A stretch of DNA of 64,000 bases from Spirometra erinaceieuropaei (taxonomy: Eukaryota > Platyhelminthes > Cestoda > Diphyllobothriidea > Diphyllobothriidae). Of this stretch, positions 1 through 64,000 are shown in pieces (position 1 is the first letter of the stretch; the number at the start of each line of letters is the position of its first letter). The stretch covers positions 860,734 through 924,733 of the forward strand of contig CACRXP010000034.1 in the NCBI GenBank assembly GCA_902702965.1. The letters are read 5' to 3'. The notes under the pieces were generated by a model. That model searched no databases. It was not told the origin of the DNA and worked only from the letters and a program-made list of their open reading frames with translations. The position numbers and the translations under genes are program-made.

Positions 1-125
1 CTCCTCCTCCTCCTCCTCCTTCTCCTTCCACCTACCTGAGCCCGTTGTCAAGACAGAGTCAAGAAGACCAAAGGTTGGGAAAGGGCTAGGTAGATGGCGT
101 GCCTCACTTTAGGTAATGGCCAACC
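1..125 (+). repeat. R2 dispersed repeat, partial copy, opening with a CTC microsatellite
   Basis: The window opens in a (CTC)n tract and then reads through the block 'acctgagcccgttgtcaaga ... gagtcaagaagacc', which recurs at about 3.9, 38.1 and 57.9 kb on this strand and at 53.4 kb on the other. It is the 3' part of a roughly 300-bp unit I call R2. No coding potential is visible. Only the shared sequence is observed; its identity as a SINE or other element is unknown. Confidence 0.6.
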
Positions 126-1772
126 TCGCCGTCTCGACGCCTGTGCCGACTCACATGTGACAGAAAAATGACAATGGAGGCGTGTTACTCTGATGCCCAC
201 CTATCAGTAGACATCTGGACCTTCCCGCAGCTTGTAAAGTCCTACGTCGTCACGTCCTTACAACTCAGGACCAAATAGCTGCACTGGACTTAGGATGGCC
301 ATACAGAGACAAGCCAACGGTGAGTCTTCTCGGAGAGGAAGAAGAATCACCAGACTGACCACCAGACGACGGCTCAATCACCTCCCCCTGATGAAGTGGA
401 AACTCACAAAGCACACAGGTAGAACGCCCGCAAACCATCCCCCGAGAGGCCGAAGCAGCGAGAGCAGACAAAAATCGATCAGCGTGAAGCCGACTAACGT
501 GACATGCAACTTGAAATTGCTGGTCGATTAAGTGCATTTCACGCTTTGACAGTGGGGCGCCGACCAAGCTCCTCGAAACGTCAGCACCTAAATAAATCCG
601 TTCCGGTGAGCCCATCTTTATTTTCATATCGAACGACATAACGCAGGAGCCGTTCTTCGAATGCCCTCTGCACCAATTTCTGGATGTCAGAAGGATCGTC
701 TACATAACCTGGACCTTCGAGCGGAGTCACTCATACGGTTTAGGTCATGACCTTGCTGGTCTCGGTGATGTATCGTCTGTGTGTGGGGACTTGCGGCAGC
801 CGATTTATCGAGTTCAACCTCGTCTCCGTGGGTTGCTGAGACCTGTTCTAACTCTGCTGAGAAACTGGAAAAACAGTACTTCATGCGTTAGGTCTGTTGC
901 CTACAGCCATCATGGCCATGTCTGACGTCCTTGTTCAAGGCCCTGTTGCGTCAAGGTCATTCACCCCTTGCAGAAAGTGGTTCCAGACGCGCTGGCCTGC
1001 ATCCGCTCGACCGACTTCGACTGGGACGCACATGCGTTCACGGGGTCGTAGCTGTCAATGCGTCACCTGAACACTCCACTTGAACACCACACCTCGGCGA
1101 AAAGCAGCTCTGCACTAAAGGACAGATCTTTTCTCACCCTGCTGTCCACAGATCGTGCATCGGGATCTGGCGGCGAGGAACGTAGTTGTAACAAGTGAGG
1201 GCGTGCTGAAGATGGCCGATTTTGGACTGACGCGCACAGTGAACATCTACTACCGAATGAAACGTCCTGTGAGTTTGCTGTTTGTGTTTTTTTCGGAGGC
1301 AAGGGTCGATGTAGTTGTGAGGATGTAGGATTCGGGAGCATCGCTGAAGCCCTGATTCGCAGGGGCTGCCCAGCAGAGATGTGTTGAATGAGTTATAGCC
1401 AGTCACACAATCCCCTGCCGTGGACCTCTGTCCAATAGACGAGAGGCCATGGTGACCAGATTTGGAGCCTTCAAGTGTCCTGGGCTTCGCGGCTGTTGGC
1501 GGTAATGTCTTGCCCGCTGATAGATTACCATAGTTGCCAGGCGCGCGTCCCCGGCTTAAATCGTGTCTTCTATCCTAGAAGCACGTTTATTTTGTCTGCG
1601 TTTGCGCTGAGAGAGCATATTTTGTGTTCTCGTGCTCCAATAACGTTTACAGTTTTATTTGTGTGTGGGTAAACCTCACAACCCTCTTGGGGGTCCATAG
1701 ATTACCGCAGCAAATAGTCGGTGGACGCTGTTGTTTGACACCAGACTGATTTGGTGGTGGCGGCTGGCCTGA
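126..1772. other. No recognisable feature
   Basis: Only short overlapping open frames on both strands, none with a familiar motif or convincing splice sites. It is probably decayed repeat or intergenic DNA. Confidence 0.5.
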
Positions 1773-1880
1773 GTGGTATTGCGGCTGTTACAGGGATCTG
1801 AGGGAGGACAAGCCTAACTGACCTGTGGTGCTGAAGTAGCCGATTGGTTTATTTAAATCGATTCTCACTCGGGTTGCGAT
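1773..1880 (+). repeat. R4 repeat, copy 1
   Basis: Starts gtggtattgcggctg, passes through a TTTAAATCGA core and ends at ggttgcgat. A diverged direct copy lies at 2312-2420. The two are separated by about 430 bp and share the order of all their blocks, so this is a local direct duplication or two insertions of one short element. Confidence 0.65.
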
Positions 1881-2311
1881 ACTGAGCAGCCATTCAGCGG
1901 CTTGCGATGGCGGCGGCGGCGGCATCAAATCACGGGAACTGAAGAACCGGCATCGTTTGGCTGGAGCGGCCACCTCCGAGTAGTCGTCTTCGACGCGACT
2001 CCAACTGATTTGGTGGCCGCGGGCCATTCCCTCAGCAAAAGTGTTATTCATTTGAGTTCGAAGGATAGAATGAGGAAAGCTACTTGGAAGTCTTGCGCAG
2101 GGCCCTCCGTCCGGTGACTGCAGCAACTTCAAGAAGACATGATCTGTCGGTAGCTGAGTCGCAGGCAGCGCGGCATGTCCACAAGTGACTGGTAGTCGAA
2201 TGACCCGCAGCGAAACCTATAAGTGAACCTGGGAGTCTTGGTGAGGCAACGGAAGGGTGTCTGACCCCAACTCACCTAGGGTAGCTTGTGGACTGTGTCA
2301 TACATGGAGTG

Positions 2312-2420
2312 GTGGTATTGCGGCTGTGACGGGAGTCTCAGAGAGGACAGGCCTAACTGGGGTATGGCACTGAAGGGGTTGGTTGCTTCGATTTAAATCG
2401 ATGCTCACTGGGGTTGCGGT
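2312..2420 (+). repeat. R4 repeat, copy 2
   Basis: Direct copy of 1773-1880 with scattered substitutions. It shares the gaggacaggcctaactg block and the ATTTAAATCGATGCTCACT block. No protein is encoded. Confidence 0.65.
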
Positions 2421-3715
2421 CTCGGCTACTTTACGCGGCCTCGGCGACGACGGCTGACGTCACGTGGTGCGCGTCCCCATGCCATGCGATTGTTTGCTGC
2501 TCCACATTTCGGACGCGGGCTGGCCTTTGCGGAGTCGGTGCGGGGGCGGTGTGTGGACGGGACCATGGCTTCGTCGGGTAGGGGTGCTTTTACGCGCTGA
2601 AAGAACCACGCTGCATCGGGAAGAGACAATCGGCGCGAATTCCAACCCCTCTCATCGATGCACCTTAAGCGTGCAACAAGGTCGACTGTGGACCCCGAAC
2701 TGACGTCTCATTGGCGACGCACTGGGGGCCAGGCTATTGAGAGCCACAGGTGGTGGTTACGTTAAAAGATGAATAGAAACACAGGCAACAGAAAAGAGCA
2801 TTTGGAGGACTGGTTTTAAAATTAACAAATATTTTTCTTAGCAAAGCGGAAAAAATGGCAGGAGGACAGTAAGGAGTAAGAGGAAGAATGCAGGCACCTA
2901 AGAATCGCCAGACTAAGGGTTGGTGTGTGTGTGGTAGGAGCGTAAACGACAAATGCAATGAAAAGGGACTGAATATGGAGGGAAAATGAAAGATTTGATG
3001 ACGAAGTAACGTCAAAGTGCCTGAAGGAGGATACCTCGTTAGGACTAAGAGGGGACCGCAGCAATGTTTTGGTTGGAAATTAGATCGGGCAACTTAGACC
3101 CTGACAGCGAGTGAACTATTTATAATTCATGTCTACGGTCTGCACATACAGAGTACTGCAATCCGTCTAGACGGAGTTGGAGGACGCAGGAAGCGACGGC
3201 CTTGACTCCCACCCCTCAGGTTTTGGAGGTTGTGGTCCTGTGGGGACTTCCACGTTCAGATCTCCTCGTGACGATGAGTACTTCCAAACAAGTAGATCAG
3301 GCGATGGAACATGAAGAGGCGGCCACTGCTCAAGCTCTTCTACAAAGCTTACGACTACCGGTGGTTGTTCAAATTAAACACCCAGTCTGACATGGCGGCC
3401 ACTAGCAGACTAACTCGGGTAGTGATATCTTCAGCTCAGTCAAGTCAGCCAGTCGCCACTGCGGACCCGGTTATTGAGATCCACTGGTGATGGTTACGCG
3501 GCAACATGAATTACGTCCGTCCACAGTTGACGGTCGGATGGGCGCGGTGTCGGCAGTGGACGTCTGAGGCGAGCACGCTCTTGGTAAATTATGCCAATAG
3601 AAGAGCAGTACATCAGCGGTCATGTGAATTTGCATACGCAGTGCTATTAAGTTAAGTCGAGTAATTGAGACTAGGAAATGGCGATGCTGTGACGGTAGAA
3701 ACCACGATGACAATA
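2421..3715. other. No recognisable feature
   Basis: Short open frames only. A purine-rich stretch near 2760-3010 yields low-complexity serine/phenylalanine-rich frames on the minus strand, which I do not believe are coding. Confidence 0.45.
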
Positions 3716-3880
3716 AGTAAACATTCGTGACGTTTCCTGCCGGGGGCAGTAGGTGTTTCGGTTTCATTACCTGACGCCTGGCGGTTGCTACCGGCCTGTG
3801 TGCAACTCCAACCCCAATAGTGCGAGAAGGCGGCCGACAGCTTCCAAAACGTTCTTGATATACGGAAGCGCTAGCCAAGA
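3716..3880 (-). mobile_element. Penelope-like element fragment (linker before GIY-YIG)
   Basis: Read on the minus strand, two alternating frames give the peptides GVGVAHRPVATARRQVMKPK and WKLSAAFSHYWGWSCTQ. These match the connector between reverse transcriptase and GIY-YIG domain in the better PLE copy at 22.8-24.8 kb (GVGVAHRPEATIRRQVMKPK). The fragment is short, has a frameshift and stops before the GIY-YIG motif. It abuts an R2 repeat at 3905. Confidence 0.75.
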
Positions 3881-3904
3881 TTTGGAGTCCGTGCGCAGCA
3901 TCTA

Positions 3905-4140
3905 CAGCTCATCGACAGTTCGACCGACTTGACCGACGATTTCCACTGTGTGCTCAACAGCAGGGTTAGAGCAGGGACGGTGACTTGCGCGTGAATTGCT
4001 GAATACCGGACTTGCGAAGCGTCCACAGCACTTTCTCCTTCCCCACCTGGTGTCGAGACAGAGCAGGTAGGCCGGAGGCGCGAGAGGGCGCAGGCGTAAA
4101 CCCGCACATAGGCGCACCACCACACCTTCAGTTCCTCAAC
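3905..4140 (+). repeat. R2 dispersed repeat, near-complete copy
   Basis: One of the longest R2 copies. It runs from cggtgacttgcgcgtgaatt through a pyrimidine-rich middle (ctttctccttccccacctgg) to gagagggcgcaggcg and the caccacaccttcag end. The same block order appears at 38105-38345 and 57850-58085 on this strand and at 53355-53535 inverted. It has no coding frame conserved between copies. Confidence 0.7.
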
Positions 4141-4800
4141 TGACCAAGAGTTTATGCAATAAGAAGAATGGGCAGACGGTTCGGATCCCACTTGGCGCGG
4201 CGCGTGCCTGCAACTGGGCGTGTCATCGGCATTTGTCCTGTTGCGCGCGTTCGAAATAAGGCCTTCTGGATCCCGATCTAGCCCCCGTGTTGTGATAGCG
4301 CATTTATCGCGCGAACCGTTTAAGGGGCACACTCCGCTTACCACCGACATGTGCTTCAATGCGTTCACTTGCATGGGAGTCACACTACTCTACCAGTATT
4401 GCCCCAACCGCCCTTTCTCACGGGCCAGCTTCGTTGGCGAAGCGCAATCTTCGTGTGCTGATAGGCGAGGAGGCAACTGTAGGATTTCACATTCGGGAGC
4501 CGTGTAAAGTCAGCGGTTTGATAGTACAGGAGAATATGAACTCCCCGTAGCACTGATGGCCTTGAGCTACGTTCCAGTGAGAGTATGGTTAGGAGTTCAA
4601 CAAGAACGCACCTGATACTGACGGTCAGTGTATTTACAGCAAAAGAACTACTTTTTCATATAAAAGTAGTGATAAAACCTTTACAAAACGGATGACACAT
4701 CCTGCTCAGTCTGTGTTTTGAGCTGAAAAGTAAAGCCCGGTCGAAGTTATCTGCTGACCTGTCATGAGAATGGGTGCTCTTCCTGTCTGATAGCAAACTT
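4141..4800. other. No recognisable feature
   Basis: No motif, repeat partner or persuasive open frame was found here. Confidence 0.45.
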
Positions 4801-4885
4801 GAGCTGTGGTTGGTTCGGGAGTTTAACAGGTATAGGCAGAGCAAGACTAGTCGAAGGTCCAAAACCAGTTGTTTATTTGTCTGAG

Positions 4886-4916
4886 CCCTCAAACTCGTTC
4901 AGGAGTCCATCTTCAG
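4886..4916 (-). ncRNA. Degenerate hammerhead ribozyme core in PLE end
   Basis: On the minus strand CTGAAGA (4910-4916) is followed by a six-pair helix II (GGACTC with GAGTTT, two G-T pairs), then GAGGG where GAAAG or GAAAC is expected. AATAAA (4872-4877) follows eight bases later. The 31-nt core length equals that of the other copies. The GAAA box is mutated, so it is probably inactive. Confidence 0.6.
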
Positions 4917-5001
4917 AGATAAAAGTAGCAACAGAACCGGCGGGGATTATAGGTGGGGTGCCCGTCTATCAGCGGTCTATGGCGCAGGCGGGAAGGTGAC
5001 T

Positions 5002-5757
5002 TCGCGGAAATCCATATGCCGACACGCAATGTGGACGTAATGTCATCTCCTTCGTCCCGACACTATCAATTTCCTCCCTCTCTGCTTGCGCGGGGTGCAA
5101 TTCTAGCAAACCTTTCTGTCGCTTGGTGCATATGCCTGATCGAATCCCCCTTCGGATGGACAAATCTGAGACAATGTCGACATCCAGGCCATCGGCGTTC
5201 GGGCCAGGTGCTTGTCTGGTTGGATTAGGACTGCTTCCTTTCGAAGACGCCGACCCTCGCGCCATTGCATGTGCGCATTCCCGCCCGTTTTCCATCCATC
5301 CTCTCTTGGTGGAGAACACGATTATAAATCCCATACTATGTATATCGGTACAAGACAGGAGTTAGGAAGGAATAAATAGTCAAATGTCAAACAACCTGAT
5401 AGTCCAACACATGCCAGGGGAGTCGCGTCGAGTGCAGATCCTTTCATTTGGATAAACAAACAGCAAGTTCAAGAATGGTGGAGAGGCATGTCAATGCAAA
5501 ACAGTCTGGAGCCTCGGTACAGGCGTACCAACGCTCTAGTACGGACGCGGCTACTGCCATACACAAGGTCGTGGCTTACACAGTCTCGGACACATACTCA
5601 AGGCAACCTGTCCTGTGTAGAGAATAAACCTGTTCTCAGACCTTCCTGACTTCTGACATTGGACGGAACAAAATTATTGTGTGCGGTTACAGTTGATCTT
5701 ACATCATTGACCGCCACAGGGGTGTGACCAAACAAACATCATTTACGCCAGTCTGAC
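5002..5757. mobile_element. 756-bp insertion flanked by a 7-bp target-site duplication
   Basis: GGTGACT occurs at 4995-5001 and again at 5758-5764, immediately either side of this block. The uninterrupted PLE copy near 17280 has the motif once. That is the pattern of an insertion with target-site duplication. The inserted sequence has no obvious terminal inverted repeats, poly(A) tail or recognisable protein; short open frames on both strands look unremarkable. Confidence 0.6.
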
Positions 5758-6264
5758 GGTGACTACGCAGGGCCCTGTAGGCCGGTCTCAAATCGATACG
5801 TCGGTCGACTGAGTTCTCATCTGAGGTCCAGGATTCCATGAATTCTCGGCTCGTCTTATTCCCGGCGTGAGCAGTCACTTGTGTTGATTCGTGATCTCAT
5901 CACCCAGCCAGCTTATGCTCGTATATGCACTATCTGAGCGTACTCTCAGACTAACCTGTGTAACTGCCAGGGCGTTTCGGGTACTGGATGAGATACGCCA
6001 CACACGTCCTTGATGTATGGTAGAGCATGCCACGCCAAAGGTGTTGTTTTTGGATGTGTTCTCCGGGCGGACACTTGGTCATCGGCTTATGATAACCGTC
6101 CCGCATAAATTGGTTGCGGAGATATCGGGCCGCAGGCGCCTCATCTTCTTTGGAATTGCTGAGATGAGCATTAATTCGTTGGAAGAGTGTTCACAAACAC
6201 TTCCGTTTGTGGGCTGTGAAAAGTGGAAAGATAGGTGATGTTCATCGTCTTTCCTTAGACCGAC

Positions 6265-6303
6265 GAGCGAATTCCGTAAAAACGATCGGTGAGCGCCCCT
6301 CTA
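6265..6303 (+). repeat. SINE1 tail fragment
   Basis: The block ending gagcgcccctctaccattg is the 3' end of a SINE-like family seen complete at 6340-6618. The same tail occurs at 22166-22200 and 27718-27753. Confidence 0.6.
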
Positions 6304-6339
6304 CCATTGTACATTCCCGATCGAAGCCGACAGGACAAC

Positions 6340-6618
6340 GAGCCCGTGGCTCAGTGGTTAGGGGCGTTGGACTTCTAACTAACAGGTCGCGAATTCGACC
6401 CCCAGGTGTTCCAAACTTCGTGGTTAGGTATGACTGGCTGACGACGGCTAATAAGCCAGAAGTGGCCATCCCAGTCTCCCTTGTCTTTGTCGGTAATAAC
6501 ATTTCGCCTATATAATATGCCGCTGTGCGGTTGCTGGTTGGGCTCAAGATACAGCCCGTAAGACACAACGGGACGAATGAGTTCTGTAAAAACAATCGGT
6601 GAGCGTCCCTCTACCATT
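6340..6618 (+). mobile_element. tRNA-Arg(TCT)-derived SINE-like element (SINE1)
   Basis: The head, about 6340-6413, is tRNA-like: GTGGCTCAGTGGTTAG is an A box and D arm, CTTCTAA at 6372-6378 is an anticodon loop with TCT at 34-36, and GCGAATTCGACCCC is a weakened B box. The body begins gacggctaataagccag, continues with ttgtctttgtcggtaat, and ends gtgagcgtccctctaccatt. The same body and head occur rearranged on the minus strand at 37.6-37.9 kb. The head-body structure indicates a SINE transcribed by RNA polymerase III; the parental autonomous element is not known. Confidence 0.7.
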
Positions 6619-6789
6619 GGTAAAAATTATTAGAGCCGAAAGTTCATATATTTTCACGAGGAGTACAAGAAGATCATCAACAATGAATGCAAACTACTCG
6701 CTTTCCTTAAGTAGGCGTTTTAAGCATGTGTAATTTTTAAAAATGACGTCAGAGCCTCATCTACACGTGCCGCACACGCGGCAATCGGA

Positions 6790-6880
6790 AGCTCCGGGTG
6801 GGGGTGGGGGACCTAGTACGGTAGATGCTGTGCATGTCTACTGTCACCGTAAACTAATTTACACACAAATCCCAGTCTCT
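6790..6880 (-). repeat. R2 repeat, short inverted fragment
   Basis: The reverse complement contains tttacggtgacagtagac and gcatctaccgtactaggtcc, matching the left part of R2 copies at 3.9 and 53.4 kb. Confidence 0.5.
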
Positions 6881-6978
6881 ACTCTCACTCTGATGTGGAG
6901 TACACGGTGGACATAGGGGAAACCGACGGCCGAACTGTCATCCGCGTCGTCGGTTCCCATACAATGTAACATAACTCT

Positions 6979-7395
6979 TAAACGGCGGTCTTAGGCTGGC
7001 TAACAATAGAAACCCGTGTCTACGGAGTATTACAACTTCTTTTGTGAAAGATGCTGCTAGTAATTGTGGATGGGCATTCAAAGTAGAGTGCAGGTATTTG
7101 CACACAAGCCAAACTCGTTAGTCGTAATGTCATTGATGTCATAGAGATCATCCTGTCAGAATTTTGCGGTACACTCCTTCGAGGACCTGTTGTGAAATCT
7201 GGGCGAGGACAACCTCGCGCTCCAGAAGAGATGTGTGAGGCTGATTCGGCCAATCAGATGACTTGTTATGTGAAAAAAAGCCTTGGCTCACAAGTCCAAA
7301 CTTAAAGATCGCGGAGTCAGGTTGTTGCCTTGCACCTTTGCCCGTGTGACATCCCTGACGTAAATTTTGTATTCTTGTTTTTTGCTACTAACTGT
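6979..7395 (+). repeat. R1 dispersed repeat, longest copy
   Basis: Starts aacggcggtcttaggctgg and ends at tttttgctactaactg. Its left half recurs at 10109-10308 and its right half at 8866-9096. No conserved reading frame is visible in the comparison, so it is better treated as non-coding repeat DNA than as a gene. Confidence 0.65.
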
Positions 7396-7455
7396 CTCAT
7401 AGATATTTTGGCAAATTTCGATTAATTCATATTGACCCAACTGTGAAAAACTCGG

Positions 7456-7536
7456 CGCCTCGGTGGGATTCGAACCCACGCACTAAGGAGAAAGCTTTGG
7501 TACAGCCAACGCTCTAACCACCTGAGCTACGAGGCC
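7456..7536 (-). other. tRNA-like SINE2 head, copy 1
   Basis: An 81-nt segment with a complementary acceptor (CCTCG with CGAGG), a D arm GCTC/GAGC inside TAGCTCAGGTGGTTAGAGC (A box), and a perfect T arm GTGGG-TTCGAAT-CCCAC (B box). The anticodon arm does not fold cleanly and the region is about nine bases longer than a standard tRNA, so I do not assign an anticodon. It is probably a pol III promoter of a SINE. Confidence 0.6.
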
Positions 7537-7760
7537 CCGCCGGACGACTCGAGTTTAATCACATTTGGGTCAAGTTTACCCGCCTAACCTACTGCAACGT
7601 CTGGAATACACCAAATGTGATACAATAAGTTGACTGCCCAAGCAGGATTTCCTAAGTTTTTCACCTAGAATCCACCAGATGACTACCAGGCTCACGTAAT
7701 TCATAGATGTTTTGGCAGATTTTTGAATAGTTCATATTGACCCAACTGTGAAAAACTCGG

Positions 7761-7824
7761 CGCCTCCGTGGGATTCGAACTCACGCAGTAAGGGGACGGC
7801 TCTAACCACTTGAGCTACGAGATC
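7761..7824 (-). other. tRNA-like SINE2 head, internally deleted
   Basis: Retains the acceptor, D-arm and T-arm blocks of the 7456-7536 head but lacks about 17 nt in the anticodon and variable region. It cannot be a tRNA. Confidence 0.55.
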
Positions 7825-8040
7825 CGCCGGACAGTTGGGTCAGTATGAATTATTCAAAATCTGCCAAAACATCTATGAAGTACGTGGGTCAGGTAGTCAT
7901 CTGGTGGATTCTAGGTGAATCACTTCGGAAATCCTGCTTTGGCAGTCAACTTACTGTATGAGATCTGGTGGATTCTAGTCGTTGCAGTGAATTGGGCGGA
8001 TAACTTGACCCAAATGTTATTAAACTCGCGTCGTCGGTGG

Positions 8041-8121
8041 GGCCTTGTAGCTCAGATGGTTAGAGAGTTGGCTGTATTAAAGCTTTCTCCTTAGTGCGTG
8101 GGTTCGAATCCCACCGAGGCG
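8041..8121 (+). other. tRNA-like SINE2 head, copy 3
   Basis: The same 81-nt unit as 7456-7536 on the opposite strand, with the T arm intact and several D-arm and anticodon substitutions. It forms the right half of the inverted SINE2 pair. Confidence 0.6.
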
Positions 8122-8150
8122 CCGAGTTTTTCACAGTTGGGTCAATATGA

Positions 8151-8865
8151 GTTACTAACGGTTTATTAGTAGCCAGACTTTACTCATACCGCCCTGTCTT
8201 TGTTCCTCTATCTCTATCCGTCGGTTCTCGTAGTTCTTTGTTCACTTTTCTTTGTTCATTGTCTATTGTTATTTGTTGCCGCTCGTTTTTAAACCGACCA
8301 CCACACGTTGGTGTCAGTCGCTGACTGCTCGTCTAATCACCTCGAATGTATGTCCACTTGTCAATTTATTCCCTACCTTATTAACTCTATCGTGCTCCGC
8401 TAATCTTACCGTTTACTACTGCAGAACTACAAAGAATATCCGGGTTTATTCCGACTGTTTTCTGACATAGCCTTTGCCCTCGGGTGCGCCTAGTCCGGTG
8501 AATAAACTAGCACTGCATCGAGGGAATCTAAAGAATACGTGTGGAGTTTCCTTAGCAATGGCCTCGGAGGTTGAAGGACTGGGTCGGTCCAGTAGGGTAA
8601 ATATAAGCAAACTGAAATGTTCTGAGTGGCCAGCACGCACTTCGCCGGTCTTTCAATCAATGATTTGCAGCAGACCTCTCTGGAATATAAAGTACTATGA
8701 ATCCTCTCAACAGGAAAGGGTTTCAGGAAAGTGAATGGTCAGGGACAACACAACCACTACACGAAAAGGGCTCCCCAGATACAAATCCTTGCTATCCAGA
8801 ATACGGACAAATTAGTACGGGATAGTCTACAGGCCGCTTAATTCCCTGACGCTGTTCATTAAATC
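8151..8865. other. No recognisable feature
   Basis: Pyrimidine-rich, with short open frames only. I see no repeat partner in this window. Confidence 0.4.
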
Positions 8866-9096
8866 CCAGGATACATCCCTCTGACGACCAGTAGTCAAGT
8901 TTAGGCGAGAACAGCCTTGTGCTCCTGAAAAGATGTGCTTGGCTGAATCGGTCAGCCAGACGTGTTTTTAAGTGCTCAAAAGAAGCCTTGACTTGCAGGG
9001 CCAAACGTAAAGATCGTGAAGGCGGCTTGTTGCCTCAAAACTGTCCGAGTGACATCCCTGGTGTCAATTTTGTATTCTCGTTTTTGCTACTAACAG
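8866..9096 (+). repeat. R1 repeat, right half
   Basis: Matches about 7160-7395 block for block (gctcctgaaaagatgtg, gtgacatccctggtgtcaat, tttttgctactaaca). Confidence 0.6.
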
Positions 9097-9296
9097 TTTG
9101 TTAGTAACCAGGCATTACTTTTTCTACCCTGCGCTCGTTTATGTATTTCTATTCAAAACCCTGCCCGGCGATGTCTCTCTGTGACGCAGCTGAAAAATCT
9201 CAGTCTTATCGTCCTGCATCAGGTCGTTTTGCAAATCCTCTGCTATCTAGCGTGGAACTGTCTATATAATTTGCCTAAAAATTAAAGGCATCAGGT

Positions 9297-9975
9297 GCCG
9301 AGTGACTACTTAAAACCCTGACAGTTGTAACTGTCGGTAAACATTTCCGGCTGCAGGTCCCAGGTGGACACTTCAAGACCCCGACTGCCCCATTAGACTT
9401 GGTGCGAATAATGTGATTTGTTCGGCAAATGTTACACTTGGGAAGAATGTTGGAATGCGCTGTACATCTGACAGTTTACTTTAAATACCAAAGTACCCCT
9501 CGACGAGGAAAATGTTCTACTGGACCCTCTCCGTACTGGTATTTAACGATGCTATTCGGGAGTGCTTACCTCTTACAACACCCCAGTTACCCCCTTTAAA
9601 ACAGATTAGGAAGGCATTGCAAGTTGTGCAGGCGACAAGAAATTTGTCAGGGTTCCAGTCCCCCACGACTCGACGGCCAGACTGACCTGGCCGAACTGCA
9701 GTGAAAGTCCACCCAGCCGACTTCCCTAGAGATGTCGCAGAAAAGGACCCTTCAAGTAACACGAGGCCCAGTCTAGTGCGCCGATATGAAGGCCTAAAGT
9801 TTGTTGCCCAAATTGGGGACACGCATTACGCATGTTCTGCCTCACAATTTGATCGTTGCGAACGACGACGCCCACTGCATGATCCTCGTGGTGGGCGCGG
9901 CATTGGTGAATCCCGCCTTTAGTCGGGCAGACTTGTGCCGTATCTACCTCGCTCGCTTCCGCCTCACCTGCCTGG
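9297..9975 (+). repeat. Direct duplication, left member (ends in R2 sequence)
   Basis: This block and 10601-11330 share, in order, the ttccggctgcagg, ggtggacacttcaa, aatgtgatttg, aacagattaggaaggcatt, ccacgactcgacggccagac, gatgtcgcagaaaa and caaattggggacac segments. It finishes in R2-like DNA. An R1 half-copy lies between the two. Substitutions and indels are many, so the duplication or paired insertion is old. Confidence 0.65.
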
Positions 9976-10108
9976 TTGAGATGGTAAGACAATGTCAAAA
10001 CGACCGGAGACTGGTTCGGCAGCAGTGACTGACAAAACGGCAGGACCCATCCGCGCGCGCCATAGCGTGTGCCAGACTTCAAACAAAAAGTATACAAAAG
10101 GTAACCCT

Positions 10109-10308
10109 TTAACGGCGGTCATAGGCTTGTTTGTATTGGGAATGCGTGTCTACGGAGTTCTAGGGCCCCCTTGCCGTGAAGGATGCTCTTAGTCCTGGCG
10201 ATTGGACGCTCGAAGTGGAGTACAAGTATTTTCACACAAATCACGCTCTTCAGTCAGTACCACAGGTCGTGATTTCCTTACAATACCGGAGATGATCCTG
10301 TCTGAAGG
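10109..10308 (+). repeat. R1 repeat, left half
   Basis: Matches 6979-7160: starts aacggcggtcataggct, passes gtgtctacggagt and ends gatgatcctgtctg. Confidence 0.6.
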
Positions 10309-10600
10309 CAGCACTTTCTTCCCAATCGCGGACTGCAATGAATTGGTATAGGAAAACGTAACAAGGCGACTCATTTTGCGCCTTATTCCAGCAAAGTGTC
10401 ATTCCCCAGCCGAATTCTTTACCAACGTATATTCTGCATTTCACCGTGGGTCCGGATACTCACCTGTTAAGCGTCAGCCAGAACTCCAAAATCCCAACTA
10501 GCGGGTCACGTTGATAACTATACACATGCTACTATCTTGATTTCAATAACCAATTTTTTCTGCATTAACTGTAACATCGCTGAAAGAAAATGCATCACTG

Positions 10601-11330
10601 CGCCTAGTGGGCTTCTAAAACCCTGGCCGCTGTAACTGTTACTAAGTCTTTCCGGCTGCAGGCCCTCGGTGGACACTTCAAAACCTAGTCTATCCCGTTA
10701 GGGGTGGTGTGAAGAATGTGATTTGGCCAGCAGATTTTGGCCTTGGGGATGCAAGAATGCCTGCACACCTAACAACTTGCTTTCAAATTCCATAGTACGT
10801 ATTGACGACAAAGATGTTGCAGTAGACTCCTTCCGAACTGATATCCAGCGATACCATCGAAGGTGTGTCAGCGTTCTGGGAGTGCATACTGCTTCCAACA
10901 CACAAGTTGCCGGTTTGAAACAGATCAGGAAGGCATTACAAATTGTGCGGATGAGAAGGAATTCGTCAGGGTTCCAATCCCCACGACTCGACAGCCAGAC
11001 TGAACTGTGGCAAAAATCCACCCACTCTACTTCCCTCGCGATGTCGCAGAAGAGAGCCCTGCAACTCACAGGAAGCCCACTCTGGTGTGCTGATAGTGCA
11101 ACGTGCAGATGTGGAGGCCTAAATTTTGTCGCCCAAATTGAGGTCGCATATCACGCGTGTTCCATCTGACGGCTCGAACGTTTCGAACGGTGATGCTCAT
11201 TACATGGCCCAGGAGGTGGGCGCAGCGACCGTGACTTGCGTAGGAATTAGTTTAGTGCGGGAGACTTTCGCTGCATCTATCTTACTCTCTACCCCCTCCC
11301 CCATCTGTCTGCCGACGGAGTGGGCGTGGC
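10601..11330 (+). repeat. Direct duplication, right member
   Basis: Second copy of the 9297-9975 block. Open frames of up to 148 codons on the plus strand (10723-11169) cross it, but the corresponding frames are not conserved in the left copy, so I treat them as chance. Confidence 0.65.
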
Positions 11331-13835
11331 GCCGATGACTTGCGCGGGGGTAGGGTTCGTTTATAAATGGGCAGACTTTCGAAGCATTTACTTCATTGAG
11401 TTCCCTTCACCCATCTGGCCGTGAAGACGACTGGAGCTGGGCTCAAACACAATGACTGACAGAGCTAAGCATTTTGCCACACACGATCTGGTTCTCACTG
11501 CACGTACGAGGTTTTGTAAAAGCCGCTTAGATCTCACACAAGTGAGGCTGCGATATAGGTGACGTAAAGTAGCCATTGCGGCTTGATTCTACGTTTTCCA
11601 ACCAACAAGGATTGCGACGAGGCATATTCGTATACGTATATATGGTTTCGGATATATTGAAATAGGAGCATCATCAGAGGCATAGTTTGAAAGGAATAAG
11701 TTGTCTGAGACTAGTTCCCCAGGTCATTATCAGAGGTGTGACGAATGTTCAAAGTAGTTGGAATTTTTACATGTTTCCGAAAAATCGATAGTGCCTAATC
11801 ATTCCTGTCAGCAAGCCGTCGGTGTTGGCTAACGTATTGCTTTAATTGGCTGCCACAGTGTTCACGTTTTCTTGATAATGCTGTACACGGCGTCTAGTTT
11901 GACGTGCTAATTAATGCACCAGTCGCCAGAATGTATGTCCTATAAATTGCTGCACGTTCGGCGACGACCTGGGAAATCAGCATCGAAAATTTGCGAAACA
12001 AATTTTGTTGCTTAACCCAAAGAACTTAAGCCTTCAGACATGTATATGTATACAGATGTGTACTCCGATGTGCGACAAGTGTTTGCAAATGCAGTATGGG
12101 GTGGCGGTTACTCGAAGCTCGCACACGAGAGTACCTCCGTACGAACTGTTGTCGGTATGGCTAAAAGCGCCAGCTAACATTGATGTTGTTATATCCCCCA
12201 ATAGTATGACGCCAGTTCTGTGCGGAATAAAAGACAGGCTGGAAACCGGAGAACAGCTTTATTGCGTCAGTCACCCTGTGTACATCAACTCTTAATCCTT
12301 CCGTCCGTGGATTTGTATTTAAGAGGGTAGCCTTCGTCTGGTTTGCGTGTTCCTACTGGTCCAGTGCTGAGCGCCCGCACGGGCAGTTCCTCGCGTGTTG
12401 CTGACCCCCGGAGGTCGCGCATGAGTCAGCGGCGTGCTAAAGTGTGGCTCGCATGCGGGCCTCCTAGGCGAGGCTGTCCTGCCGGTTTGCGGTTCTTTGT
12501 CAGGCGTGACCTCCAGACGACAGGGACGGTGCGTCATGTTTTGGGCCGTCCTAACAGATGCCTAGCCAGACATGTGCTTCGCAAACATATTTGAAATGAA
12601 AAATAACTTTGAGGGGAAGTAAATGGGGTAGTGAGTAACTACCAGAAATGAGACATAAAAGTTCCCTGAGAGGCATCTTACTCCACAGCTTGGGTCTACA
12701 ACTCCACCTACCTATGTGCGATCACCCTATTTCCTTTCATATGGAAAAGAGTTTGATCAGTAAAAAAACTAGGCCTCTATCCAAGAGGATACACGAATGC
12801 CATATTCATTACCTTGAGCAAATTGCGCTGATGGACTAAACTGACCTACATGAGGATTTCTAAGTTGTGCATAGGGTGCTGGCATGCCGATCGAAGAAAG
12901 GGACTTAATGATGCCGAACTTGCCGTTTCAACAGAGAAGGGACTATTTGCGGTTGAAGACGTAGAACGCACCCATGATAGCACGTTTTCACCTGGGAATG
13001 TAGGATTGTGTGTCGGAACCAAACAGCACACCACGGTAACCCTTTCGACCAGCGTCCAGAAAGTGATTACGATGGCCTACGTGGTTCTTATCCGGGGAAA
13101 CTTCTGTGTCTTGTGTCGTAAGGTTGTGGAATAGGAGACACTTTATGCCAGGTGGCCCAGTACGTCCATATCCACCTGCGCAAGACAAACGAACCCGTCT
13201 ACGTGTGCCATACACGACCCGGTTCGCGCGGATTGGAACCTTCCTGATCAACTGTACCGTAAAGGTCGCGCTAAGAAGGATCCATTGAGTCTTACTCGGT
13301 CTTCTCTTCACTCAAAAATGCTTCCACGAGGACTGAGTCATCCCGTCAGTTGGTGAACCTTCAAGCTGACACAGTAACAGCACACCGACGGCTGTCATGT
13401 TTGCGTCCCAACAGATTTAACTAGCATAAATACTACTTCTATGGTCGTTCTCATGTTTGTGAAAGATGTAGTAGAAGCGGAGGAGAAGCACACACTGTTG
13501 AGCAACGAGATTTTAAGTCAAGGGTACCAGTGTGAAAACATTGTGTTAACAGCTAGGATGCCATGACCACCATACCTTGGTAACATCGAGCTTGCGAGGG
13601 TGGTATCCGTAGAAACTTTCAGCAAACTGACATCGGTGAGCATGTTATAACGGCTACACTAAAAAGGAGCCATTTCGTCCTTGCTGGATATTCAGTCTAG
13701 ACTTTTCATTTCAAATTTAGATGTTATTCGGAATCTTTTCTCATGAATCGGAATGAAGCTTTCTTTCCATTCCTTTGATGTTGGCATGCGTTGGCATAAA
13801 CTGCCATTAATTTTTATAAGTCAATACTTCTTTAG
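11331..13835. other. No assigned gene; one hammerhead-like motif
   Basis: R2-like sequence continues to about 11420. The remainder has only short frames. A weak hammerhead-like core on the minus strand at 11645-11677 (CTGATGA, then CGAAACC) has no good helix II. Confidence 0.4.
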
Positions 13836-14013
13836 GTCTCCGCCGCCACCTAACTCCAACTTTGTCTACAGACACGCTATTAAAGAAATCTTCGGTTGCG
13901 AGAGCTTGTGGGCTAATATGTGTTTGCAGGATGAGTATCTAAGTGACTTTATTTATCAGAATATGCATACGAAAACAAGTGCTGCACAATTTGGGGACGC
14001 TATTGGCCCGTAG
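13836..14013 (+). CDS. Candidate terminal exon of an unidentified gene
   Basis: A pyrimidine-rich acceptor (aatacttctttag, AG at 13834-13835) opens a frame of about 58 codons ending at a TAG at 14011-14013. The peptide begins SPPPPNSNFVYRHAIKEIF and contains CESLWANMCLQDEYLSDF. It is not low-complexity and has a plausible amino-acid balance. I do not recognise the family and see no upstream exon or nearby AATAAA. It may be a chance frame. Confidence 0.25.
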
Positions 14014-14389
14014 ATTCGGCTATACCTCGGCTGCCTAGCTTAGGGATCTAAGAGCCTTGATCGAGTTTTATTTTGAGCCAAACATTTTAGGAATCTTAAG
14101 CAAATTTACACCAGATTAGGTGAGTTTGACATTCTGGTTTCGGCCTAAATCGCATAGATTCGCTGAAGATTCTCCGAGATGTGAAAATGCAGACTTCAGT
14201 TTCAGTTTATTTCAGTTTATTTGGTAAGGATAATAGGCAAAGCCCTATTGCTTACATGTCAACTCGTTAGAAATAACTGTACATGGACGATGAAAATATT
14301 CGCGATTAAAATAGTACTTGATTCATTTGAGTAGCATTGTCTCGGAGAAAAATATTTTCGGGGTCGCGGAGTATTTAGTTCATATTCAG

Positions 14390-15632
14390 ACAATTGAGGG
14401 AAAACATAAGACACAAATAATCATCCAAGCGTTTCTTGAAGAGTTGCAGAGACGTAGCCTCCATGACTGACCGAGAGAGATCGTTCCATTTCTCCACTAC
14501 TCTTTGCGTGAAAAATTCAGAACGAAGGTTCAGCCTGGACATTATTGTCCGTAGCTACATCGTGTGGCCACGAAGATTGGGTGAGAGGTGCCACTAAAAC
14601 ATGTCCTCAAAGCTAATTGCATACTCAAGGCCATGTATTATCTTGTAGACGAGGATAAGATCACCTCTTTGCTGCCTGTAACACGGAGGGAATAAATTAA
14701 GGAAATTCAGCCTTTCTGTGTAGGATTGGCTTTATAGACCGTTTACCAGCTTTGTTGTCCGACGTTGTACCCGTTCGAGGCATGGTTGGTCCTTCATTAG
14801 CCACGGCCGCCATGCTTGTATGCCATATTCTAAGTGGGGCCGAACAAATGTGCCGTAAACTCTCCCAAAAAGGTCTTGGTCAAAGTTTACAAAAGCCCTT
14901 TTGATTGCATGCAGCACTCCCATGGCGTTTTTTGCAACCTTGTGGCACTGCAGTGTTGTTTTCAGGTTGTTCTGTGTCCAGACGCCGAGATCCTTCTGTG
15001 AAGATTCTACGGGAAGCCTTATATTTTTCAGGTGATATGTCCTCTGGCTCTCATTTGAATGAGAGTTGGTTGGACGCAGATGAAGGATGGCACACTTCTG
15101 CACATTGAAATCTAAAAGCCATTTCTTCGACCACGCTTGCAGTCGGTGCAAATTATCTTGAAGGGATATCTGATCATTCGGACCCTTAATGACCTGCCAG
15201 AGCTTAACATCGTCTGCAAACATTATTTTGCCGCAGTCGAGTTCCTCAAGGCTGTCGTTAGCATAAAGGATGAAGAGCAATGGTCCCAGAACTGAGCCTT
15301 GCGGCACACCACTGGTCACGTTCACCCATTCTGACATATCATCTCCGATGCAAACACGTTGTTTCCGACCAACCAGAAACGCTCAATTTGTGAAGAAGAC
15401 GTTGGTGTGGGACAGTGTCAAAAGCTTTGCGGAAATCGATGTACACGACATCGACCGAACAAAGATAGGCGGCACGTGTTCTTTCTTCAGTCACTGAGGA
15501 GATCAACGCAACGACGCATAATATTACGGATATAGGCTGCCTAGTATTCTCGACAGGGTTCACTGAATCATGGTGTATGTTACTAACCGAACTCTCAGAT
15601 AGAGTGCTGTGGTATCGGAGTAGGGGGACCAT
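14390..15632 (-). mobile_element. CR1/jockey-like LINE, reverse transcriptase and C-terminal region, disrupted
   Basis: Minus-strand frames give a LINE reverse transcriptase in the right order: VVYIDFRKAFDTVPHQRLL (motif A, near 15430), SGVPQGSVLGPLLFILYAND (motif B, 15330-15250), MFADDVKLW (catalytic motif C), WSKKWLLDFNVQKCAIL, then EYGIQAWRPWL and RVQRRTTKLV. Past a stop near 14732, the CR1-type tail continues in frame fragments (LNLFPPCYRQQRGDLILVYK) to about 14390. The motif-C 'YADD' is FADD here. Stops and a frameshift near 15339 make it a pseudogene, and no 5' endonuclease domain is visible upstream. The 3' end leads into a repeated cagtttattt tract at about 14210. Confidence 0.85.
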
Positions 15633-15639
15633 AACGAAA

Positions 15640-17085
15640 ATGGAGAACCAGTACTCAACGTCTGCGTCGGACGGATAAAATACCGGTTGGACGCCTCCAA
15701 CTGGATTATTTAGGGAAGTACCGGTAACTGCGATAGATAGCTAGCAATTTCCGACGACATGTTGACTGTGCAACCAAAAACTGCACGGGAGAAGTTCGTT
15801 ATATTATATAAGGCTACCTAAGCGAAATAAGTAGGTATTTAAAAGACAATTTGACGAGAATACGTAAGCTTTCGATAAATTCTCATCAGGCCTATACATT
15901 TATATTGCTATCAAAATGATTAAAAGAAAAATGCGGGCAAGTAGAAGTTATTCTGTAGCTAGGGTTTGAAGGGAGGGTCTGGATGGGTGATGTGAAAAAC
16001 AAAATTACCGTCAGTGTCAGGGGGGAGGGGATGGTGGGCACTGGGACTGGTAATTATACGCAGGTGGCTGGCATGGTGGCTCTGGGCCATGGTAACTGTG
16101 GGGCCTGTACGAAGTCCTTTTGTGCGCATAGAACTGGTTTGTATAGCCGCCTCTGCTGTTGGCAACAGACGCTGTCCAAGTGATTTTGATAGCTCGCCAA
16201 ATTGTCTTTTGAATTCTTCAATGGGAATTTTCGCAATTTTAAATAGGGATTATTTAGACATAAAGTGTTGTGAGACCACAGGCATCAGCTAAGAGCACAG
16301 TCACTCGTTTCGTCGAATTTCTACAGCTTCATGACATCGTTGAGAGCGGTTCGACTCATCAGTGGGTTCCAGGACGTCCCCCTATCCTTTCTGACACACA
16401 CTCTAGTACATTGCTCCCCAGTATGCTAAATCATTCAAAATGTGTACACTACTGACTGTCCGTACGCAGTTTATGAATAATACGCAATACTTCTGCTGAA
16501 GATGACGGGCTTCGGCCAAAATATTCGCATCAACTCTCGGGCCGAGCCTGTTTGTTTTCGACCATAATGATTTGCTTCAGGTAATAAACTAATTTCTGAG
16601 GAGGTTAAGTAGCCGACATATCCAGGACCTGAGTGCAGTTAGCAGGTTTTTGAATTCCCATGGCTTTGTCACAAGTCTACGTCTACAGGAAACACACAAA
16701 ATGCCATTGAAATCAACAAGCAAGTGCATGAAGAAAGAACCTTCTACTCATTTGGACCGTGTAAGAAAGACAAATTACCTTATCCAGCAAATTGCAAGAG
16801 CACACAATATCACCGAAGTTAACAGATGAGAGATGAACAAGAGAATCATTCCATTCATTAGACTATGTAACAAAGGCAAATGCCTTTATCCATCAAATAT
16901 CCTATTTTTTATGTTGATACCAGTAGGCCTTATACCGCATTCTAGGTAGTCCTTTAGGAACGTTTCCCATGACGTGGTGTGAAGTCTGATTTTCGCTGTT
17001 TTGCACACGCGTACAGTTACATAAATTATCGTCATCTTTCCTTAATCGATAATTCTGTGGGCCTCAACTGACATTCGATCAAACC
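15640..17085. other. No gene recognised; hammerhead-like motif at 16496-16522
   Basis: Contains the motif at 15869-15889 and, on the plus strand at 16496, CTGAAGA with tgacgggcttcggcc and then AAAA. That looks like a hammerhead core whose GAAA has mutated. The G-rich stretch at 16014-16090 has an open frame on each strand but no motif. Confidence 0.35.
15869..15889 (-). ncRNA. Possible short-helix hammerhead-like core
   Basis: On the minus strand GGCCTGATGA is followed by nine bases, then CGAAAGCTT. AGCT after GAA would be a palindromic stem III, as in the PLE copies. Helix II would have at most two or three pairs, so folding is doubtful. Similar GGCCTGA cores lie at 29648-29667 and 36215-36235. 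Confidence 0.3.
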
Positions 17086-17159
17086 TTGTTCGTGGTCGGA
17101 CTTAGAAAGACCTTTTCGTATGTGAAGAAGAAGAGATTTCGAGCACTGGAACATTTTGT

Positions 17160-17720
17160 TTATTGTCCTGCGCCTTCGGACTCGTGCAGGAATCCATCGT
17201 CAGAGATAGTAGCAGCAACAGAACAAGAGCCGGTTATAAGGCATGTGGTCCAATCACCGACCGACGGCGCAAGACTGGAGGTGACTGCGCAGGGCTCTAT
17301 ACTTCGTCGCCAGATCGATAAATCGATTGACTGAGTTCTCATCCGAGGCACAGGCATCAATCAATTCTCGGCCTGTTTTGTTTCCGGCGTGGGCGACTAT
17401 TTTGGTGGCTGCAAGGTTAAACTCGTGACCCATTACGTAGGTGTGGGCGGCCACTTGTGCTAATGCGTCGCCTCGTCGCACAGCCAGCTTATGTTCGTGT
17501 ATGCGCGATCCGAGCATGTGCTAAGTCTGGTCTGTGTAGTTACATGGACAGTTTTGACACGGGATGCGATACACCACTCCAGATTGTTCTTCAGGCTTTA
17601 ACCGGTCCTTTATTTTCATGATCCTATTGCGCATGGGTGCTGTGGGGCGGTGGGCAATTCCAACACCTAGCTCCACTTCCGTTGTGAGGATTCACAAAAT
17701 AATAGTCTATAGCACCATTA
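17160..17720 (-). mobile_element. Penelope-like element 3' part with GIY-YIG endonuclease
   Basis: The minus strand reads VELGVGIAHRPTAPMRN, then GVVYRIPCQNCPCNYTDQT (start of the GIY-YIG domain), a stop, IHEHKLAVRRGDALAQVAAH, and AHAGNKTGRELIDA with ENSVNRFIDLATKYRALR. It ends in a terminal repeat carrying a hammerhead core at 17173-17203. It is the uninterrupted counterpart of the split copy at 4801-6015. The reverse transcriptase is missing, so it is 5'-truncated. Confidence 0.85.
17173..17203 (-). ncRNA. Hammerhead ribozyme core in PLE end, GAAA box mutated
   Basis: CTGACGA (17197-17203), then helix II GGATTC with GAGTCC (six pairs, one G-T), then GAAGG instead of GAAAG or GAAAC. AATAAA (17159-17164) follows eight bases later. 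CTGACGA satisfies the CUGANGA consensus. Probably inactive because of the GAAA change. Confidence 0.65.
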
Positions 17721-18552
17721 CCAAGGCGATTTCCCTTATCAGTGGTACGTAGACTAAAAGAAGTGCTCCACTATTAAGACGTAACACTATGACATCCAGG
17801 CACAAGACTGATTAAATATAATAGGCACTAATCGACTTTAATTCCGGCCACCTTTACTCTGGCTGCGTAAGTTAATCTACACCAGAATACACGAGCCGGA
17901 ACTTTCGTTTTGATCTTTACCCCATAAATGTTAGCTAAAGACTTTTTGGGGGATGTGAAAAAGCTGATGGATGGCGACTCTTGTTTCCCCTTCGAAGGCA
18001 GGCTATGCTTTTGTTTTGCTTCCTTCCGGTCTCTTTTGTTATTCGCTTGATCCGATACGCTTTTGTACATACTAGATTTCAGGGCGTGCGCACACCAAAC
18101 ATCTGAAGCGGCAGAACTCAGGAACTGGAAAGTCTAGGGAGGCTCTACTTAAAGCAGTCCCTAGTTGCAACCAGTCGTAAGTCAGATCGTTGTGATGAGT
18201 GTGTCTACTAGTACTATCACTCTCACCTGCGTCAGCGCTCCCATGAAATGCCCATCTTTCAGCTTCAGACGCATACACCATCCCTCAAGTAACAGATTTA
18301 AACGAGAATGGAGCGATGACAGCGGTTGGGGAATATGAAAACAGTGAGCCTGTAGCAGACATGATGAGTCAGCTTCTGGTAGTGCTGTCTATTTGCAATA
18401 GCCACAAGTCTGATCGAGACGACAAAGATCTTTTTATCAATTAAGCGTGCGGCGTGCGTGCGTGTGGTTAGGATCTCACTCGAGCCCATTGTCTCCGCCC
18501 GCCAACTTGATACTGGCGACAATGCACGTTATGTCATAGGACACAAACCTCG
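17721..18552. other. No recognisable feature
   Basis: Short frames only. I found no repeat partner in the window. Confidence 0.4.
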
Positions 18553-18938
18553 TATTATGCTTGACCAACTCACTAAGGGTGCAACAGGTCAGACGTGGAC
18601 GGTTATTTCACGGCTGTTATCGGTCATCAGTGCGTCACATTCCTTACTAGGTGAGGCATATAAACACATCAAGTAAAGGTGTGACCCTCACTGTTCTAGT
18701 ATGTGTCCGATGACACAGCGTTCGTTGTCGTCAGCACCAAGCTGACAGAAGAACAGAATGGGATCGAACGAGACCCCAACCACAACAGTGAGGACCGCAC
18801 GCCTACTTGACATGTTTATTTACCTCACTTAATAAAGTATATGATGTACTGACAATAGGTAATAACCGTTAAACAGCTGTCTGCGTCTGGCCTGTTGCAT
18901 TCTTAGTGGGCTACATACGTAAAACAAAAATCTTATTA

Positions 18939-21609
18939 TTTATATATATAAAAATGGAAGGTTTTTTTTCTGTGTTATAGGTAATCTCCGAAAGTACTGC
19001 ACCGATTGCGCTAAAATTTGGACACAGCCCGGCCCGCGCTTAGGGCTGGGTTTCTGTCTGTTCAGTTGTGTAATTATGCCGATGGTATGCCTGTGATGGG
19101 TAAAAAACCGGTTTTTTTCCGGCATAACAACGCCACCTGCTGCGTCCACTTGACCTACATCCGCGCGGACACATGTGCGCCCAGACTGTGGCCACTTGAC
19201 CGACATTCGCTCAAACGCACGTGCTCCGCCCGACAGCCGCGCTCACCCCACCCCCCTGCAGGCACTTGAGCAGGCCGAAACTGCAATCGCTGATGAACTT
19301 CATGATAAAACACGAGGTGTTTGGGTCTGTGAGCTTCTGGATGTATTATGGGGAATGGCAGAAGATGGGGACTGTCCCACGCACATGCCTGGATCTGGTT
19401 CTACAATAAGATCACCTCCAGCGAAATCACCCATGAAATATGCGCTGAATTACCTGACACCGACGCCGACACTGATTTGCACGAAGTCGCGGCGAAGACA
19501 GCGATCAGGGGAAGCCGTCGGCAAATTGGCAACCGTACGAATGTGAATCGGTGACGTACAAGTCGGTAACCGTTGTGTTGTTTGGTATTCGCCTTCGCTT
19601 TTAAAAACAAACGAAGCTCACATAAACGTGGAAACCCGCAATTCCGGGAAATGAATTTGGTACGTGAATTTGTAAGTACGTGAATAAAGGCTGCGACATG
19701 GCCGTTTTCGGCCTGCAACACGAAAGAAGAGGGAGGGGTGTGGACATACAACTTGATGAAATCGCGCAGTACAGTTAGAGAATGAGCAATGCGTTTATGT
19801 TACAGCTGCAAATGTGCAACAGGTTGCCTTAGGTCCACCGGCAACAACCTTAACCGCGTTCTTCACGGTAAGCCAAAATGACGCGTTTGCAAAAACACTG
19901 CTGCATCCGGAAGTGCCTACGTATCACATAGGGAATGCGTGTTGGAGGCCTCTTCCGTCTAATACGCGAGGACAAATCAAATGTGGATTTCACAGCAGAA
20001 AATCTACAACGAGGTGTTAATAATGATTGAGGATGTGTGCGTAGAAATCACGACCAAAAGCGATCTGCGGCTACTTCGTTAGACATGGATTTGCGGCGTA
20101 AGCAAACCTACAACAGGGTTGATCTTCTGTCGTAACTGCAATCAAGCATTCCTTAGCTTACACTGGGGCAGGATGGTATTTACGATCAAATAATGCGGAC
20201 TGCCAATAGCCGGGTTGGAGGAATCTTTTTGGATACGCCAGAAAGTGACTGGCAAAAGCGTTCCTACTTCGACTGATTCTGACAGCACTTCGATCCAAAA
20301 TTGGCATAGCCTCAACTCTTGCGTCGTCCGGAATAGCTGCGACCTTGCTACCCGGTGGAATAACTGCTCATTCAACTTTACAATTGCTGTTGAACGGGCA
20401 ACTCATTGGAACTCCTACGTGCGACATTTCCAAGACATCCGGTATGGGAAAACTACTGCAGAACTGCAAACTCATTGTTTGGGATGAATGCACAATGGCA
20501 CACAAAAATGCTCGAGGCCCTCGAGCGATCATTGAAGGATTTGCATGGAAACAGCAGACCATTTGGAGATGCATTTCTACTGTTTGCAGGAGACTCGGGC
20601 AAACACTGTCTGCAGTTTCTCGATCGACACCAGCCGACCAAATAAATGCCTGCCTGAAATACTCTACATTGTGACGCCACCTCCAAACGTTAAAATCAGC
20701 TACGGATATGCGTGTCCAGCTGCAAAACGACTGGACAGCTGAGACATTTTCACACCAATTACTGGCAATTGGAAACGGATCGGTGCCGGTTGATCCGACT
20801 TCAGGAGGCCTTTCACTGCCTATTACCATTGGCAATTTAGTGTCGTTAAAAGAAGACTTGGTTGAAAATATATTTTCCAATATCCAAACCAATTATAGGA
20901 GTCACAATTGGCTGAGCGAACGAGCTATTTTGCTGCTAAGAATAAAGATGTGTAACATATCAACCATGCTATTCAGTCTACAATTCCAAGCGAGGCAGCC
21001 ACATGCACGTCCGTCGACACTGTTGTGGAAGCAGATGAGGCAGTTAAATGTCACACAGGAATTTTGAATTCGCTTGATCTGCCAGGGACGACGGCGCGAG
21101 TACTGCAATTGAAAATCGGCGTGCCGGTTATCATGCTGCGAGAAATCAGCCGGCCGACGCTTACCAACGGCACGCGGCCTGCAGGATTACCATTAGTGAA
21201 CAACGTACTGGGAGCCAATTTCTTGACTAGGCCTTCTAAAGGTGAACATATCCTTATTCCTCGCATTCCACTGAATCCAACTGACATGCCACTTCGATTT
21301 AGGATACTGCATTTCCGGATTCGACTGGCGTTTGCATTCACGATCAGCAAAGCTCAGGGCCAATTCTCTGATTTGTGCGGTTTTGGATCTGCAAACGGAT
21401 TGCTTTTCACATAGCTAATTACACGTTGAGTGCTCCCGAGTTGGTATACCAGACAATATTTGTGTCTGCGCAGACAACGCAACGACAAACAACAACTTAT
21501 ACCCACAATTACTATGCACTTAAGCATATAAGAAACGTGTCCCCTTCCTCTTTTATTTCTTTTACAGTTCATCAGACAGAGCCACAGCAACGCGTTGCGG
21601 GGTACAGCT
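18939..21609 (+). mobile_element. Decayed Helitron
   Basis: The left end begins with a TATATATATAAAAATG tract followed by ctgcaccgattgcgctaaaa, typical of animal Helitron 5' ends. The right end has a GCAACGCGTTGC hairpin (21587-21598) followed by a CTAG-like terminus (GGTACAGCTG). Both boundaries are confirmed by the empty target repeat at 26.3-27.2 kb, which reads straight across. The interior keeps helicase fragments only, and I see no Rep (HUH nuclease) motif, so the copy is internally deleted and immobile by itself. Confidence 0.8.
19840..21414 (+). pseudogene. Helitron PIF1-like helicase, multiply frameshifted
   Basis: Fragments in successive frames follow the Helitron helicase order. 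FTVSQNDAFAKTLLHPEVP (about 19860) is the region upstream of the helicase. RVGGIFLDTPE stands where Walker A (GTGKT) should follow, and that motif is lost to an indel. Then come GIAATLLPGGITAHSTLQLL, IVWDECTMAHKNA (Walker B, DEC), FGDAFLLFAGD, GNGSVPVDPTSGG and finally LAFAFTISKAQGQ (the last helicase motif, 21320-21360). Loss of Walker A and many frame changes leave no functional enzyme. Confidence 0.85.
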
Positions 21610-22165
21610 GTTGCCAAATATAACAACTGCGGGATCTGTGAATGCGCGAAGACAACTCAGAAGATGGTGGCGCGATCGTCGGAGCGCGGATTTCATACAA
21701 AATTTAATTTTACTCATTTGTCCTCTCGCATTCCAATCCATAAACCACATTCGAAGAGAGCACGAGATATTGGCGGTGGATAAATAATTAATAGTAGGCA
21801 GTTTGCATGCAACCACAATCACAATTATCAGCTATCGTAATTTTCGCCGACGATATTATACCTTGCGATGACTTATCGCGAGCCCGCACCCTCTTTGTTA
21901 ATTACGACAATTACCTCCGCAATCCTGGTTATTGACGTGACAATTACTGGGCGATTTCGGCCCGCTGACAGCGGCATAACGACCAGTGCTCACCTGCGTG
22001 GCAAATTATTCCTGCCATGCCATCTCAGCAGAAAATATGGATGGACGTTTAGGTAAGTGAACTTGTTAATGGGCTAGAGGCCGAAGAATCACGATCCCCG
22101 CGGCTCGCGGTTCACGAGCTTTACACTCCTTGCGAGAATTTCGGTCCCATCGTACTTGACGGTGT

Positions 22166-22200
22166 AGACGGGTCCGTTAGAACGATCGATGAGCGCCCCT
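22166..22200 (+). repeat. SINE1 tail fragment next to PLE
   Basis: agaacgatcgatgagcgccc then ctctaccattg. This junction, continuing into the same gcaattaggagtctcgg flank, is repeated at 27724-27770, so two PLE ends share one flanking context. Confidence 0.55.
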
Positions 22201-22398
22201 CTACCATTGCAATTAGGAGTCTCGGAAAGTGCGACAAATCTTCATTTGTGCCATAAGAAGTTGAATAAAATCACTTGACGCTTCCGTGAGACGGTCACCA
22301 ATGTTTTTGTTACAGCGATACAGTCGGTAATAAGGATACTATTAGTTTTGAAGAAGAAGAAGACACTACCGCTGGGACAAGAGTTTTATTAGGCTGAC

Positions 22399-22429
22399 GT
22401 TTCGGATTCCTTCTCGAATCCATCATCAG
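22399..22429 (-). ncRNA. Hammerhead ribozyme core of the PLE terminal region
   Basis: The minus strand shows an intact core. CTGATGA (22423-22429) is followed by a perfect six-pair helix II (GGATTC, loop GAGAAG, GAATCC) and GAAAC (22399-22403). The next bases make GAAACGTC: ACGT is a palindromic stem III and GTC a standard cleavage triplet, as in dimeric type-I hammerheads. AATAAA lies eight bases downstream. Hammerheads are known from PLE terminal repeats; activity of this one is inferred. Confidence 0.75.
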
Positions 22430-22759
22430 AGACAACAGCAGATACGGGTTATTCACGCAAAAGGGGCTGCAGTATTTATAGGATGCAGTCGCCATGCTAC
22501 CGCATACATATGAACATTCACAGCTCCCCCCTTCATCCAGGATCGTTGCACGTGGTGTGATGACCGTTTGATGGCCGACATTCGTGTCGGTAATTGCTGC
22601 AGTTTCGTCACGTGCGTTGGTTGTTGGTGTGATGATTGCTCGACCATCTGACGCACCGATCCTGGTGTTGGGACAAGTGTTCACATGTGCTCTCCCCGCG
22701 TAGCTAATTACTCCGCCTAGGGGAAGTCTCAGCACCGAGTATGGAAGGGGAAGTCCATT

Positions 22760-24846
22760 TCACTTGTTAATTGACTGGGGGCCAGTAAACCATGGTTCAT
22801 GTAGCTCCCGGCTCACGTGGTTGTCACCTCTTGCAAGAATTTCGGCCTCATCAACGTAGAATGTGTGGCCGGATCTCGTCGAATGAGCCGCATCTTGAGA
22901 GCTGGCGTCATTTCTCCGCATCGCTGCAGCGTGTTCGGTCATTCTCCTTCGGAGCTGTCTTCCGGGTTCTCCGACGTAGTTGCTTTGTCCGCAACTGCAC
23001 CAGATCCGATAAACGACTCCAGAAGTTTCCTGCCATGGCAGTGGGTCTTTCGGTTTCATTACCTGACGCCTGATGGTTGCCTCCGGTCTGTGTGCAACTC
23101 CAACCCCAAGTGGTGCGAGAAGGCGGCCGAGAGCTTCCGAAACGTTCTTGACATACGGAAACGTCCGCCAAGATTTGTTGTCCGTGCGGTTAAGCCCTTC
23201 GTCCGTTTTGCGTATGCACCGGTTGACAAAGTTGCGCGGGTAGCCATTGGCTTTGAATACCCGTCGGAAGTATTGTAGTTCAGCAATCTTGTCTTCCGGC
23301 TCACTGCAGTGCGTTTCGACACGCCGATAGAGCGTCCTTACACAACTGCGTTTGTGGCTGATTGAGTGGTTGCTGTTGAAGTTCAGTACTTGCATCGTAT
23401 TTGTCGCTTTCCTGAACACTTTGATCTTTAGTCCACCACAATCTTTGCGGCATACGAGAACATCCAGGAAGGCCAGCTGGTTGTTCTCTTCCTCCTCCAT
23501 TGTAAATTAAATGTCCGGGAAGACGGCGTTGAAATGTTCTTTGAATGTCATCACCTGATCCATTTCGATGACGACGAAGGTATCATCCACATACCGGGTC
23601 CAGAATTTCGGTCTGTGGTGCTGGAAGACCAGCGATTCTAACCGTTGCAGGACTGCCTCGTCGATGAATCCCGACATCGGCGAACCCACTAATGTGCCCT
23701 TCACCTGTTCGTAGATTGTCCCGTCGAACGTGAGGTACGTCCTGAGACAGAGCTCAGGAGCTGAAGGATTTGAGCGTGTCCAAGAAGATTCTCCGTTTCA
23801 TCGTATTTGCTTTGTAGTAGCAGCTCGATTGTCTTGATCGCCAGGCACTGGGGAATAGAATTAAAAAGGGATGTAACATCAAAAGATACCACGACCTTAT
23901 TTGGATGGAGGCTTTCCCCTTTGAGTTTCTCCAGGAATTGTGCTGACGAAGAGACCGTGGTGTCTGACTCAGCGGTTAGGAAATTGACGCGCCGGAACAT
24001 CCACTTAGCCAGTCCGTACGTTGGAGTCCCCTTGAGCGACACGATGGGCCGGAGAGGAGCGCCGTCTTTGTGCACCTTAGGGAGACCATAGAATCGGGCC
24101 AAAACCGTATCTTGGGGTCTCGCCATGCGCCTGTCGGTCGGTGTTATTGCACCTGACTTCTCCAAGGCCAACAACATAGCATTAATTACGCGTGTCAGAA
24201 CTCTTAAAGGGTTCGTTGCACATGGGACATAGAACTGTCGGTCCTCCAGTAAACATTTGGCTTTTTGAAGGTAATCTGTCCTGTCCACTGCAACCGTGGC
24301 GCGCCCTTTGACCGCTGGCACGATGACCACGTCTTTTTCGACATTGAGGTCTCTAAGCGCATCACGTTCGACCTTAGAAAGCACTTCCCGCGGCCTGCGG
24401 GCCATCAGGAGGGACGACACTGGGTGTCGGATGAGTCTCTTAGTCTCCTCAGTTGCCTCCGTCTGACAAAGGATTGATTCCACTGCTGCAATCATGTTAA
24501 CAGGTTTGGCGTCAGCCGTGTTAAATGAAGCTTTGTGACGTAAAACCTGCATATGATCCTTCGTCAGCTCCTTTGACGACAGGTTGTGAACCAGTTTGTC
24601 GTTACTGGACGACGTTAGATTGGGCAGCTTTCGGAATTTGTTCTCCAGTGCTGCGCCGCGTATCATTCTCTGTTCGCGGGCTTGATCAGTTACACACTGC
24701 AGGAGCAGATTTTTACCGATCGCACCCTTTAAGTGTAACACGAACGGCTTGATTTTTAGAAGAAGAAGATTCTGATGACGATGATGATGATGATGATGAT
24801 GAAAGTATTTCAATTTGGATGGCCTCGCAATACAAGGACCTGGCAT
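22760..24846 (-). pseudogene. Penelope-like reverse transcriptase / GIY-YIG endonuclease
   Basis: The first frame (24846-23701) carries the PLE-specific region KDVVIVPAVKGRATVAVDRT, then LARFYGLPKVHKDGAPLRPI and VVSFDVTSLFNSIP (first catalytic Asp). A one-base loss near 23750-23757 shifts the frame; compare the other copy at 44290, which reads LLKFCLKTYFTF. The next part has GTLVGSPMSGFIDE and RYVDDTFVVIEMDQ (catalytic Asp pair). A TAA at 23507-23509 stands where the sister copy has Gln (DIQFTME). The same frame then continues through the connector (GVGVAHRPEATIRR) and GIY-YIG domain (VVYRIWCSCGQSNYVGE, RRMTEHAAAMRRND, EILARGD) to INK-stop. Only two lesions are visible. Confidence 0.9.
24773..24803. 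repeat. (GAT)n microsatellite
   Basis: Near-perfect GAT triplets inside the 5' part of the PLE frame, translated as a histidine run on the minus strand. A longer impure GAT/GAC tract sits beside the PLE remnant at 27955-28013. Confidence 0.9.
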
Positions 24847-25050
24847 ATTACATTGAGCTTATACGGTTCATGATTCGCAGGCCTACTAATGGTGACCCGG
24901 GTTAAGTAAACGCATCAGTGGAGAACTATTAAATACCATAATAGATCCCACTCACAAATATGAACGTCAATATAACGTCAGTTCTAGCAAAATGCATCGG
25001 GAATCGAAATCATCTATCGCTTCATTACAGAATGAATAACTGTCATTATT

Positions 25051-25899
25051 GCAGCTGCATATACTATGTATATACAGTAGAAATTTTCTGCCAAGATGGC
25101 AAAATTGCTGAACCGGGGATGTGCGAAATAATTTAGTTAATCTCCTCTGAATCGACTAATTATCAGGCAGAATTATGCATAAGGTCAGACGTCCTTCGAG
25201 GACGGTGACCTCTCGTAAATTGCAGATCACATCGGGAAATTGTAGGTGGATGTATTCCACGAGAACGCATTCAACTGCATCTTCTCCGCTTCTGCATTTC
25301 CTGTAGGCATCTTCGTCAATGTAACTCCAGTTTTTTCATCGATCATGGAGATGTGTATGACCTAGGGAGGAATCTTTCAGCCACCGAGAGCGTTTTTTTC
25401 AGCAAGCTATCCTGGCGAGTTTCTTGCTGGCCGTAAATCATTCAAAGGTAATCAGGCCATACTGTAGGAATTCTAGTATTTCATAGAGTAGATTCGACGA
25501 CCAAAGAGGGATCCTTCTGAATGAACAAAAAACAGACCAGAGACTGCTAAAATGATGCGGTCATAGACCTAAGAGACCTGCTCCGGTGTATTTGGCGACT
25601 CAGTAGTTAGTAGCCGAGGAAGATCTGTTTCTGTAGTCTCGCTTATTTGGTCCTGGTTAGTCCATCCGTCGGGTGTGGGCGTGTTAGGTTTTCAGGAGTA
25701 CTTCCCAACGAGGTCATGGAGTTGGTACAACACACACACACACACACACAAATGTCAATTTTATATTTTGGAGGTAAAATTGCTTTACTCGAACATCTCT
25801 GATTACGATCATTTCGCAGAATTTCGCTCTGACCGCGAGAAATTATCAGTATTTTCTGGATTAGTGATAGTACTGTTTCATCTTCAGACGAAGAATGGT
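25051..25899. other. No gene; (CA)n microsatellite at 25730-25750
   Basis: Low-complexity CA repeat in otherwise featureless DNA between two PLE pieces. Confidence 0.5.
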
Positions 25900-26300
25900 T
25901 GATGGAGGCTGCGGGCGGCTAGAATGCGACGCATCTGCTCTCCTGAAACTGTTGAATGAGAACTCCAGCAGCTGCAAAACACGCTCCGCGAAAATGGCCA
26001 TCCAGAGCGATTCATCCTCTGGAATATCAGACAGCGTGCCACAAAACCTGCCGTTGCAAATGCAGAAAAGAAAGACTTATTTCAAAGACTGCCTTTTCTA
26101 GGAGACGCAGCAAGCGAATTAGTGAGACGTCGCCTTAGCAAAACTCTGGCGAGTGCCTTCCACGCAGCGAACCTCCGCGTATTCTTCGCTAACTTCCCCC
26201 CTGCTACCGTTGGGCGTCAAAGACTGGCTGCCATTACAGGCCACATCCATGTGTATTTATTCATTCATCTGCTCCTGTGGAGCGGCATATATTATGCGTG
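25900..26300 (+). mobile_element. Penelope-like element fragment, plus strand
   Basis: Frames on the plus strand give KKDLFQRLPFLGDAASELVR, LASAFHAANLRVFFANFPP and then MCIYSFICSCGAAYI, the connector and the first half of a GIY-YIG domain. The domain is cut off at AAYI, where the U repeat begins. An inverted relative occupies 31263-31430. Confidence 0.8.
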
Positions 26301-27191
26301 ACCAACTCACTAAGAGTTCAGCAGGCCAGACGTAGACGTCTATTTCACGGCTCTTGTCGATCAACAGTGCGTCACATATCTTACTAAATCAAGTAAAGGT
26401 GTGACCATTGCTGTTGATGCATATGTCCAATGGCACAACGCTCGTTGTCGTCAGCAGCAAGCTGGGTGGGATCGAACGAGACCCTCACCACAACAGTGGG
26501 GGCCGCACGCCTATTTGGCATGCTTATTTACCTCACTTAATAAAGTATATGATGTACTCACAATAGGTAACAACCATTAAACAGCTGTCTGCGTCTGGCC
26601 TGTTGTATCCTTAGTGGGCTACATAGGTATTATAAAGATCTTATTTACCGTGCCATATATAACAAGTGCGGCATCTTTGAATGCGCGAAGACAACTCAGA
26701 AGATGGAGGCGCGATCGTCGGAACGAGAATTTCATACACAGTTTAATTTTACTCACTTGTCTTCTCGCATTCAAATTCATAAACCACATTCGAAGAGAGC
26801 ACGAGATATTGGCGGTGGAGAAGTAATTAATAGTAGGCAGTTTGCATGCAACCACAATCACAACTATCAGCTAAAGTAATTTTGGCCGACGATATTATCC
26901 CTTGCGATGACTTATCGTGCGCCTGCACCCTCTTTGTTAATTACGGCAATTACCTCCGCAATCCTGGTTATTGACGTGACAATTACTGGGTGATTTCGAC
27001 CCGCTGACAGCGGCATAACGACCAGTGCTCACCTACGTGGCAAATTATTCCTGCCATGCCATATCAGCAGAAAATATGGATGGACGTTTAGGTAAGTGAA
27101 CTTGTTAATGGGCTAGAGGCCGAAGAATCACGACCCCCGCGGCTCGCGGTTCACGAGCTTTTCACTCCTCGCGAGCATTTCGGTCCCATCG
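26289..27191 (+). repeat. U repeat, copy 2 (uninterrupted)
   Basis: A 903-bp block matching 18553-22152 without the Helitron. It reads from cctta gtgggctacataggta into aagatcttatttaccg and gccatatataacaag, so it is an empty-site allele in paralogous form. The last ~75 bp are PLE endonuclease sequence in antisense. Confidence 0.85.
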
Positions 27192-27290
27192 AATAAGCCG
27201 CAATCTGAGAGACGAAGTCATGCCGATTGGTGAGGATGCGATATATCAAGGGAATAGGATCTTTGTTGCAGCGACTGAGCATACTTCGTC
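27117..27290 (-). mobile_element. PLE GIY-YIG C-terminal fragment
   Basis: On the minus strand RHDFVSQIAAYSMGP and a following ARG/K-like block align with MRRNDASSQDAAHSTRSG-EILARG of the main PLE. The same sequence appears on the plus strand at 31440-31560 with less deletion. Confidence 0.6.
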
Positions 27291-27629
27291 TCTAATGTTT
27301 CCAATAACTCGCCGTGTCACTCATGTCGGCAGCAATCTCATTGGTGGCTAAATGACAGTGGCACCTGGGGACACCAACTGCGCCTTAGTTCTCGGTGCAT
27401 TGACGAATAAGCTGCACTTACATCCTTTCCTGTGACGCTACTTGTGAGTGACAGCACGCCGTTATAGCCTAGTCTTTAAGTTACCTTTAACATACGTCTC
27501 ATGGGTTATGCGAGGAATGATTGATGATGGCATGAAAAAAACGTTCGTAAAGTCCGCGCATGCATTGGGGATGATATCCAAGGCAGGCATTTGGAAGTTG
27601 TTACTTTCGAATATGTCTTAAGGGCAATT

Positions 27630-27760
27630 AGGAGAAGAATGTTATTACCGAAAAAGGCAAGGGAGACTGGCTGTGATCGAGAGAGAGCCTGTAATGCACA
27701 ACGAAACGAGTGAGTTCCGTAAGAACGATCGATGAGCGCCCCTCTACCATTGCAATTAGG
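27630..27760 (+). repeat. SINE1, 5'-truncated copy
   Basis: Body and tail of SINE1: ttaccgaaaaaggcaaggga, gcacaacgaaacgagtgag and gcgcccctctaccattgc. The tRNA-like head is missing. Confidence 0.55.
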
Positions 27761-27849
27761 AGTCTCGGGATGTGCGACAAATCTTCATTTGTGGAATAAG
27801 AAGTTGAATAAAATCACTTGACGCTTACGTGAGATTGACATCAATGATT

Positions 27850-28215
27850 TATTACAGCGATACAGTCGCTAATAAGGATACTTTTAGTGTAACACCAACC
27901 GCTTGATTGTTAGTAGAAAAATAAGATGCTGATATGGTGGACAAGAAGAAGAAGATGATGATGATGATGACGACGACGATGATGATGATGATGGCTATGA
28001 TGATGATGATGGCTGAAACAAGGAGTTTATTGGACTGACGTTTCATATTCTCTCTTGAGCCCATCATTAGAGACGGTTGCGGCGAGAATCCGAAACATCA
28101 GGCGAATAAACCTCTTGTTCCAGTGATCGCATCCTCTCCTTCTGAACGGTTTCCTGGAACTCGCCAATTTCCAACTGCAATGTAAATGCCTGAAACGGCT
28201 TGCCGGATCACACAT
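27850..28215 (-). mobile_element. PLE terminal region with impure GAT tract
   Basis: Matches the 3' end of the main PLE (22310-22440): gcgatacagtcg, ataaggatac, then a GAT/GAC tract (27955-28013) and a terminal repeat with a degenerate hammerhead core. The reverse transcriptase and endonuclease are missing. Confidence 0.7.
28040..28070 (-). ncRNA. Degenerate hammerhead core
   Basis: CTAATGA (one change from CTGATGA) at 28064-28070 and an intact GAAACGTC. AATAAA (28026-28031) is eight bases downstream of GAAAC. Helix II (GGGCTC with GAATAT) is largely lost, so the ribozyme is expected to be dead. Confidence 0.6.
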
Positions 28216-28859
28216 CAGCGCGGGAATTCAATTTACAAAATCTGCATCTGAGTACTGCTGTAGCATGAAATTTTTAAGTGCTGAAAATTTCTTGAGATCT
28301 TAATATTTAGACTCACGTGACTCCTCTGACTAGAGCATTAGGAAACCATAGTAACCACTGGCCTTGCTCGGCTTCGCTAAGAAATTAGGCGGATGGAAAT
28401 GCCAAGGCTTATTCTTATGTTGGTGGGCGATGATTCAGTGGGTCAGTCGTTTTCGAATTTTAGAAAGTCACTTTCTTCGTAAAAAAGGAAGTATTTGAAG
28501 TAACTTTAATGAATGTCGGGTGCATATTGATTACAGAGAGTCAGTTCCAGCATACGCATTGCAACTATTACCGTTTACTAGGATGTCATTGATCTGTGCG
28601 TAAATTTCTTCGCCTACTCTGAAGTGCGGCCTTACAACTATTGGAAGAGTCCACCAATTATTTACATTCTTTCCGCAAGCGTGCGGCCAGGAATTTTGCC
28701 ATCGGTGGGACAAACTGGAGTACAATAAAGGAGACCATAATTGTGTCCGCTTGCATTCGGCACCTAACGATCCCCCGTCACAGGGGGTTAACTCGCCAAC
28801 ATACACAAACCCCCAAATATTTTGCACCAGAGACTACACTCCCTTAGTTGTCCAGATCC
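28216..28859. other. No recognisable feature
   Basis: A short minus-strand frame at 28531-28827 has no motif. It may be worn PLE sequence between the neighbouring fragments. Confidence 0.35.
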
Positions 28860-29290
28860 CTAAGCATAATGGCGGTGCATCAGCGGGCAGCAAATAGGGA
28901 ACACATCTGAAAAAACATTAATGACACTGAGTCCCACGTCATTACGATGGACCCTTCGTCTAATGTTGAGTGCATTCTGAGTCTCATCGTTCATCCCTTG
29001 AAGTCTCTTGCGCAAGACTTGGGGGGCCAAGTATGGTGGAATGGATGTGAATAACGACGTCACATCGAAGGAGACCATGATTTCGTCTGACTGAATGTTC
29101 CGAACTTGGAGGTCTATGAGAAAATGAGAGGCGAACTAATCTTCGTTTAATGTAGAATTTCGATCAAATTCAATACCAAATCTGCGTCTCCCAAAACAAG
29201 ACGGCATTCCTTCCTGAACTACTTATGATTGCGAGTATTTTGCATGGAGAATACCGTTTGAAAATGCACATGTGATGGAGGCGACAACTG
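28860..29290 (-). mobile_element. Penelope-like reverse transcriptase fragment, minus strand
   Basis: Contains MVSFDVTSLFTSIPPYLA, the PLE catalytic motif A, followed by APQVLRKRLQGMNDET. The sequence upstream (29040-29265) is an inverted copy of 30712-30936. It is truncated before the YVDD motif. Confidence 0.8.
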
Positions 29291-29849
29291 CAATCTTGTT
29301 ATACCAAAACATCTTTACGTCCATTAGCCTTATCTGTAGCAGACGGTGAATTCGAGACGCCAGGTGAATACAGCCGGTCACAGCAACCCTCTTGTATAAT
29401 TGTCAGGGCATCGCTACCAGTCGCCGTTGGTATGCTGCGCCAATTCACACCGAAACGATCAGAAAATATGGTCCGCAGTCCTTTAAACAATTCTATACCG
29501 GCCTTAAGCCAATTGGTCTTCATACATTTACCAGAGGAGTCGATCAGTTTATCTGGGTGACCCAAAATCTGAAATTTATACTTGGACTGTCTCATTTCTG
29601 CGAAAATTCTCATATTACTATTAAGGAGTCAGTTGGCAAACATATGTGTTCGGTAACTCACCATCAGGCCGATACATTTACATGGGTAATGATCATTCTA
29701 ATTGAAGACAGGAGATAAATGCGTCTCAGGGGCAGGGTTAATCGGACTCCAGGTTCTCACGCCGCCCCAATGATGGAGTCAGCGTGTTGAGGACGGGGAG
29801 TTGGGGTGGGAGGTGGGGGGAAGGAGAATGGTTCCGGTTAGATGGTAAG
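29291..29849. other. Probable second PLE-family end, weakly recognised
   Basis: A block at 29630-29700 (ttggcaaacatatgtgttcg, catcaggccgatacatttac) resembles 36200-36250 and holds a GGCCTGATGG...CGAAC hammerhead-like motif. No protein motif is identifiable in the overlapping frames. Confidence 0.35.
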
Positions 29850-30400
29850 CGTTGTGAGGACGTGTTGAGGACGGTGCGTGTGACTGCTCTCAGGGTGCCG
29901 GGACGGCGTGCGATCACCGTCCGGAATCGGCCAGGTCAGAAGGCATGTGTTCGCGTATTCTCTTTTCCAGACGCCCCGTTGTATGGCCAATATATCCCGA
30001 TCCACAGGAGCAGGTGAATTAATAAACACACATGGATGTGGCCTGTAACGGCAGCCGATCTTGCCCTCCCCCCTTCCAACCGTAGTAGGGGGAAGTTTGC
30101 GAAGAATACGCGCAGGTTCGACGCGGGGAAGGCACTCGCGAGAGTTGTCCTAAGACGTCGCCTGACTAATTCGCTTGCTGCGTCTCCTAGAAAAGGCAGT
30201 CTTAGAAATAAGTCTTTCTTCTCTGAAATTTCAACGGGAGGTTTTGTGGCACGCTGTCTGATATTCAAGAGGATGAATCGCTCTGGATAGCCATTTTCGC
30301 GGAGCGTGTTTTGCAGCTGCTGGAGTTCTGCTTCAACAATTTCAGGAGAGCAGATGCGTCGCACTCTAGCCGTCTGTCCCTGGACTAAATTTCGTTTTAG
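29850..30400 (-). mobile_element. Penelope-like element C-terminal fragment with GIY-YIG motif
   Basis: The minus strand reads RENGYPERFILLNIRQRATK, KKDLFLRLPFLGDAASELVR, LASAFPASNLRVFFANFP, then, after a frame change, CSCGSGYIGHTTGRLEKR and IREHMPSDLA. GYIGHTT is the second half of the GIY-YIG signature. Frameshifts and an early stop near VY-stop-FTC inactivate it. Confidence 0.85.
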
Positions 30401-30412
30401 ATTAAAGGCCGG

Positions 30413-30936
30413 AATAATGACAGTTATTCATTCGGTAATGAAGTGATGGAGGATTTAGATTCCCGAAACATTTTGCTAGCACCGACGTTATACTGACGTT
30501 CATATTTGTGAGTGGGGTTTATTTTAGTATATAATGGCTCTCCACTGGTACGTATACCTAATCCGCGTCACCATAAATAGACCTGCGAATCACGCACCGT
30601 ATAAGCTCAAAGTAATGCGTCAGATCTTTGTATTGCGAGGCCATCCAAATTGAAATACTTTCATCGTTCGGAAAAGAAGCCATATAAGTGCATAGTCATA
30701 TTACTTATTTTAAAAGTGCATTTTCAAACGCTATTCTCTATGCATAATACTTACATTCACAAGTAGTTCAGAAAGGAATGCTGTCTTCCATTGAAAGACG
30801 CAGATTTGGTATTGAATTTGATCGAAATTCTACATTAAACGAAGATTAGTTCGCCTCTCATTTTCTCATAGACCTCCAAGTTCGGAACATTCAGTCAGAC
30901 GAAATCATGGTCTCCTTCGATGTGACGTCGTTATTC
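30413..30936 (+). mobile_element. Penelope-like element fragment, plus strand, cut by the gap
   Basis: 30413-30666 is an inverted copy of the PLE 5' region at 24798-25050. After a short link, 30712-30936 is an inverted copy of 29040-29265 and ends in MVSFDVTSLF exactly at the gap. It is therefore a plus-strand, internally shortened PLE whose continuation is unsequenced. Confidence 0.75.
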
Positions 30937-31124
30937 NNNNNNNNNNNNNNNNNNNNNNNNNNNNNNNNNNNNNNNNNNNNNNNNNNNNNNNNNNNNNNNN
31001 NNNNNNNNNNNNNNNNNNNNNNNNNNNNNNNNNNNNNNNNNNNNNNNNNNNNNNNNNNNNNNNNNNNNNNNNNNNNNNNNNNNNNNNNNNNNNNNNNNNN
31101 NNNNNNNNNNNNNNNNNNNNNNNN
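30937..31124. other. Assembly gap (188 N)
   Basis: A run of N between a plus-strand PLE fragment and a minus-strand U repeat. Both neighbours have inverted copies within 6 kb, so the gap is probably a repeat-collapse site and the joined order is uncertain. Confidence 0.99.
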
Positions 31125-31271
31125 TGCCATTGGACATATGCATCAACAGCAATGGTCACACCTTTACTTGATTTAGTAAGATATGTGACGCACTGTTGAT
31201 CGACAAGAGCCGTGAAATAGACGTCTACGTCTGGCCTGCTGAACTCTTAGTGAGTTGGTCACGCAGAATAT
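31125..31271 (-). repeat. U repeat, copy 3 (partial, inverted)
   Basis: Reverse complement of 26289-26435 (cctttacttgatttagtaag, ctcttagtgagttggtcac). It is cut by the gap at its far end. Confidence 0.8.
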
Positions 31272-31430
31272 ATGCCGCTCCACAGGAGCAGATGAATGAA
31301 TAAACACACATGGATGTGGCCTGTAATGGCAGCCAGTCTTTGATGCCCAACGGTAGTAGGGGGGAAGTTTGCGAAGAATACGCGGAGGTTCGCTGCGTGG
31401 AAGGCACTCGCGGGAGTTGTGCTAAGGCGT
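31263..31430 (-). mobile_element. PLE connector and GIY-YIG start, minus strand
   Basis: Inverted copy of 26130-26300: FHAANLRVFFANFPP, GHIHVCLF, and MCVYSFICSCGAAYI, truncated at the same AAYI point and followed by the U repeat. The repeated PLE-U junction shows that PLE plus U moved or was duplicated as one block. Confidence 0.8.
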
Positions 31431-31645
31431 CGTCCCTTGTTATATCGCATCCTCACCAATCGGCATGACTTTGTCTCTCAGATTGAGGCTTATTCGATGG
31501 GAGTCGGCTAAACCTTCAATTACGATGAGACCGAAATTCTCGCGAGGAGTGAAAAGCTCGTGAACCGCGAGACGCTTGGATCGTGCTTCTTCGGCCTCTA
31601 CCCGCAACCGTCTCTAATGATAGGTTCAAGAGAGAATCTGAATCT
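31431..31645 (+). mobile_element. PLE GIY-YIG fragment with hammerhead core, plus strand
   Basis: The plus strand reads ILTNRHDFVSQIEAYSMGVG, a stop, TFNYDETEILARSEKLVNRE, then the terminal core at 31614-31644. It lies head-to-head with the preceding minus-strand PLE piece. Confidence 0.7.
31614..31644 (+). ncRNA. Degenerate hammerhead core
   Basis: CTAATGA (31614-31620), helix II AGGTTC with GAATCT (six pairs including one G-T), then GAATC in place of GAAAC. The same 31-nt length as the other cores, but no AATAAA follows. Confidence 0.5.
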
Positions 31646-31679
31646 CCTTGTTGTTGTCGCCCCCATCACATGGCTGCCG

Positions 31680-32010
31680 TAATTAGCAGCTGCCGCACTC
31701 ATTTCAGGTTGTCGAGCTTGGTGTATGGCTTATGGACTGGCAGCCCGCATACGAGTCGTTAATTGCCGCAATTTTGTCCCTCTTGTTGATTAGCAGCGTG
31801 AAAATTGCTGGGCAATTTGTCATGCTGGTCCCAGTACTACACAGTGATCGTTCCCGGGCGGTCCTCGCACTGAATTTTGAGTAAGGCGGCCACTGAACTA
31901 GCTGATGCATTGCTTTTCAAACAGCTTGCAAGTCACACGGTTGTCATCCATCTCGAAAATTCCGGTCTCGTCCAACTTGAACGTGTGTGGCTAGGTCCCC
32001 CTGAATGAGT
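31680..32010 (-). mobile_element. PLE C-terminal remnant, minus strand
   Basis: Frames DLATHVQVGRDRNFRDG and SMHQLVQWPPYSKFS resemble the end of the PLE endonuclease and its tail. Recognition is weak and rests partly on neighbouring PLE pieces. Confidence 0.45.
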
Positions 32011-32452
32011 CTTGGCTTTTCAGTTGACCTCAGTCCTTCTCGTTGCTGTGATCCTTGTGCTGTCGCTATTCTTATCTCTAACTGTATCTTCTGATGGGTA
32101 TCTTGTGAATGCGAATTATCGAGTGAATAACATTCATGATCCACCGATCACACCTCCTTTTTCTTGCTTGCGTCCTAGAAGTGACCTCTTCGTTTTTATT
32201 TGCAAATCTAAAGATGTTTTGGGGCAAGGGTATGGTTTACGCTCGGAGTCACTTAATCTGGGAAGCAGTTGTGTTGAGGAAAAGAGCCGAACATTCAAGA
32301 ACCATGTGGTATCACAAACTGTGATCCTCAATACTGTCACCAGTCAAAAGGGGACACTATTTCTACCATTTAATGATAATAATAATAAATTTAGTGCCCA
32401 TTTGGAGGCACTGTCAGAAAGGTATCGCACTGACGTATTTGTATTCCGTTGA

Positions 32453-33409
32453 ATACTTTGAAGCTTCTTGACCAACCTAATGCAGTAGCCACCGAGAGAT
32501 CCTTTCATTCCTTTCTCTGGCACCTCCAAATAAATATTGCCAGTCATCTACTTTTAGCACAATTGCTCCCCGAAGTAAGTGACCCCGGGCGTAAACCGTA
32601 CCCTTACCCGTTTTGATATGGTGGTGTTAGAGTTAAGGCGGAAAGATGAATAGAAGAACGCAAGAATTCGATCTCACAGCGGCATTAAGTTGCCAACTGC
32701 TACCATGTTCGAAATTTGGGAAACGGAATACATGCATCTGTCTGCCTGTTTGAAGAATTAAGTGTGATTTATGGGTAAAAGTGCGACGATTAATGTCGCA
32801 TTAGAAGACCCTCTCACATAAACATTCACGTGGAAACTGCTCCGCTCTCTGCTGTTCTTTCTTATTGCGTTATTATATTTAAACTTTATTCTAAAAAGCA
32901 ACGTTTAGAGATGGGATGCGCTTATGCTTTCGGGGACTGCAGTAAATTGCACAGTCTGTGAAACCTGAAGACTTAGAGGCGTTGTTCTTCCCTATGCAGT
33001 GACACAGCGCTCCGTTCGTGTGTACTAATCAACGTCTGTTACTAATCACCCAACTTAAGATTCATATCCACACTACCCCCCTATAAAGGACAGTGTATTT
33101 TCTACAACTCTCTGATAACTGCGCACACCGGGGTATGTAGTTTGGTATATGAGAGGGCACCCCCAGCCAATGTGACTGGTCTGCCCAAGAAAGTTCCTTC
33201 TTCGTAATGGAGAGTCACAGATTCAAATTTCACAATGATCGGTAGATCAGCCGTCGCAAACGCAAGACTCACCACCGCTTAAAAGGGTCAGCGCGGTTGA
33301 GAATTACACACTGATTTGTTTATAGGAACATCTGGGGTACATCCGCCTCATTTCACTTTTTTCGCTACCAAAGTGTTTTGACTACTTGAAGAAATAAAGA
33401 TGCATGGAA
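32453..33409. other. No recognisable feature
   Basis: No motif or repeat partner found. An open frame just upstream (32012-32452, plus) begins with a hydrophobic stretch but has no other support. Confidence 0.4.
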
Positions 33410-33526
33410 GTCAACGTGTAATGCGCGTAGACTAATCGATAAAATGGTAACTTCAAAATGCAACATGGGAATGAAAATGGAGAACTAGGCATGCCGAGGG
33501 ATTTCGAAACTCAAAAGGGGTTGGGT

Positions 33527-33826
33527 CTACCAGGGCAAGCTGAGGTTGACCACGTGGTCTAACTGTTTACATAGGTCGGGTTTCTCCCGCCGTATATAGG
33601 CTGCCTCCAGGTAGCGCAATAACCGAGTAGTTCGTGCTCGAACTAATACTCGAAAAGACGTCTTAGGGTCAACCGAATGGCCACTATCAAGGAGATGTTT
33701 TGTAATGGAAGACCGTGGAGTCTTGTTCTCCTGCTTTAGAAGCCATTTAGGCAGGTGCTCAACTGCTCTGGCTGCCAGTTGCCTTTGCGTTCGCCCAATG
33801 TACTGGCAGCCAGAGCAGTTGAGCAC
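33527..33826 (-). CDS. GIY-YIG endonuclease domain fragment (retroelement type)
   Basis: A frame of about 99 codons. CSGCQYIGRTQRQLAARAVE is the GIY-YIG core (YIG plus Arg and downstream EH in EHLPKWL), followed by SSITKHLLDSGHSVDP and LEAAYIRREKPDLC (Glu of the active site region), ending LSLPW-stop. The YIGRT part is encoded by the palindrome spacer, so only this strand has the full domain; the mirror copy (33755-34054, plus) loses YIGRT. The apparent start codon is GTG, so this is an internal piece of a larger retroelement protein, not a standalone gene. Confidence 0.75.
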   Translation of the reverse strand: MLNCSGCQYIGRTQRQLAARAVEHLPKWLLKQENKTPRSSITKHLLDSGHSVDPKTSFRVLVRARTTRLLRYLEAAYIRREKPDLCKQLDHVVNLSLPW

Positions 33827-34054
33827 CTGCCTAAATGGCTTCTAAAGCAGGAGAACAAGACTCCACGGTCTTCCATTACAAAACATCTCCTTGATAGTGG
33901 CCATTCGGTTGACCCTAAGACGTCTTTTCGAGTATTAGTTCGAGCACGAACTACTCGGTTATTGCGCTACCTGGAGGCAGCCTATATACGGCGGGAGAAA
34001 CCCGACCTATGTAAACAGTTAGACCACGTGGTCAACCTCAGCTTGCCCTGGTAG
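33755..34054 (+). pseudogene. Mirror copy of the GIY-YIG fragment, core destroyed
   Basis: Reads the second palindrome arm. It is identical to the minus-strand peptide from LAARAVEHLPKWL to the stop, but begins CSGCQLPLRSPNV, because the spacer is in antisense. It lacks the YIG signature and is non-functional. Confidence 0.8.
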
Positions 34055-34171
34055 ACCCAACCCCTTTTGAGTTTCGAAATCCCTCGGCATGCCTAGTTCT
34101 CCATTTTCATTCCCATGTTGCATTTTGAAGTTACCATTTTGTCGATTAGTCTACGCGCATTACACGTTGAC

Positions 34172-35929
34172 CTTGCTGTTTTACATCGATTTTCTCTGTC
34201 GAAATGCATGGAAGTGGCTATTGATGCCCTGCCCGGAAAGTCTGTGCAGACCGTCTACGCGTGCCACGCGCAACCCGGTGCGCGACTCGACAAATAAGCT
34301 ATCGTAGGCCACACAGGAATAAGAGCGTCATAACGGCCATATTATGGAGGATCACCTGCAGTCAAATCACGCCTACCTAGGACCGATACAACTTGTTAGT
34401 CGCCAACCTTCCTCGCGACGTCCATCAGCACGTCGTAATTAACTCGAATGCGTCAGATTCCTCGGAGTTGGGAGTGTTTTGACTTGCCGTGAGAATGTCT
34501 TGGAATCGACCTCGCTCTCTCCTTTCCCTTTGCCATGCACTTCTGTGACCTGTCCGAACCTTCGGGCTAGCCGATAACGAGAGTAGATGCGGTGGGAGCA
34601 GGTGAATTTGAGCGCTAGAGCTGCTCATTAAATCTAACTTCAGAACGCACCACACATTCTATTGGCTGCAGTAAGCACCGATGCTGAATGGTAAGACTGA
34701 TGCACCCATCTTTCTTGCACATATCCTCCGCAGCGCATTGGTCATTCGGCTACTCACCATGACCTATAGATGCCGCGGCTAACTTATGGTCCTTATGGTC
34801 CTTCCTTTCCTTTCCGCTCTTTAGACACGCTAAAGCTTGGATGAACAGATGGGGACACTGGGACTCATTTTCAGATGCGTTATGCAGCAACACAAGATCG
34901 GCAAAACACCCGTGTCTGTGTTTTTGACTAATATCTGTGCTGCCAGTATGATAAACCTCTTGGCGCTTCGATACTACTGACTGCCTTTTGACAGTTTGTG
35001 AATATTACGCCGCTTTTGCGCGGTAGCTGATGGATATCATCAAGCATATGCATATATAAACTTCCGTACTATGCAGCGGCGCAGAATTGGCAAAGCATAC
35101 GTGTCTGTACCTCTAGCTGGGGCCAGTGATGCCACTATGGTAGCCCACTCAGTGTTTATGAACAAACTTCCATTTGGACGAATCAACAGGCTAACTTTCA
35201 CGACTCCACAAAGGCGCCTTGCCGAAGTCCTAGAATGCGTCCCTTTCAAAGGAATTTTACGCTCACATCTGGCCTATATATTAACATCCTTCTCGCACTC
35301 ATTGTTTAGTCCTTGTAAGTCCCAGCACCTGACATAGAATAGTTTACCATTGGCGCAGAGTGAAAGGAAGTTCCATATTGGCACTTTTGTGTTGTGTCAG
35401 CTAATGTACATGGTGATAAAACCTGGAACTGACCAAGACCATTATTGATGTAGTGCGATTCTTGGACTTAATTTACAGGACTTATACACGCTAGGAGACA
35501 TCTTTCAACGGCCACGGGAGTTTCAAAGAATTGAGGACGCGGATTTCTGTGATAACTACTATAGGAGGAACGCGAGAATCACTCGACGATGCACATTTGC
35601 AGAATGCAGACGGGCAGAACTGCGTTTCAAATGCTCATACGCACCTCTTACCGCAGTTTGCGATGATACGAATTTTGCGCTTTTACCCGAGGCATATTCC
35701 TCAGAGCTACTAGGGATTGTTCGTCCATATTCTTGCGCCATAGCATCCCCGTTACCGTAGAAACCGGAATACAATATCCTGTCGTCCCGGCGTCCCTCTA
35801 CGTCGCGAATCTGGAAATTTTACTAGAGGAAAAATAGCAGGTTGGACCACTTCCATTTAATCCATTTTCCAAGGCTATTGATGGTGAGATGGCAGGAATG
35901 GAGCCCGTAGACCTTCCTCAAGGAGTCGA
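34172..35929. other. Dispersed R5 repeat pieces, no gene recognised
   Basis: Blocks at about 34880-34945 and 35065-35130 (agattggcaaaacacgtgtc-like) recur at 41590-41650 and 60480-60540. A plus-strand frame at 35071-35337 runs through one of them and is not supported otherwise. Confidence 0.4.
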
Positions 35930-36140
35930 CCGGTATGTTTGGTATCTATGTCACATAAATGCAAATCGAACTTTGAGAGGTCGAGCACATTTGGAGAATG
36001 ACTGACGACTGCCTGCCCAACCTAATATCGCGACGGATCCTCAGGGCTAGGTGCGTCAATATCAGGCTGAAGTCGCACCTTGGAGACCACGCAAAAAGTC
36101 CCCATGTCTGAAATTTGACCACGATCGGTAGGTATGGCGA
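35930..36140 (+). repeat. R6 repeat, copy 1
   Basis: Contains atttggagaatgactgacga, cctgcccaacctaat and ctgaaatttgaccacgatcg. A direct diverged copy lies at 36640-36815. Confidence 0.6.
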
Positions 36141-36199
36141 GCAAGCGGCATCTATGTCATGTTAAAACAAATCCAACGTCGATGGATTTGAAAAGTCAA

Positions 36200-36600
36200 G
36201 TTGGCTAACACTTGTTTTCGGTAATTCTTCGTCAGGCCAATACAATTACATGAAGGAGTGAAAATGTACAAAATTAACAGTGTTTATAGGTGTCTCAAGG
36301 GCAAGTAAGTCATTAACACTCATCTTCCCCGCGCCGCCCGCATGACGAGGTCGGCGGGTTTTGGTCCTTAGAGCTGGAGGAGGGGGGTAGGCGAGTCTTT
36401 GAGTGATGTTCTTGGATTGAGTGCATGGAGTACCCATCACTGTAATCAGGGATTTGAGCGGCATGTCGTCATCACGTGAGGTTGGCGTTGGCCACGGCAG
36501 GGAGAGCGCTTGTGTCAGGGTTTTCTGACAGCATAACACCGGATTCGCTAGCCGTATAGCCACCGCCTCGGCCGTTGCTAGTGTTAAAGGAACTCAATGG
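36200..36600 (-). mobile_element. Possible PLE-family terminal region
   Basis: Shares ggctaacacttgttttcggt and caggccaatacaatt with 29630-29700. On the minus strand it gives GGCCTGACGA and CGAAAA (36215-36235), a hammerhead-like pair with almost no helix II. The coding frame at 36246-36563 is not recognised. Confidence 0.35.
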
Positions 36601-36639
36601 ATTCCTCAAGTTTAACACCAGACTTGCGGAGGTACATGT

Positions 36640-36815
36640 GACGAGCAAATTCGATGGATTTATGAAATTTGGAGAATGGCTGACGACTACCTGCCCAACC
36701 TAACATCTTCGCAGATCCTCTAGGCAAGGCGCATTAGTATGACGTTGCAATGACACTTCGATGACTAAACGCAAAAGTCGCCATATTTGAAATGTGGCCA
36801 GGATCGTCAGGCAGT
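36640..36815 (+). repeat. R6 repeat, copy 2
   Basis: atttggagaatggctgacga, cctgcccaacctaac and tgaaatgtggccaggatcg, in the same order as copy 1. Confidence 0.6.
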
Positions 36816-37624
36816 AACTTCGCAAGCCAACTGAGTACAGGAAGCAAAAGTGAAGTCAGAAGTACGCAGGATCTGGACGTGCCGTATCACTACTGTCAGT
36901 GTATGATCTCCTGTGAAAATAACCCACAATGCAGCATCACTTTGTAGTCTAGACTCGGCCCTTTGATACATGTCCGCAGCCGAGGCTTCCGGAACTCCTT
37001 CATGGCTCAGGTGAAAACCGTCAGTAGTTAAGATAAAATGCTGATGTGTCCTCATTGTGGTCACGCGTTTCAGTCATGTATTGGCCTCCCCTATCTCCGG
37101 GAAATATGGCGCATCATGACTGGAGTGGCAGTGACTGCATCTCTGGCTAACGCAACATCATTGGTTCAAATATAGCTTCTGTCCTCATAAAATACTGCGA
37201 TTAAATCTACGACACATCCACTGAAGGGCTGTACTAACGTTAGATGACGACTCCTGACGTGCCAACTAAAACACCAAACTTCCCTACCGACTCGACAGTC
37301 CATTGGAACGTGAGGACAGTGCTGACGTACCACGATGGTTTTGCGCATTCATATAATATTAAATGCCTGATGCCCGAACTCACCACGACGGGTTGAAGAT
37401 GGAAGCTAGTAAGTGGGACAACACAGTGGCAGTCTTCTACTTCGGCGTCTCGCAGGCTCCCGTGGTGGGAGGCGACTTCGCGATATGTTGACCCTCACGT
37501 CCTACTTAGTCCTCAATTGACTTGACTGACACGACAAGTTAGTAGTTGTGGTTCAGAAGGCTGCCAGCAGATGGGACAATCAGGCCCCCACAATGAAACG
37601 AGGGCCAGATCATGGTGGCATGCG
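36816..37624. other. No recognisable feature
   Basis: No motif, splice-site pair or repeat partner seen. Confidence 0.4.
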
Positions 37625-37922
37625 TAGGTGAGAATGATATTACTGACAAAGACAAGGGAATCTGGAATGACCATTTCTGGCTTATTAGCCGTCGTCAGCC
37701 AGTCATACCCAACCCCGAAGTGTGGCACACCCGAGGCTCGAACTCGCGATCTGTTTGTTAGAAGTCCACGCCTCTACGCACGACGGCTAATAAGCCAGAA
37801 ATGGCCATTCCAGTCTCTCTTGTCTTTGTCGGCAATGCCATTCTGCCTATATATCATGCGCCGCTGTACGGCTGCTGGTTGTTAGAATTTCACGCCTCTA
37901 ACCACTGAGCCACGAGCCCGTT
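37625..37922 (-). mobile_element. SINE1, rearranged copy
   Basis: The reverse complement begins with an A-box block (CGTGGCTCAGTGGTTAGAGG), then body sequence (ggcattgccgacaaagacaa, ggcttattagccgtcgt). It then has a tRNA head again with ggacttctaac and B box GCGAGTTCGAGCCTC, then body once more. It looks like one SINE1 inserted into or recombined with another. Confidence 0.65.
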
Positions 37923-38104
37923 GCCCTGAACTGTTTAGGATCCTTCGCCGCCATATCCACATCCTGCCTTTGCCCTGCAATCGAAACAGGCTGATGTGTT
38001 AAAAAACTAAAGGGCGCTGCGGAACCATGAACAATTTCATGCAAAAGCACCACGGCGCCCAGTGGTGGTTCAGATCGCTTGAGATGAATGCACATTTGTG
38101 CGGA

Positions 38105-38345
38105 TAAAACCTGACAGTTCGGGCGTCGTTACCGATGATGTCCACCGTGTGCTCCACAACAAGGCGATAGCACGTACAGTGAATAGCGGGTGAGTTAGTT
38201 TGTAGTGATGGCAGACTTTCGATGCATCTACCGCACTATCTCCTGTTTCCCCAATTGGACCCCGTGTCAAGACAGGGTTAAGTAGACTGGCGGTGGAAGA
38301 GGGCACGGGTGACTAGCGCGGCGTAGATCCGCATCTAGGCGTACC
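38105..38345 (+). repeat. R2 dispersed repeat
   Basis: gatgtccaccgtgtgctcca, cgatgcatctaccgcactat, ggaccccgtgtcaagacagg and gaagagggcacgggt follow the R2 order. It ends in a C-rich run at 38352-38362. Confidence 0.7.
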
Positions 38346-38941
38346 ATCTGACCCCCCCCCGGCCCACAACGTACGACTGACCAGGATTGAACACAACAAG
38401 AAAGATAGCGGCCCAGATCCTACTAGGTTGAAGTGCCATAGGGGGCAAACTCAGATGTAACCATTGCAGCCTGACTCTCAGACCGCCAGCCAGTGGGCCG
38501 ACTTCAAGGTCCGAGTCACCCCGTCAGTCGACAACCTTCAAAGGCACGGCTTTTGGCGCACCGGGATAGTTTTAAACGCCTCAGACCGTTTGTAGTGAGG
38601 AATGTGTGCTGAGACGGTCGACTTCACTTTTCCCCCCACTCCCAGACACTAGTCCACTGTCCGAGCCGGTCAAATGTCTGATGCCAGAAGTGGACGCAGA
38701 GGGCCCGTCCATAAAACATCTTAAGCGTTTAACGCACATCTTTTCAAACCGAAATTACCCCACAGCATTGGAGGCGTTCTTTGCTTACGGCGATAAAATT
38801 GGTCACCACTTGGATCGACAACGTACTATGACATCAAACATATCGGTCATATCATGCTCCGTCATACGACATATCATGCTTTCCAATGCATTGTCTATAT
38901 TCTAAGGACCGATAAACAAACACGTATGAATTAGTTCAACT
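38346..38941. other. No assigned gene
   Basis: A plus-strand frame (38606-38905) contains PSIKHLKRLTHIFSNRNYPT but I do not recognise it and see no splice or start context that supports it. It lies just past the 3' end of GST-1 on the other strand. Confidence 0.35.
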
Positions 38942-38947
38942 TTTATT
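38942..38947 (-). promoter_or_regulatory. Polyadenylation signal of GST-1
   Basis: AATAAA on the minus strand, 70 bp downstream of the GST-1 stop codon (39018-39020). Confidence 0.6.
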
Positions 38948-39017
38948 CGAGTTAAAATAAAAGTGCCTATAATGAGAGTTGACTAGGTCTCGTAGACGTT
39001 TACATGCGTTAGACCTC

Positions 39018-41510
39018 TCAACGCCATGCGGCCGCAGGGTTGTTGAAAGGACGGGCAATGTATGCGTCCGACTTCTGGAATGCGTTGATTGGCTCCAAAT
39101 CCTGAAAGCAAACCATAGTCTCATAAGCAACAGAAGGACGTTTGACTTTACAAGTACTCCTAATAAATTGTTCGCTTAGAAGCATGAATGAGACTTTAAC
39201 AAAGCAGCATTCGGGTGTGAAAATAGGAGGGAGAGGAATCACAAAATATGCGTTTACGAAACAAGCACAAGACTCGTACGTTAATAGGGAATTCCGCTGC
39301 AATAGTTATTAAGAGATAACCGAAAATTCCGTGGACGTGGCGATCGAATTAACGCGTCGCTTCACCAAATACTTACCGTACACGCCCCGCAGATAGGCTG
39401 CGATGCACTGTTCCGCGGAAGTGCTCTATGCAATCACAGAACACACTGTATACCCGGATGTACGTTTTAGAGGAAGTGTACCCATTCGAAGAAGAATTAC
39501 TGTTGTCACCTTCAAAAAAGGGCTGGAAAGAAAGACTCGACCGTTGTGAAAGCCACTGTTACTCATGAGAAAGTGTTATCGATTTCATATTATTGATTGT
39601 TCACTGTTAAGCGACGATCTAGATTAACTCTAGAATCCGATATATTTGAGTAAAACTGGTCTTCCCACCTTCGTAGTGAAATCGGGATGAATGTGTAATA
39701 GACACCCTAAAGGGATTGCTGTCAATACTAATACTACTACGGTCACAGTCGGCACCAAAAAATTCTCCCGCAACTACGATCCTTTCTATACAGAATCAAT
39801 TGCCAATTTAAAGTGGGTCATATAGATCAAATCCGTCACTGCATGCAATTGAAAACAGCTCCAAATTATGATAAGGTTCCGACGCATTTTGAAACTGATA
39901 AATGAGAGCTAACGGGATTCACTTAAGAGATAAACAGTTGAATCACTTAGCAAACTGTAACACTGAGAGGGAAAATGCCTGAGGGCATATGAAAGTAAAA
40001 GGCGAGGCTTACCTCAAATCTGCCCATATAGTCCCCCAAATTTTGGAATTTATTTAGGCAAGTGGGCTCCAGCGATCTCAATGAATCCAAGAGTTCATAC
40101 ATGGTGAAGTCCGCATAATTGATCTGCATGTTGAGAAACAATAACATTCAGCGCGTGTGACAAGAAAAAAGCATCATCTGCAGGCCTGAAATGGGATTGT
40201 ACGCGTGCATATTCTTCACAGAGCCTCCGACGTCGTGAATCATGTGTATTTTTAATAAGGTCGCGTTTCCGTTTAAGTCAACGTAGTCGTCCTCTAACAC
40301 GTAGGTCTTTGTCTTTGCGAAACTTCGATCGAAGTTTTGGAGAGGACGCGTCATGAGCTCTTGTTACGACTAACATGGTGACAAAAAGCTACAGCTACAA
40401 CCTTTCAAAATCTTGCCAACATGCCTAGGATGGGTCAAGTACTGCCGAAAGCGGATAGACTGGAATCGGTAAGTTAAGTCGCGTTTGTCAGAAAGCTGTG
40501 AGAGGTTGCTAAATAATTATACATCTTGAAGATGCAGGCCAGCAACATAATCGGCGCAAGCAGTTGGACAAAGACAAAATGGACTGCAAACAACGGAGTC
40601 ATGCTCGCTCTTCAAAATTTACAACGTTATGTTGTAATAGTCTACATTTGTAAAACAATGGTTGCTTTGCAAACAAATCGCACTCTAATTTAAGCTAATA
40701 TTGACCCTCATATGCGCATTATAAGATAAGAAGTTGGAAAGACATTGCAGATGGAAGGTGGCGAGATCATAAAAATGTTAGGTGGATTGAGCAATTACCA
40801 CTTCGCCGGTAAGCCAGGGTTTTTCGCTCAGATAATTGGACCACAATTGTAGCTTTGCAGGCAAACCGTCCAGAAATCCTTGCTTGAGGTTCTCCTGTTA
40901 GAAACAAAATAGTTTGGCGATACGCTTGATTGGAAGAAGGGACCGGGCGGACGAAATGAAGTCTTAGACATAGCCGTACAACGAAATACGACGGACTTAC
41001 GAAGTCTGGGTTATAGACAAGAAGACGAAGACTGGCTCTAAGATCCGACAATTCCGCTTGCAGCATGTGCAGAATAGCACGTTCTTTTGCAGACGTTGGA
41101 ACTGAAATTCAAAATGCCTTGTGGAGAGTCAAAAACGTCAACATCTAAGGTGAAGCCACGGATTTGTAAACGATCCAAAGCAATGGATGCGGCGAGGAAC
41201 AGGAAATAAGAAACTTACGCATTTTATGCCTGTCGGCCACATATTCCAAGATGGCACCTGAATGAGTGATCCGGAATTCACCATCGATCAAGTATGGCAG
41301 CAACGTAAATGTGTTGTACGCAAGGTCGACTTACATTAGGGAAGTCAAGGTCCTTGTCGAATTTACATTTAGACCACACTTCTTTGGAGAAATTGGGGGC
41401 TGGAAGATAGAATTAAGACTACAAAACATATTACGTCCACCAGCTTCATACAATTCCTCAATATACTCTTCACCGCAATAGTGGAGGAGGAGGCGGATTG
41501 GCTGTGCCAA
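39018..41510 (-). CDS. Mu-class glutathione S-transferase gene (GST-1), first exon not found
   Basis: Seven exons, in transcription order: 41510-41435, 41399-41335, 41300-41219, 41101-41001, 40894-40799, 40123-40013, 39101-39018. All phases agree, giving 204 codons plus stop; a missing first exon of about a dozen codons (M...RG with the catalytic Tyr) would give the usual ~217 residues. Landmarks: LAQPIRLLLHYCGEEY, KFDKDLDFPN, LPYLIDG (cis-Pro loop binding glutathione), GAILEYVADRHKM, MLQAELSDLRASL, WLTGEVINYADF, SLEPTCLNKF, AYIARPFNNPAAAWR-stop. The enzyme conjugates glutathione to electrophiles in the cytosol and is a main detoxification enzyme of cestodes. Introns are 35, 34, 117, 106, 675 and 911 nt. 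The 34-nt intron lacks a normal AG acceptor, and His replaces the usual Gln before Ser-Gly-Ala-Ile. All other donors and acceptors are GT-AG. Confidence 0.93.
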
Positions 41511-41569
41511 CTAAAAAGGGAAGCAAAATGTGGTTGCCCCTCATCACCTCAAAACCAAGTATTATACTG

Positions 41570-41680
41570 AACACTGACTAATGGCAGCTGTGTCACGCAG
41601 CGGCAAAATATTGGCGAAACACGCGTCTGGTCTTTTAGTATGTATCTATGCCGGAAGCACTGTGTAATATCTTTATCATA
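41570..41680 (+). repeat. R5 repeat fragment upstream of GST-1
   Basis: tgtcacgcagcggcaaaata, ttggcgaaacacgcgtctgg; related blocks at 34.9, 35.1 and 60.5 kb. An (AT)n stretch follows at 41681-41688. Confidence 0.45.
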
Positions 41681-41699
41681 TATATATATGGTTTCTTGG

Positions 41700-41910
41700 A
41701 TGGCTTGAGATATCCGCACGATGCTGTCGCAGCAAGGCCGGTGTACTCAAGTCAACTGATGGTACTCAGACAGTAGTGGTCGAACACTCCTAGTTTCTTT
41801 TCTACTTCGACGTGCAAAACCCAGCATTCACAGTCGTAGAGGTCTGAAAGGATGGATTCTCAGTACATACATTTCTGTGTGGCGATGCAAATGTCGCGTC
41901 GGGTCCATGA
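41700..41910 (-). mobile_element. Short LINE remnant
   Basis: Matches 58490-58690 in order (cgatgctgtcgcagca, agtagtggtcgaacactcc, gcgatgcaaatgtcgcgtcg), a piece of the C-terminal part of the LINE described at 58355-59703. No open frame remains. Confidence 0.5.
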
Positions 41911-42272
41911 ACAATGTAAAGACTGTGATAATTTTGCGTGCAGCATCTTTTCAGGAGGGATGTCACTAGGATTATAAGAGCTCATAAAACTGCGTGCATG
42001 AGGTGTGCCGGTGGTTCACTGGATTGTTGTTCAAACCCCAGGACAGCGATGATGGGATGAGTTGCTATAGGGGGGCCTCAAGGTAGCACGCCATAATGAT
42101 AATTTCGAACTTCATGATACGTCAGAAACGGGTACCCACTGATGTCATGGTTGGCAACCTCCGACAGAAGTCCTGCTACCTACTATACGATGGTATCGGA
42201 CAATCCGTAGCGTACAACGGTGCCCGCCCTTCCCTGATTACCAATATGCTCAGTCCAACGACGGCATCCTTA

Positions 42273-42314
42273 AGATGTTAACTTGAATCCTTATAAGGAT
42301 TCAAGTTAACATCT
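42273..42314. repeat. Perfect 42-bp palindrome
   Basis: Self-complementary without spacer, centred on ccttataagg; outside it pairing fails at once. It would form a cruciform or a 21-bp hairpin. Confidence 0.9.
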
Positions 42315-42490
42315 GTTATAGTCATCATAGTAGGCAATCCGAAGTCATCTTAAAAAGCTTACAATAAATCTCATCCCAAGGCGAGGGTCTGATCATAAAA
42401 ATCAGAACTAAGATCAAGTCTTCACTGTTTCAACGTTTTTCCAAGTCCAAAAATAGAGTATGTAAACAAACGGCAAACTTTAGATAAAAG

Positions 42491-42535
42491 TCTAGCAAAA
42501 ATCGAAACGTATGTTTCGATTTTTGCCTAGACTTC
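42491..42535. repeat. Long hairpin with 4-nt loop
   Basis: AAGTCTAG CAAAAATCGAAAC pairs with GTTTCGATTTTTG CCTAGACTT around a gtat loop, with a single bulged base. A smaller palindrome, TAACACGTGTTA, follows at 42539-42550. No transcript or element context is apparent. Confidence 0.8.
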
Positions 42536-42559
42536 TCTAACACGTGTTAGCTAACACGT

Positions 42560-43914
42560 TAAGTGGCATCACTAAATGAAACGGAGATACCAGAGAAAGT
42601 CAATAAGACATGCGCCGTGTCTGGTACCTGACACCAGAGACCTGTCTCTGTTTTTCACCTGCAGTTTTTTGGAAACATCGAGGAAAAACAAGTCGGAAGC
42701 GAGGTCTTCCGATAATCTGTTGTAAGAATGGGGAAAACTCGGTTTCTATTTGCTAGAATGGTGCTATTTGAGGATTTTGATGATGCATTCATAATATCAA
42801 CTACTGATGAGTACGGAAAAAAATTAACTAAGAAATATTTAAAGAGAACAATTATCACAGATAAGTTTCATAAAATTACCCCGCGGATATTCCAATAACC
42901 GAGAACGGGAGGTTGCGACATGTCTCGCAGAGAACTGGAATTACGTGAACAGCTACCGCGTCAGCGAAACTACCAAGCATTTAAATACGTGTAGCTGGTG
43001 TTCTGACCTTGATGTTGTTTTGATCGATGGAACGGATGGTCTCACCTCCGTTGAAGGGTGATGGGACATTTTACTCCGATGTATTGATGACGGGCACCGT
43101 GTACACCCTCCATGGTCACTCCCAACTTCACCTCGTATATGAGACCAGCAAAAGTTTAATGAATCTCACTTCTATGGAAAAGTATCTTTGCAAGGCCCTG
43201 TCTATTAATTCTCACTAGCCCTCTCTGAAATATCCTTTTCTTACATGAGAGTGTTGATTATGGGTTAATCAAAAGATTTAATCCGGGCATGTTTGCTTTT
43301 CAGACGTCATTGTGACAAGCAAACATGGAGTATCCATTTATGAGGCTATTATCGCCTAAATCTGAACTAGTCTATGTCTTGGCCGTTTCTATTTTCTGAA
43401 AAAGCACAAAATTATGACAATAATAACAGATTTATGGAATAATCTTGCCCTTACTCCACATAGAAATTTAGTAATGGTATCCTCAAGCGAATCTTGGGAC
43501 GAATAGGCAAGCAGGTAGTATTGGCGATAATCGTTCATAACTGGACTTTGACAGTTGGAGTCGTCAATGAAATGAGATGTTTACATAAAAAAGAGAAATA
43601 AATGAAAAATGCGCGTTTTTTAACACACCCCACACATGGAAATAATGTTGGGTGGGACAGTACCGCCATTTGCTGAGGACTAATGAGGACTTATAGCATT
43701 CCTCTCCATAGAGAAATTAATGAACCAGAGAAGGCGTATTGCGCACCAAAGCCAGGTTGATGTAAGCATTATATTAATTGGCCAACGGAAGAAACAATCG
43801 GCAATGTGGAGAAAGAGAAGGCTACACGGAGATCTCAATAGTTTGCTTGTGGTCAAACAGAGGAAGTACGTTAGGGGACGGCAATATACCCCCTGCAGAG
43901 GACAGGAGACATTT
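42560..43914. other. No recognisable gene
   Basis: Upstream side of GST-1. I searched for the missing GST first exon (a short frame ending in Arg-Gly before GT) on the minus strand up to about 43.2 kb and did not find a convincing one. Confidence 0.4.
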
Positions 43915-44690
43915 AATAGCCATGGCGAGAGCGCGAGAAATGGCCCTAGCCCGATTCTGCAGTCTACCAAAAGTACACAAAGAGGGTGCTCCTCTCCGGC
44001 CTATCGTATCACTAAGTGCACTACAACCTATGGACTGGCAAAGTGCTTGGTTCGACGTCTCAACTTTCTGACGTCCGATTCGAACACCACAGTCCGCTCG
44101 TCAACGCAATTCTTGGATAAACTTAAAGGAGTAAGTCTCCTGCCAAGCGAGGTCATGGTTTCCTTTGATGCCACGTCGTTTTTTTACTTCTATCCCACAG
44201 GACCTGGTAGTCGAGACCATCGATCTGCTCCTACGAGAGAAATACGATGAAACGTAGAATCACCCCGGACACGCCCGAATCATCCGGCTCCTGAAGTTCT
44301 GTCTCAAGACGTACTTTACGTTCGGCAGAAGGGGAAGCCAATAGGCTCGCCGATTTCGAAACTCATAGCTGAGGCTGTCCTACAACGGTTGAAGTCGCAG
44401 CTTTTCCCACACCACAGACCAAACTTCTGGGCTCTGTATGCCGATGATACCTTCGTCGTCATCGGACGGGATCAGGTGCTGACATTCGAAGAACATTTCA
44501 GCGCCGTCTTTTCGGACATTCAATTTACGATGGAAAAGGAAGAAAACAACCAGCTGGCCTTCCTGGATGTCGTCGTCTGCTGCAAAGATTGTGATGGCCT
44601 AAAAACCAAAGTGGTCAGAAAAACGGCAAATACGAGTCAATTGAGGTTAAGGACAATCCGCTTGTTAGCTTTTGCAACTTAAGTCCGTTG
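43915..44690 (+). mobile_element. Penelope-like reverse transcriptase fragment, plus strand
   Basis: REMALARFCSLPKVHKEGAP then LRPIVSL, TYGLAKCLVRRLNFLTSDSN, VMVSFDATSFF (motif A, with Thr/Ser changes), LLKFCLKTYFTF, HHRPNFWALYADDTFVVIG (catalytic YADD) and EKEENNQLAFLDVVVC. It is spread over three frames with stops. It lacks both the N-terminus and the GIY-YIG domain. It is useful as the sister copy that dates the lesions in the element at 22.3-25 kb. Confidence 0.85.
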
Positions 44691-47600
44691 ACGGGAATAG
44701 TCATCGGCCTAATATGTTTAATCAGACAAAAAGGTGCATCTATCTGATCTGGAAAAATTGGAAATTTAATGCCGCAGTAAAAAACGGAATCGGTCCCGCA
44801 TGCGCTTTGACCAATAAGAACTAAGGAGCATTTGCATTAGTAGTAATAAGTGCATAACTACCGTATTCGTAATGCCAATAGGTTTTGTACAGCGTGGGCT
44901 TAGCATATTACAGTATGCTCTAGCATAGTCCGAAATCTTGTATGTAGTTTTCGGTACTTATGAATGAAGTACATCAGTATCGACGATGTCTCGCAGGTAC
45001 GTAAAAGATGGGGCGAAATTCGGTAACAGTGGAATACTGCCTTCAACTTGCCAATCTAAAAAGAAGGGTTTGGGCTTGAGACGGAAATTTATTGGACTAT
45101 GAACTTAGCATTATCTTTCAAGGCCATGGAACGAAATATAAAACGGCAGTTTATGACTTGCCTGAAACATGAGGACCTTTTCTGTGCTGCTCAACATGCC
45201 TGTTCATACAAGTGTTACAAGTGTACGTTGCCGGCATGAAAGTTGACGAAACCTTCAATCTAGGCTTCCGTGTGAGCATATATTTCTTCGTCTGTAAGCA
45301 AACGCTTAGAAATGTACCTCATCGACACTTTCTGCGAAAGATATGGAAATATGTAATTTAAGGCATCAGTTTCAATTGCATGGAAGGTAACTTATAGTCC
45401 AATCAGCCAATCATTACTGCCTGCAGTGCGGCGTAGGAATAGGTAGGTGTCCCACATAGGTCTACACAAGGTTCTCTTCTCTTCGTCAAATGCAAATGTA
45501 GCTGCACAGAGGGTCTTACTTGAGAGACTGTGATCCTCATCTATATAACAAAATCTGAAAAGAAATTCCGTGAGTTGATGATGTGAATCGACCATAAGAA
45601 AATGCTGATATACTGACTGTCGGATCAGCTTTGCGGTCCTGACATTTACTGTGGGCAAATGTTTATTTAAGTGTCTCGAAGCTGGCCCAAACTACTCCCT
45701 AATACAATAGTATTTTCGCATCGCAATTCGCTTAAAGTGGGTGATTACAGAGTAGAATTTCGGTTTTTAGAGCACTGGAAGTCTGGTCCGATCACGATAT
45801 TGTAGAATGATTAAAGGACAGCTGACACCATTTACCACATGAAACTTGTTTTTATCTCCTTTACCCAGAAAAATTCCAGCGGATATTTGGTGAGAATGTT
45901 GATCTTTTTTGAGTGTGCAATGGCATCCCTTATTTCCTAGATAAAGATACAAATAATCAATTGAGCTTGTGGAATGATGTGTCAAAGAGGAGAATTGTTT
46001 TCAGGAATTTGTCGTGCCTAAATAGACGGATCAATGTCAGATGACCAGTTGAAATAAAAATGACAATTGACAGTTTGCGCAATCGTGGACACGAGTGTTT
46101 GCTTAGCTATAAAAACATCTACACATCCACTCATACTAGGGTAAACCCGAATGCGCGCGTGCGAATTACCAGAAGTTGCTCATAAATCAGTAAATTGTGC
46201 AATTTTGGAATGTACTAAAGCAAAATTGAACTTCTTCTATTAGGAATATGTTCAGACAGAAATAAGAGCGTGTTATTTCTAATATACACTGGCATTTTCG
46301 ACAAGATTGTCTACGGCCAGGTCTGATGTTCGGTTATTATTTACATTCTTTTGGCACTGTATTGGTGCATGTACGTTGTAAGATCCCTCTGAGCACAGTG
46401 CAAACGATCATTCTCCATAATGGCCGTAGATAACTGCACGAAGGTGCAGCTCTACAGTAGTAGACCAATTATTAATGCTACCGGCATTCCGCAACACACA
46501 AAATTTAACATAGGTGGTGGTCCGGTGATAACTGATTTGATTCCTTTGAGGATTCTATGAACGAGAAACATTTCACTCTGCAGAGCCTATATTTAAAACT
46601 AAATTCTTGTTGCTGGAGTTATCTTTGGTATAGATGAAGTAATTTGCCCTTTCCATCTGACCGGTTCTTGGCGTTACAAAGGCAGGTGACAAAACTGGAT
46701 AAGTAGACCGAATTGGTGTGGCTGGCGATATCGTTCTTTCGTATTTAACAGCTCGTGACAAATGGATTCAAGTGGGTTGCAGTCCCAAGTTTTGTGTAAA
46801 GCTTACAGTGGTTTACAAACAACAGTTTGCATCAATGTGGACCTCCGATATAGCATTTTCCTTTCTTCCGACAGGAAACTTCTTTACTGATTTTAAGCGA
46901 TTAGTGTTGTCTACAGGCTCACACCTATCTTTCATTTAGACTTTGTTGCATTTGTCACTCATATTTTTCGCGATTGTGACATTCACCTCCGTTGAACACC
47001 AATATTCCATATCATCAGCTGTTTTAGCTCGTCAAATTCTTCGTTTTAATTCTTCTAGTTTGAGAGTAGGACACAAGGCGTTGAAAACAGTGTTCGTCCC
47101 AGAATTAAGCTCCAAACACGGTCATCCGGCTTTTGATCGTTTCACAGTGTACCCGGTTGCTGTGTAGTTAAAAAGAGTGCGGCCTACAGTTTTTGAGGGT
47201 GTTGAGATTCAAACTAGCCACGGAAAAATGTTAGCAGCTGAAACACTCACTAAAAAACTCAAATCAAAATTTTGGACAAAATATAGCCCCCGTGTATGAG
47301 AGTCTGACAATAAGTTATTAGTTCAGGGGGAAGGATTGGCCAGATAAATGAAGCAAGAATTTTTTGAACACACTCAGTATATTAAAGTCCTGTTAGGTCT
47401 GAGCGTATTTTGAATCGTCGCAAATTCACAACCCACATCTGTTTCGAAGCTAGCCTGCTAAGACTGACTTCATGACTAGAGGAGCCTTCGTTCAGGACAA
47501 CAGGTGTTGTAATCCGCCTCCTTGTGAATATCAATAAGATAAAACCTACCAGGTAAAAGTCCGAAAATTAATTCGCGAATGCAGCTTAGGCACAGTCGAA

Positions 47601-48138
47601 TAAGGAACGCAACTCAAAGTGATACTGAAAGAAGTCTGGTTGGCATACCGATTCGCTCGCCCACCTTTTAATTCCTCGACAATTTTCTACTAACTACGGT
47701 TGAGTAGCCATGTGTTGACGGGTTTCATTTGCTTTGATTTGCTTCTTCTCTACTATCATCTGCTTACATTGTGGCATTCCATTGCTCAGGCTTGCTCGGT
47801 GACATGCTCCGCTTGGTATTCGATTATTGCGTCTAGTGGCCTGCTTTTAACGAACAGTTGGATATGCCAGCCTATCAACTTCGCCTTACGCTTACAGTAA
47901 TCCTTGCCGCATGGGGCCTACTTCCGTTTGCCTTGCTGACTATCTTTGGCGTTAAACTAACCCTTGCGACGAGCGGTGAACGCACGCTATCCTTCAACCG
48001 ACCGACTCTGTAGACTCAGTAGTGTGGTATCTGATTCCCTTGGGCATGCGTCGGTACGGAGGAGATGGAAGTAGAGGTTCGTGCGCATAGCATTGGAACA
48101 ATTAGTGAGAAAACAAAAGACTAATTTATAGGCGAATT
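44691..48138. other. No recognisable gene
   Basis: Low-copy sequence with short frames (for example 45392-45658 minus and 46718-47167 plus). None has a familiar motif or a convincing exon structure. It could include exons of an unrecognised gene. Confidence 0.35.
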
Positions 48139-49129
48139 TCAGAGTGTCATCGACAGACCACCGTCATTCCCCCTTTGTCTCTCTGTTGATGAACAGGGTC
48201 GGCCACTCAATGTCTTTGACATTGGCATTCCACTGCTTCCTTCTGTAGGGTCTGTTGGGTGTCCGGTTGAGCATCGTCGGCTTCCTGCCACGTGATCGCG
48301 ATTTCTGTACGCGTTTGCAATATGCCGGAGGAAGTCCTTGCAGGTTTCAGGAAGATTATCCGCCCTCATGCGGGAAAAAAGTCTGTATTGGCACTCATCT
48401 AGATGAGCCCATACTGGCTTCCTGTGAACCGGCCCACGTTCCTGTAACTTCTGTTTTGGTCTGCCCCAGTAGGCCTCGATGGCATCGTTGTGCCCGCCGG
48501 TCATGGGTTTCATATATTTAAATGAATGCTTAACCGTCAGATGGTGGGAGCCTCAGATAACAGGCGTGCGTACGCTATTCACTCATTCATCACTATCACA
48601 CTGCCTGGCGCTACCCATATCTCTGTGACCGTCCTCACTGACGGTTAGATTCGGTCACTCAGATGTTCTAACAGGACCTTCTTGTGAGCAACATTGCTTT
48701 CTTGCCATTCCCGCCTTGCGCTTTCGCCTGTAAGTCATAATTTCATCCACCTTATCTTCCTCTCCCTGGCCTCCATCTTTTCCTCTCTCGTTCAGCAGGG
48801 CGTTCGGACAGACACCTAGCCACGACCGACTTACTCTCGTTCTATCTAGAAAGGGCAGGCAGATTTTCAAGATCTTTAGCATTGTCAGTCTGTTATTCTC
48901 AAATACTGATTGCGTCCATACCGACATCGTGCGCTTGCATTTGCTGCAACGGAACGCGTAGCCATCTGTGTATTGACGTAATATTTGTCGTGTAATACGT
49001 TGCTGACATCGGCATTCCAAGATCCACAGACCATCCCTTCCGTCGACAGTATTTCACGACATAGACAAAGTTATTTGACGTTTCAATTTCAGCCAGGGGC
49101 TTATGCTTGTCGACTTGTGGACATGTCAT
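48139..49129 (-). pseudogene. Merlin (IS1595-type DDE) transposase remnant
   Basis: Minus-strand order: NNFVYVVKYCRRKGWSVDL, a frame change near 49020, then DGYAFRCSKCKRTMSVWTQS (zinc-ribbon CxxC with aromatic residues), LTMLKILKICLPFL, DKVDEIMTYRRKRKAGM (first catalytic Asp plus the RK(R/Y) block), a gap, and GGHNDAIEAYWGRPKQKL (the H-N-x-IE-xx-W block of the family). The middle, including the second catalytic Asp, is absent or unreadable. Merlin elements are known in flatworms. Terminal inverted repeats were not found. Confidence 0.7.
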
Positions 49130-51160
49130 CCATCACTACGGCTTTCTAAACAATGACCTCCAGTAGGTAACATAACTCATTAAATGTATCAAAATTTACG
49201 AATGATTGCCAATCACTCGCAAACCGATACCAATGTAAAGATCCCAATTTTATGTTAATTAAGCACAACTTCAAAAAATTAAAGACAAACGAAATATTAA
49301 AGGCCGTGGTGCGTTGCTTGGAAATGCCGAATTTTCTTAAAAAAGCGCAAAATCCTGAAGACGTCAAAAATGGTTGCAGTTTAGTAAACTTCGTTCTTAG
49401 ATGTACAGACTGTCTTATCGTGCAAAATTGAGCAAATATGGAAGAAGAAATAAAATAACGTTTAAGAATAGCGTTTTAACGAAGTTTACATCTAAATATT
49501 CTTTAAGCATTAGTGCAATTTTAGGTATGGCGGTTTACCAACATCCTACAATCTGAGTATAGGCTTCAAAAATTTCCGAGGATTCATGGTATTCTTAACT
49601 CATCTGAGTTGATTAAAATGCGGTTTAACAATAGAAACAGGATTTTGCTTGATTTAGCCTACGGGGACGTCGTAGGAACAAACATTTTCATAAGGTAAAA
49701 TGCTGCCAGGCCAATCGGTGACTTGGAAATTTAAAAAGAGTTGACGGACTTAATCGTAAACATACCATTTGTGTTTATAAAGAGAGCTTTTCTTCTGTTA
49801 AAGTAATTTGCACTTTCCGTCTGTTCTGGATTACGGTGAATTTTAGATCTGCTCTACAATATCGCTGAACACTTCATTATTTTCAGTGTTTTCCCTGATT
49901 ACCTATAAAGACAAATTGGGTATTATGTTTCTGTTAAAAACTTTAAAATAGGATAATTATTGAATGCATTTACAGAAGTAACGAGTGCTTGGGCGTTCTT
50001 TTTCATGCAGAAGCTTGTTTCGGTCACATTTGAAAACCAACTTAGACATGAAACAACATCGTCGATTAAAATGACCGTCCACAAAGAAAGCCAACAACAA
50101 ATATGCCTTCGATGAATTAGAAATGTTTCTCCAAAATTTAACTCTCTTAAGCGTTCTTTAATCCTGCACCCCGTTGACGGATTCATGTGTACTTTGCATT
50201 CTTGTACGGTGGCTCCAAGAGGGAATTCAACACTTTTGGTCGTTTCTCTCACGTTCCTAAACAATACTAGTATTTTTATACCTTAAACGTAAGAACATGA
50301 CTTTCCCTTTATATTCCGGCCATTTGCACCGTTTAGCCTGCTTTTCTACTCCGTTCTACGATTATGAATGCACGGCAGGGTGCCCATATAAGTACTGACA
50401 TTTTGCTGAATCTGTTAATGTTTTGCTTGTTCCACTTCTGAATTAAATATATGCAGAAACTAGACCGCGCGACTGTGGCAACAAATAAAACCTTCGGGAC
50501 GGCAAAACGATTTCGGCTCATTTTAACGAAGAATGGGCTGTGTGCGTTATTACTGCACTGCAGAACACCAAATTGCACAGATCTGCTAGTATGACCTCTA
50601 AAAATAAAAAAACATCTCATTCTTTTAAAATAACTGTTGTGTTAGCAAGTAAAATCCCACGGTTAGCATCGAACGGAAAATAAATTTTCAAGTCGGAGAA
50701 GCTGTTTTTAGTAAAACTCGCGATAGTAAACTACTTCCCTTTCAATGAAAAATAAGTTTACGTGCGTCACCGAAGTCCAGGATAATTATTAGCATAGGAA
50801 ATTGGCCAAATCTACCGTAACACCCATTTCGCTCATGTTTATGGACATTTCGATGAGTAACGTTTAAGATGCCCAAAAATTCTTACATCAGATTCCGTTA
50901 TCAGGTTTCATGAGATAGTTCACGTAGTGTACAATGGATTCAAATTAGCACCGTACCTGTTGCTTTGAGGAGGCGACAGCTTCACTCAGACACACAGTCA
51001 TATCTTTCTCAAGTTAATCCCAGATCATTTGACCTATTGAATTTTTCCGGCAAAAGAGCTACGGTACATTTTATCTACCATTCCGACTCGGAGAAGCAGA
51101 AAAACCGATCTCAGGCCAATCTTAGTTTATTCATTTTTTTCGAAATTACCTTATCCATGC
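49130..51160. other. AT-rich low-copy DNA, no gene assigned
   Basis: Minus-strand frames at 49923-50264 and 50333-50620 are of moderate length but AT-rich and without motifs. I do not call them genes. Confidence 0.4.
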
Positions 51161-51840
51161 TAAATTCCGATTGATTTAAGCCAAAGTTTAGGGATAAAAT
51201 GTTCGTTTTCGTCCTAAATCCTTGCATAATCCTATTTTATTTAGTTTCGGATGTGTTTCGAGGAATAAAAATTGATGTTTCCGTCCTAAATGCCTAACTA
51301 TCCCTATTTTTTATTTATGCTCACTTTAGCACTAAAGTTAGTGCATCAGTTTTACTTTCGCATCGAGAATTAGTTAAGGAAAGTTTTCACGTATTTTTCG
51401 AGGAAGAAATATAAATTTCCGTGCACAACATCTACTTTATCTTAGTTCTTCATTTTTACTGGATTTTTCGGGAAAATATTTTCGCGTTTCCGTCTAAGAC
51501 TCTACCTTATCCCAAACTGTTTAATTTCTGAAGTTTTTCGGATAAAGACTACTAAATCTTTCGTCCTGCGTCCCTTCCCGGCCCTGTTTTGTTTGATATG
51601 CGATTCATTTTTCAAAGAGAATAATTGACGTTTTTATTTTAAATCCCTGTCTTATTATATTTTTGTCTTTTTGCTAAATCTTCATAGAAAAAATGTAGCG
51701 CTTACATCGTATATCCCTTTTTTTATAATTTATTTATTTTCTGCGTTGGTCTCATCCCATTCCTAATTTATTTAATTTCTAATGCATTTTTGGGAATATA
51801 CATGATTTTTTCCGTCCTTAATGACAAATTAATCACCCGT
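51160..51840 (+). repeat. Degenerate tandem array, unit about 70 bp
   Basis: The phrase (t)ttccgtcctaaatccc followed by ta-ttatccctattt-tatttaattt, then ttttcg-gga-aaa, recurs at roughly 51210, 51282, 51418, 51497, 51560, 51630, 51700 and 51810. Spacings are mostly 63-79 bp, or about double that. Copies are strongly diverged, as in an old minisatellite. Confidence 0.55.
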
Positions 51841-53354
51841 TTGGTGTGAAACCAAGACTTGTTACTGTTGGCTGCTCTCCATCGCGTTGACGTCAGTGCA
51901 CAATTTGCACTATGACCTTTAGAGTCCCTTAGGCGATCTCATTGGTCATTTGGCCTAGATCGAGATCTCTTTCCCTCGTCAGCCGATCAGTGCTGTTTCG
52001 GTGACTTCCGCCCCTCTAATTGCCTTCAATTTTGCCAACCTTCCATTTAACGCTCAGTTTCTAACGCTTAGTACGTCGAAATAAACAAGAAGAATTTTTC
52101 ATGCTCGACTTGCCGTAGTGCTGGTACTTCTTTGGCCATTCCATGCTCTTCCGCATTCGCCTTACCCGTAGATTCCATATTACCATCGTCCCCGTCTTAC
52201 CGGTGGTCTAGGCTACCACGTCCTCACCACAGTTGCATGCTGTAGTGTTGCCAAAATCAGTTCCAGCTGTGGGTTAAGCAGACGATGGCGAGCGTTGCGA
52301 CCGTTGGCTGAAATTGGAGGTGAAGTGGCGAAAAAGCAGACAAGTACGGACGGCGTACAATCTTTGATTTTGTCCCTTAGCTAGCACTGAGACGCGCAGC
52401 GTTCAAACAGCCTCCCACCACGGCCACCAAACTAAATTACCGGTACAGCTACCAACCTTCAAAAAGAAGTGAGCTGCATTGTAACTCATTTAACAACCAC
52501 TCAATCTACGTTTCTCTTATTGATTAAGCGTTTAGAGTTATGCCGTCAAAATCAGAAAAATGTGCGATTGCATTCCAACTTATTGTGCTGTTCCTATCCA
52601 ACAGTGGGACAAATTTTAATTATTTTCCTACTGCATTTTCTTAGAGAACACTCGTTATTGAAGTCGCGCATCACAATGGGCGGGTGATGGACTCTTAGAT
52701 ACCCACCACTGACAGCTGTCCGATGTCTGCCCCACAAATCATTACATGAGCACTCTTTGGAAATACTGGTGAATCTTCTCTCGAATTAACCAATGCACAG
52801 CAGAACTCACGGCTACCGTGTATACCACCACTCTTTTTTCACATTTGCCACTTTCGCTCATTCATGTCCGAATCAGAATTGGCTGTCTCCGGGCAGCCGA
52901 TGCTCGCAGACACACACACAGTCAAGGAGGTTTCAAACACGCCGCTGATCATCTAAGCTCTGTCGTGTGATTGCTAAATTGATTCACGATCCGAATTCCT
53001 GTTATTTCAGAAGACATGCACATACGCACATAAACACACAGAACTAGAAAGACACACTATCCCGTAAGTGGAACACGTTGAGGAATTTAAATATTGGGCT
53101 TCAAGAGTACACGCCTTAGGAGTTCTGCTGACAAAACTGTCTAGCGTTAGTGCGTTGAAATGCCGATAGACATAGTAACGAGGCTCTTTATGATATTATT
53201 TGTGCTATAACCTATTGTTTGGGTGGCGTGTACGTTTCGCACCCATTTGCTAGTCCGCGGTGTTGGAACTGGAATTGTTGTCGGGTGTGCAAGGTGTGCT
53301 TGGCCTGTCCATATTGCAGTGACTTTTGCTGTCGTGCGCACGCACGCCAGGCAG
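51841..53354. other. No recognisable feature
   Basis: Contains a short cacaca tract at about 52910. No gene or repeat partner recognised. Confidence 0.4.
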
Positions 53355-53535
53355 TGAGCGAACGTACGTCGGCAGTACACGCCGCGCCAACAACCTGCGC
53401 CCTCTCCCGCCTCCGGCATTTTAGAGTCTGTCATGACACCGGACCTAGGTGGAAGGGGAATGAGGAGTGCGGTAGATGCTCCGCAAGTCCACTATCACCA
53501 TAAACCAACTCACGCGCAAGTCACCGTTCCCGCGC
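53355..53535 (-). repeat. R2 dispersed repeat, inverted copy
   Basis: The reverse complement reads cggtgacttgcgcgtgagtt, gcatctaccgcactcctcat, tccacctaggtccggtgtca and gcgggagagggcgcagg, the R2 order. Confidence 0.7.
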
Positions 53536-55982
53536 CCAGCAGTGGACACTATGGACTCCATCAGAAGCCGCAGTCGAATGCCCTTATTCCGCCTTAAATC
53601 GAATGGTTTTATAAAAAGAATGCTTAGAAACAAATCAGGTACCGGACGCATTTTTTAAGAAATTACACCTGCAAAACCAAAATTAACAAGGCATACAAGT
53701 AGGAACATTTTCAGGACATTTACACGAAACTAACCGCTAGGTCCATCAGTGATGCTAAACAGTCCTCTATGTGATCCACACACACTACATTGTTTCTGAT
53801 CAACAGGAAACCATTTCACATGATGGTTCAGGGTTGTACGAGCGGTCTTCAATCAAAGGACGAAATCTAAAGCAGGCTAAGCCTCAGAATATGCAGGCAT
53901 TATTAACTCTACTTCAAAACAAATCCTTTCCATCTGCGTAGTACTACAAATGCAAAGCAACTGCAAGTCCCCGTAACTTAATTACAGGAGTTAATTGCCG
54001 TGCATTTTGCTTGCAATAGACGTGTCTTAATTTAGCGAGCAGCGCAAACCAATGAAAAACATGCATCGATAAATAAAGCAGGCGTTTTGTCATGGGTCCT
54101 CGGAAGGATGTCCATTCGGGACGCGCACACGTCTTGTACAAATTGCCATTTGATAATGAGCCATTATACGCAGCTTTAAACCCCAAAAAGTAGTATTTTT
54201 CACTGGAGAGCATATCCAAAAATGTAGGTCAACGTCCAGAGAGCCTCAGTTTGAACTTTAGTTAAGATGCGTCCCCGGTTTATACCTCAATGTGTAAGCG
54301 TTGTATACCAATATGAATTATAGCTATTTTTAAGCAAGTAATCTGTTGTATCAAGAAAAATTTGAAAAGGGACACTGTAGGCGATCCAAATGGCAAACGC
54401 ATTTGTCACGATTTAGTGGATGTTCCGTTAGAAATAATGCCCTCACAAAAATTTCCAATCACTTTTTGAAAAAATAAAAGGCTGCATGGAAGTCAAGTGG
54501 GAGTTTTCTCGCGGCAATTAAAGCCCTTAATACCACGGCCTTCGGGCCAGGTACCCAGTAGGAAGAGGAGCAGGTAGATGTCACTAAAAAGGATATTGTA
54601 TTTTGTACAAAATCGATAAAGAATAAGTCGGAGAAGGCTGGCATCCAGACGGATGACGTGCACGTTCGGCACTGCCTGATCAGGCGCCGAGTGCCCTGAA
54701 CGAGGGTCGATGTGGTTGGTTGTGGTAGGCAGAATAGCCGACAGTCTCTCGGTTTTGGTGGTTGACCGGACGAGATGATGGCATTTTTGCCGAAACCCCG
54801 GTTATCAGATGAACGACTCGGACTTAACTGTGCATGCAGGTATTGCTCCAGACAGAGACACGTCGCAGCAGACGCCGGGAGTGGGATCATTACGGTTTCA
54901 GGACATTTACAGTCAATGACAGAATGGCATGAGTTGATTATGAAAAGCTTCAAGATTATTTTTAGTACCCAAGTTGATCTCCAATTCTCTTATTGATTTA
55001 GGCTGAATAACTGCTGCGAAAGTGCACCGAATTATGAAGTCGAGGACCAATGAAAATTGGCAAGGATCTACATTTCATGCCAGTTGGAAGTAAACTCGCA
55101 TTTGCTGCAGGATTTTCAAAGTGCCGGGGTAGAAAGTTACCTTACAATGCTGCAATGGGACAAAATAATCAAGTCACCTTCCTAAGTATCCCGTGCCATC
55201 GGATTTCAATGGTTATTAATCCCGACTCATAGCCGTATGGCTATTTTCAGTTATTTAGTAATAATAATAATAATAATAATAACAGTTGCGTTTAGTGTCA
55301 GTCTAGAGGTATTGTCAAAGGTAAATCACGCATTGGATTACCAGCGAAAAACTCCTGAGAAGGTGAGTGTAGGTGGTGTTGCTTCGGATAGGTTGGGTGG
55401 TTCGGGAAATAAACGGTTGCCCGTGAAATGAGGTCAGTTCAAAAAGCGAATAATTAACATCGCATCGGATGTTTTCAGTCCCTACTCATTTTCATAGAAT
55501 TTGAATTGCACCAAGCAGTGTTTGGAAAAACAGTTGCTAGCTGTCGGCTGAAGGAATTATCCGTAGTATTTCGGGCTGTAGCGTCCGCACCTTTTCTCAC
55601 AGAATGAAACCGGGCAGAGGACACAAACTCCATCTCCGCAGAAGATTGAGTCGGTGGATTCTATACCCAAAAATTATGGCAATGTTTCTGAATGTTGAAA
55701 ACGAGTAATAGCTCTCTTAAACAAAAAATAATTTTGTAGAATGTTCGCATTCCTAGGTTACCTGCTCCAGATTGTAATTGTATTTACAGGAAGGGATTGA
55801 CGATATTTAACGGTACGTCCCAAAGGAAGAAATAAAAAGACCTTGCGGTGACTGTTACGTCGGTGGTGTTTTAACTGTAAAAATAGTCCCTTTTTTACGA
55901 AACCACAAATGATCGAGCCTTGTAACCCCACAATGTTCTTTGAAATTCAAATTAATTTGACTTCCGTCCATGTTAATTTCAG
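53536..55982. other. No gene assigned; (TAA)n at 55258-55281
   Basis: Short frames on both strands; an imperfect TAA microsatellite. Upstream exons of the candidate gene ending at 56223 could lie here but were not identified. Confidence 0.4.
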
Positions 55983-56223
55983 AGGGAAAAAGACTAAGGA
56001 AGGCCTGTGTGGTTCACAGGTATATGAGGTGATAAAGGGTAGGCCCTTGCTTACATGTAACTCTACATGCCAAACAGACGTTTACGCAGCTTGGAACAAG
56101 GGAGGGAGGGTCGACGTTTATGAACTCGAGGCCGCCTTGACAAGGCGGCTGAAGAGATCCCTCGATGCCCTTCGAAAAAGACGATCTCGGCCAGATTCTC
56201 TTCTTAATGACTCTGGTGGTTAG
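55983..56223 (+). CDS. Candidate 3'-terminal exon of an unidentified gene
   Basis: A good acceptor (tccatgttaatttcag, AG at 55981-55982) opens an 80-codon frame ending in TAG, with AATAAA 110 bp later (56334-56339). The peptide has GSQVYEVIKGRPLLTCNS, then VDVYELEAALTRRLKRSLDA and a basic LRKRRSRPDS tail, so the C-terminus is an amphipathic, Arg/Lys-rich helix. I do not recognise the family. The combination of acceptor, frame and polyadenylation signal makes it more likely real than the other orphan frames, but no upstream exon is known. Confidence 0.4.
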
Positions 56224-56333
56224 TGAAACTAAACTATTATTACACATACTTGGTTTAGAACCCTCAACAGAACCGTCATCGTCCCGGCCGCGAGAGGAAT
56301 AGTGCCGATAATAATTGTATTTCATATTTTTAT

Positions 56334-56339
56334 AATAAA
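56334..56339 (+). promoter_or_regulatory. Polyadenylation signal (AATAAA) after the candidate exon
   Basis: AATAAA within tttataataaatcc, 110 bp past the stop at 56223. Confidence 0.4.
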
Positions 56340-56861
56340 TCCTTATTTTTTCTTCGTCATAACGCCTTAATTCAACTTTCTTGGGGAGGGGAAGGGGGGC
56401 AACGTTATTCGTTTAGTAATAAATCGAATGGGAAGTGCGAAAAAGATCTTTCCTAGGTGCTAAAACGGAAAGGTTGCTAAGGAAAGGTGTCCCGCAGCTG
56501 CATACCGCCGTATCGCGACTTTTCGCCATTGGTTCCATAGCGACCGCATGGACAAAATCCGTTATAAATCGGTCATTGCATCGCGACTTTTCCACAGCGT
56601 GGCGCCGTCACCTCGCTATGGAATTGCTACTAGGGTTTGGGAGTTCCGATTTTAAAACTCTTAGTAAGAAATACTGAACGGATTCTGTTTTCTTCCTCTC
56701 GGCATCATGCAGCAGGATAAGTAAAATCTAACAGTATTACAAGCCAGGTCTGCCATATAAGGACGCATTCTAATGAGGCTAGTTTTAAAATTTTAGAGAA
56801 ATCCGGCCGGTCTGTGTGCTTTGGAAACTATCAGGCATATTTATGTTGTGACCGTCAATAC
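56340..56861. other. No recognisable feature
   Basis: A plus-strand frame (56435-56677) has no motif. A G-rich block lies at 56380-56400. Confidence 0.4.
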
Positions 56862-57513
56862 TTAGTTGAGGCCGGTGGTCGTCGCCAACCACCATGACTG
56901 AGCATTCATGCCGAGAAAGTGAAAGGCGCCATGTGCAGCACGTAGGCCGAAACACATGAAGGGCTTACCATTGTGAAATAATTCTGGCACATCGTTAACA
57001 AAAAGGCAAAATAAAAGCGGGCCGAGTACACTACCCTGAATGACTCCACTCCTCACACATGTGGAGTTGGAGATAGCATTGGAAAACTTAAGTCGTTGTG
57101 TGTGAGCACCCTGGTAAGAGGATATCAAATTCAAAAGTTTACCATCTATTCCAAAAGAGGAAAGTTTCGAGAGAAGAAGGGCATAGTCGACACGATAACT
57201 GTCTTAGTATAATCGAAAAAGACTTGTGAAATGCGATACTGTTGTCCTTAGTCTGGAGTTCATGATAAAAGAAAGAGAGCTGACAGGTGTCACAAGACAG
57301 AACTTTGAAGAATCCATGCTGAGCAGCATTCATTGGGTCATTTAGTGTTAAGTGACAAATTATTTTATGTTTGATTAATGTCTTCAAACTTTCGAAATTG
57401 CTGGGCTGATGCTTATTGGTCGAAGTCATCAAATGACGTAGACTGGACGTGCTTGGAAATGGGTAAAATGTGTGATCCATTCCACAAAGTGCGATATATT
57501 TCACCTTCGACAA
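56862..57513 (-). mobile_element. LINE reverse transcriptase remnant
   Basis: Minus strand: LIKHKIICHLTLNDPMNAAQ with HGFFKVLSCDTCQL (the QHGF region), then FSNAISNSTCVRSGVIQGSV and LGPLLFCLFVNDVPELF (motif B; IQGSVLGPLLF). The YADD motif is lost. Frameshifts separate the two halves. It is of a different lineage from the LINE at 14.4-15.6 kb, judging by motif wording. Confidence 0.8.
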
Positions 57514-57849
57514 AGCTACTACAGCTGACCCAAGCTGATCATCATAAAAAGGATCAAAGCGCAGACGAATTGCAAAGGACTTGACCTAATTGTTTGCAAC
57601 CCTGGCTCCTGCTAGGGCCGAGTCCAATCAGGATGAATCGGACAATTCAATACACGTTGACAGATTATGTATGTGTCCCAGAAAGTGCAAAATTATGTGC
57701 TTAGGATTCTTACGATGCCAATAACCTGCTAGTAGTAACTTCTCGCTCCGGAGGTATGCGGCGAGATGTCTTGTGGTGGGCGAGCACAAAACCCCTATGA
57801 ACAAGGATGAGAGCCTTCAATCTTATTCCCAGGGGTGAGTTATGATAGT

Positions 57850-58085
57850 TCGACCGTCGCATTCGACGATGTCCACCCTTTCCTCTACAGCAAGGTGAGG
57901 CAGGCGCAGTGACTCGGGCGCGCATTAGTGTATAGTAAGAGTAGGCTTGCGCAGTATCTACCGCACTCTCTGCTCCTCCTCCTCCCCCACCTGGACCCCG
58001 TGTCAAAACAGAGTCAAGAAGACCGGCGGCGGGGTAGGGCGCAGGTGGATGGCACGAACGAGCCCGCACCTTGGCGCTCCATTCC
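57850..58085 (+). repeat. R2 dispersed repeat
   Basis: gcagtgactcgggcgcgcat, gcagtatctaccgcactctc, ccacctggaccccgtgtcaa and ggtagggcgcaggtggatgg, probably the best-preserved R2 copy in the window. Confidence 0.75.
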
Positions 58086-58354
58086 GCACCCCCTGGCCCG
58101 CAAAAAACACTTGTCCGGGATGTTGACCAACAACAGCAATGAGGGGGGCCGCAGATCGTCGTTGGGCTGGGTCCGCAGACCTTCTCGAGTTCTGCGTGGC
58201 AGACTTGTCCTGGCCTTTGTGTACCTGATCACGCAGGACATTGGAGGAACTGTACGATTGCTTTGTTGGTACGGCTGCGATCGGGCCCGAAATAGCCGAC
58301 CTCGATGATATCACAGGCCGAGTTCCTTCAGGCATGACGGTTCGTGGTTTAGAG

Positions 58355-59703
58355 TTAACCTCCTCTTCCACGCTTCCAACGGGATAATGACACTAGATCG
58401 AGGGCAGTAATACCTTGCTCCCGAGGTGGACGACGAAGAATATGCCTAAACCATCTCAGTCGTCTTTCTTGGCTGGACTGGATTATCTTTGCGATGCTGT
58501 CGCAGCGAGCGTGGACTGTCTCATTTGAGACGAGGTCGGCTTGCTTCACTCGAAGGATGGTTCTATGGGCAGTGGTGGTGAAATACCCCCAGTTTGCGTT
58601 CATTTTCACCGCGAGCAACTCAGAGAACGATTGGCCGGACGGATGAGAGGTACACGCGAATATTCTTGGCGATGACGACATCGCGTCGGCTCTACATGCA
58701 TTGCCCTGCTGGCTGTATCGTTTGGGGAGAAAATGTCGTCTTTGCATTGTCCATCCGGCAGCTTTCCCGACCTGAAGTACCTGAAACTGCCTACCTCTTT
58801 AATTTAACAGTCAAAAACTCTTCTGGTTAGGGGTGCAGCTCGAAAACACGCCGGTCTTCCCAGCGTTTATGGCTTCAATAACCGATTTAGAGACCTCATT
58901 CACCTTGGACACCATAGACTGTGGATAACAAAGGGGAAGGCGAAAGAAAAGTGATATCACCAGCGTGGTCGGGATCAGTCGACGTCCGGGTGCAAAGTCA
59001 ACACGGTCAACTTCGTGCAGGGACTTTCCAAGAATACAGTCAATGGCGTAGCTGAACAGGAGGGATGACAGAATTCAACCTCGTCAAATGCCAGACCGAA
59101 TATCGAGCGGCTGGGACAGATTGTCATGGGTCAGAACTCGTGCTGTGGTGGAGCGGTAGTAGACCTCAATCATGATAGCGATCTTAACCAGCGCAGCATC
59201 TAGTTTCATTATTCGCTACAGAGATTCCCGACGGACGGAATCGAACGCGGTGGCGATGTCAGCAAAGCAGAGGGCTGTTAGTTGGTAGCTACGGCAGAAT
59301 TCAAGAATTCGCCACAGTGTGAATATTTGGTCCCACATCCACACCCACCTCTCAATCCGTCTTGATTGGGCCTCGTATGAGACACACAGAGCCTGGAATC
59401 GTCTGAGAAGTCAACAACGAAGACCTTCACGGCAATTTTGATAAGGCTTATGCCGCGGTATTTCTCGCATCCTGTCTCATCTTTCTTCTCGAAGTGATGA
59501 CCAGACGAGATGGCGATCACCACATCATATCTACCAACAGAGTCGTGTGGGCCACTGTGACATAGGGTGAGGTGTGGATTAACTCCGGGGATCTTTACTT
59601 CCTGAGTGTCAGAGTAGGCAACTCGGACTTCAGAAAGGCAGCAGACACCCACGCTGTACCAATGAGGACTAAGCACTGTCAGACCTTGGGTACCAGAGTC
59701 CAT
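58355..59703 (-). mobile_element. LINE remnant: endonuclease end, reverse transcriptase, C-terminus
   Basis: Minus-strand pieces in the right order: VGVCCLSEVRVAYSDTQEVK (end of an apurinic-type endonuclease), CEKYRGISLIKIAVKVF, FADIATAFDSVRRESLWRIM (motif A, near 59250), LDIRSGIRRG-stop-ILSSLLF (motif B), AIDCILGKSLHEVDRVDFAP, then VKQADLVSNETVHARC and RRLRWFRHILRRPP, the C-terminal block common to flatworm LINEs. Many stops and frame changes. A small relative lies at 41700-41910. Confidence 0.85.
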
Positions 59704-61285
59704 GTGCTTTCGTAGATTCCAAAACTAACTACCAAATGGCCGCCCCAGATTGGATAGTCCAGTTCGTACACCAGTCGCCCGAATCACCAAATTAGGGTTG
59801 CAGAGCGCGCCAGTTTCCGTAGAAGCTGTAGCAAAGCCCGCAATAATGTAGTCGGTCGTATTTTCATGGTTTCTTGGGAATTGAATACAGGCAAGTCCCC
59901 AACGGCCAGTCGGACTGTCTGTCTCCTCTAGTAATTTGATTCAAGGGCCTAACCACGAAACAGTGATGTCAAGCAAGCCTATTTAGGGCTGGTTCACGGT
60001 CACCGCGTCACAGTACCGTCATCGGGCTCTGCGGTTTTTTATAAGGCTGTCGGCGTGCCAGATCCCAGCCCCCTGGTTTCTTCGGCGCTGTTGGTCCACG
60101 ACTGCTTTTCGCCAAACCCGGGAGTCTGCTAAACATCGCTGAAAGCCGTCTCACTATCTCCACCTATGGACGCGCCAGATAGTCAGATGTTAGGTTAGCG
60201 AGTAACTCGTATTCCTAGGTGGAAAACCTGACCATACTTCCGATCATCAGGGAGCGACCATTTTAGGCCGTGACAAATAAAAAAAACAGGTAATAGTTGA
60301 GGCGTGATGCTCAGATGCTAACTCCATCAACGGGTACCTTGCCCTTCCTGTTTTGTTTAAGTTCCTCAGAACTTCAACAAGACAGCATGCAGACGGAAGC
60401 CCATATACCGAAAAGCACACGAGGAAGGTTTTGAGGCACACTGATGAGTCGAAGCACTCGCAGCTGCGTTGTGGAGTGACACAAGATTGGCGCAACACGT
60501 GTGTCTAGGTCCTTAGCTAGTACCTGTGTGGTAAACCATATAATATCTTGCCTTTCATGCAGAGCCTATAGTCTTGTGCCACTACGTACACGAAGCTCAG
60601 GAAAATCCAACCTCGTGGAACTAGAGAAAGCGTACAGCAACAGCACGATGACGAACTCACTCGACGAAGGAGCAGCAGGGTTGCTAGACCGAACAACCTC
60701 TGCCGAGGGTCCCCCCCCCCTCCCCATCGAGATGGTGACTCGACGCACGCAACTTATAAGCCGGCCCAACATATCCCGAACGGATGGGACGAAGAACAGG
60801 ATCGATCAGGCCGAGGCCGACTAGAACAGCACGCTACCTTCATACTTTTTCAACTAAGTGCTTTGATGATGGTGATTTGGTCAAGATCTCCCAAAAATCC
60901 TCTCAATGAACTTGCTCCAGTGCGTCCATCTTATTCCTCAAATTATAATTCCGAATCTCTCAACATTGCCGAACCAAATCTACGGAATATTTGTAGGTCC
61001 GAGCCCAGAAACCAATTACGGGCGTCCACAAGTCCTGAAGCCACTCTATAAACTCGCTAGGTTGACTAGCTTCACCTGATACCCACACCCAGTTACTAGC
61101 GAGTAAGACTGAAGCCGACCACGGGTGAAGCCCCCGCGGTAACGCCATTCTGCCCCCAACTCCTATCAGACTGCACAGATAACATTTCAGGCCCTGAAGT
61201 CGCTGCAGTTGGGACATAGCCATTATCTCGGCTGCAAGTATAAAAAAGAAACATATGTAGAAGAGAATATGCGCATCCTAGGTTC
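59704..61285. other. No gene; R5 repeat piece at about 60450-60560
   Basis: gacacaagattggcgcaaca then cgtgtgtctaggtcc is R5-like. A C-run at 60711-60720 interrupts a plus-strand frame. Otherwise featureless. Confidence 0.4.
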
Positions 61286-61790
61286 TTGTTTAAAAGAAGA
61301 CGAAGGCACTATCACTGGGACGGTAGATTTATTGACCTTAGCTTTCGAGCTCACGAATGCTTGAGCACAAACGGGCCGTTCGCCACTCACACGCTGGAGG
61401 AAGGCCATGAGGTCGACTTCGCTAACACGCGGATATTGGCGCGTGCTGGCAACAAGACGGGGCGAGAAATGTTGGAGGCGTGGGTGTTGAACGCCAACTC
61501 TATCAATAGACACATTGATTTGCCTGCTTGTTATCACGCACTCCGTCCACGCAGCCAGGTAGCGCAGCTCACATCGCCGACCCGCCCGGGGACCATTGTG
61601 GGCCAGGCGGCACAAACCAGACCCAGCCACGTAGCCCCCCTTCTCTCACGGCACGACATAAACGTTCACACGTCGCTGCACTCTAGCAGTCTCTGATTAT
61701 GAACCCTAGTTCGAGTTCGAAAGTTAAGGCCAATAAATCTACCGCCCCAGTGATCGTGCCTTCATCTTCTTTTAAATTTTAAAAGAAGAT
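61286..61790 (+). mobile_element. Short PLE derivative: GIY-YIG tail between inverted terminal segments
   Basis: The plus strand codes for HTLEEGHEVDFANTRILARA, NKTGREMLEAW and NANSINRHIDLPACYHALR, the end of a PLE endonuclease. It is bracketed by two diverged inverted copies of one PLE end: 61291-61352 (antisense) and 61713-61774 (sense). The right one follows a hammerhead core. A further inverted piece (atcttctttt ... aaaagaagat) sits at 61764-61790. No reverse transcriptase is present. Confidence 0.75.
61693..61723 (+). ncRNA. Hammerhead core in the PLE derivative
   Basis: CTGATTA (one mismatch to CUGANGA), helix II GAACCC with GAGTTC (five of six pairs), then an intact GAAAG (61719-61723). 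AATAAA (61732-61737) is eight bases downstream. The same 31-nt core length as the others. Confidence 0.6.
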
Positions 61791-63235
61791 AAAACAGATA
61801 TCCTTCGCGCACGCCTCAGTCCCCGCCACAACTTAGGGAATGGACCTGAGATGGGTGATTCCAAGTGCCGAAGGGGACCATCAACTCTGCTTTATTCTCG
61901 CTTTTACTGCGCAAAGCGAATCATCACAAACACATACCGGGGTATGATATCGACGACCTCTAGGTCCGACACTACCCTGTAGGCAATGCTGACAGCGGGC
62001 GGTCTGCAAACGCACCGCGAGGATAGAAATCGAGAACATTGTTCGTCCCTTGTGGCAGCCAGACCCGCTGTCCCACGATCACGCTGGCCTTACGTCGACC
62101 GTGAGCCGACAGTTCTGAGCGAACTCTCCATCACCTGCAAACAGGAGGCACGGAAACGCGCTAGCTCCAGACGACTGTGGATAAGGCCAGATGAAATGGC
62201 GTCCTCAAAAATCTGAACAGCGCAAAACACAACCCGTGAGGTACCAACTTCCCCACGCAGGCATGAAACTCAGCACCAGGCAAACGCCGTACCTCATTGT
62301 GGCGACAAAGAACCCACGCAACATTAGGTGCGGCGTCAATCTAGTCAGGAGTGATCACAAGTAGCCCCTTGGGCGACTCTCGAATGTCTGCCCCGGAAGT
62401 GCAGATCTCGGCGCGGTCAACCCATCCGCTTTACGTAACCGACTACCCTGGGTTGGAGCAACCGAACCCAAAGGGATTTAGTTGCAGGCCATGCGGTCAC
62501 GCGCTGATTATGCGGCTGGTATAAGACCAGCTTGGCGCGGTCACCTAAATTTACAGGCACTCATGGAACCCAGGCCACGAAGTTATTTGGCGGTAACGGT
62601 AAGATCTTCACTTCTCTACGTCGCCCTCTAATATCATCTTGCGGCCACTGTAAGACCAATTAAGCGATCTCGCACGTTAATACGTGCTGGGCCATTACGG
62701 GTCATGCGACACAGCAGACTCGGGTAGACTATTGACATCGTTTAGAACGCCAGTCGAAAGGTATCCTGGGTTACATGGAAATTTTCGTGAGTTCGACGAA
62801 TTTTACAAGGCCGACGCTGTTAGTCTGAATCCCACACTGCGAAACTCAGCTCTGCCCGTCACTGGACTAAAATATTTCCTGGGTCTGGTATTCGACGAGC
62901 AAAAAAGAGCGGGTCGAGCATCCCAGATGCCCTGCCACGGATCACGGCGCGGCACCGGAGGCGGATAGTCCAGGGGTCTAAAAGGTTCGTTGCCAGGAAA
63001 CATGGTCGGCAGACATTTAAAACCCCGCTGCTGATGCTTCAAACCTCGGTCACAAGACGGTTCTTAGAAAGGGTAACAAGCAGAGGGAATTAGTTCGGTC
63101 GAGTAATACACTTATTATCCATGCCGATCTGGAAGTTAAAACCCAAAATATAACAACACAATGTACTAGTAAATTGCATAGACAGCAAACTAAGAACCGA
63201 TTACAAATTATTTCAAGAGTAGACTCCGTAAAAAA
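61791..63235. other. No recognisable gene
   Basis: Short frames; no motif or repeat partner recognised. Lies 3' of GST-2. Confidence 0.4.
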
Positions 63236-64000
63236 TTAAGCATCACCACGCCAGGCGGCAACAGTATTGTTGAACGGACGGGCTATGTATGCATCCGACT
63301 TCTGGAATTCCTTGATTTTATCCAAATCCTGAAAGAAAAGACATCAGTGAGGGTGATAGAAAAAGGCACTAGTTAGAAAACCCAATAGCTGCAAGTTTTA
63401 TATGCAAAGCTGGAGTAACAAGAGGCCGCAAAACAACGTGAATGGAGAGAGGACACAAGTTTAAATACCAGAGCACATTCGGATTGGGTGTAGGTCCCGA
63501 AATAAGACAGTGCACGATTATCATTGACTACGGAATTGATCCTACTAGCTTCCTGCATTCGTAGGTACATACGCTCCCTGTACATGCAACTTAGAAATGG
63601 GCCATCAGAAGCAGGACAAGAACATCGCTGTTTTATAGATAAATCGTAGGGCTGGATACCAGCCCCAAACATTTATAATCCCGCACAAAAGAAAACAGGG
63701 CGCAGTAATTTAGTCTCTGGCGGCATTAGCTGCAGACCAAATTGCGCGATCGTGAGGGTCTCTGGACGTCACGCAGATAGGTCGTTTAAGCGCCATTGAA
63801 AGGACGGACACTTAACTCGCTCTGCAGATTTATCTTTGGGTAAAGAACACAGAAACAACGTGACATCTATTTCTATGAGTCACGCAACAAATATTGGTAA
63901 GTAAAACCTGTACTAACCTCAAACCGTTCCATATACCGTTGAAGGTTTGGAAAATCCTTTAGACAAGAGGGCTCCAGGTTCCTTAGTGCATCCAAAAAAT
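63236..64000 (-). CDS. Mu-class glutathione S-transferase paralogue (GST-2), last two exons
   Basis: The penultimate exon 64000-63918 (cut by the window edge) reads FLDALRNLEPSCLKDFPNLQ then RYMERFE and ends at a GTTAGT donor. A 589-nt intron ends in ctttctttcag, and the last exon 63328-63236 reads DLDKIKEFQKSDAYIARPFN then NTVAAWRGDA-stop. The exon boundaries are at the same codons as in GST-1 (RFE / DLxxI), and FQKSDAYIARPFNN is identical. It differs by a GDA C-terminal extension and by FLDALRNLEPSC against LLDSLRSLEPTC. Same strand, about 24 kb from GST-1: a tandem gene cluster. The rest of the gene lies beyond the window. Confidence 0.9.

What the first reader, a model, noticed from the sequence alone, without database searches (positions are those of the whole stretch)
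4872..61737. Covarying hammerhead ribozyme core at six dispersed Penelope ends
Seen: at 4886, 17173, 22399, 28040 (minus) and 31614, 61693 (plus) the CTGANGA-like box and GAAAN-like box delimit exactly 31 nt. Helix II differs in sequence but still pairs in five of the six (GGATTC/GAATCC, GGATTC/GAGTCC, GGACTC/GAGTTT, AGGTTC/GAATCT, GAACCC/GAGTTC), including compensatory changes. Known: hammerheads occur in Penelope-like terminal repeats. Inferred: the motif was under selection while these families were active. Only the 22399 copy keeps both boxes and helix II intact.
Basis: partly seen in the sequence, partly recalled or inferred. Interest (0 to 1): 0.75.

Follow-up and report, generated by a model that had tools for sequence, protein, structure and literature searches.

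The report
Tapeworm retroelement hammerheads at start codons
The six motifs are real, mostly decayed hammerhead-ribozyme-like RNAs at the ends of Penelope retroelements in a tapeworm genome that holds thousands of copies with an intact core, usually overlapping the start codon of the element's own gene; it is a rich example of something already described in other animals.

Summary
Observation confirmed, with corrections. All six copies are at the stated places. Rfam finds no hammerhead in the window. A covariance model from 52 copies elsewhere in the genome finds five of six at E 6e-5 to 2e-21 and the sixth at 0.055, plus a seventh (534-596) and a half copy. The genome holds 9,842 exact cores against 12 for the reversed pattern. 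Helix II, and more weakly helix I, changes on both sides across families; the six copies alone do not show this beyond shuffles.

New points: one nucleotide separates CUGANGA from helix II. It is the U of an AUG, so helix II and its loop are first codons of the Penelope ORF: the motif is 36 or 39 nt in 100 of 100 listed places, and the frame after it shows coding constraint. Inserts often carry two outward ends, one short and one long (9 of 14 pairs). The long end, about 111 nt into the ORF, matches the reverse-transcription start of an Anolis element. The source is Spirometra/Sparganum-like. Known kind, new member; cleavage untested.

The parts
22382..22441 (-). Best-kept hammerhead copy (boxes at 22429-22399): CTGATGA, T, GGATTC, GAGAAG, GAATCC, GAAA, CGTC
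   Evidence: 80 bits, E 2.4e-21; one mismatch in helix I; core intact
22421..22423 (-). ATG embedded in the motif; its U is the nucleotide between A9 and helix II; start codon of the Penelope ORF in relatives (here in the copy downstream of the endonuclease)
   Evidence: sequence; frame and relatives
22760..23506 (-). GIY-YIG endonuclease end of the Penelope ORF, some 330 bp upstream of the 22399 hammerhead
   Evidence: GIY-YIG E 3.7e-4, 21.2 bits, just under Pfam's cut-off of 22.6
23701..24858 (-). Penelope reverse transcriptase part, decayed
   Evidence: 79% identical over 218 aa to locus L012; no Pfam hit by itself
28023..28082 (-). Hammerhead copy 28040; G5 changed to A, two helix II mismatches
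   Evidence: 46.6 bits, E 2.7e-11
28062..28113 (+). 3' half of an inverted arm joined head-to-head to the 28040 copy
   Evidence: 12.8 bits, E 0.39 (weak by score; its letters GAATCCGAAACATCAGGCGAATAAA)
17156..17215 (-). Hammerhead copy 17173; cleavage triplet lost; endonuclease remnant 17323-17670(-) just upstream
   Evidence: 32.1 bits, E 6.4e-7
4869..4928 (-). Hammerhead copy 4886; GAGG in place of GAAA
   Evidence: 25.5 bits, E 6.1e-5; similar to the 17173 copy
31602..31661 (+). Hammerhead copy 31614, lacks the cleavage-site segment; endonuclease remnant 31413-31607(+) just upstream; opposite in orientation to 28040
   Evidence: match 31617-31644, 15.7 bits, E 0.055
61681..61740 (+). Hammerhead copy 61693; G8 changed to T, one helix II mismatch
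   Evidence: 30.8 bits, E 1.6e-6
61289..61352 (-). Inverted arm matching 61713-61776: probably the other outward-facing end of the 61693 insertion
   Evidence: (I18, 91%)
534..596 (+).
   Evidence: 16.5 bits, E 0.03; side-by-side sequence with L077

Best explanation
The motifs are minimal type I (small) hammerhead ribozymes of Penelope-like retroelements (PLEs) in a diphyllobothriid tapeworm, in varying decay.

Anatomy, shown by sequence: the motif lies some 330 bp after the endonuclease end of one unit and at the first codons of the ORF. The AUG overlaps A9 and the first pair of helix II, so helix II and loop II are codons 2-7. The predicted cut (GUC/AG) falls after nucleotide 28 of the ORF.

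Inserts, shown in 9 of 14 fetched pairs: two outward-facing 3' ends, one about 70 nt and the other about 111 nt into the ORF, flanked by a target-site duplication. This fits reverse transcription primed on both strands at two template sites downstream of the predicted cut.

Inferred: two copies on a tandem transcript share helix III through the palindrome ACGU and cleave as a dimer, perhaps helped by the element's protein. Cleaved RNA loses its start codon. New inserts are made mainly from uncleaved RNA. Selection during activity kept both the reading frame and the ribozyme fold.
For: 9,842 exact cores against 12 for the reversed pattern. In the 100 listed: length 36 in 93 and 39 in 7, ATG in 88, T after A9 in 94. 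Pair counts on 52 copies: 95.0% of cells paired, 35 doubly changed cells against 6.7 shuffled, 0 of 500 shuffles as high in these two and in the covariation score; helix I pair col. 10-52 has types UG 34, AU 5, UA 5, CG 4, other 4. Coding: codons 11-22 are synonymous in 0.519 of single differences against 0.277 expected; the other two frames are near or under expectation. L083: a frame from the hammerhead ATG runs through RT (YVDD) and, past two in-frame stops, the endonuclease region; a second hammerhead lies 2,703 bp after the first in the same direction. 13 of 120 listed annotated relatives start at this ATG, or one codon earlier, with the KRQ that the core encodes. Orientation of listed neighbours within 3.5 kb: 14 (-+), 0 (+-), 2 same. 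Direct repeats of 8-14 bp beside one short and one long end in 9 of 14 pairs; matches of 10 or more in 7 of 14 against 30 of 2,000 mismatched draws. The long end agrees with the Anolis PAc start sites, 111-118 bp into the ORF (PMC11167929, main-text section read).
Against: No cleavage assay. The lowest-energy fold of the monomer is not the hammerhead: -16.4 against -9.7 kcal/mol for the 22399 copy, -21.1 against -10.7 for the genome majority sequence. An unpaired nucleotide between A9 and helix II departs from the canonical junction, and Rfam type I does not match in the window. Most genome copies used were picked by an exact core, so core invariance among them proves nothing. The number of pairs with double changes does not beat shuffles clearly (33 of 500), and the helix I double changes at col. 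10-52 (A-U) are one clade. 5 of 14 pairs gave no direct repeat at the expected places, and 8-nt matches are common by chance (397 of 2,000 draws reach 8 or more). 0 of 30 copies picked by flank start at the predicted cut site, so no trace of cleaved RNA as template was seen.
Confidence: 0.82

Rival explanations
1. The conserved structure is a plain hairpin, CUGAUG pairing with CGUCAG around helix II, that serves as a protein-binding or packaging signal; the hammerhead resemblance is incidental.
For: It is the minimum-energy fold of both monomers tried; 96.5% of cells pair; the Anolis protein needs the first 172 nt of the ORF in its template (PMC11167929).
Against: Five of its six outer pairs never vary in A1 (the search pattern fixed them) and so are no evidence; the sixth (N7 with 16.2) is unpaired in 4 of 52. 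Helix I varies in hammerhead register. In Anolis a template starting at +20, without the 5' box, still works. Copies with G at 15.2 (4886, 17173, 61693 in the window; L048:2744-2803, L060:2038-2097, L060:2300-2359) have C or U at 16.2, 6 of 6, which suits a shared helix III and breaks the hairpin; they are few and related, and nine other matches carry single changes that leave 15.2 and 16.2 unpaired.
Confidence: 0.12
2. Only the protein N-terminus is selected; the fold is a by-product of coding and common descent.
For: Strong coding signal downstream, motif lengths differing by three in the 100 listed, gene models starting there.
Against: Codons 2-7 vary without third-position bias (0.103, 0.154, 0.141 by codon position) while their bases stay paired (94.2% of helix II cells); three helix sequences (GGATTC, GGAAAC, GGGTAG) encode different residues and still pair.
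Confidence: 0.05
3. Chance look-alikes in unrelated repeats.
For: No Rfam match in the window; 31614 and the half copy at 28062 are not significant alone.
Against: Counts, scores, endonuclease or RT remnants beside 22399, 17173 and 31614.
Confidence: 0.01

Closest known systems
[quoted passage not shown] Lunse, Weinberg and Breaker 2017)
   Same: Location in PLE pseudo-LTRs, thousands of copies per genome, helix III reduced, dimer cleavage (passages of PMC6155905, PMC7761336, PMC6466107; the two original papers are not held, and I know them by title in reference lists and from recall)
   Different: Host here is a tapeworm; whether the nucleotide between A9 and helix II and the AUG overlap are described there I could not read
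Poseidon PAc hammerhead of Anolis carolinensis (PMC11167929, main-text section read)
   Same: ORF begins at stem II; cut 26 bp (here 28) after the start codon; RT start 111-118 bp into the ORF (here long end at about 111); extension on both strands; tail between two start sites
   Different: Here only sequence evidence; no protein or cleavage tested
Bdelloid Penelope elements (PMC3846280, passages)
   Same: pLTR reaches into the first codons of the ORF; tail of 31 bp on one of two inverted pLTRs; TSD of 8-10 bp in the cases described
   Different: Few copies; the search listing shows no occurrence of 'hammerhead' in that paper
Canonical type I hammerheads, Rfam RF00163
   Same: CUGANGA, GAAA, NUH, helices I and II
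   Different: No stable helix III, extra nucleotide before helix II, no Rfam match; two canonical ones exist elsewhere in this genome (L001, L002)

Membership tests
Minimal (small) PLE hammerhead | CUGANGA and GAAA boxes with UH cleavage triplet | tested here: met
   22399 copy: met; of the six window copies only this one keeps all. Genome: 9,842 exact
Minimal (small) PLE hammerhead | Helix II pairing kept through changes on both sides | tested here: met
   (52 copies; 4 of 6 helix II pairs have double changes); within the six alone inconclusive
Minimal (small) PLE hammerhead | Short helix I | tested here: met
   4 pairs, 96.2% of cells, two pairs with double changes, few clades; one mismatch in the 22399 copy
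Minimal (small) PLE hammerhead | Helix III lost, palindromic 15.1-16.1 allowing a dimer | tested here: inconclusive
   ACGU palindrome fixed by the search pattern; 6 of 6 G15.2 copies have C/U at 16.2, few and related, against nine matches with single unpaired changes; the wider genome count did not complete
Minimal (small) PLE hammerhead | Placed in PLE pseudo-LTRs | tested here: met
Minimal (small) PLE hammerhead | Self-cleavage | not testable with these tools
   needs an in vitro assay
Canonical type I hammerhead (RF00163) | Match to the Rfam model | tested here: not met
Canonical type I hammerhead (RF00163) | Helix II stacked directly after CUGANGA | tested here: not met
   one unpaired nucleotide
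Penelope-like element (Penelope/Poseidon type) | RT and GIY-YIG endonuclease in one frame | tested here: met
   L083 one frame with two in-frame stops; GIY-YIG in window 21.2 bits, cut-off 22.6; relatives such as P0001 carry PF00078 and run in one frame into the endonuclease region
Penelope-like element (Penelope/Poseidon type) | Direct or inverted pLTRs, tail, target-site duplication | tested here: met
   (9 of 14 pairs)

The most novel reading that the evidence does not exclude
The ribozyme is a mRNA-to-template switch. Its cut lies inside the ORF, so cleavage and translation exclude each other on one RNA. The element's own protein, once made, would promote dimer cleavage at the start codon, shutting off translation, and selection would then keep one stretch as both start codon region and catalyst.
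Probability: 0.12. Interest if true: 0.75.

Novelty: new member of a known kind. Interest (0 to 1): 0.4.

Why it matters
The role of PLE hammerheads is called unknown in print (PMC7761336, passage). Here nearly ten thousand natural exact-core copies, several helix II families and inverted inserts with readable ends lie in one genome. That makes three questions testable by counting and a small assay: whether the start codon and the ribozyme constrain each other, whether helix III is shared between copies, and whether cleaved RNA is ever the template. It also shows that an Rfam scan can miss such copies, and that reverse transcription start sites found with a lizard protein agree with insertion ends in a tapeworm.

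Tried and rejected
Rfam scans: no hammerhead. A helix II stacked directly on CUGANGA, without the skipped nucleotide: rejected. AATAAA as a poly(A) signal, my first thought: dropped, since it reads as codons N-K in the conserved frame, though a signal is not excluded. A competing reading frame seen (my script had placed the ATG one base off, so the ATG positions printed there are off by one): dropped, because common listed variants carry stops in it and the ATG frame carries the ORF. My guess that the host is an arthropod: wrong, relatives are tapeworm. Concentration of 5' truncations at the cut site: not seen in 30 flank-picked loci (these are 99-100% matches to the 78-nt query, so one young subfamily, and one of them, L037, is the query's own place); one inverted arm (L026) begins 2 nt after the cut, among 21 of 57 copies with arm hits. 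Six truncations fall inside the motif (L034, L036, L046, L048, L049, L055), too few to interpret. Long/short calls by regular expression were loose (labels both ends long in three pairs); I used the positions of the direct repeats instead. By eye I had judged 13 of 14 pairs as one long and one short; the report gives the 9 that the script bears out. Not done because the machine did not answer: genome counts of GAAAGNTC cores, of truncations at the cut and at helix II, and a genome search with the endonuclease.
Full report
What is in the window. Rfam gives no hammerhead in the window at gathering scores or at E up to 10, nor on the 22399 copy alone. The window is 64 kb of a 758.7 Mb genome. A pattern that leaves helix II free (CTGANGA, 8-38 any, GAAACGTCAG) matches it 9,842 times; the pattern read backwards matches 12 times.

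Structure. The tool listed 100 of the 9,842 places (all on contigs C1 and C2, so not a random draw). 93 are 36 nt and 7 are 39 nt long, where 31 lengths (25-55) were allowed. With one nucleotide skipped after CUGANGA, helix II pairs in 90-96% of the 100 per position; without the skip the first pair forms in 5% and the fourth in 12%. I aligned 52 of the 63 distinct copies held at that point (A1); the eleven left out were L030, whose spacing did not fit, and ten near-duplicates. 95.0% of cells pair; 35 cells have changes on both sides against 6.7 in shuffles; 0 of 500 shuffles reach these or the covariation score, 2 of 500 the number of further pair types, and 33 of 500 the number of pairs with a double change. 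Related sequences inflate such figures, but three different helices occur: GGATTC/GAATCC, GGAAAC/GTTTCC and GGGTAG/CTACCC. The six window copies by themselves do not pass.

Model search. A covariance model of A1, none of whose members lie in the window, finds five of the six with E from 6.1e-5 to 2.4e-21 and 31614 at 0.055. It adds 534-596(+) (E 0.03), which looks like the L077 family side by side, and a half copy at 28062-28113(+) joined head-to-head to the 28040 copy (E 0.39, supported by its letters only).

Overlap with the start codon. The skipped nucleotide is T in 94 of 100 and forms ATG with A9 and the first helix II base in 88 of 100. Translation from there gives M-D-S-S-R-N-P-K-R-Q-A-N-K-x-L-V-P and similar. 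In 52 of 61 distinct 36-nt copies, kept because they align without gaps, single codon differences in codons 11-22 are synonymous in 0.519 of cases against 0.277 expected; the two other frames give 0.232 and 0.210 against 0.260 and 0.222. In L083 a frame opens at this ATG, holds YVDD, and after two in-frame stops reaches the endonuclease region; a second hammerhead follows 2,703 bp after the first, in the same direction. Annotated proteins of Sparganum proliferum begin at the same methionine, e.g. P0001 with MDSSRNPKRQANK. 13 of the 120 listed hits carry KRQ at that start; two more with the same start but KRQ changed appear among the first 40 of the 106 others printed, and most of the rest printed are models that begin further in. 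The Anolis element PAc has the same arrangement: ORF start at stem II, cut 26 bp on (PMC11167929). Here the predicted cut is after nucleotide 28.

Insertion anatomy. Among listed neighbours within 3.5 kb, 14 are head-to-head (-+), none tail-to-tail, 2 in the same direction; within 20 kb the figures are 18, 4 and 6. I fetched all 14. In 9 of 14 the longest match between the two flanks is a direct repeat of 8-14 bp (a few end bases of the element may be counted in) beside a short end on one side (37-44 nt after GTCAG) and a long end on the other (74-93 nt); the other 5 gave no such exact repeat. Matches of 10 nt or more occur in 7 of 14 against 30 of 2,000 mismatched draws from the same ends; 8 or more occur in 397 of 2,000, so the 8-nt cases rest on position. 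Counted from the ATG the long end is at about 111 nt: of 30 flank-picked loci 20 go on with GGC after nucleotide 108 and then differ. The short end is at about 70. PAc starts reverse transcription 111-118 bp into its ORF, extends both strands, and its tail is the piece between two start sites (PMC11167929). A tail on one of two inverted pLTRs and TSDs are also described in rotifers (PMC3846280, passages). So the inserts are ordinary for PLEs and suggest two priming events, one per strand.

Ribozyme role. Both end classes lie downstream of the predicted cut, so an RNA cut there could not supply those 3' ends unless rejoined. Of 30 loci found by the downstream flank alone (99-100% matches, one young subfamily), 24 keep the motif region uninterrupted, some with point changes; 6 are truncated inside it and none at the cut. 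PAc inserts uncleaved RNA in vitro and cleaves only with protein present (PMC11167929). My reading is that cleavage is not needed to make the template; its benefit stays open.

Rivals. The best fold of the two monomers tried is a hairpin in which CUGAUG pairs with CGUCAG. Against it as the selected form: helix I changes in hammerhead register, and 6 of 6 copies with G at 15.2 carry C or U at 16.2, which suits a helix III shared by two copies and breaks the hairpin. These six, three in the window and three of the 128 model matches, belong to related subfamilies, and nine other matches show single changes that leave these two positions unpaired, so this is a hint. The planned genome count could not be run.

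Host. The L083 ORF has 1,124 hits at E 1e-20 or better; the best 120 are listed and all 120 are from Sparganum proliferum or Spirometra erinaceieuropaei, many above 90% identity. Penelope makes up about 10% of those genomes (PMC8166898, passage). No held paper has both 'hammerhead ribozyme' and 'Spirometra'; a wider search with tapeworm and flatworm terms listed 12 of 4,116 papers, none of those 12 with 'hammerhead ribozyme'.

Verdict. The start-codon overlap and the two end classes agree with Anolis and rotifer work and extend them to tapeworms.

Noticed in passing
L001:862-935(-), L002:1501-1572(-): Two canonical type I hammerheads over Rfam's cut-off elsewhere in this genome, with no nucleotide between CUGANGA and helix II, a long loop II and repeats around them; possibly retrozyme-like satellites.
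   Followed up: partly
33410-34171: Perfect inverted repeat, arms 370 nt at 100% with 22 nt between; weak miRNA-model hits there come from the foldback. Young insertion or assembly artefact.
   Followed up: no
7423-8154: Near-palindromic cluster with two tRNA-model matches on opposite strands (7455-7536 and 8041-8122) and a further degenerate copy at 7721-7801.
   Followed up: no
18553-22307 and 25916-27888: Shared repeat segments around a PIF1-helicase fragment (20249-20674), perhaps a Helitron; the flanks of the 22399 and 28040 copies are 91% alike (22173-22346 and 27716-27888).
   Followed up: partly
L034, L036, L046, L048, L049, L055, L006: 5' ends of some insert arms fall inside the hammerhead, several within helix II, as if reverse transcriptase stopped in the stem.
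   Followed up: partly
14732-15382(-): Reverse transcriptase fragment (RVT_1 45 bits) that looks like another, LINE-type element; the type is my reading, not a search result.
   Followed up: no
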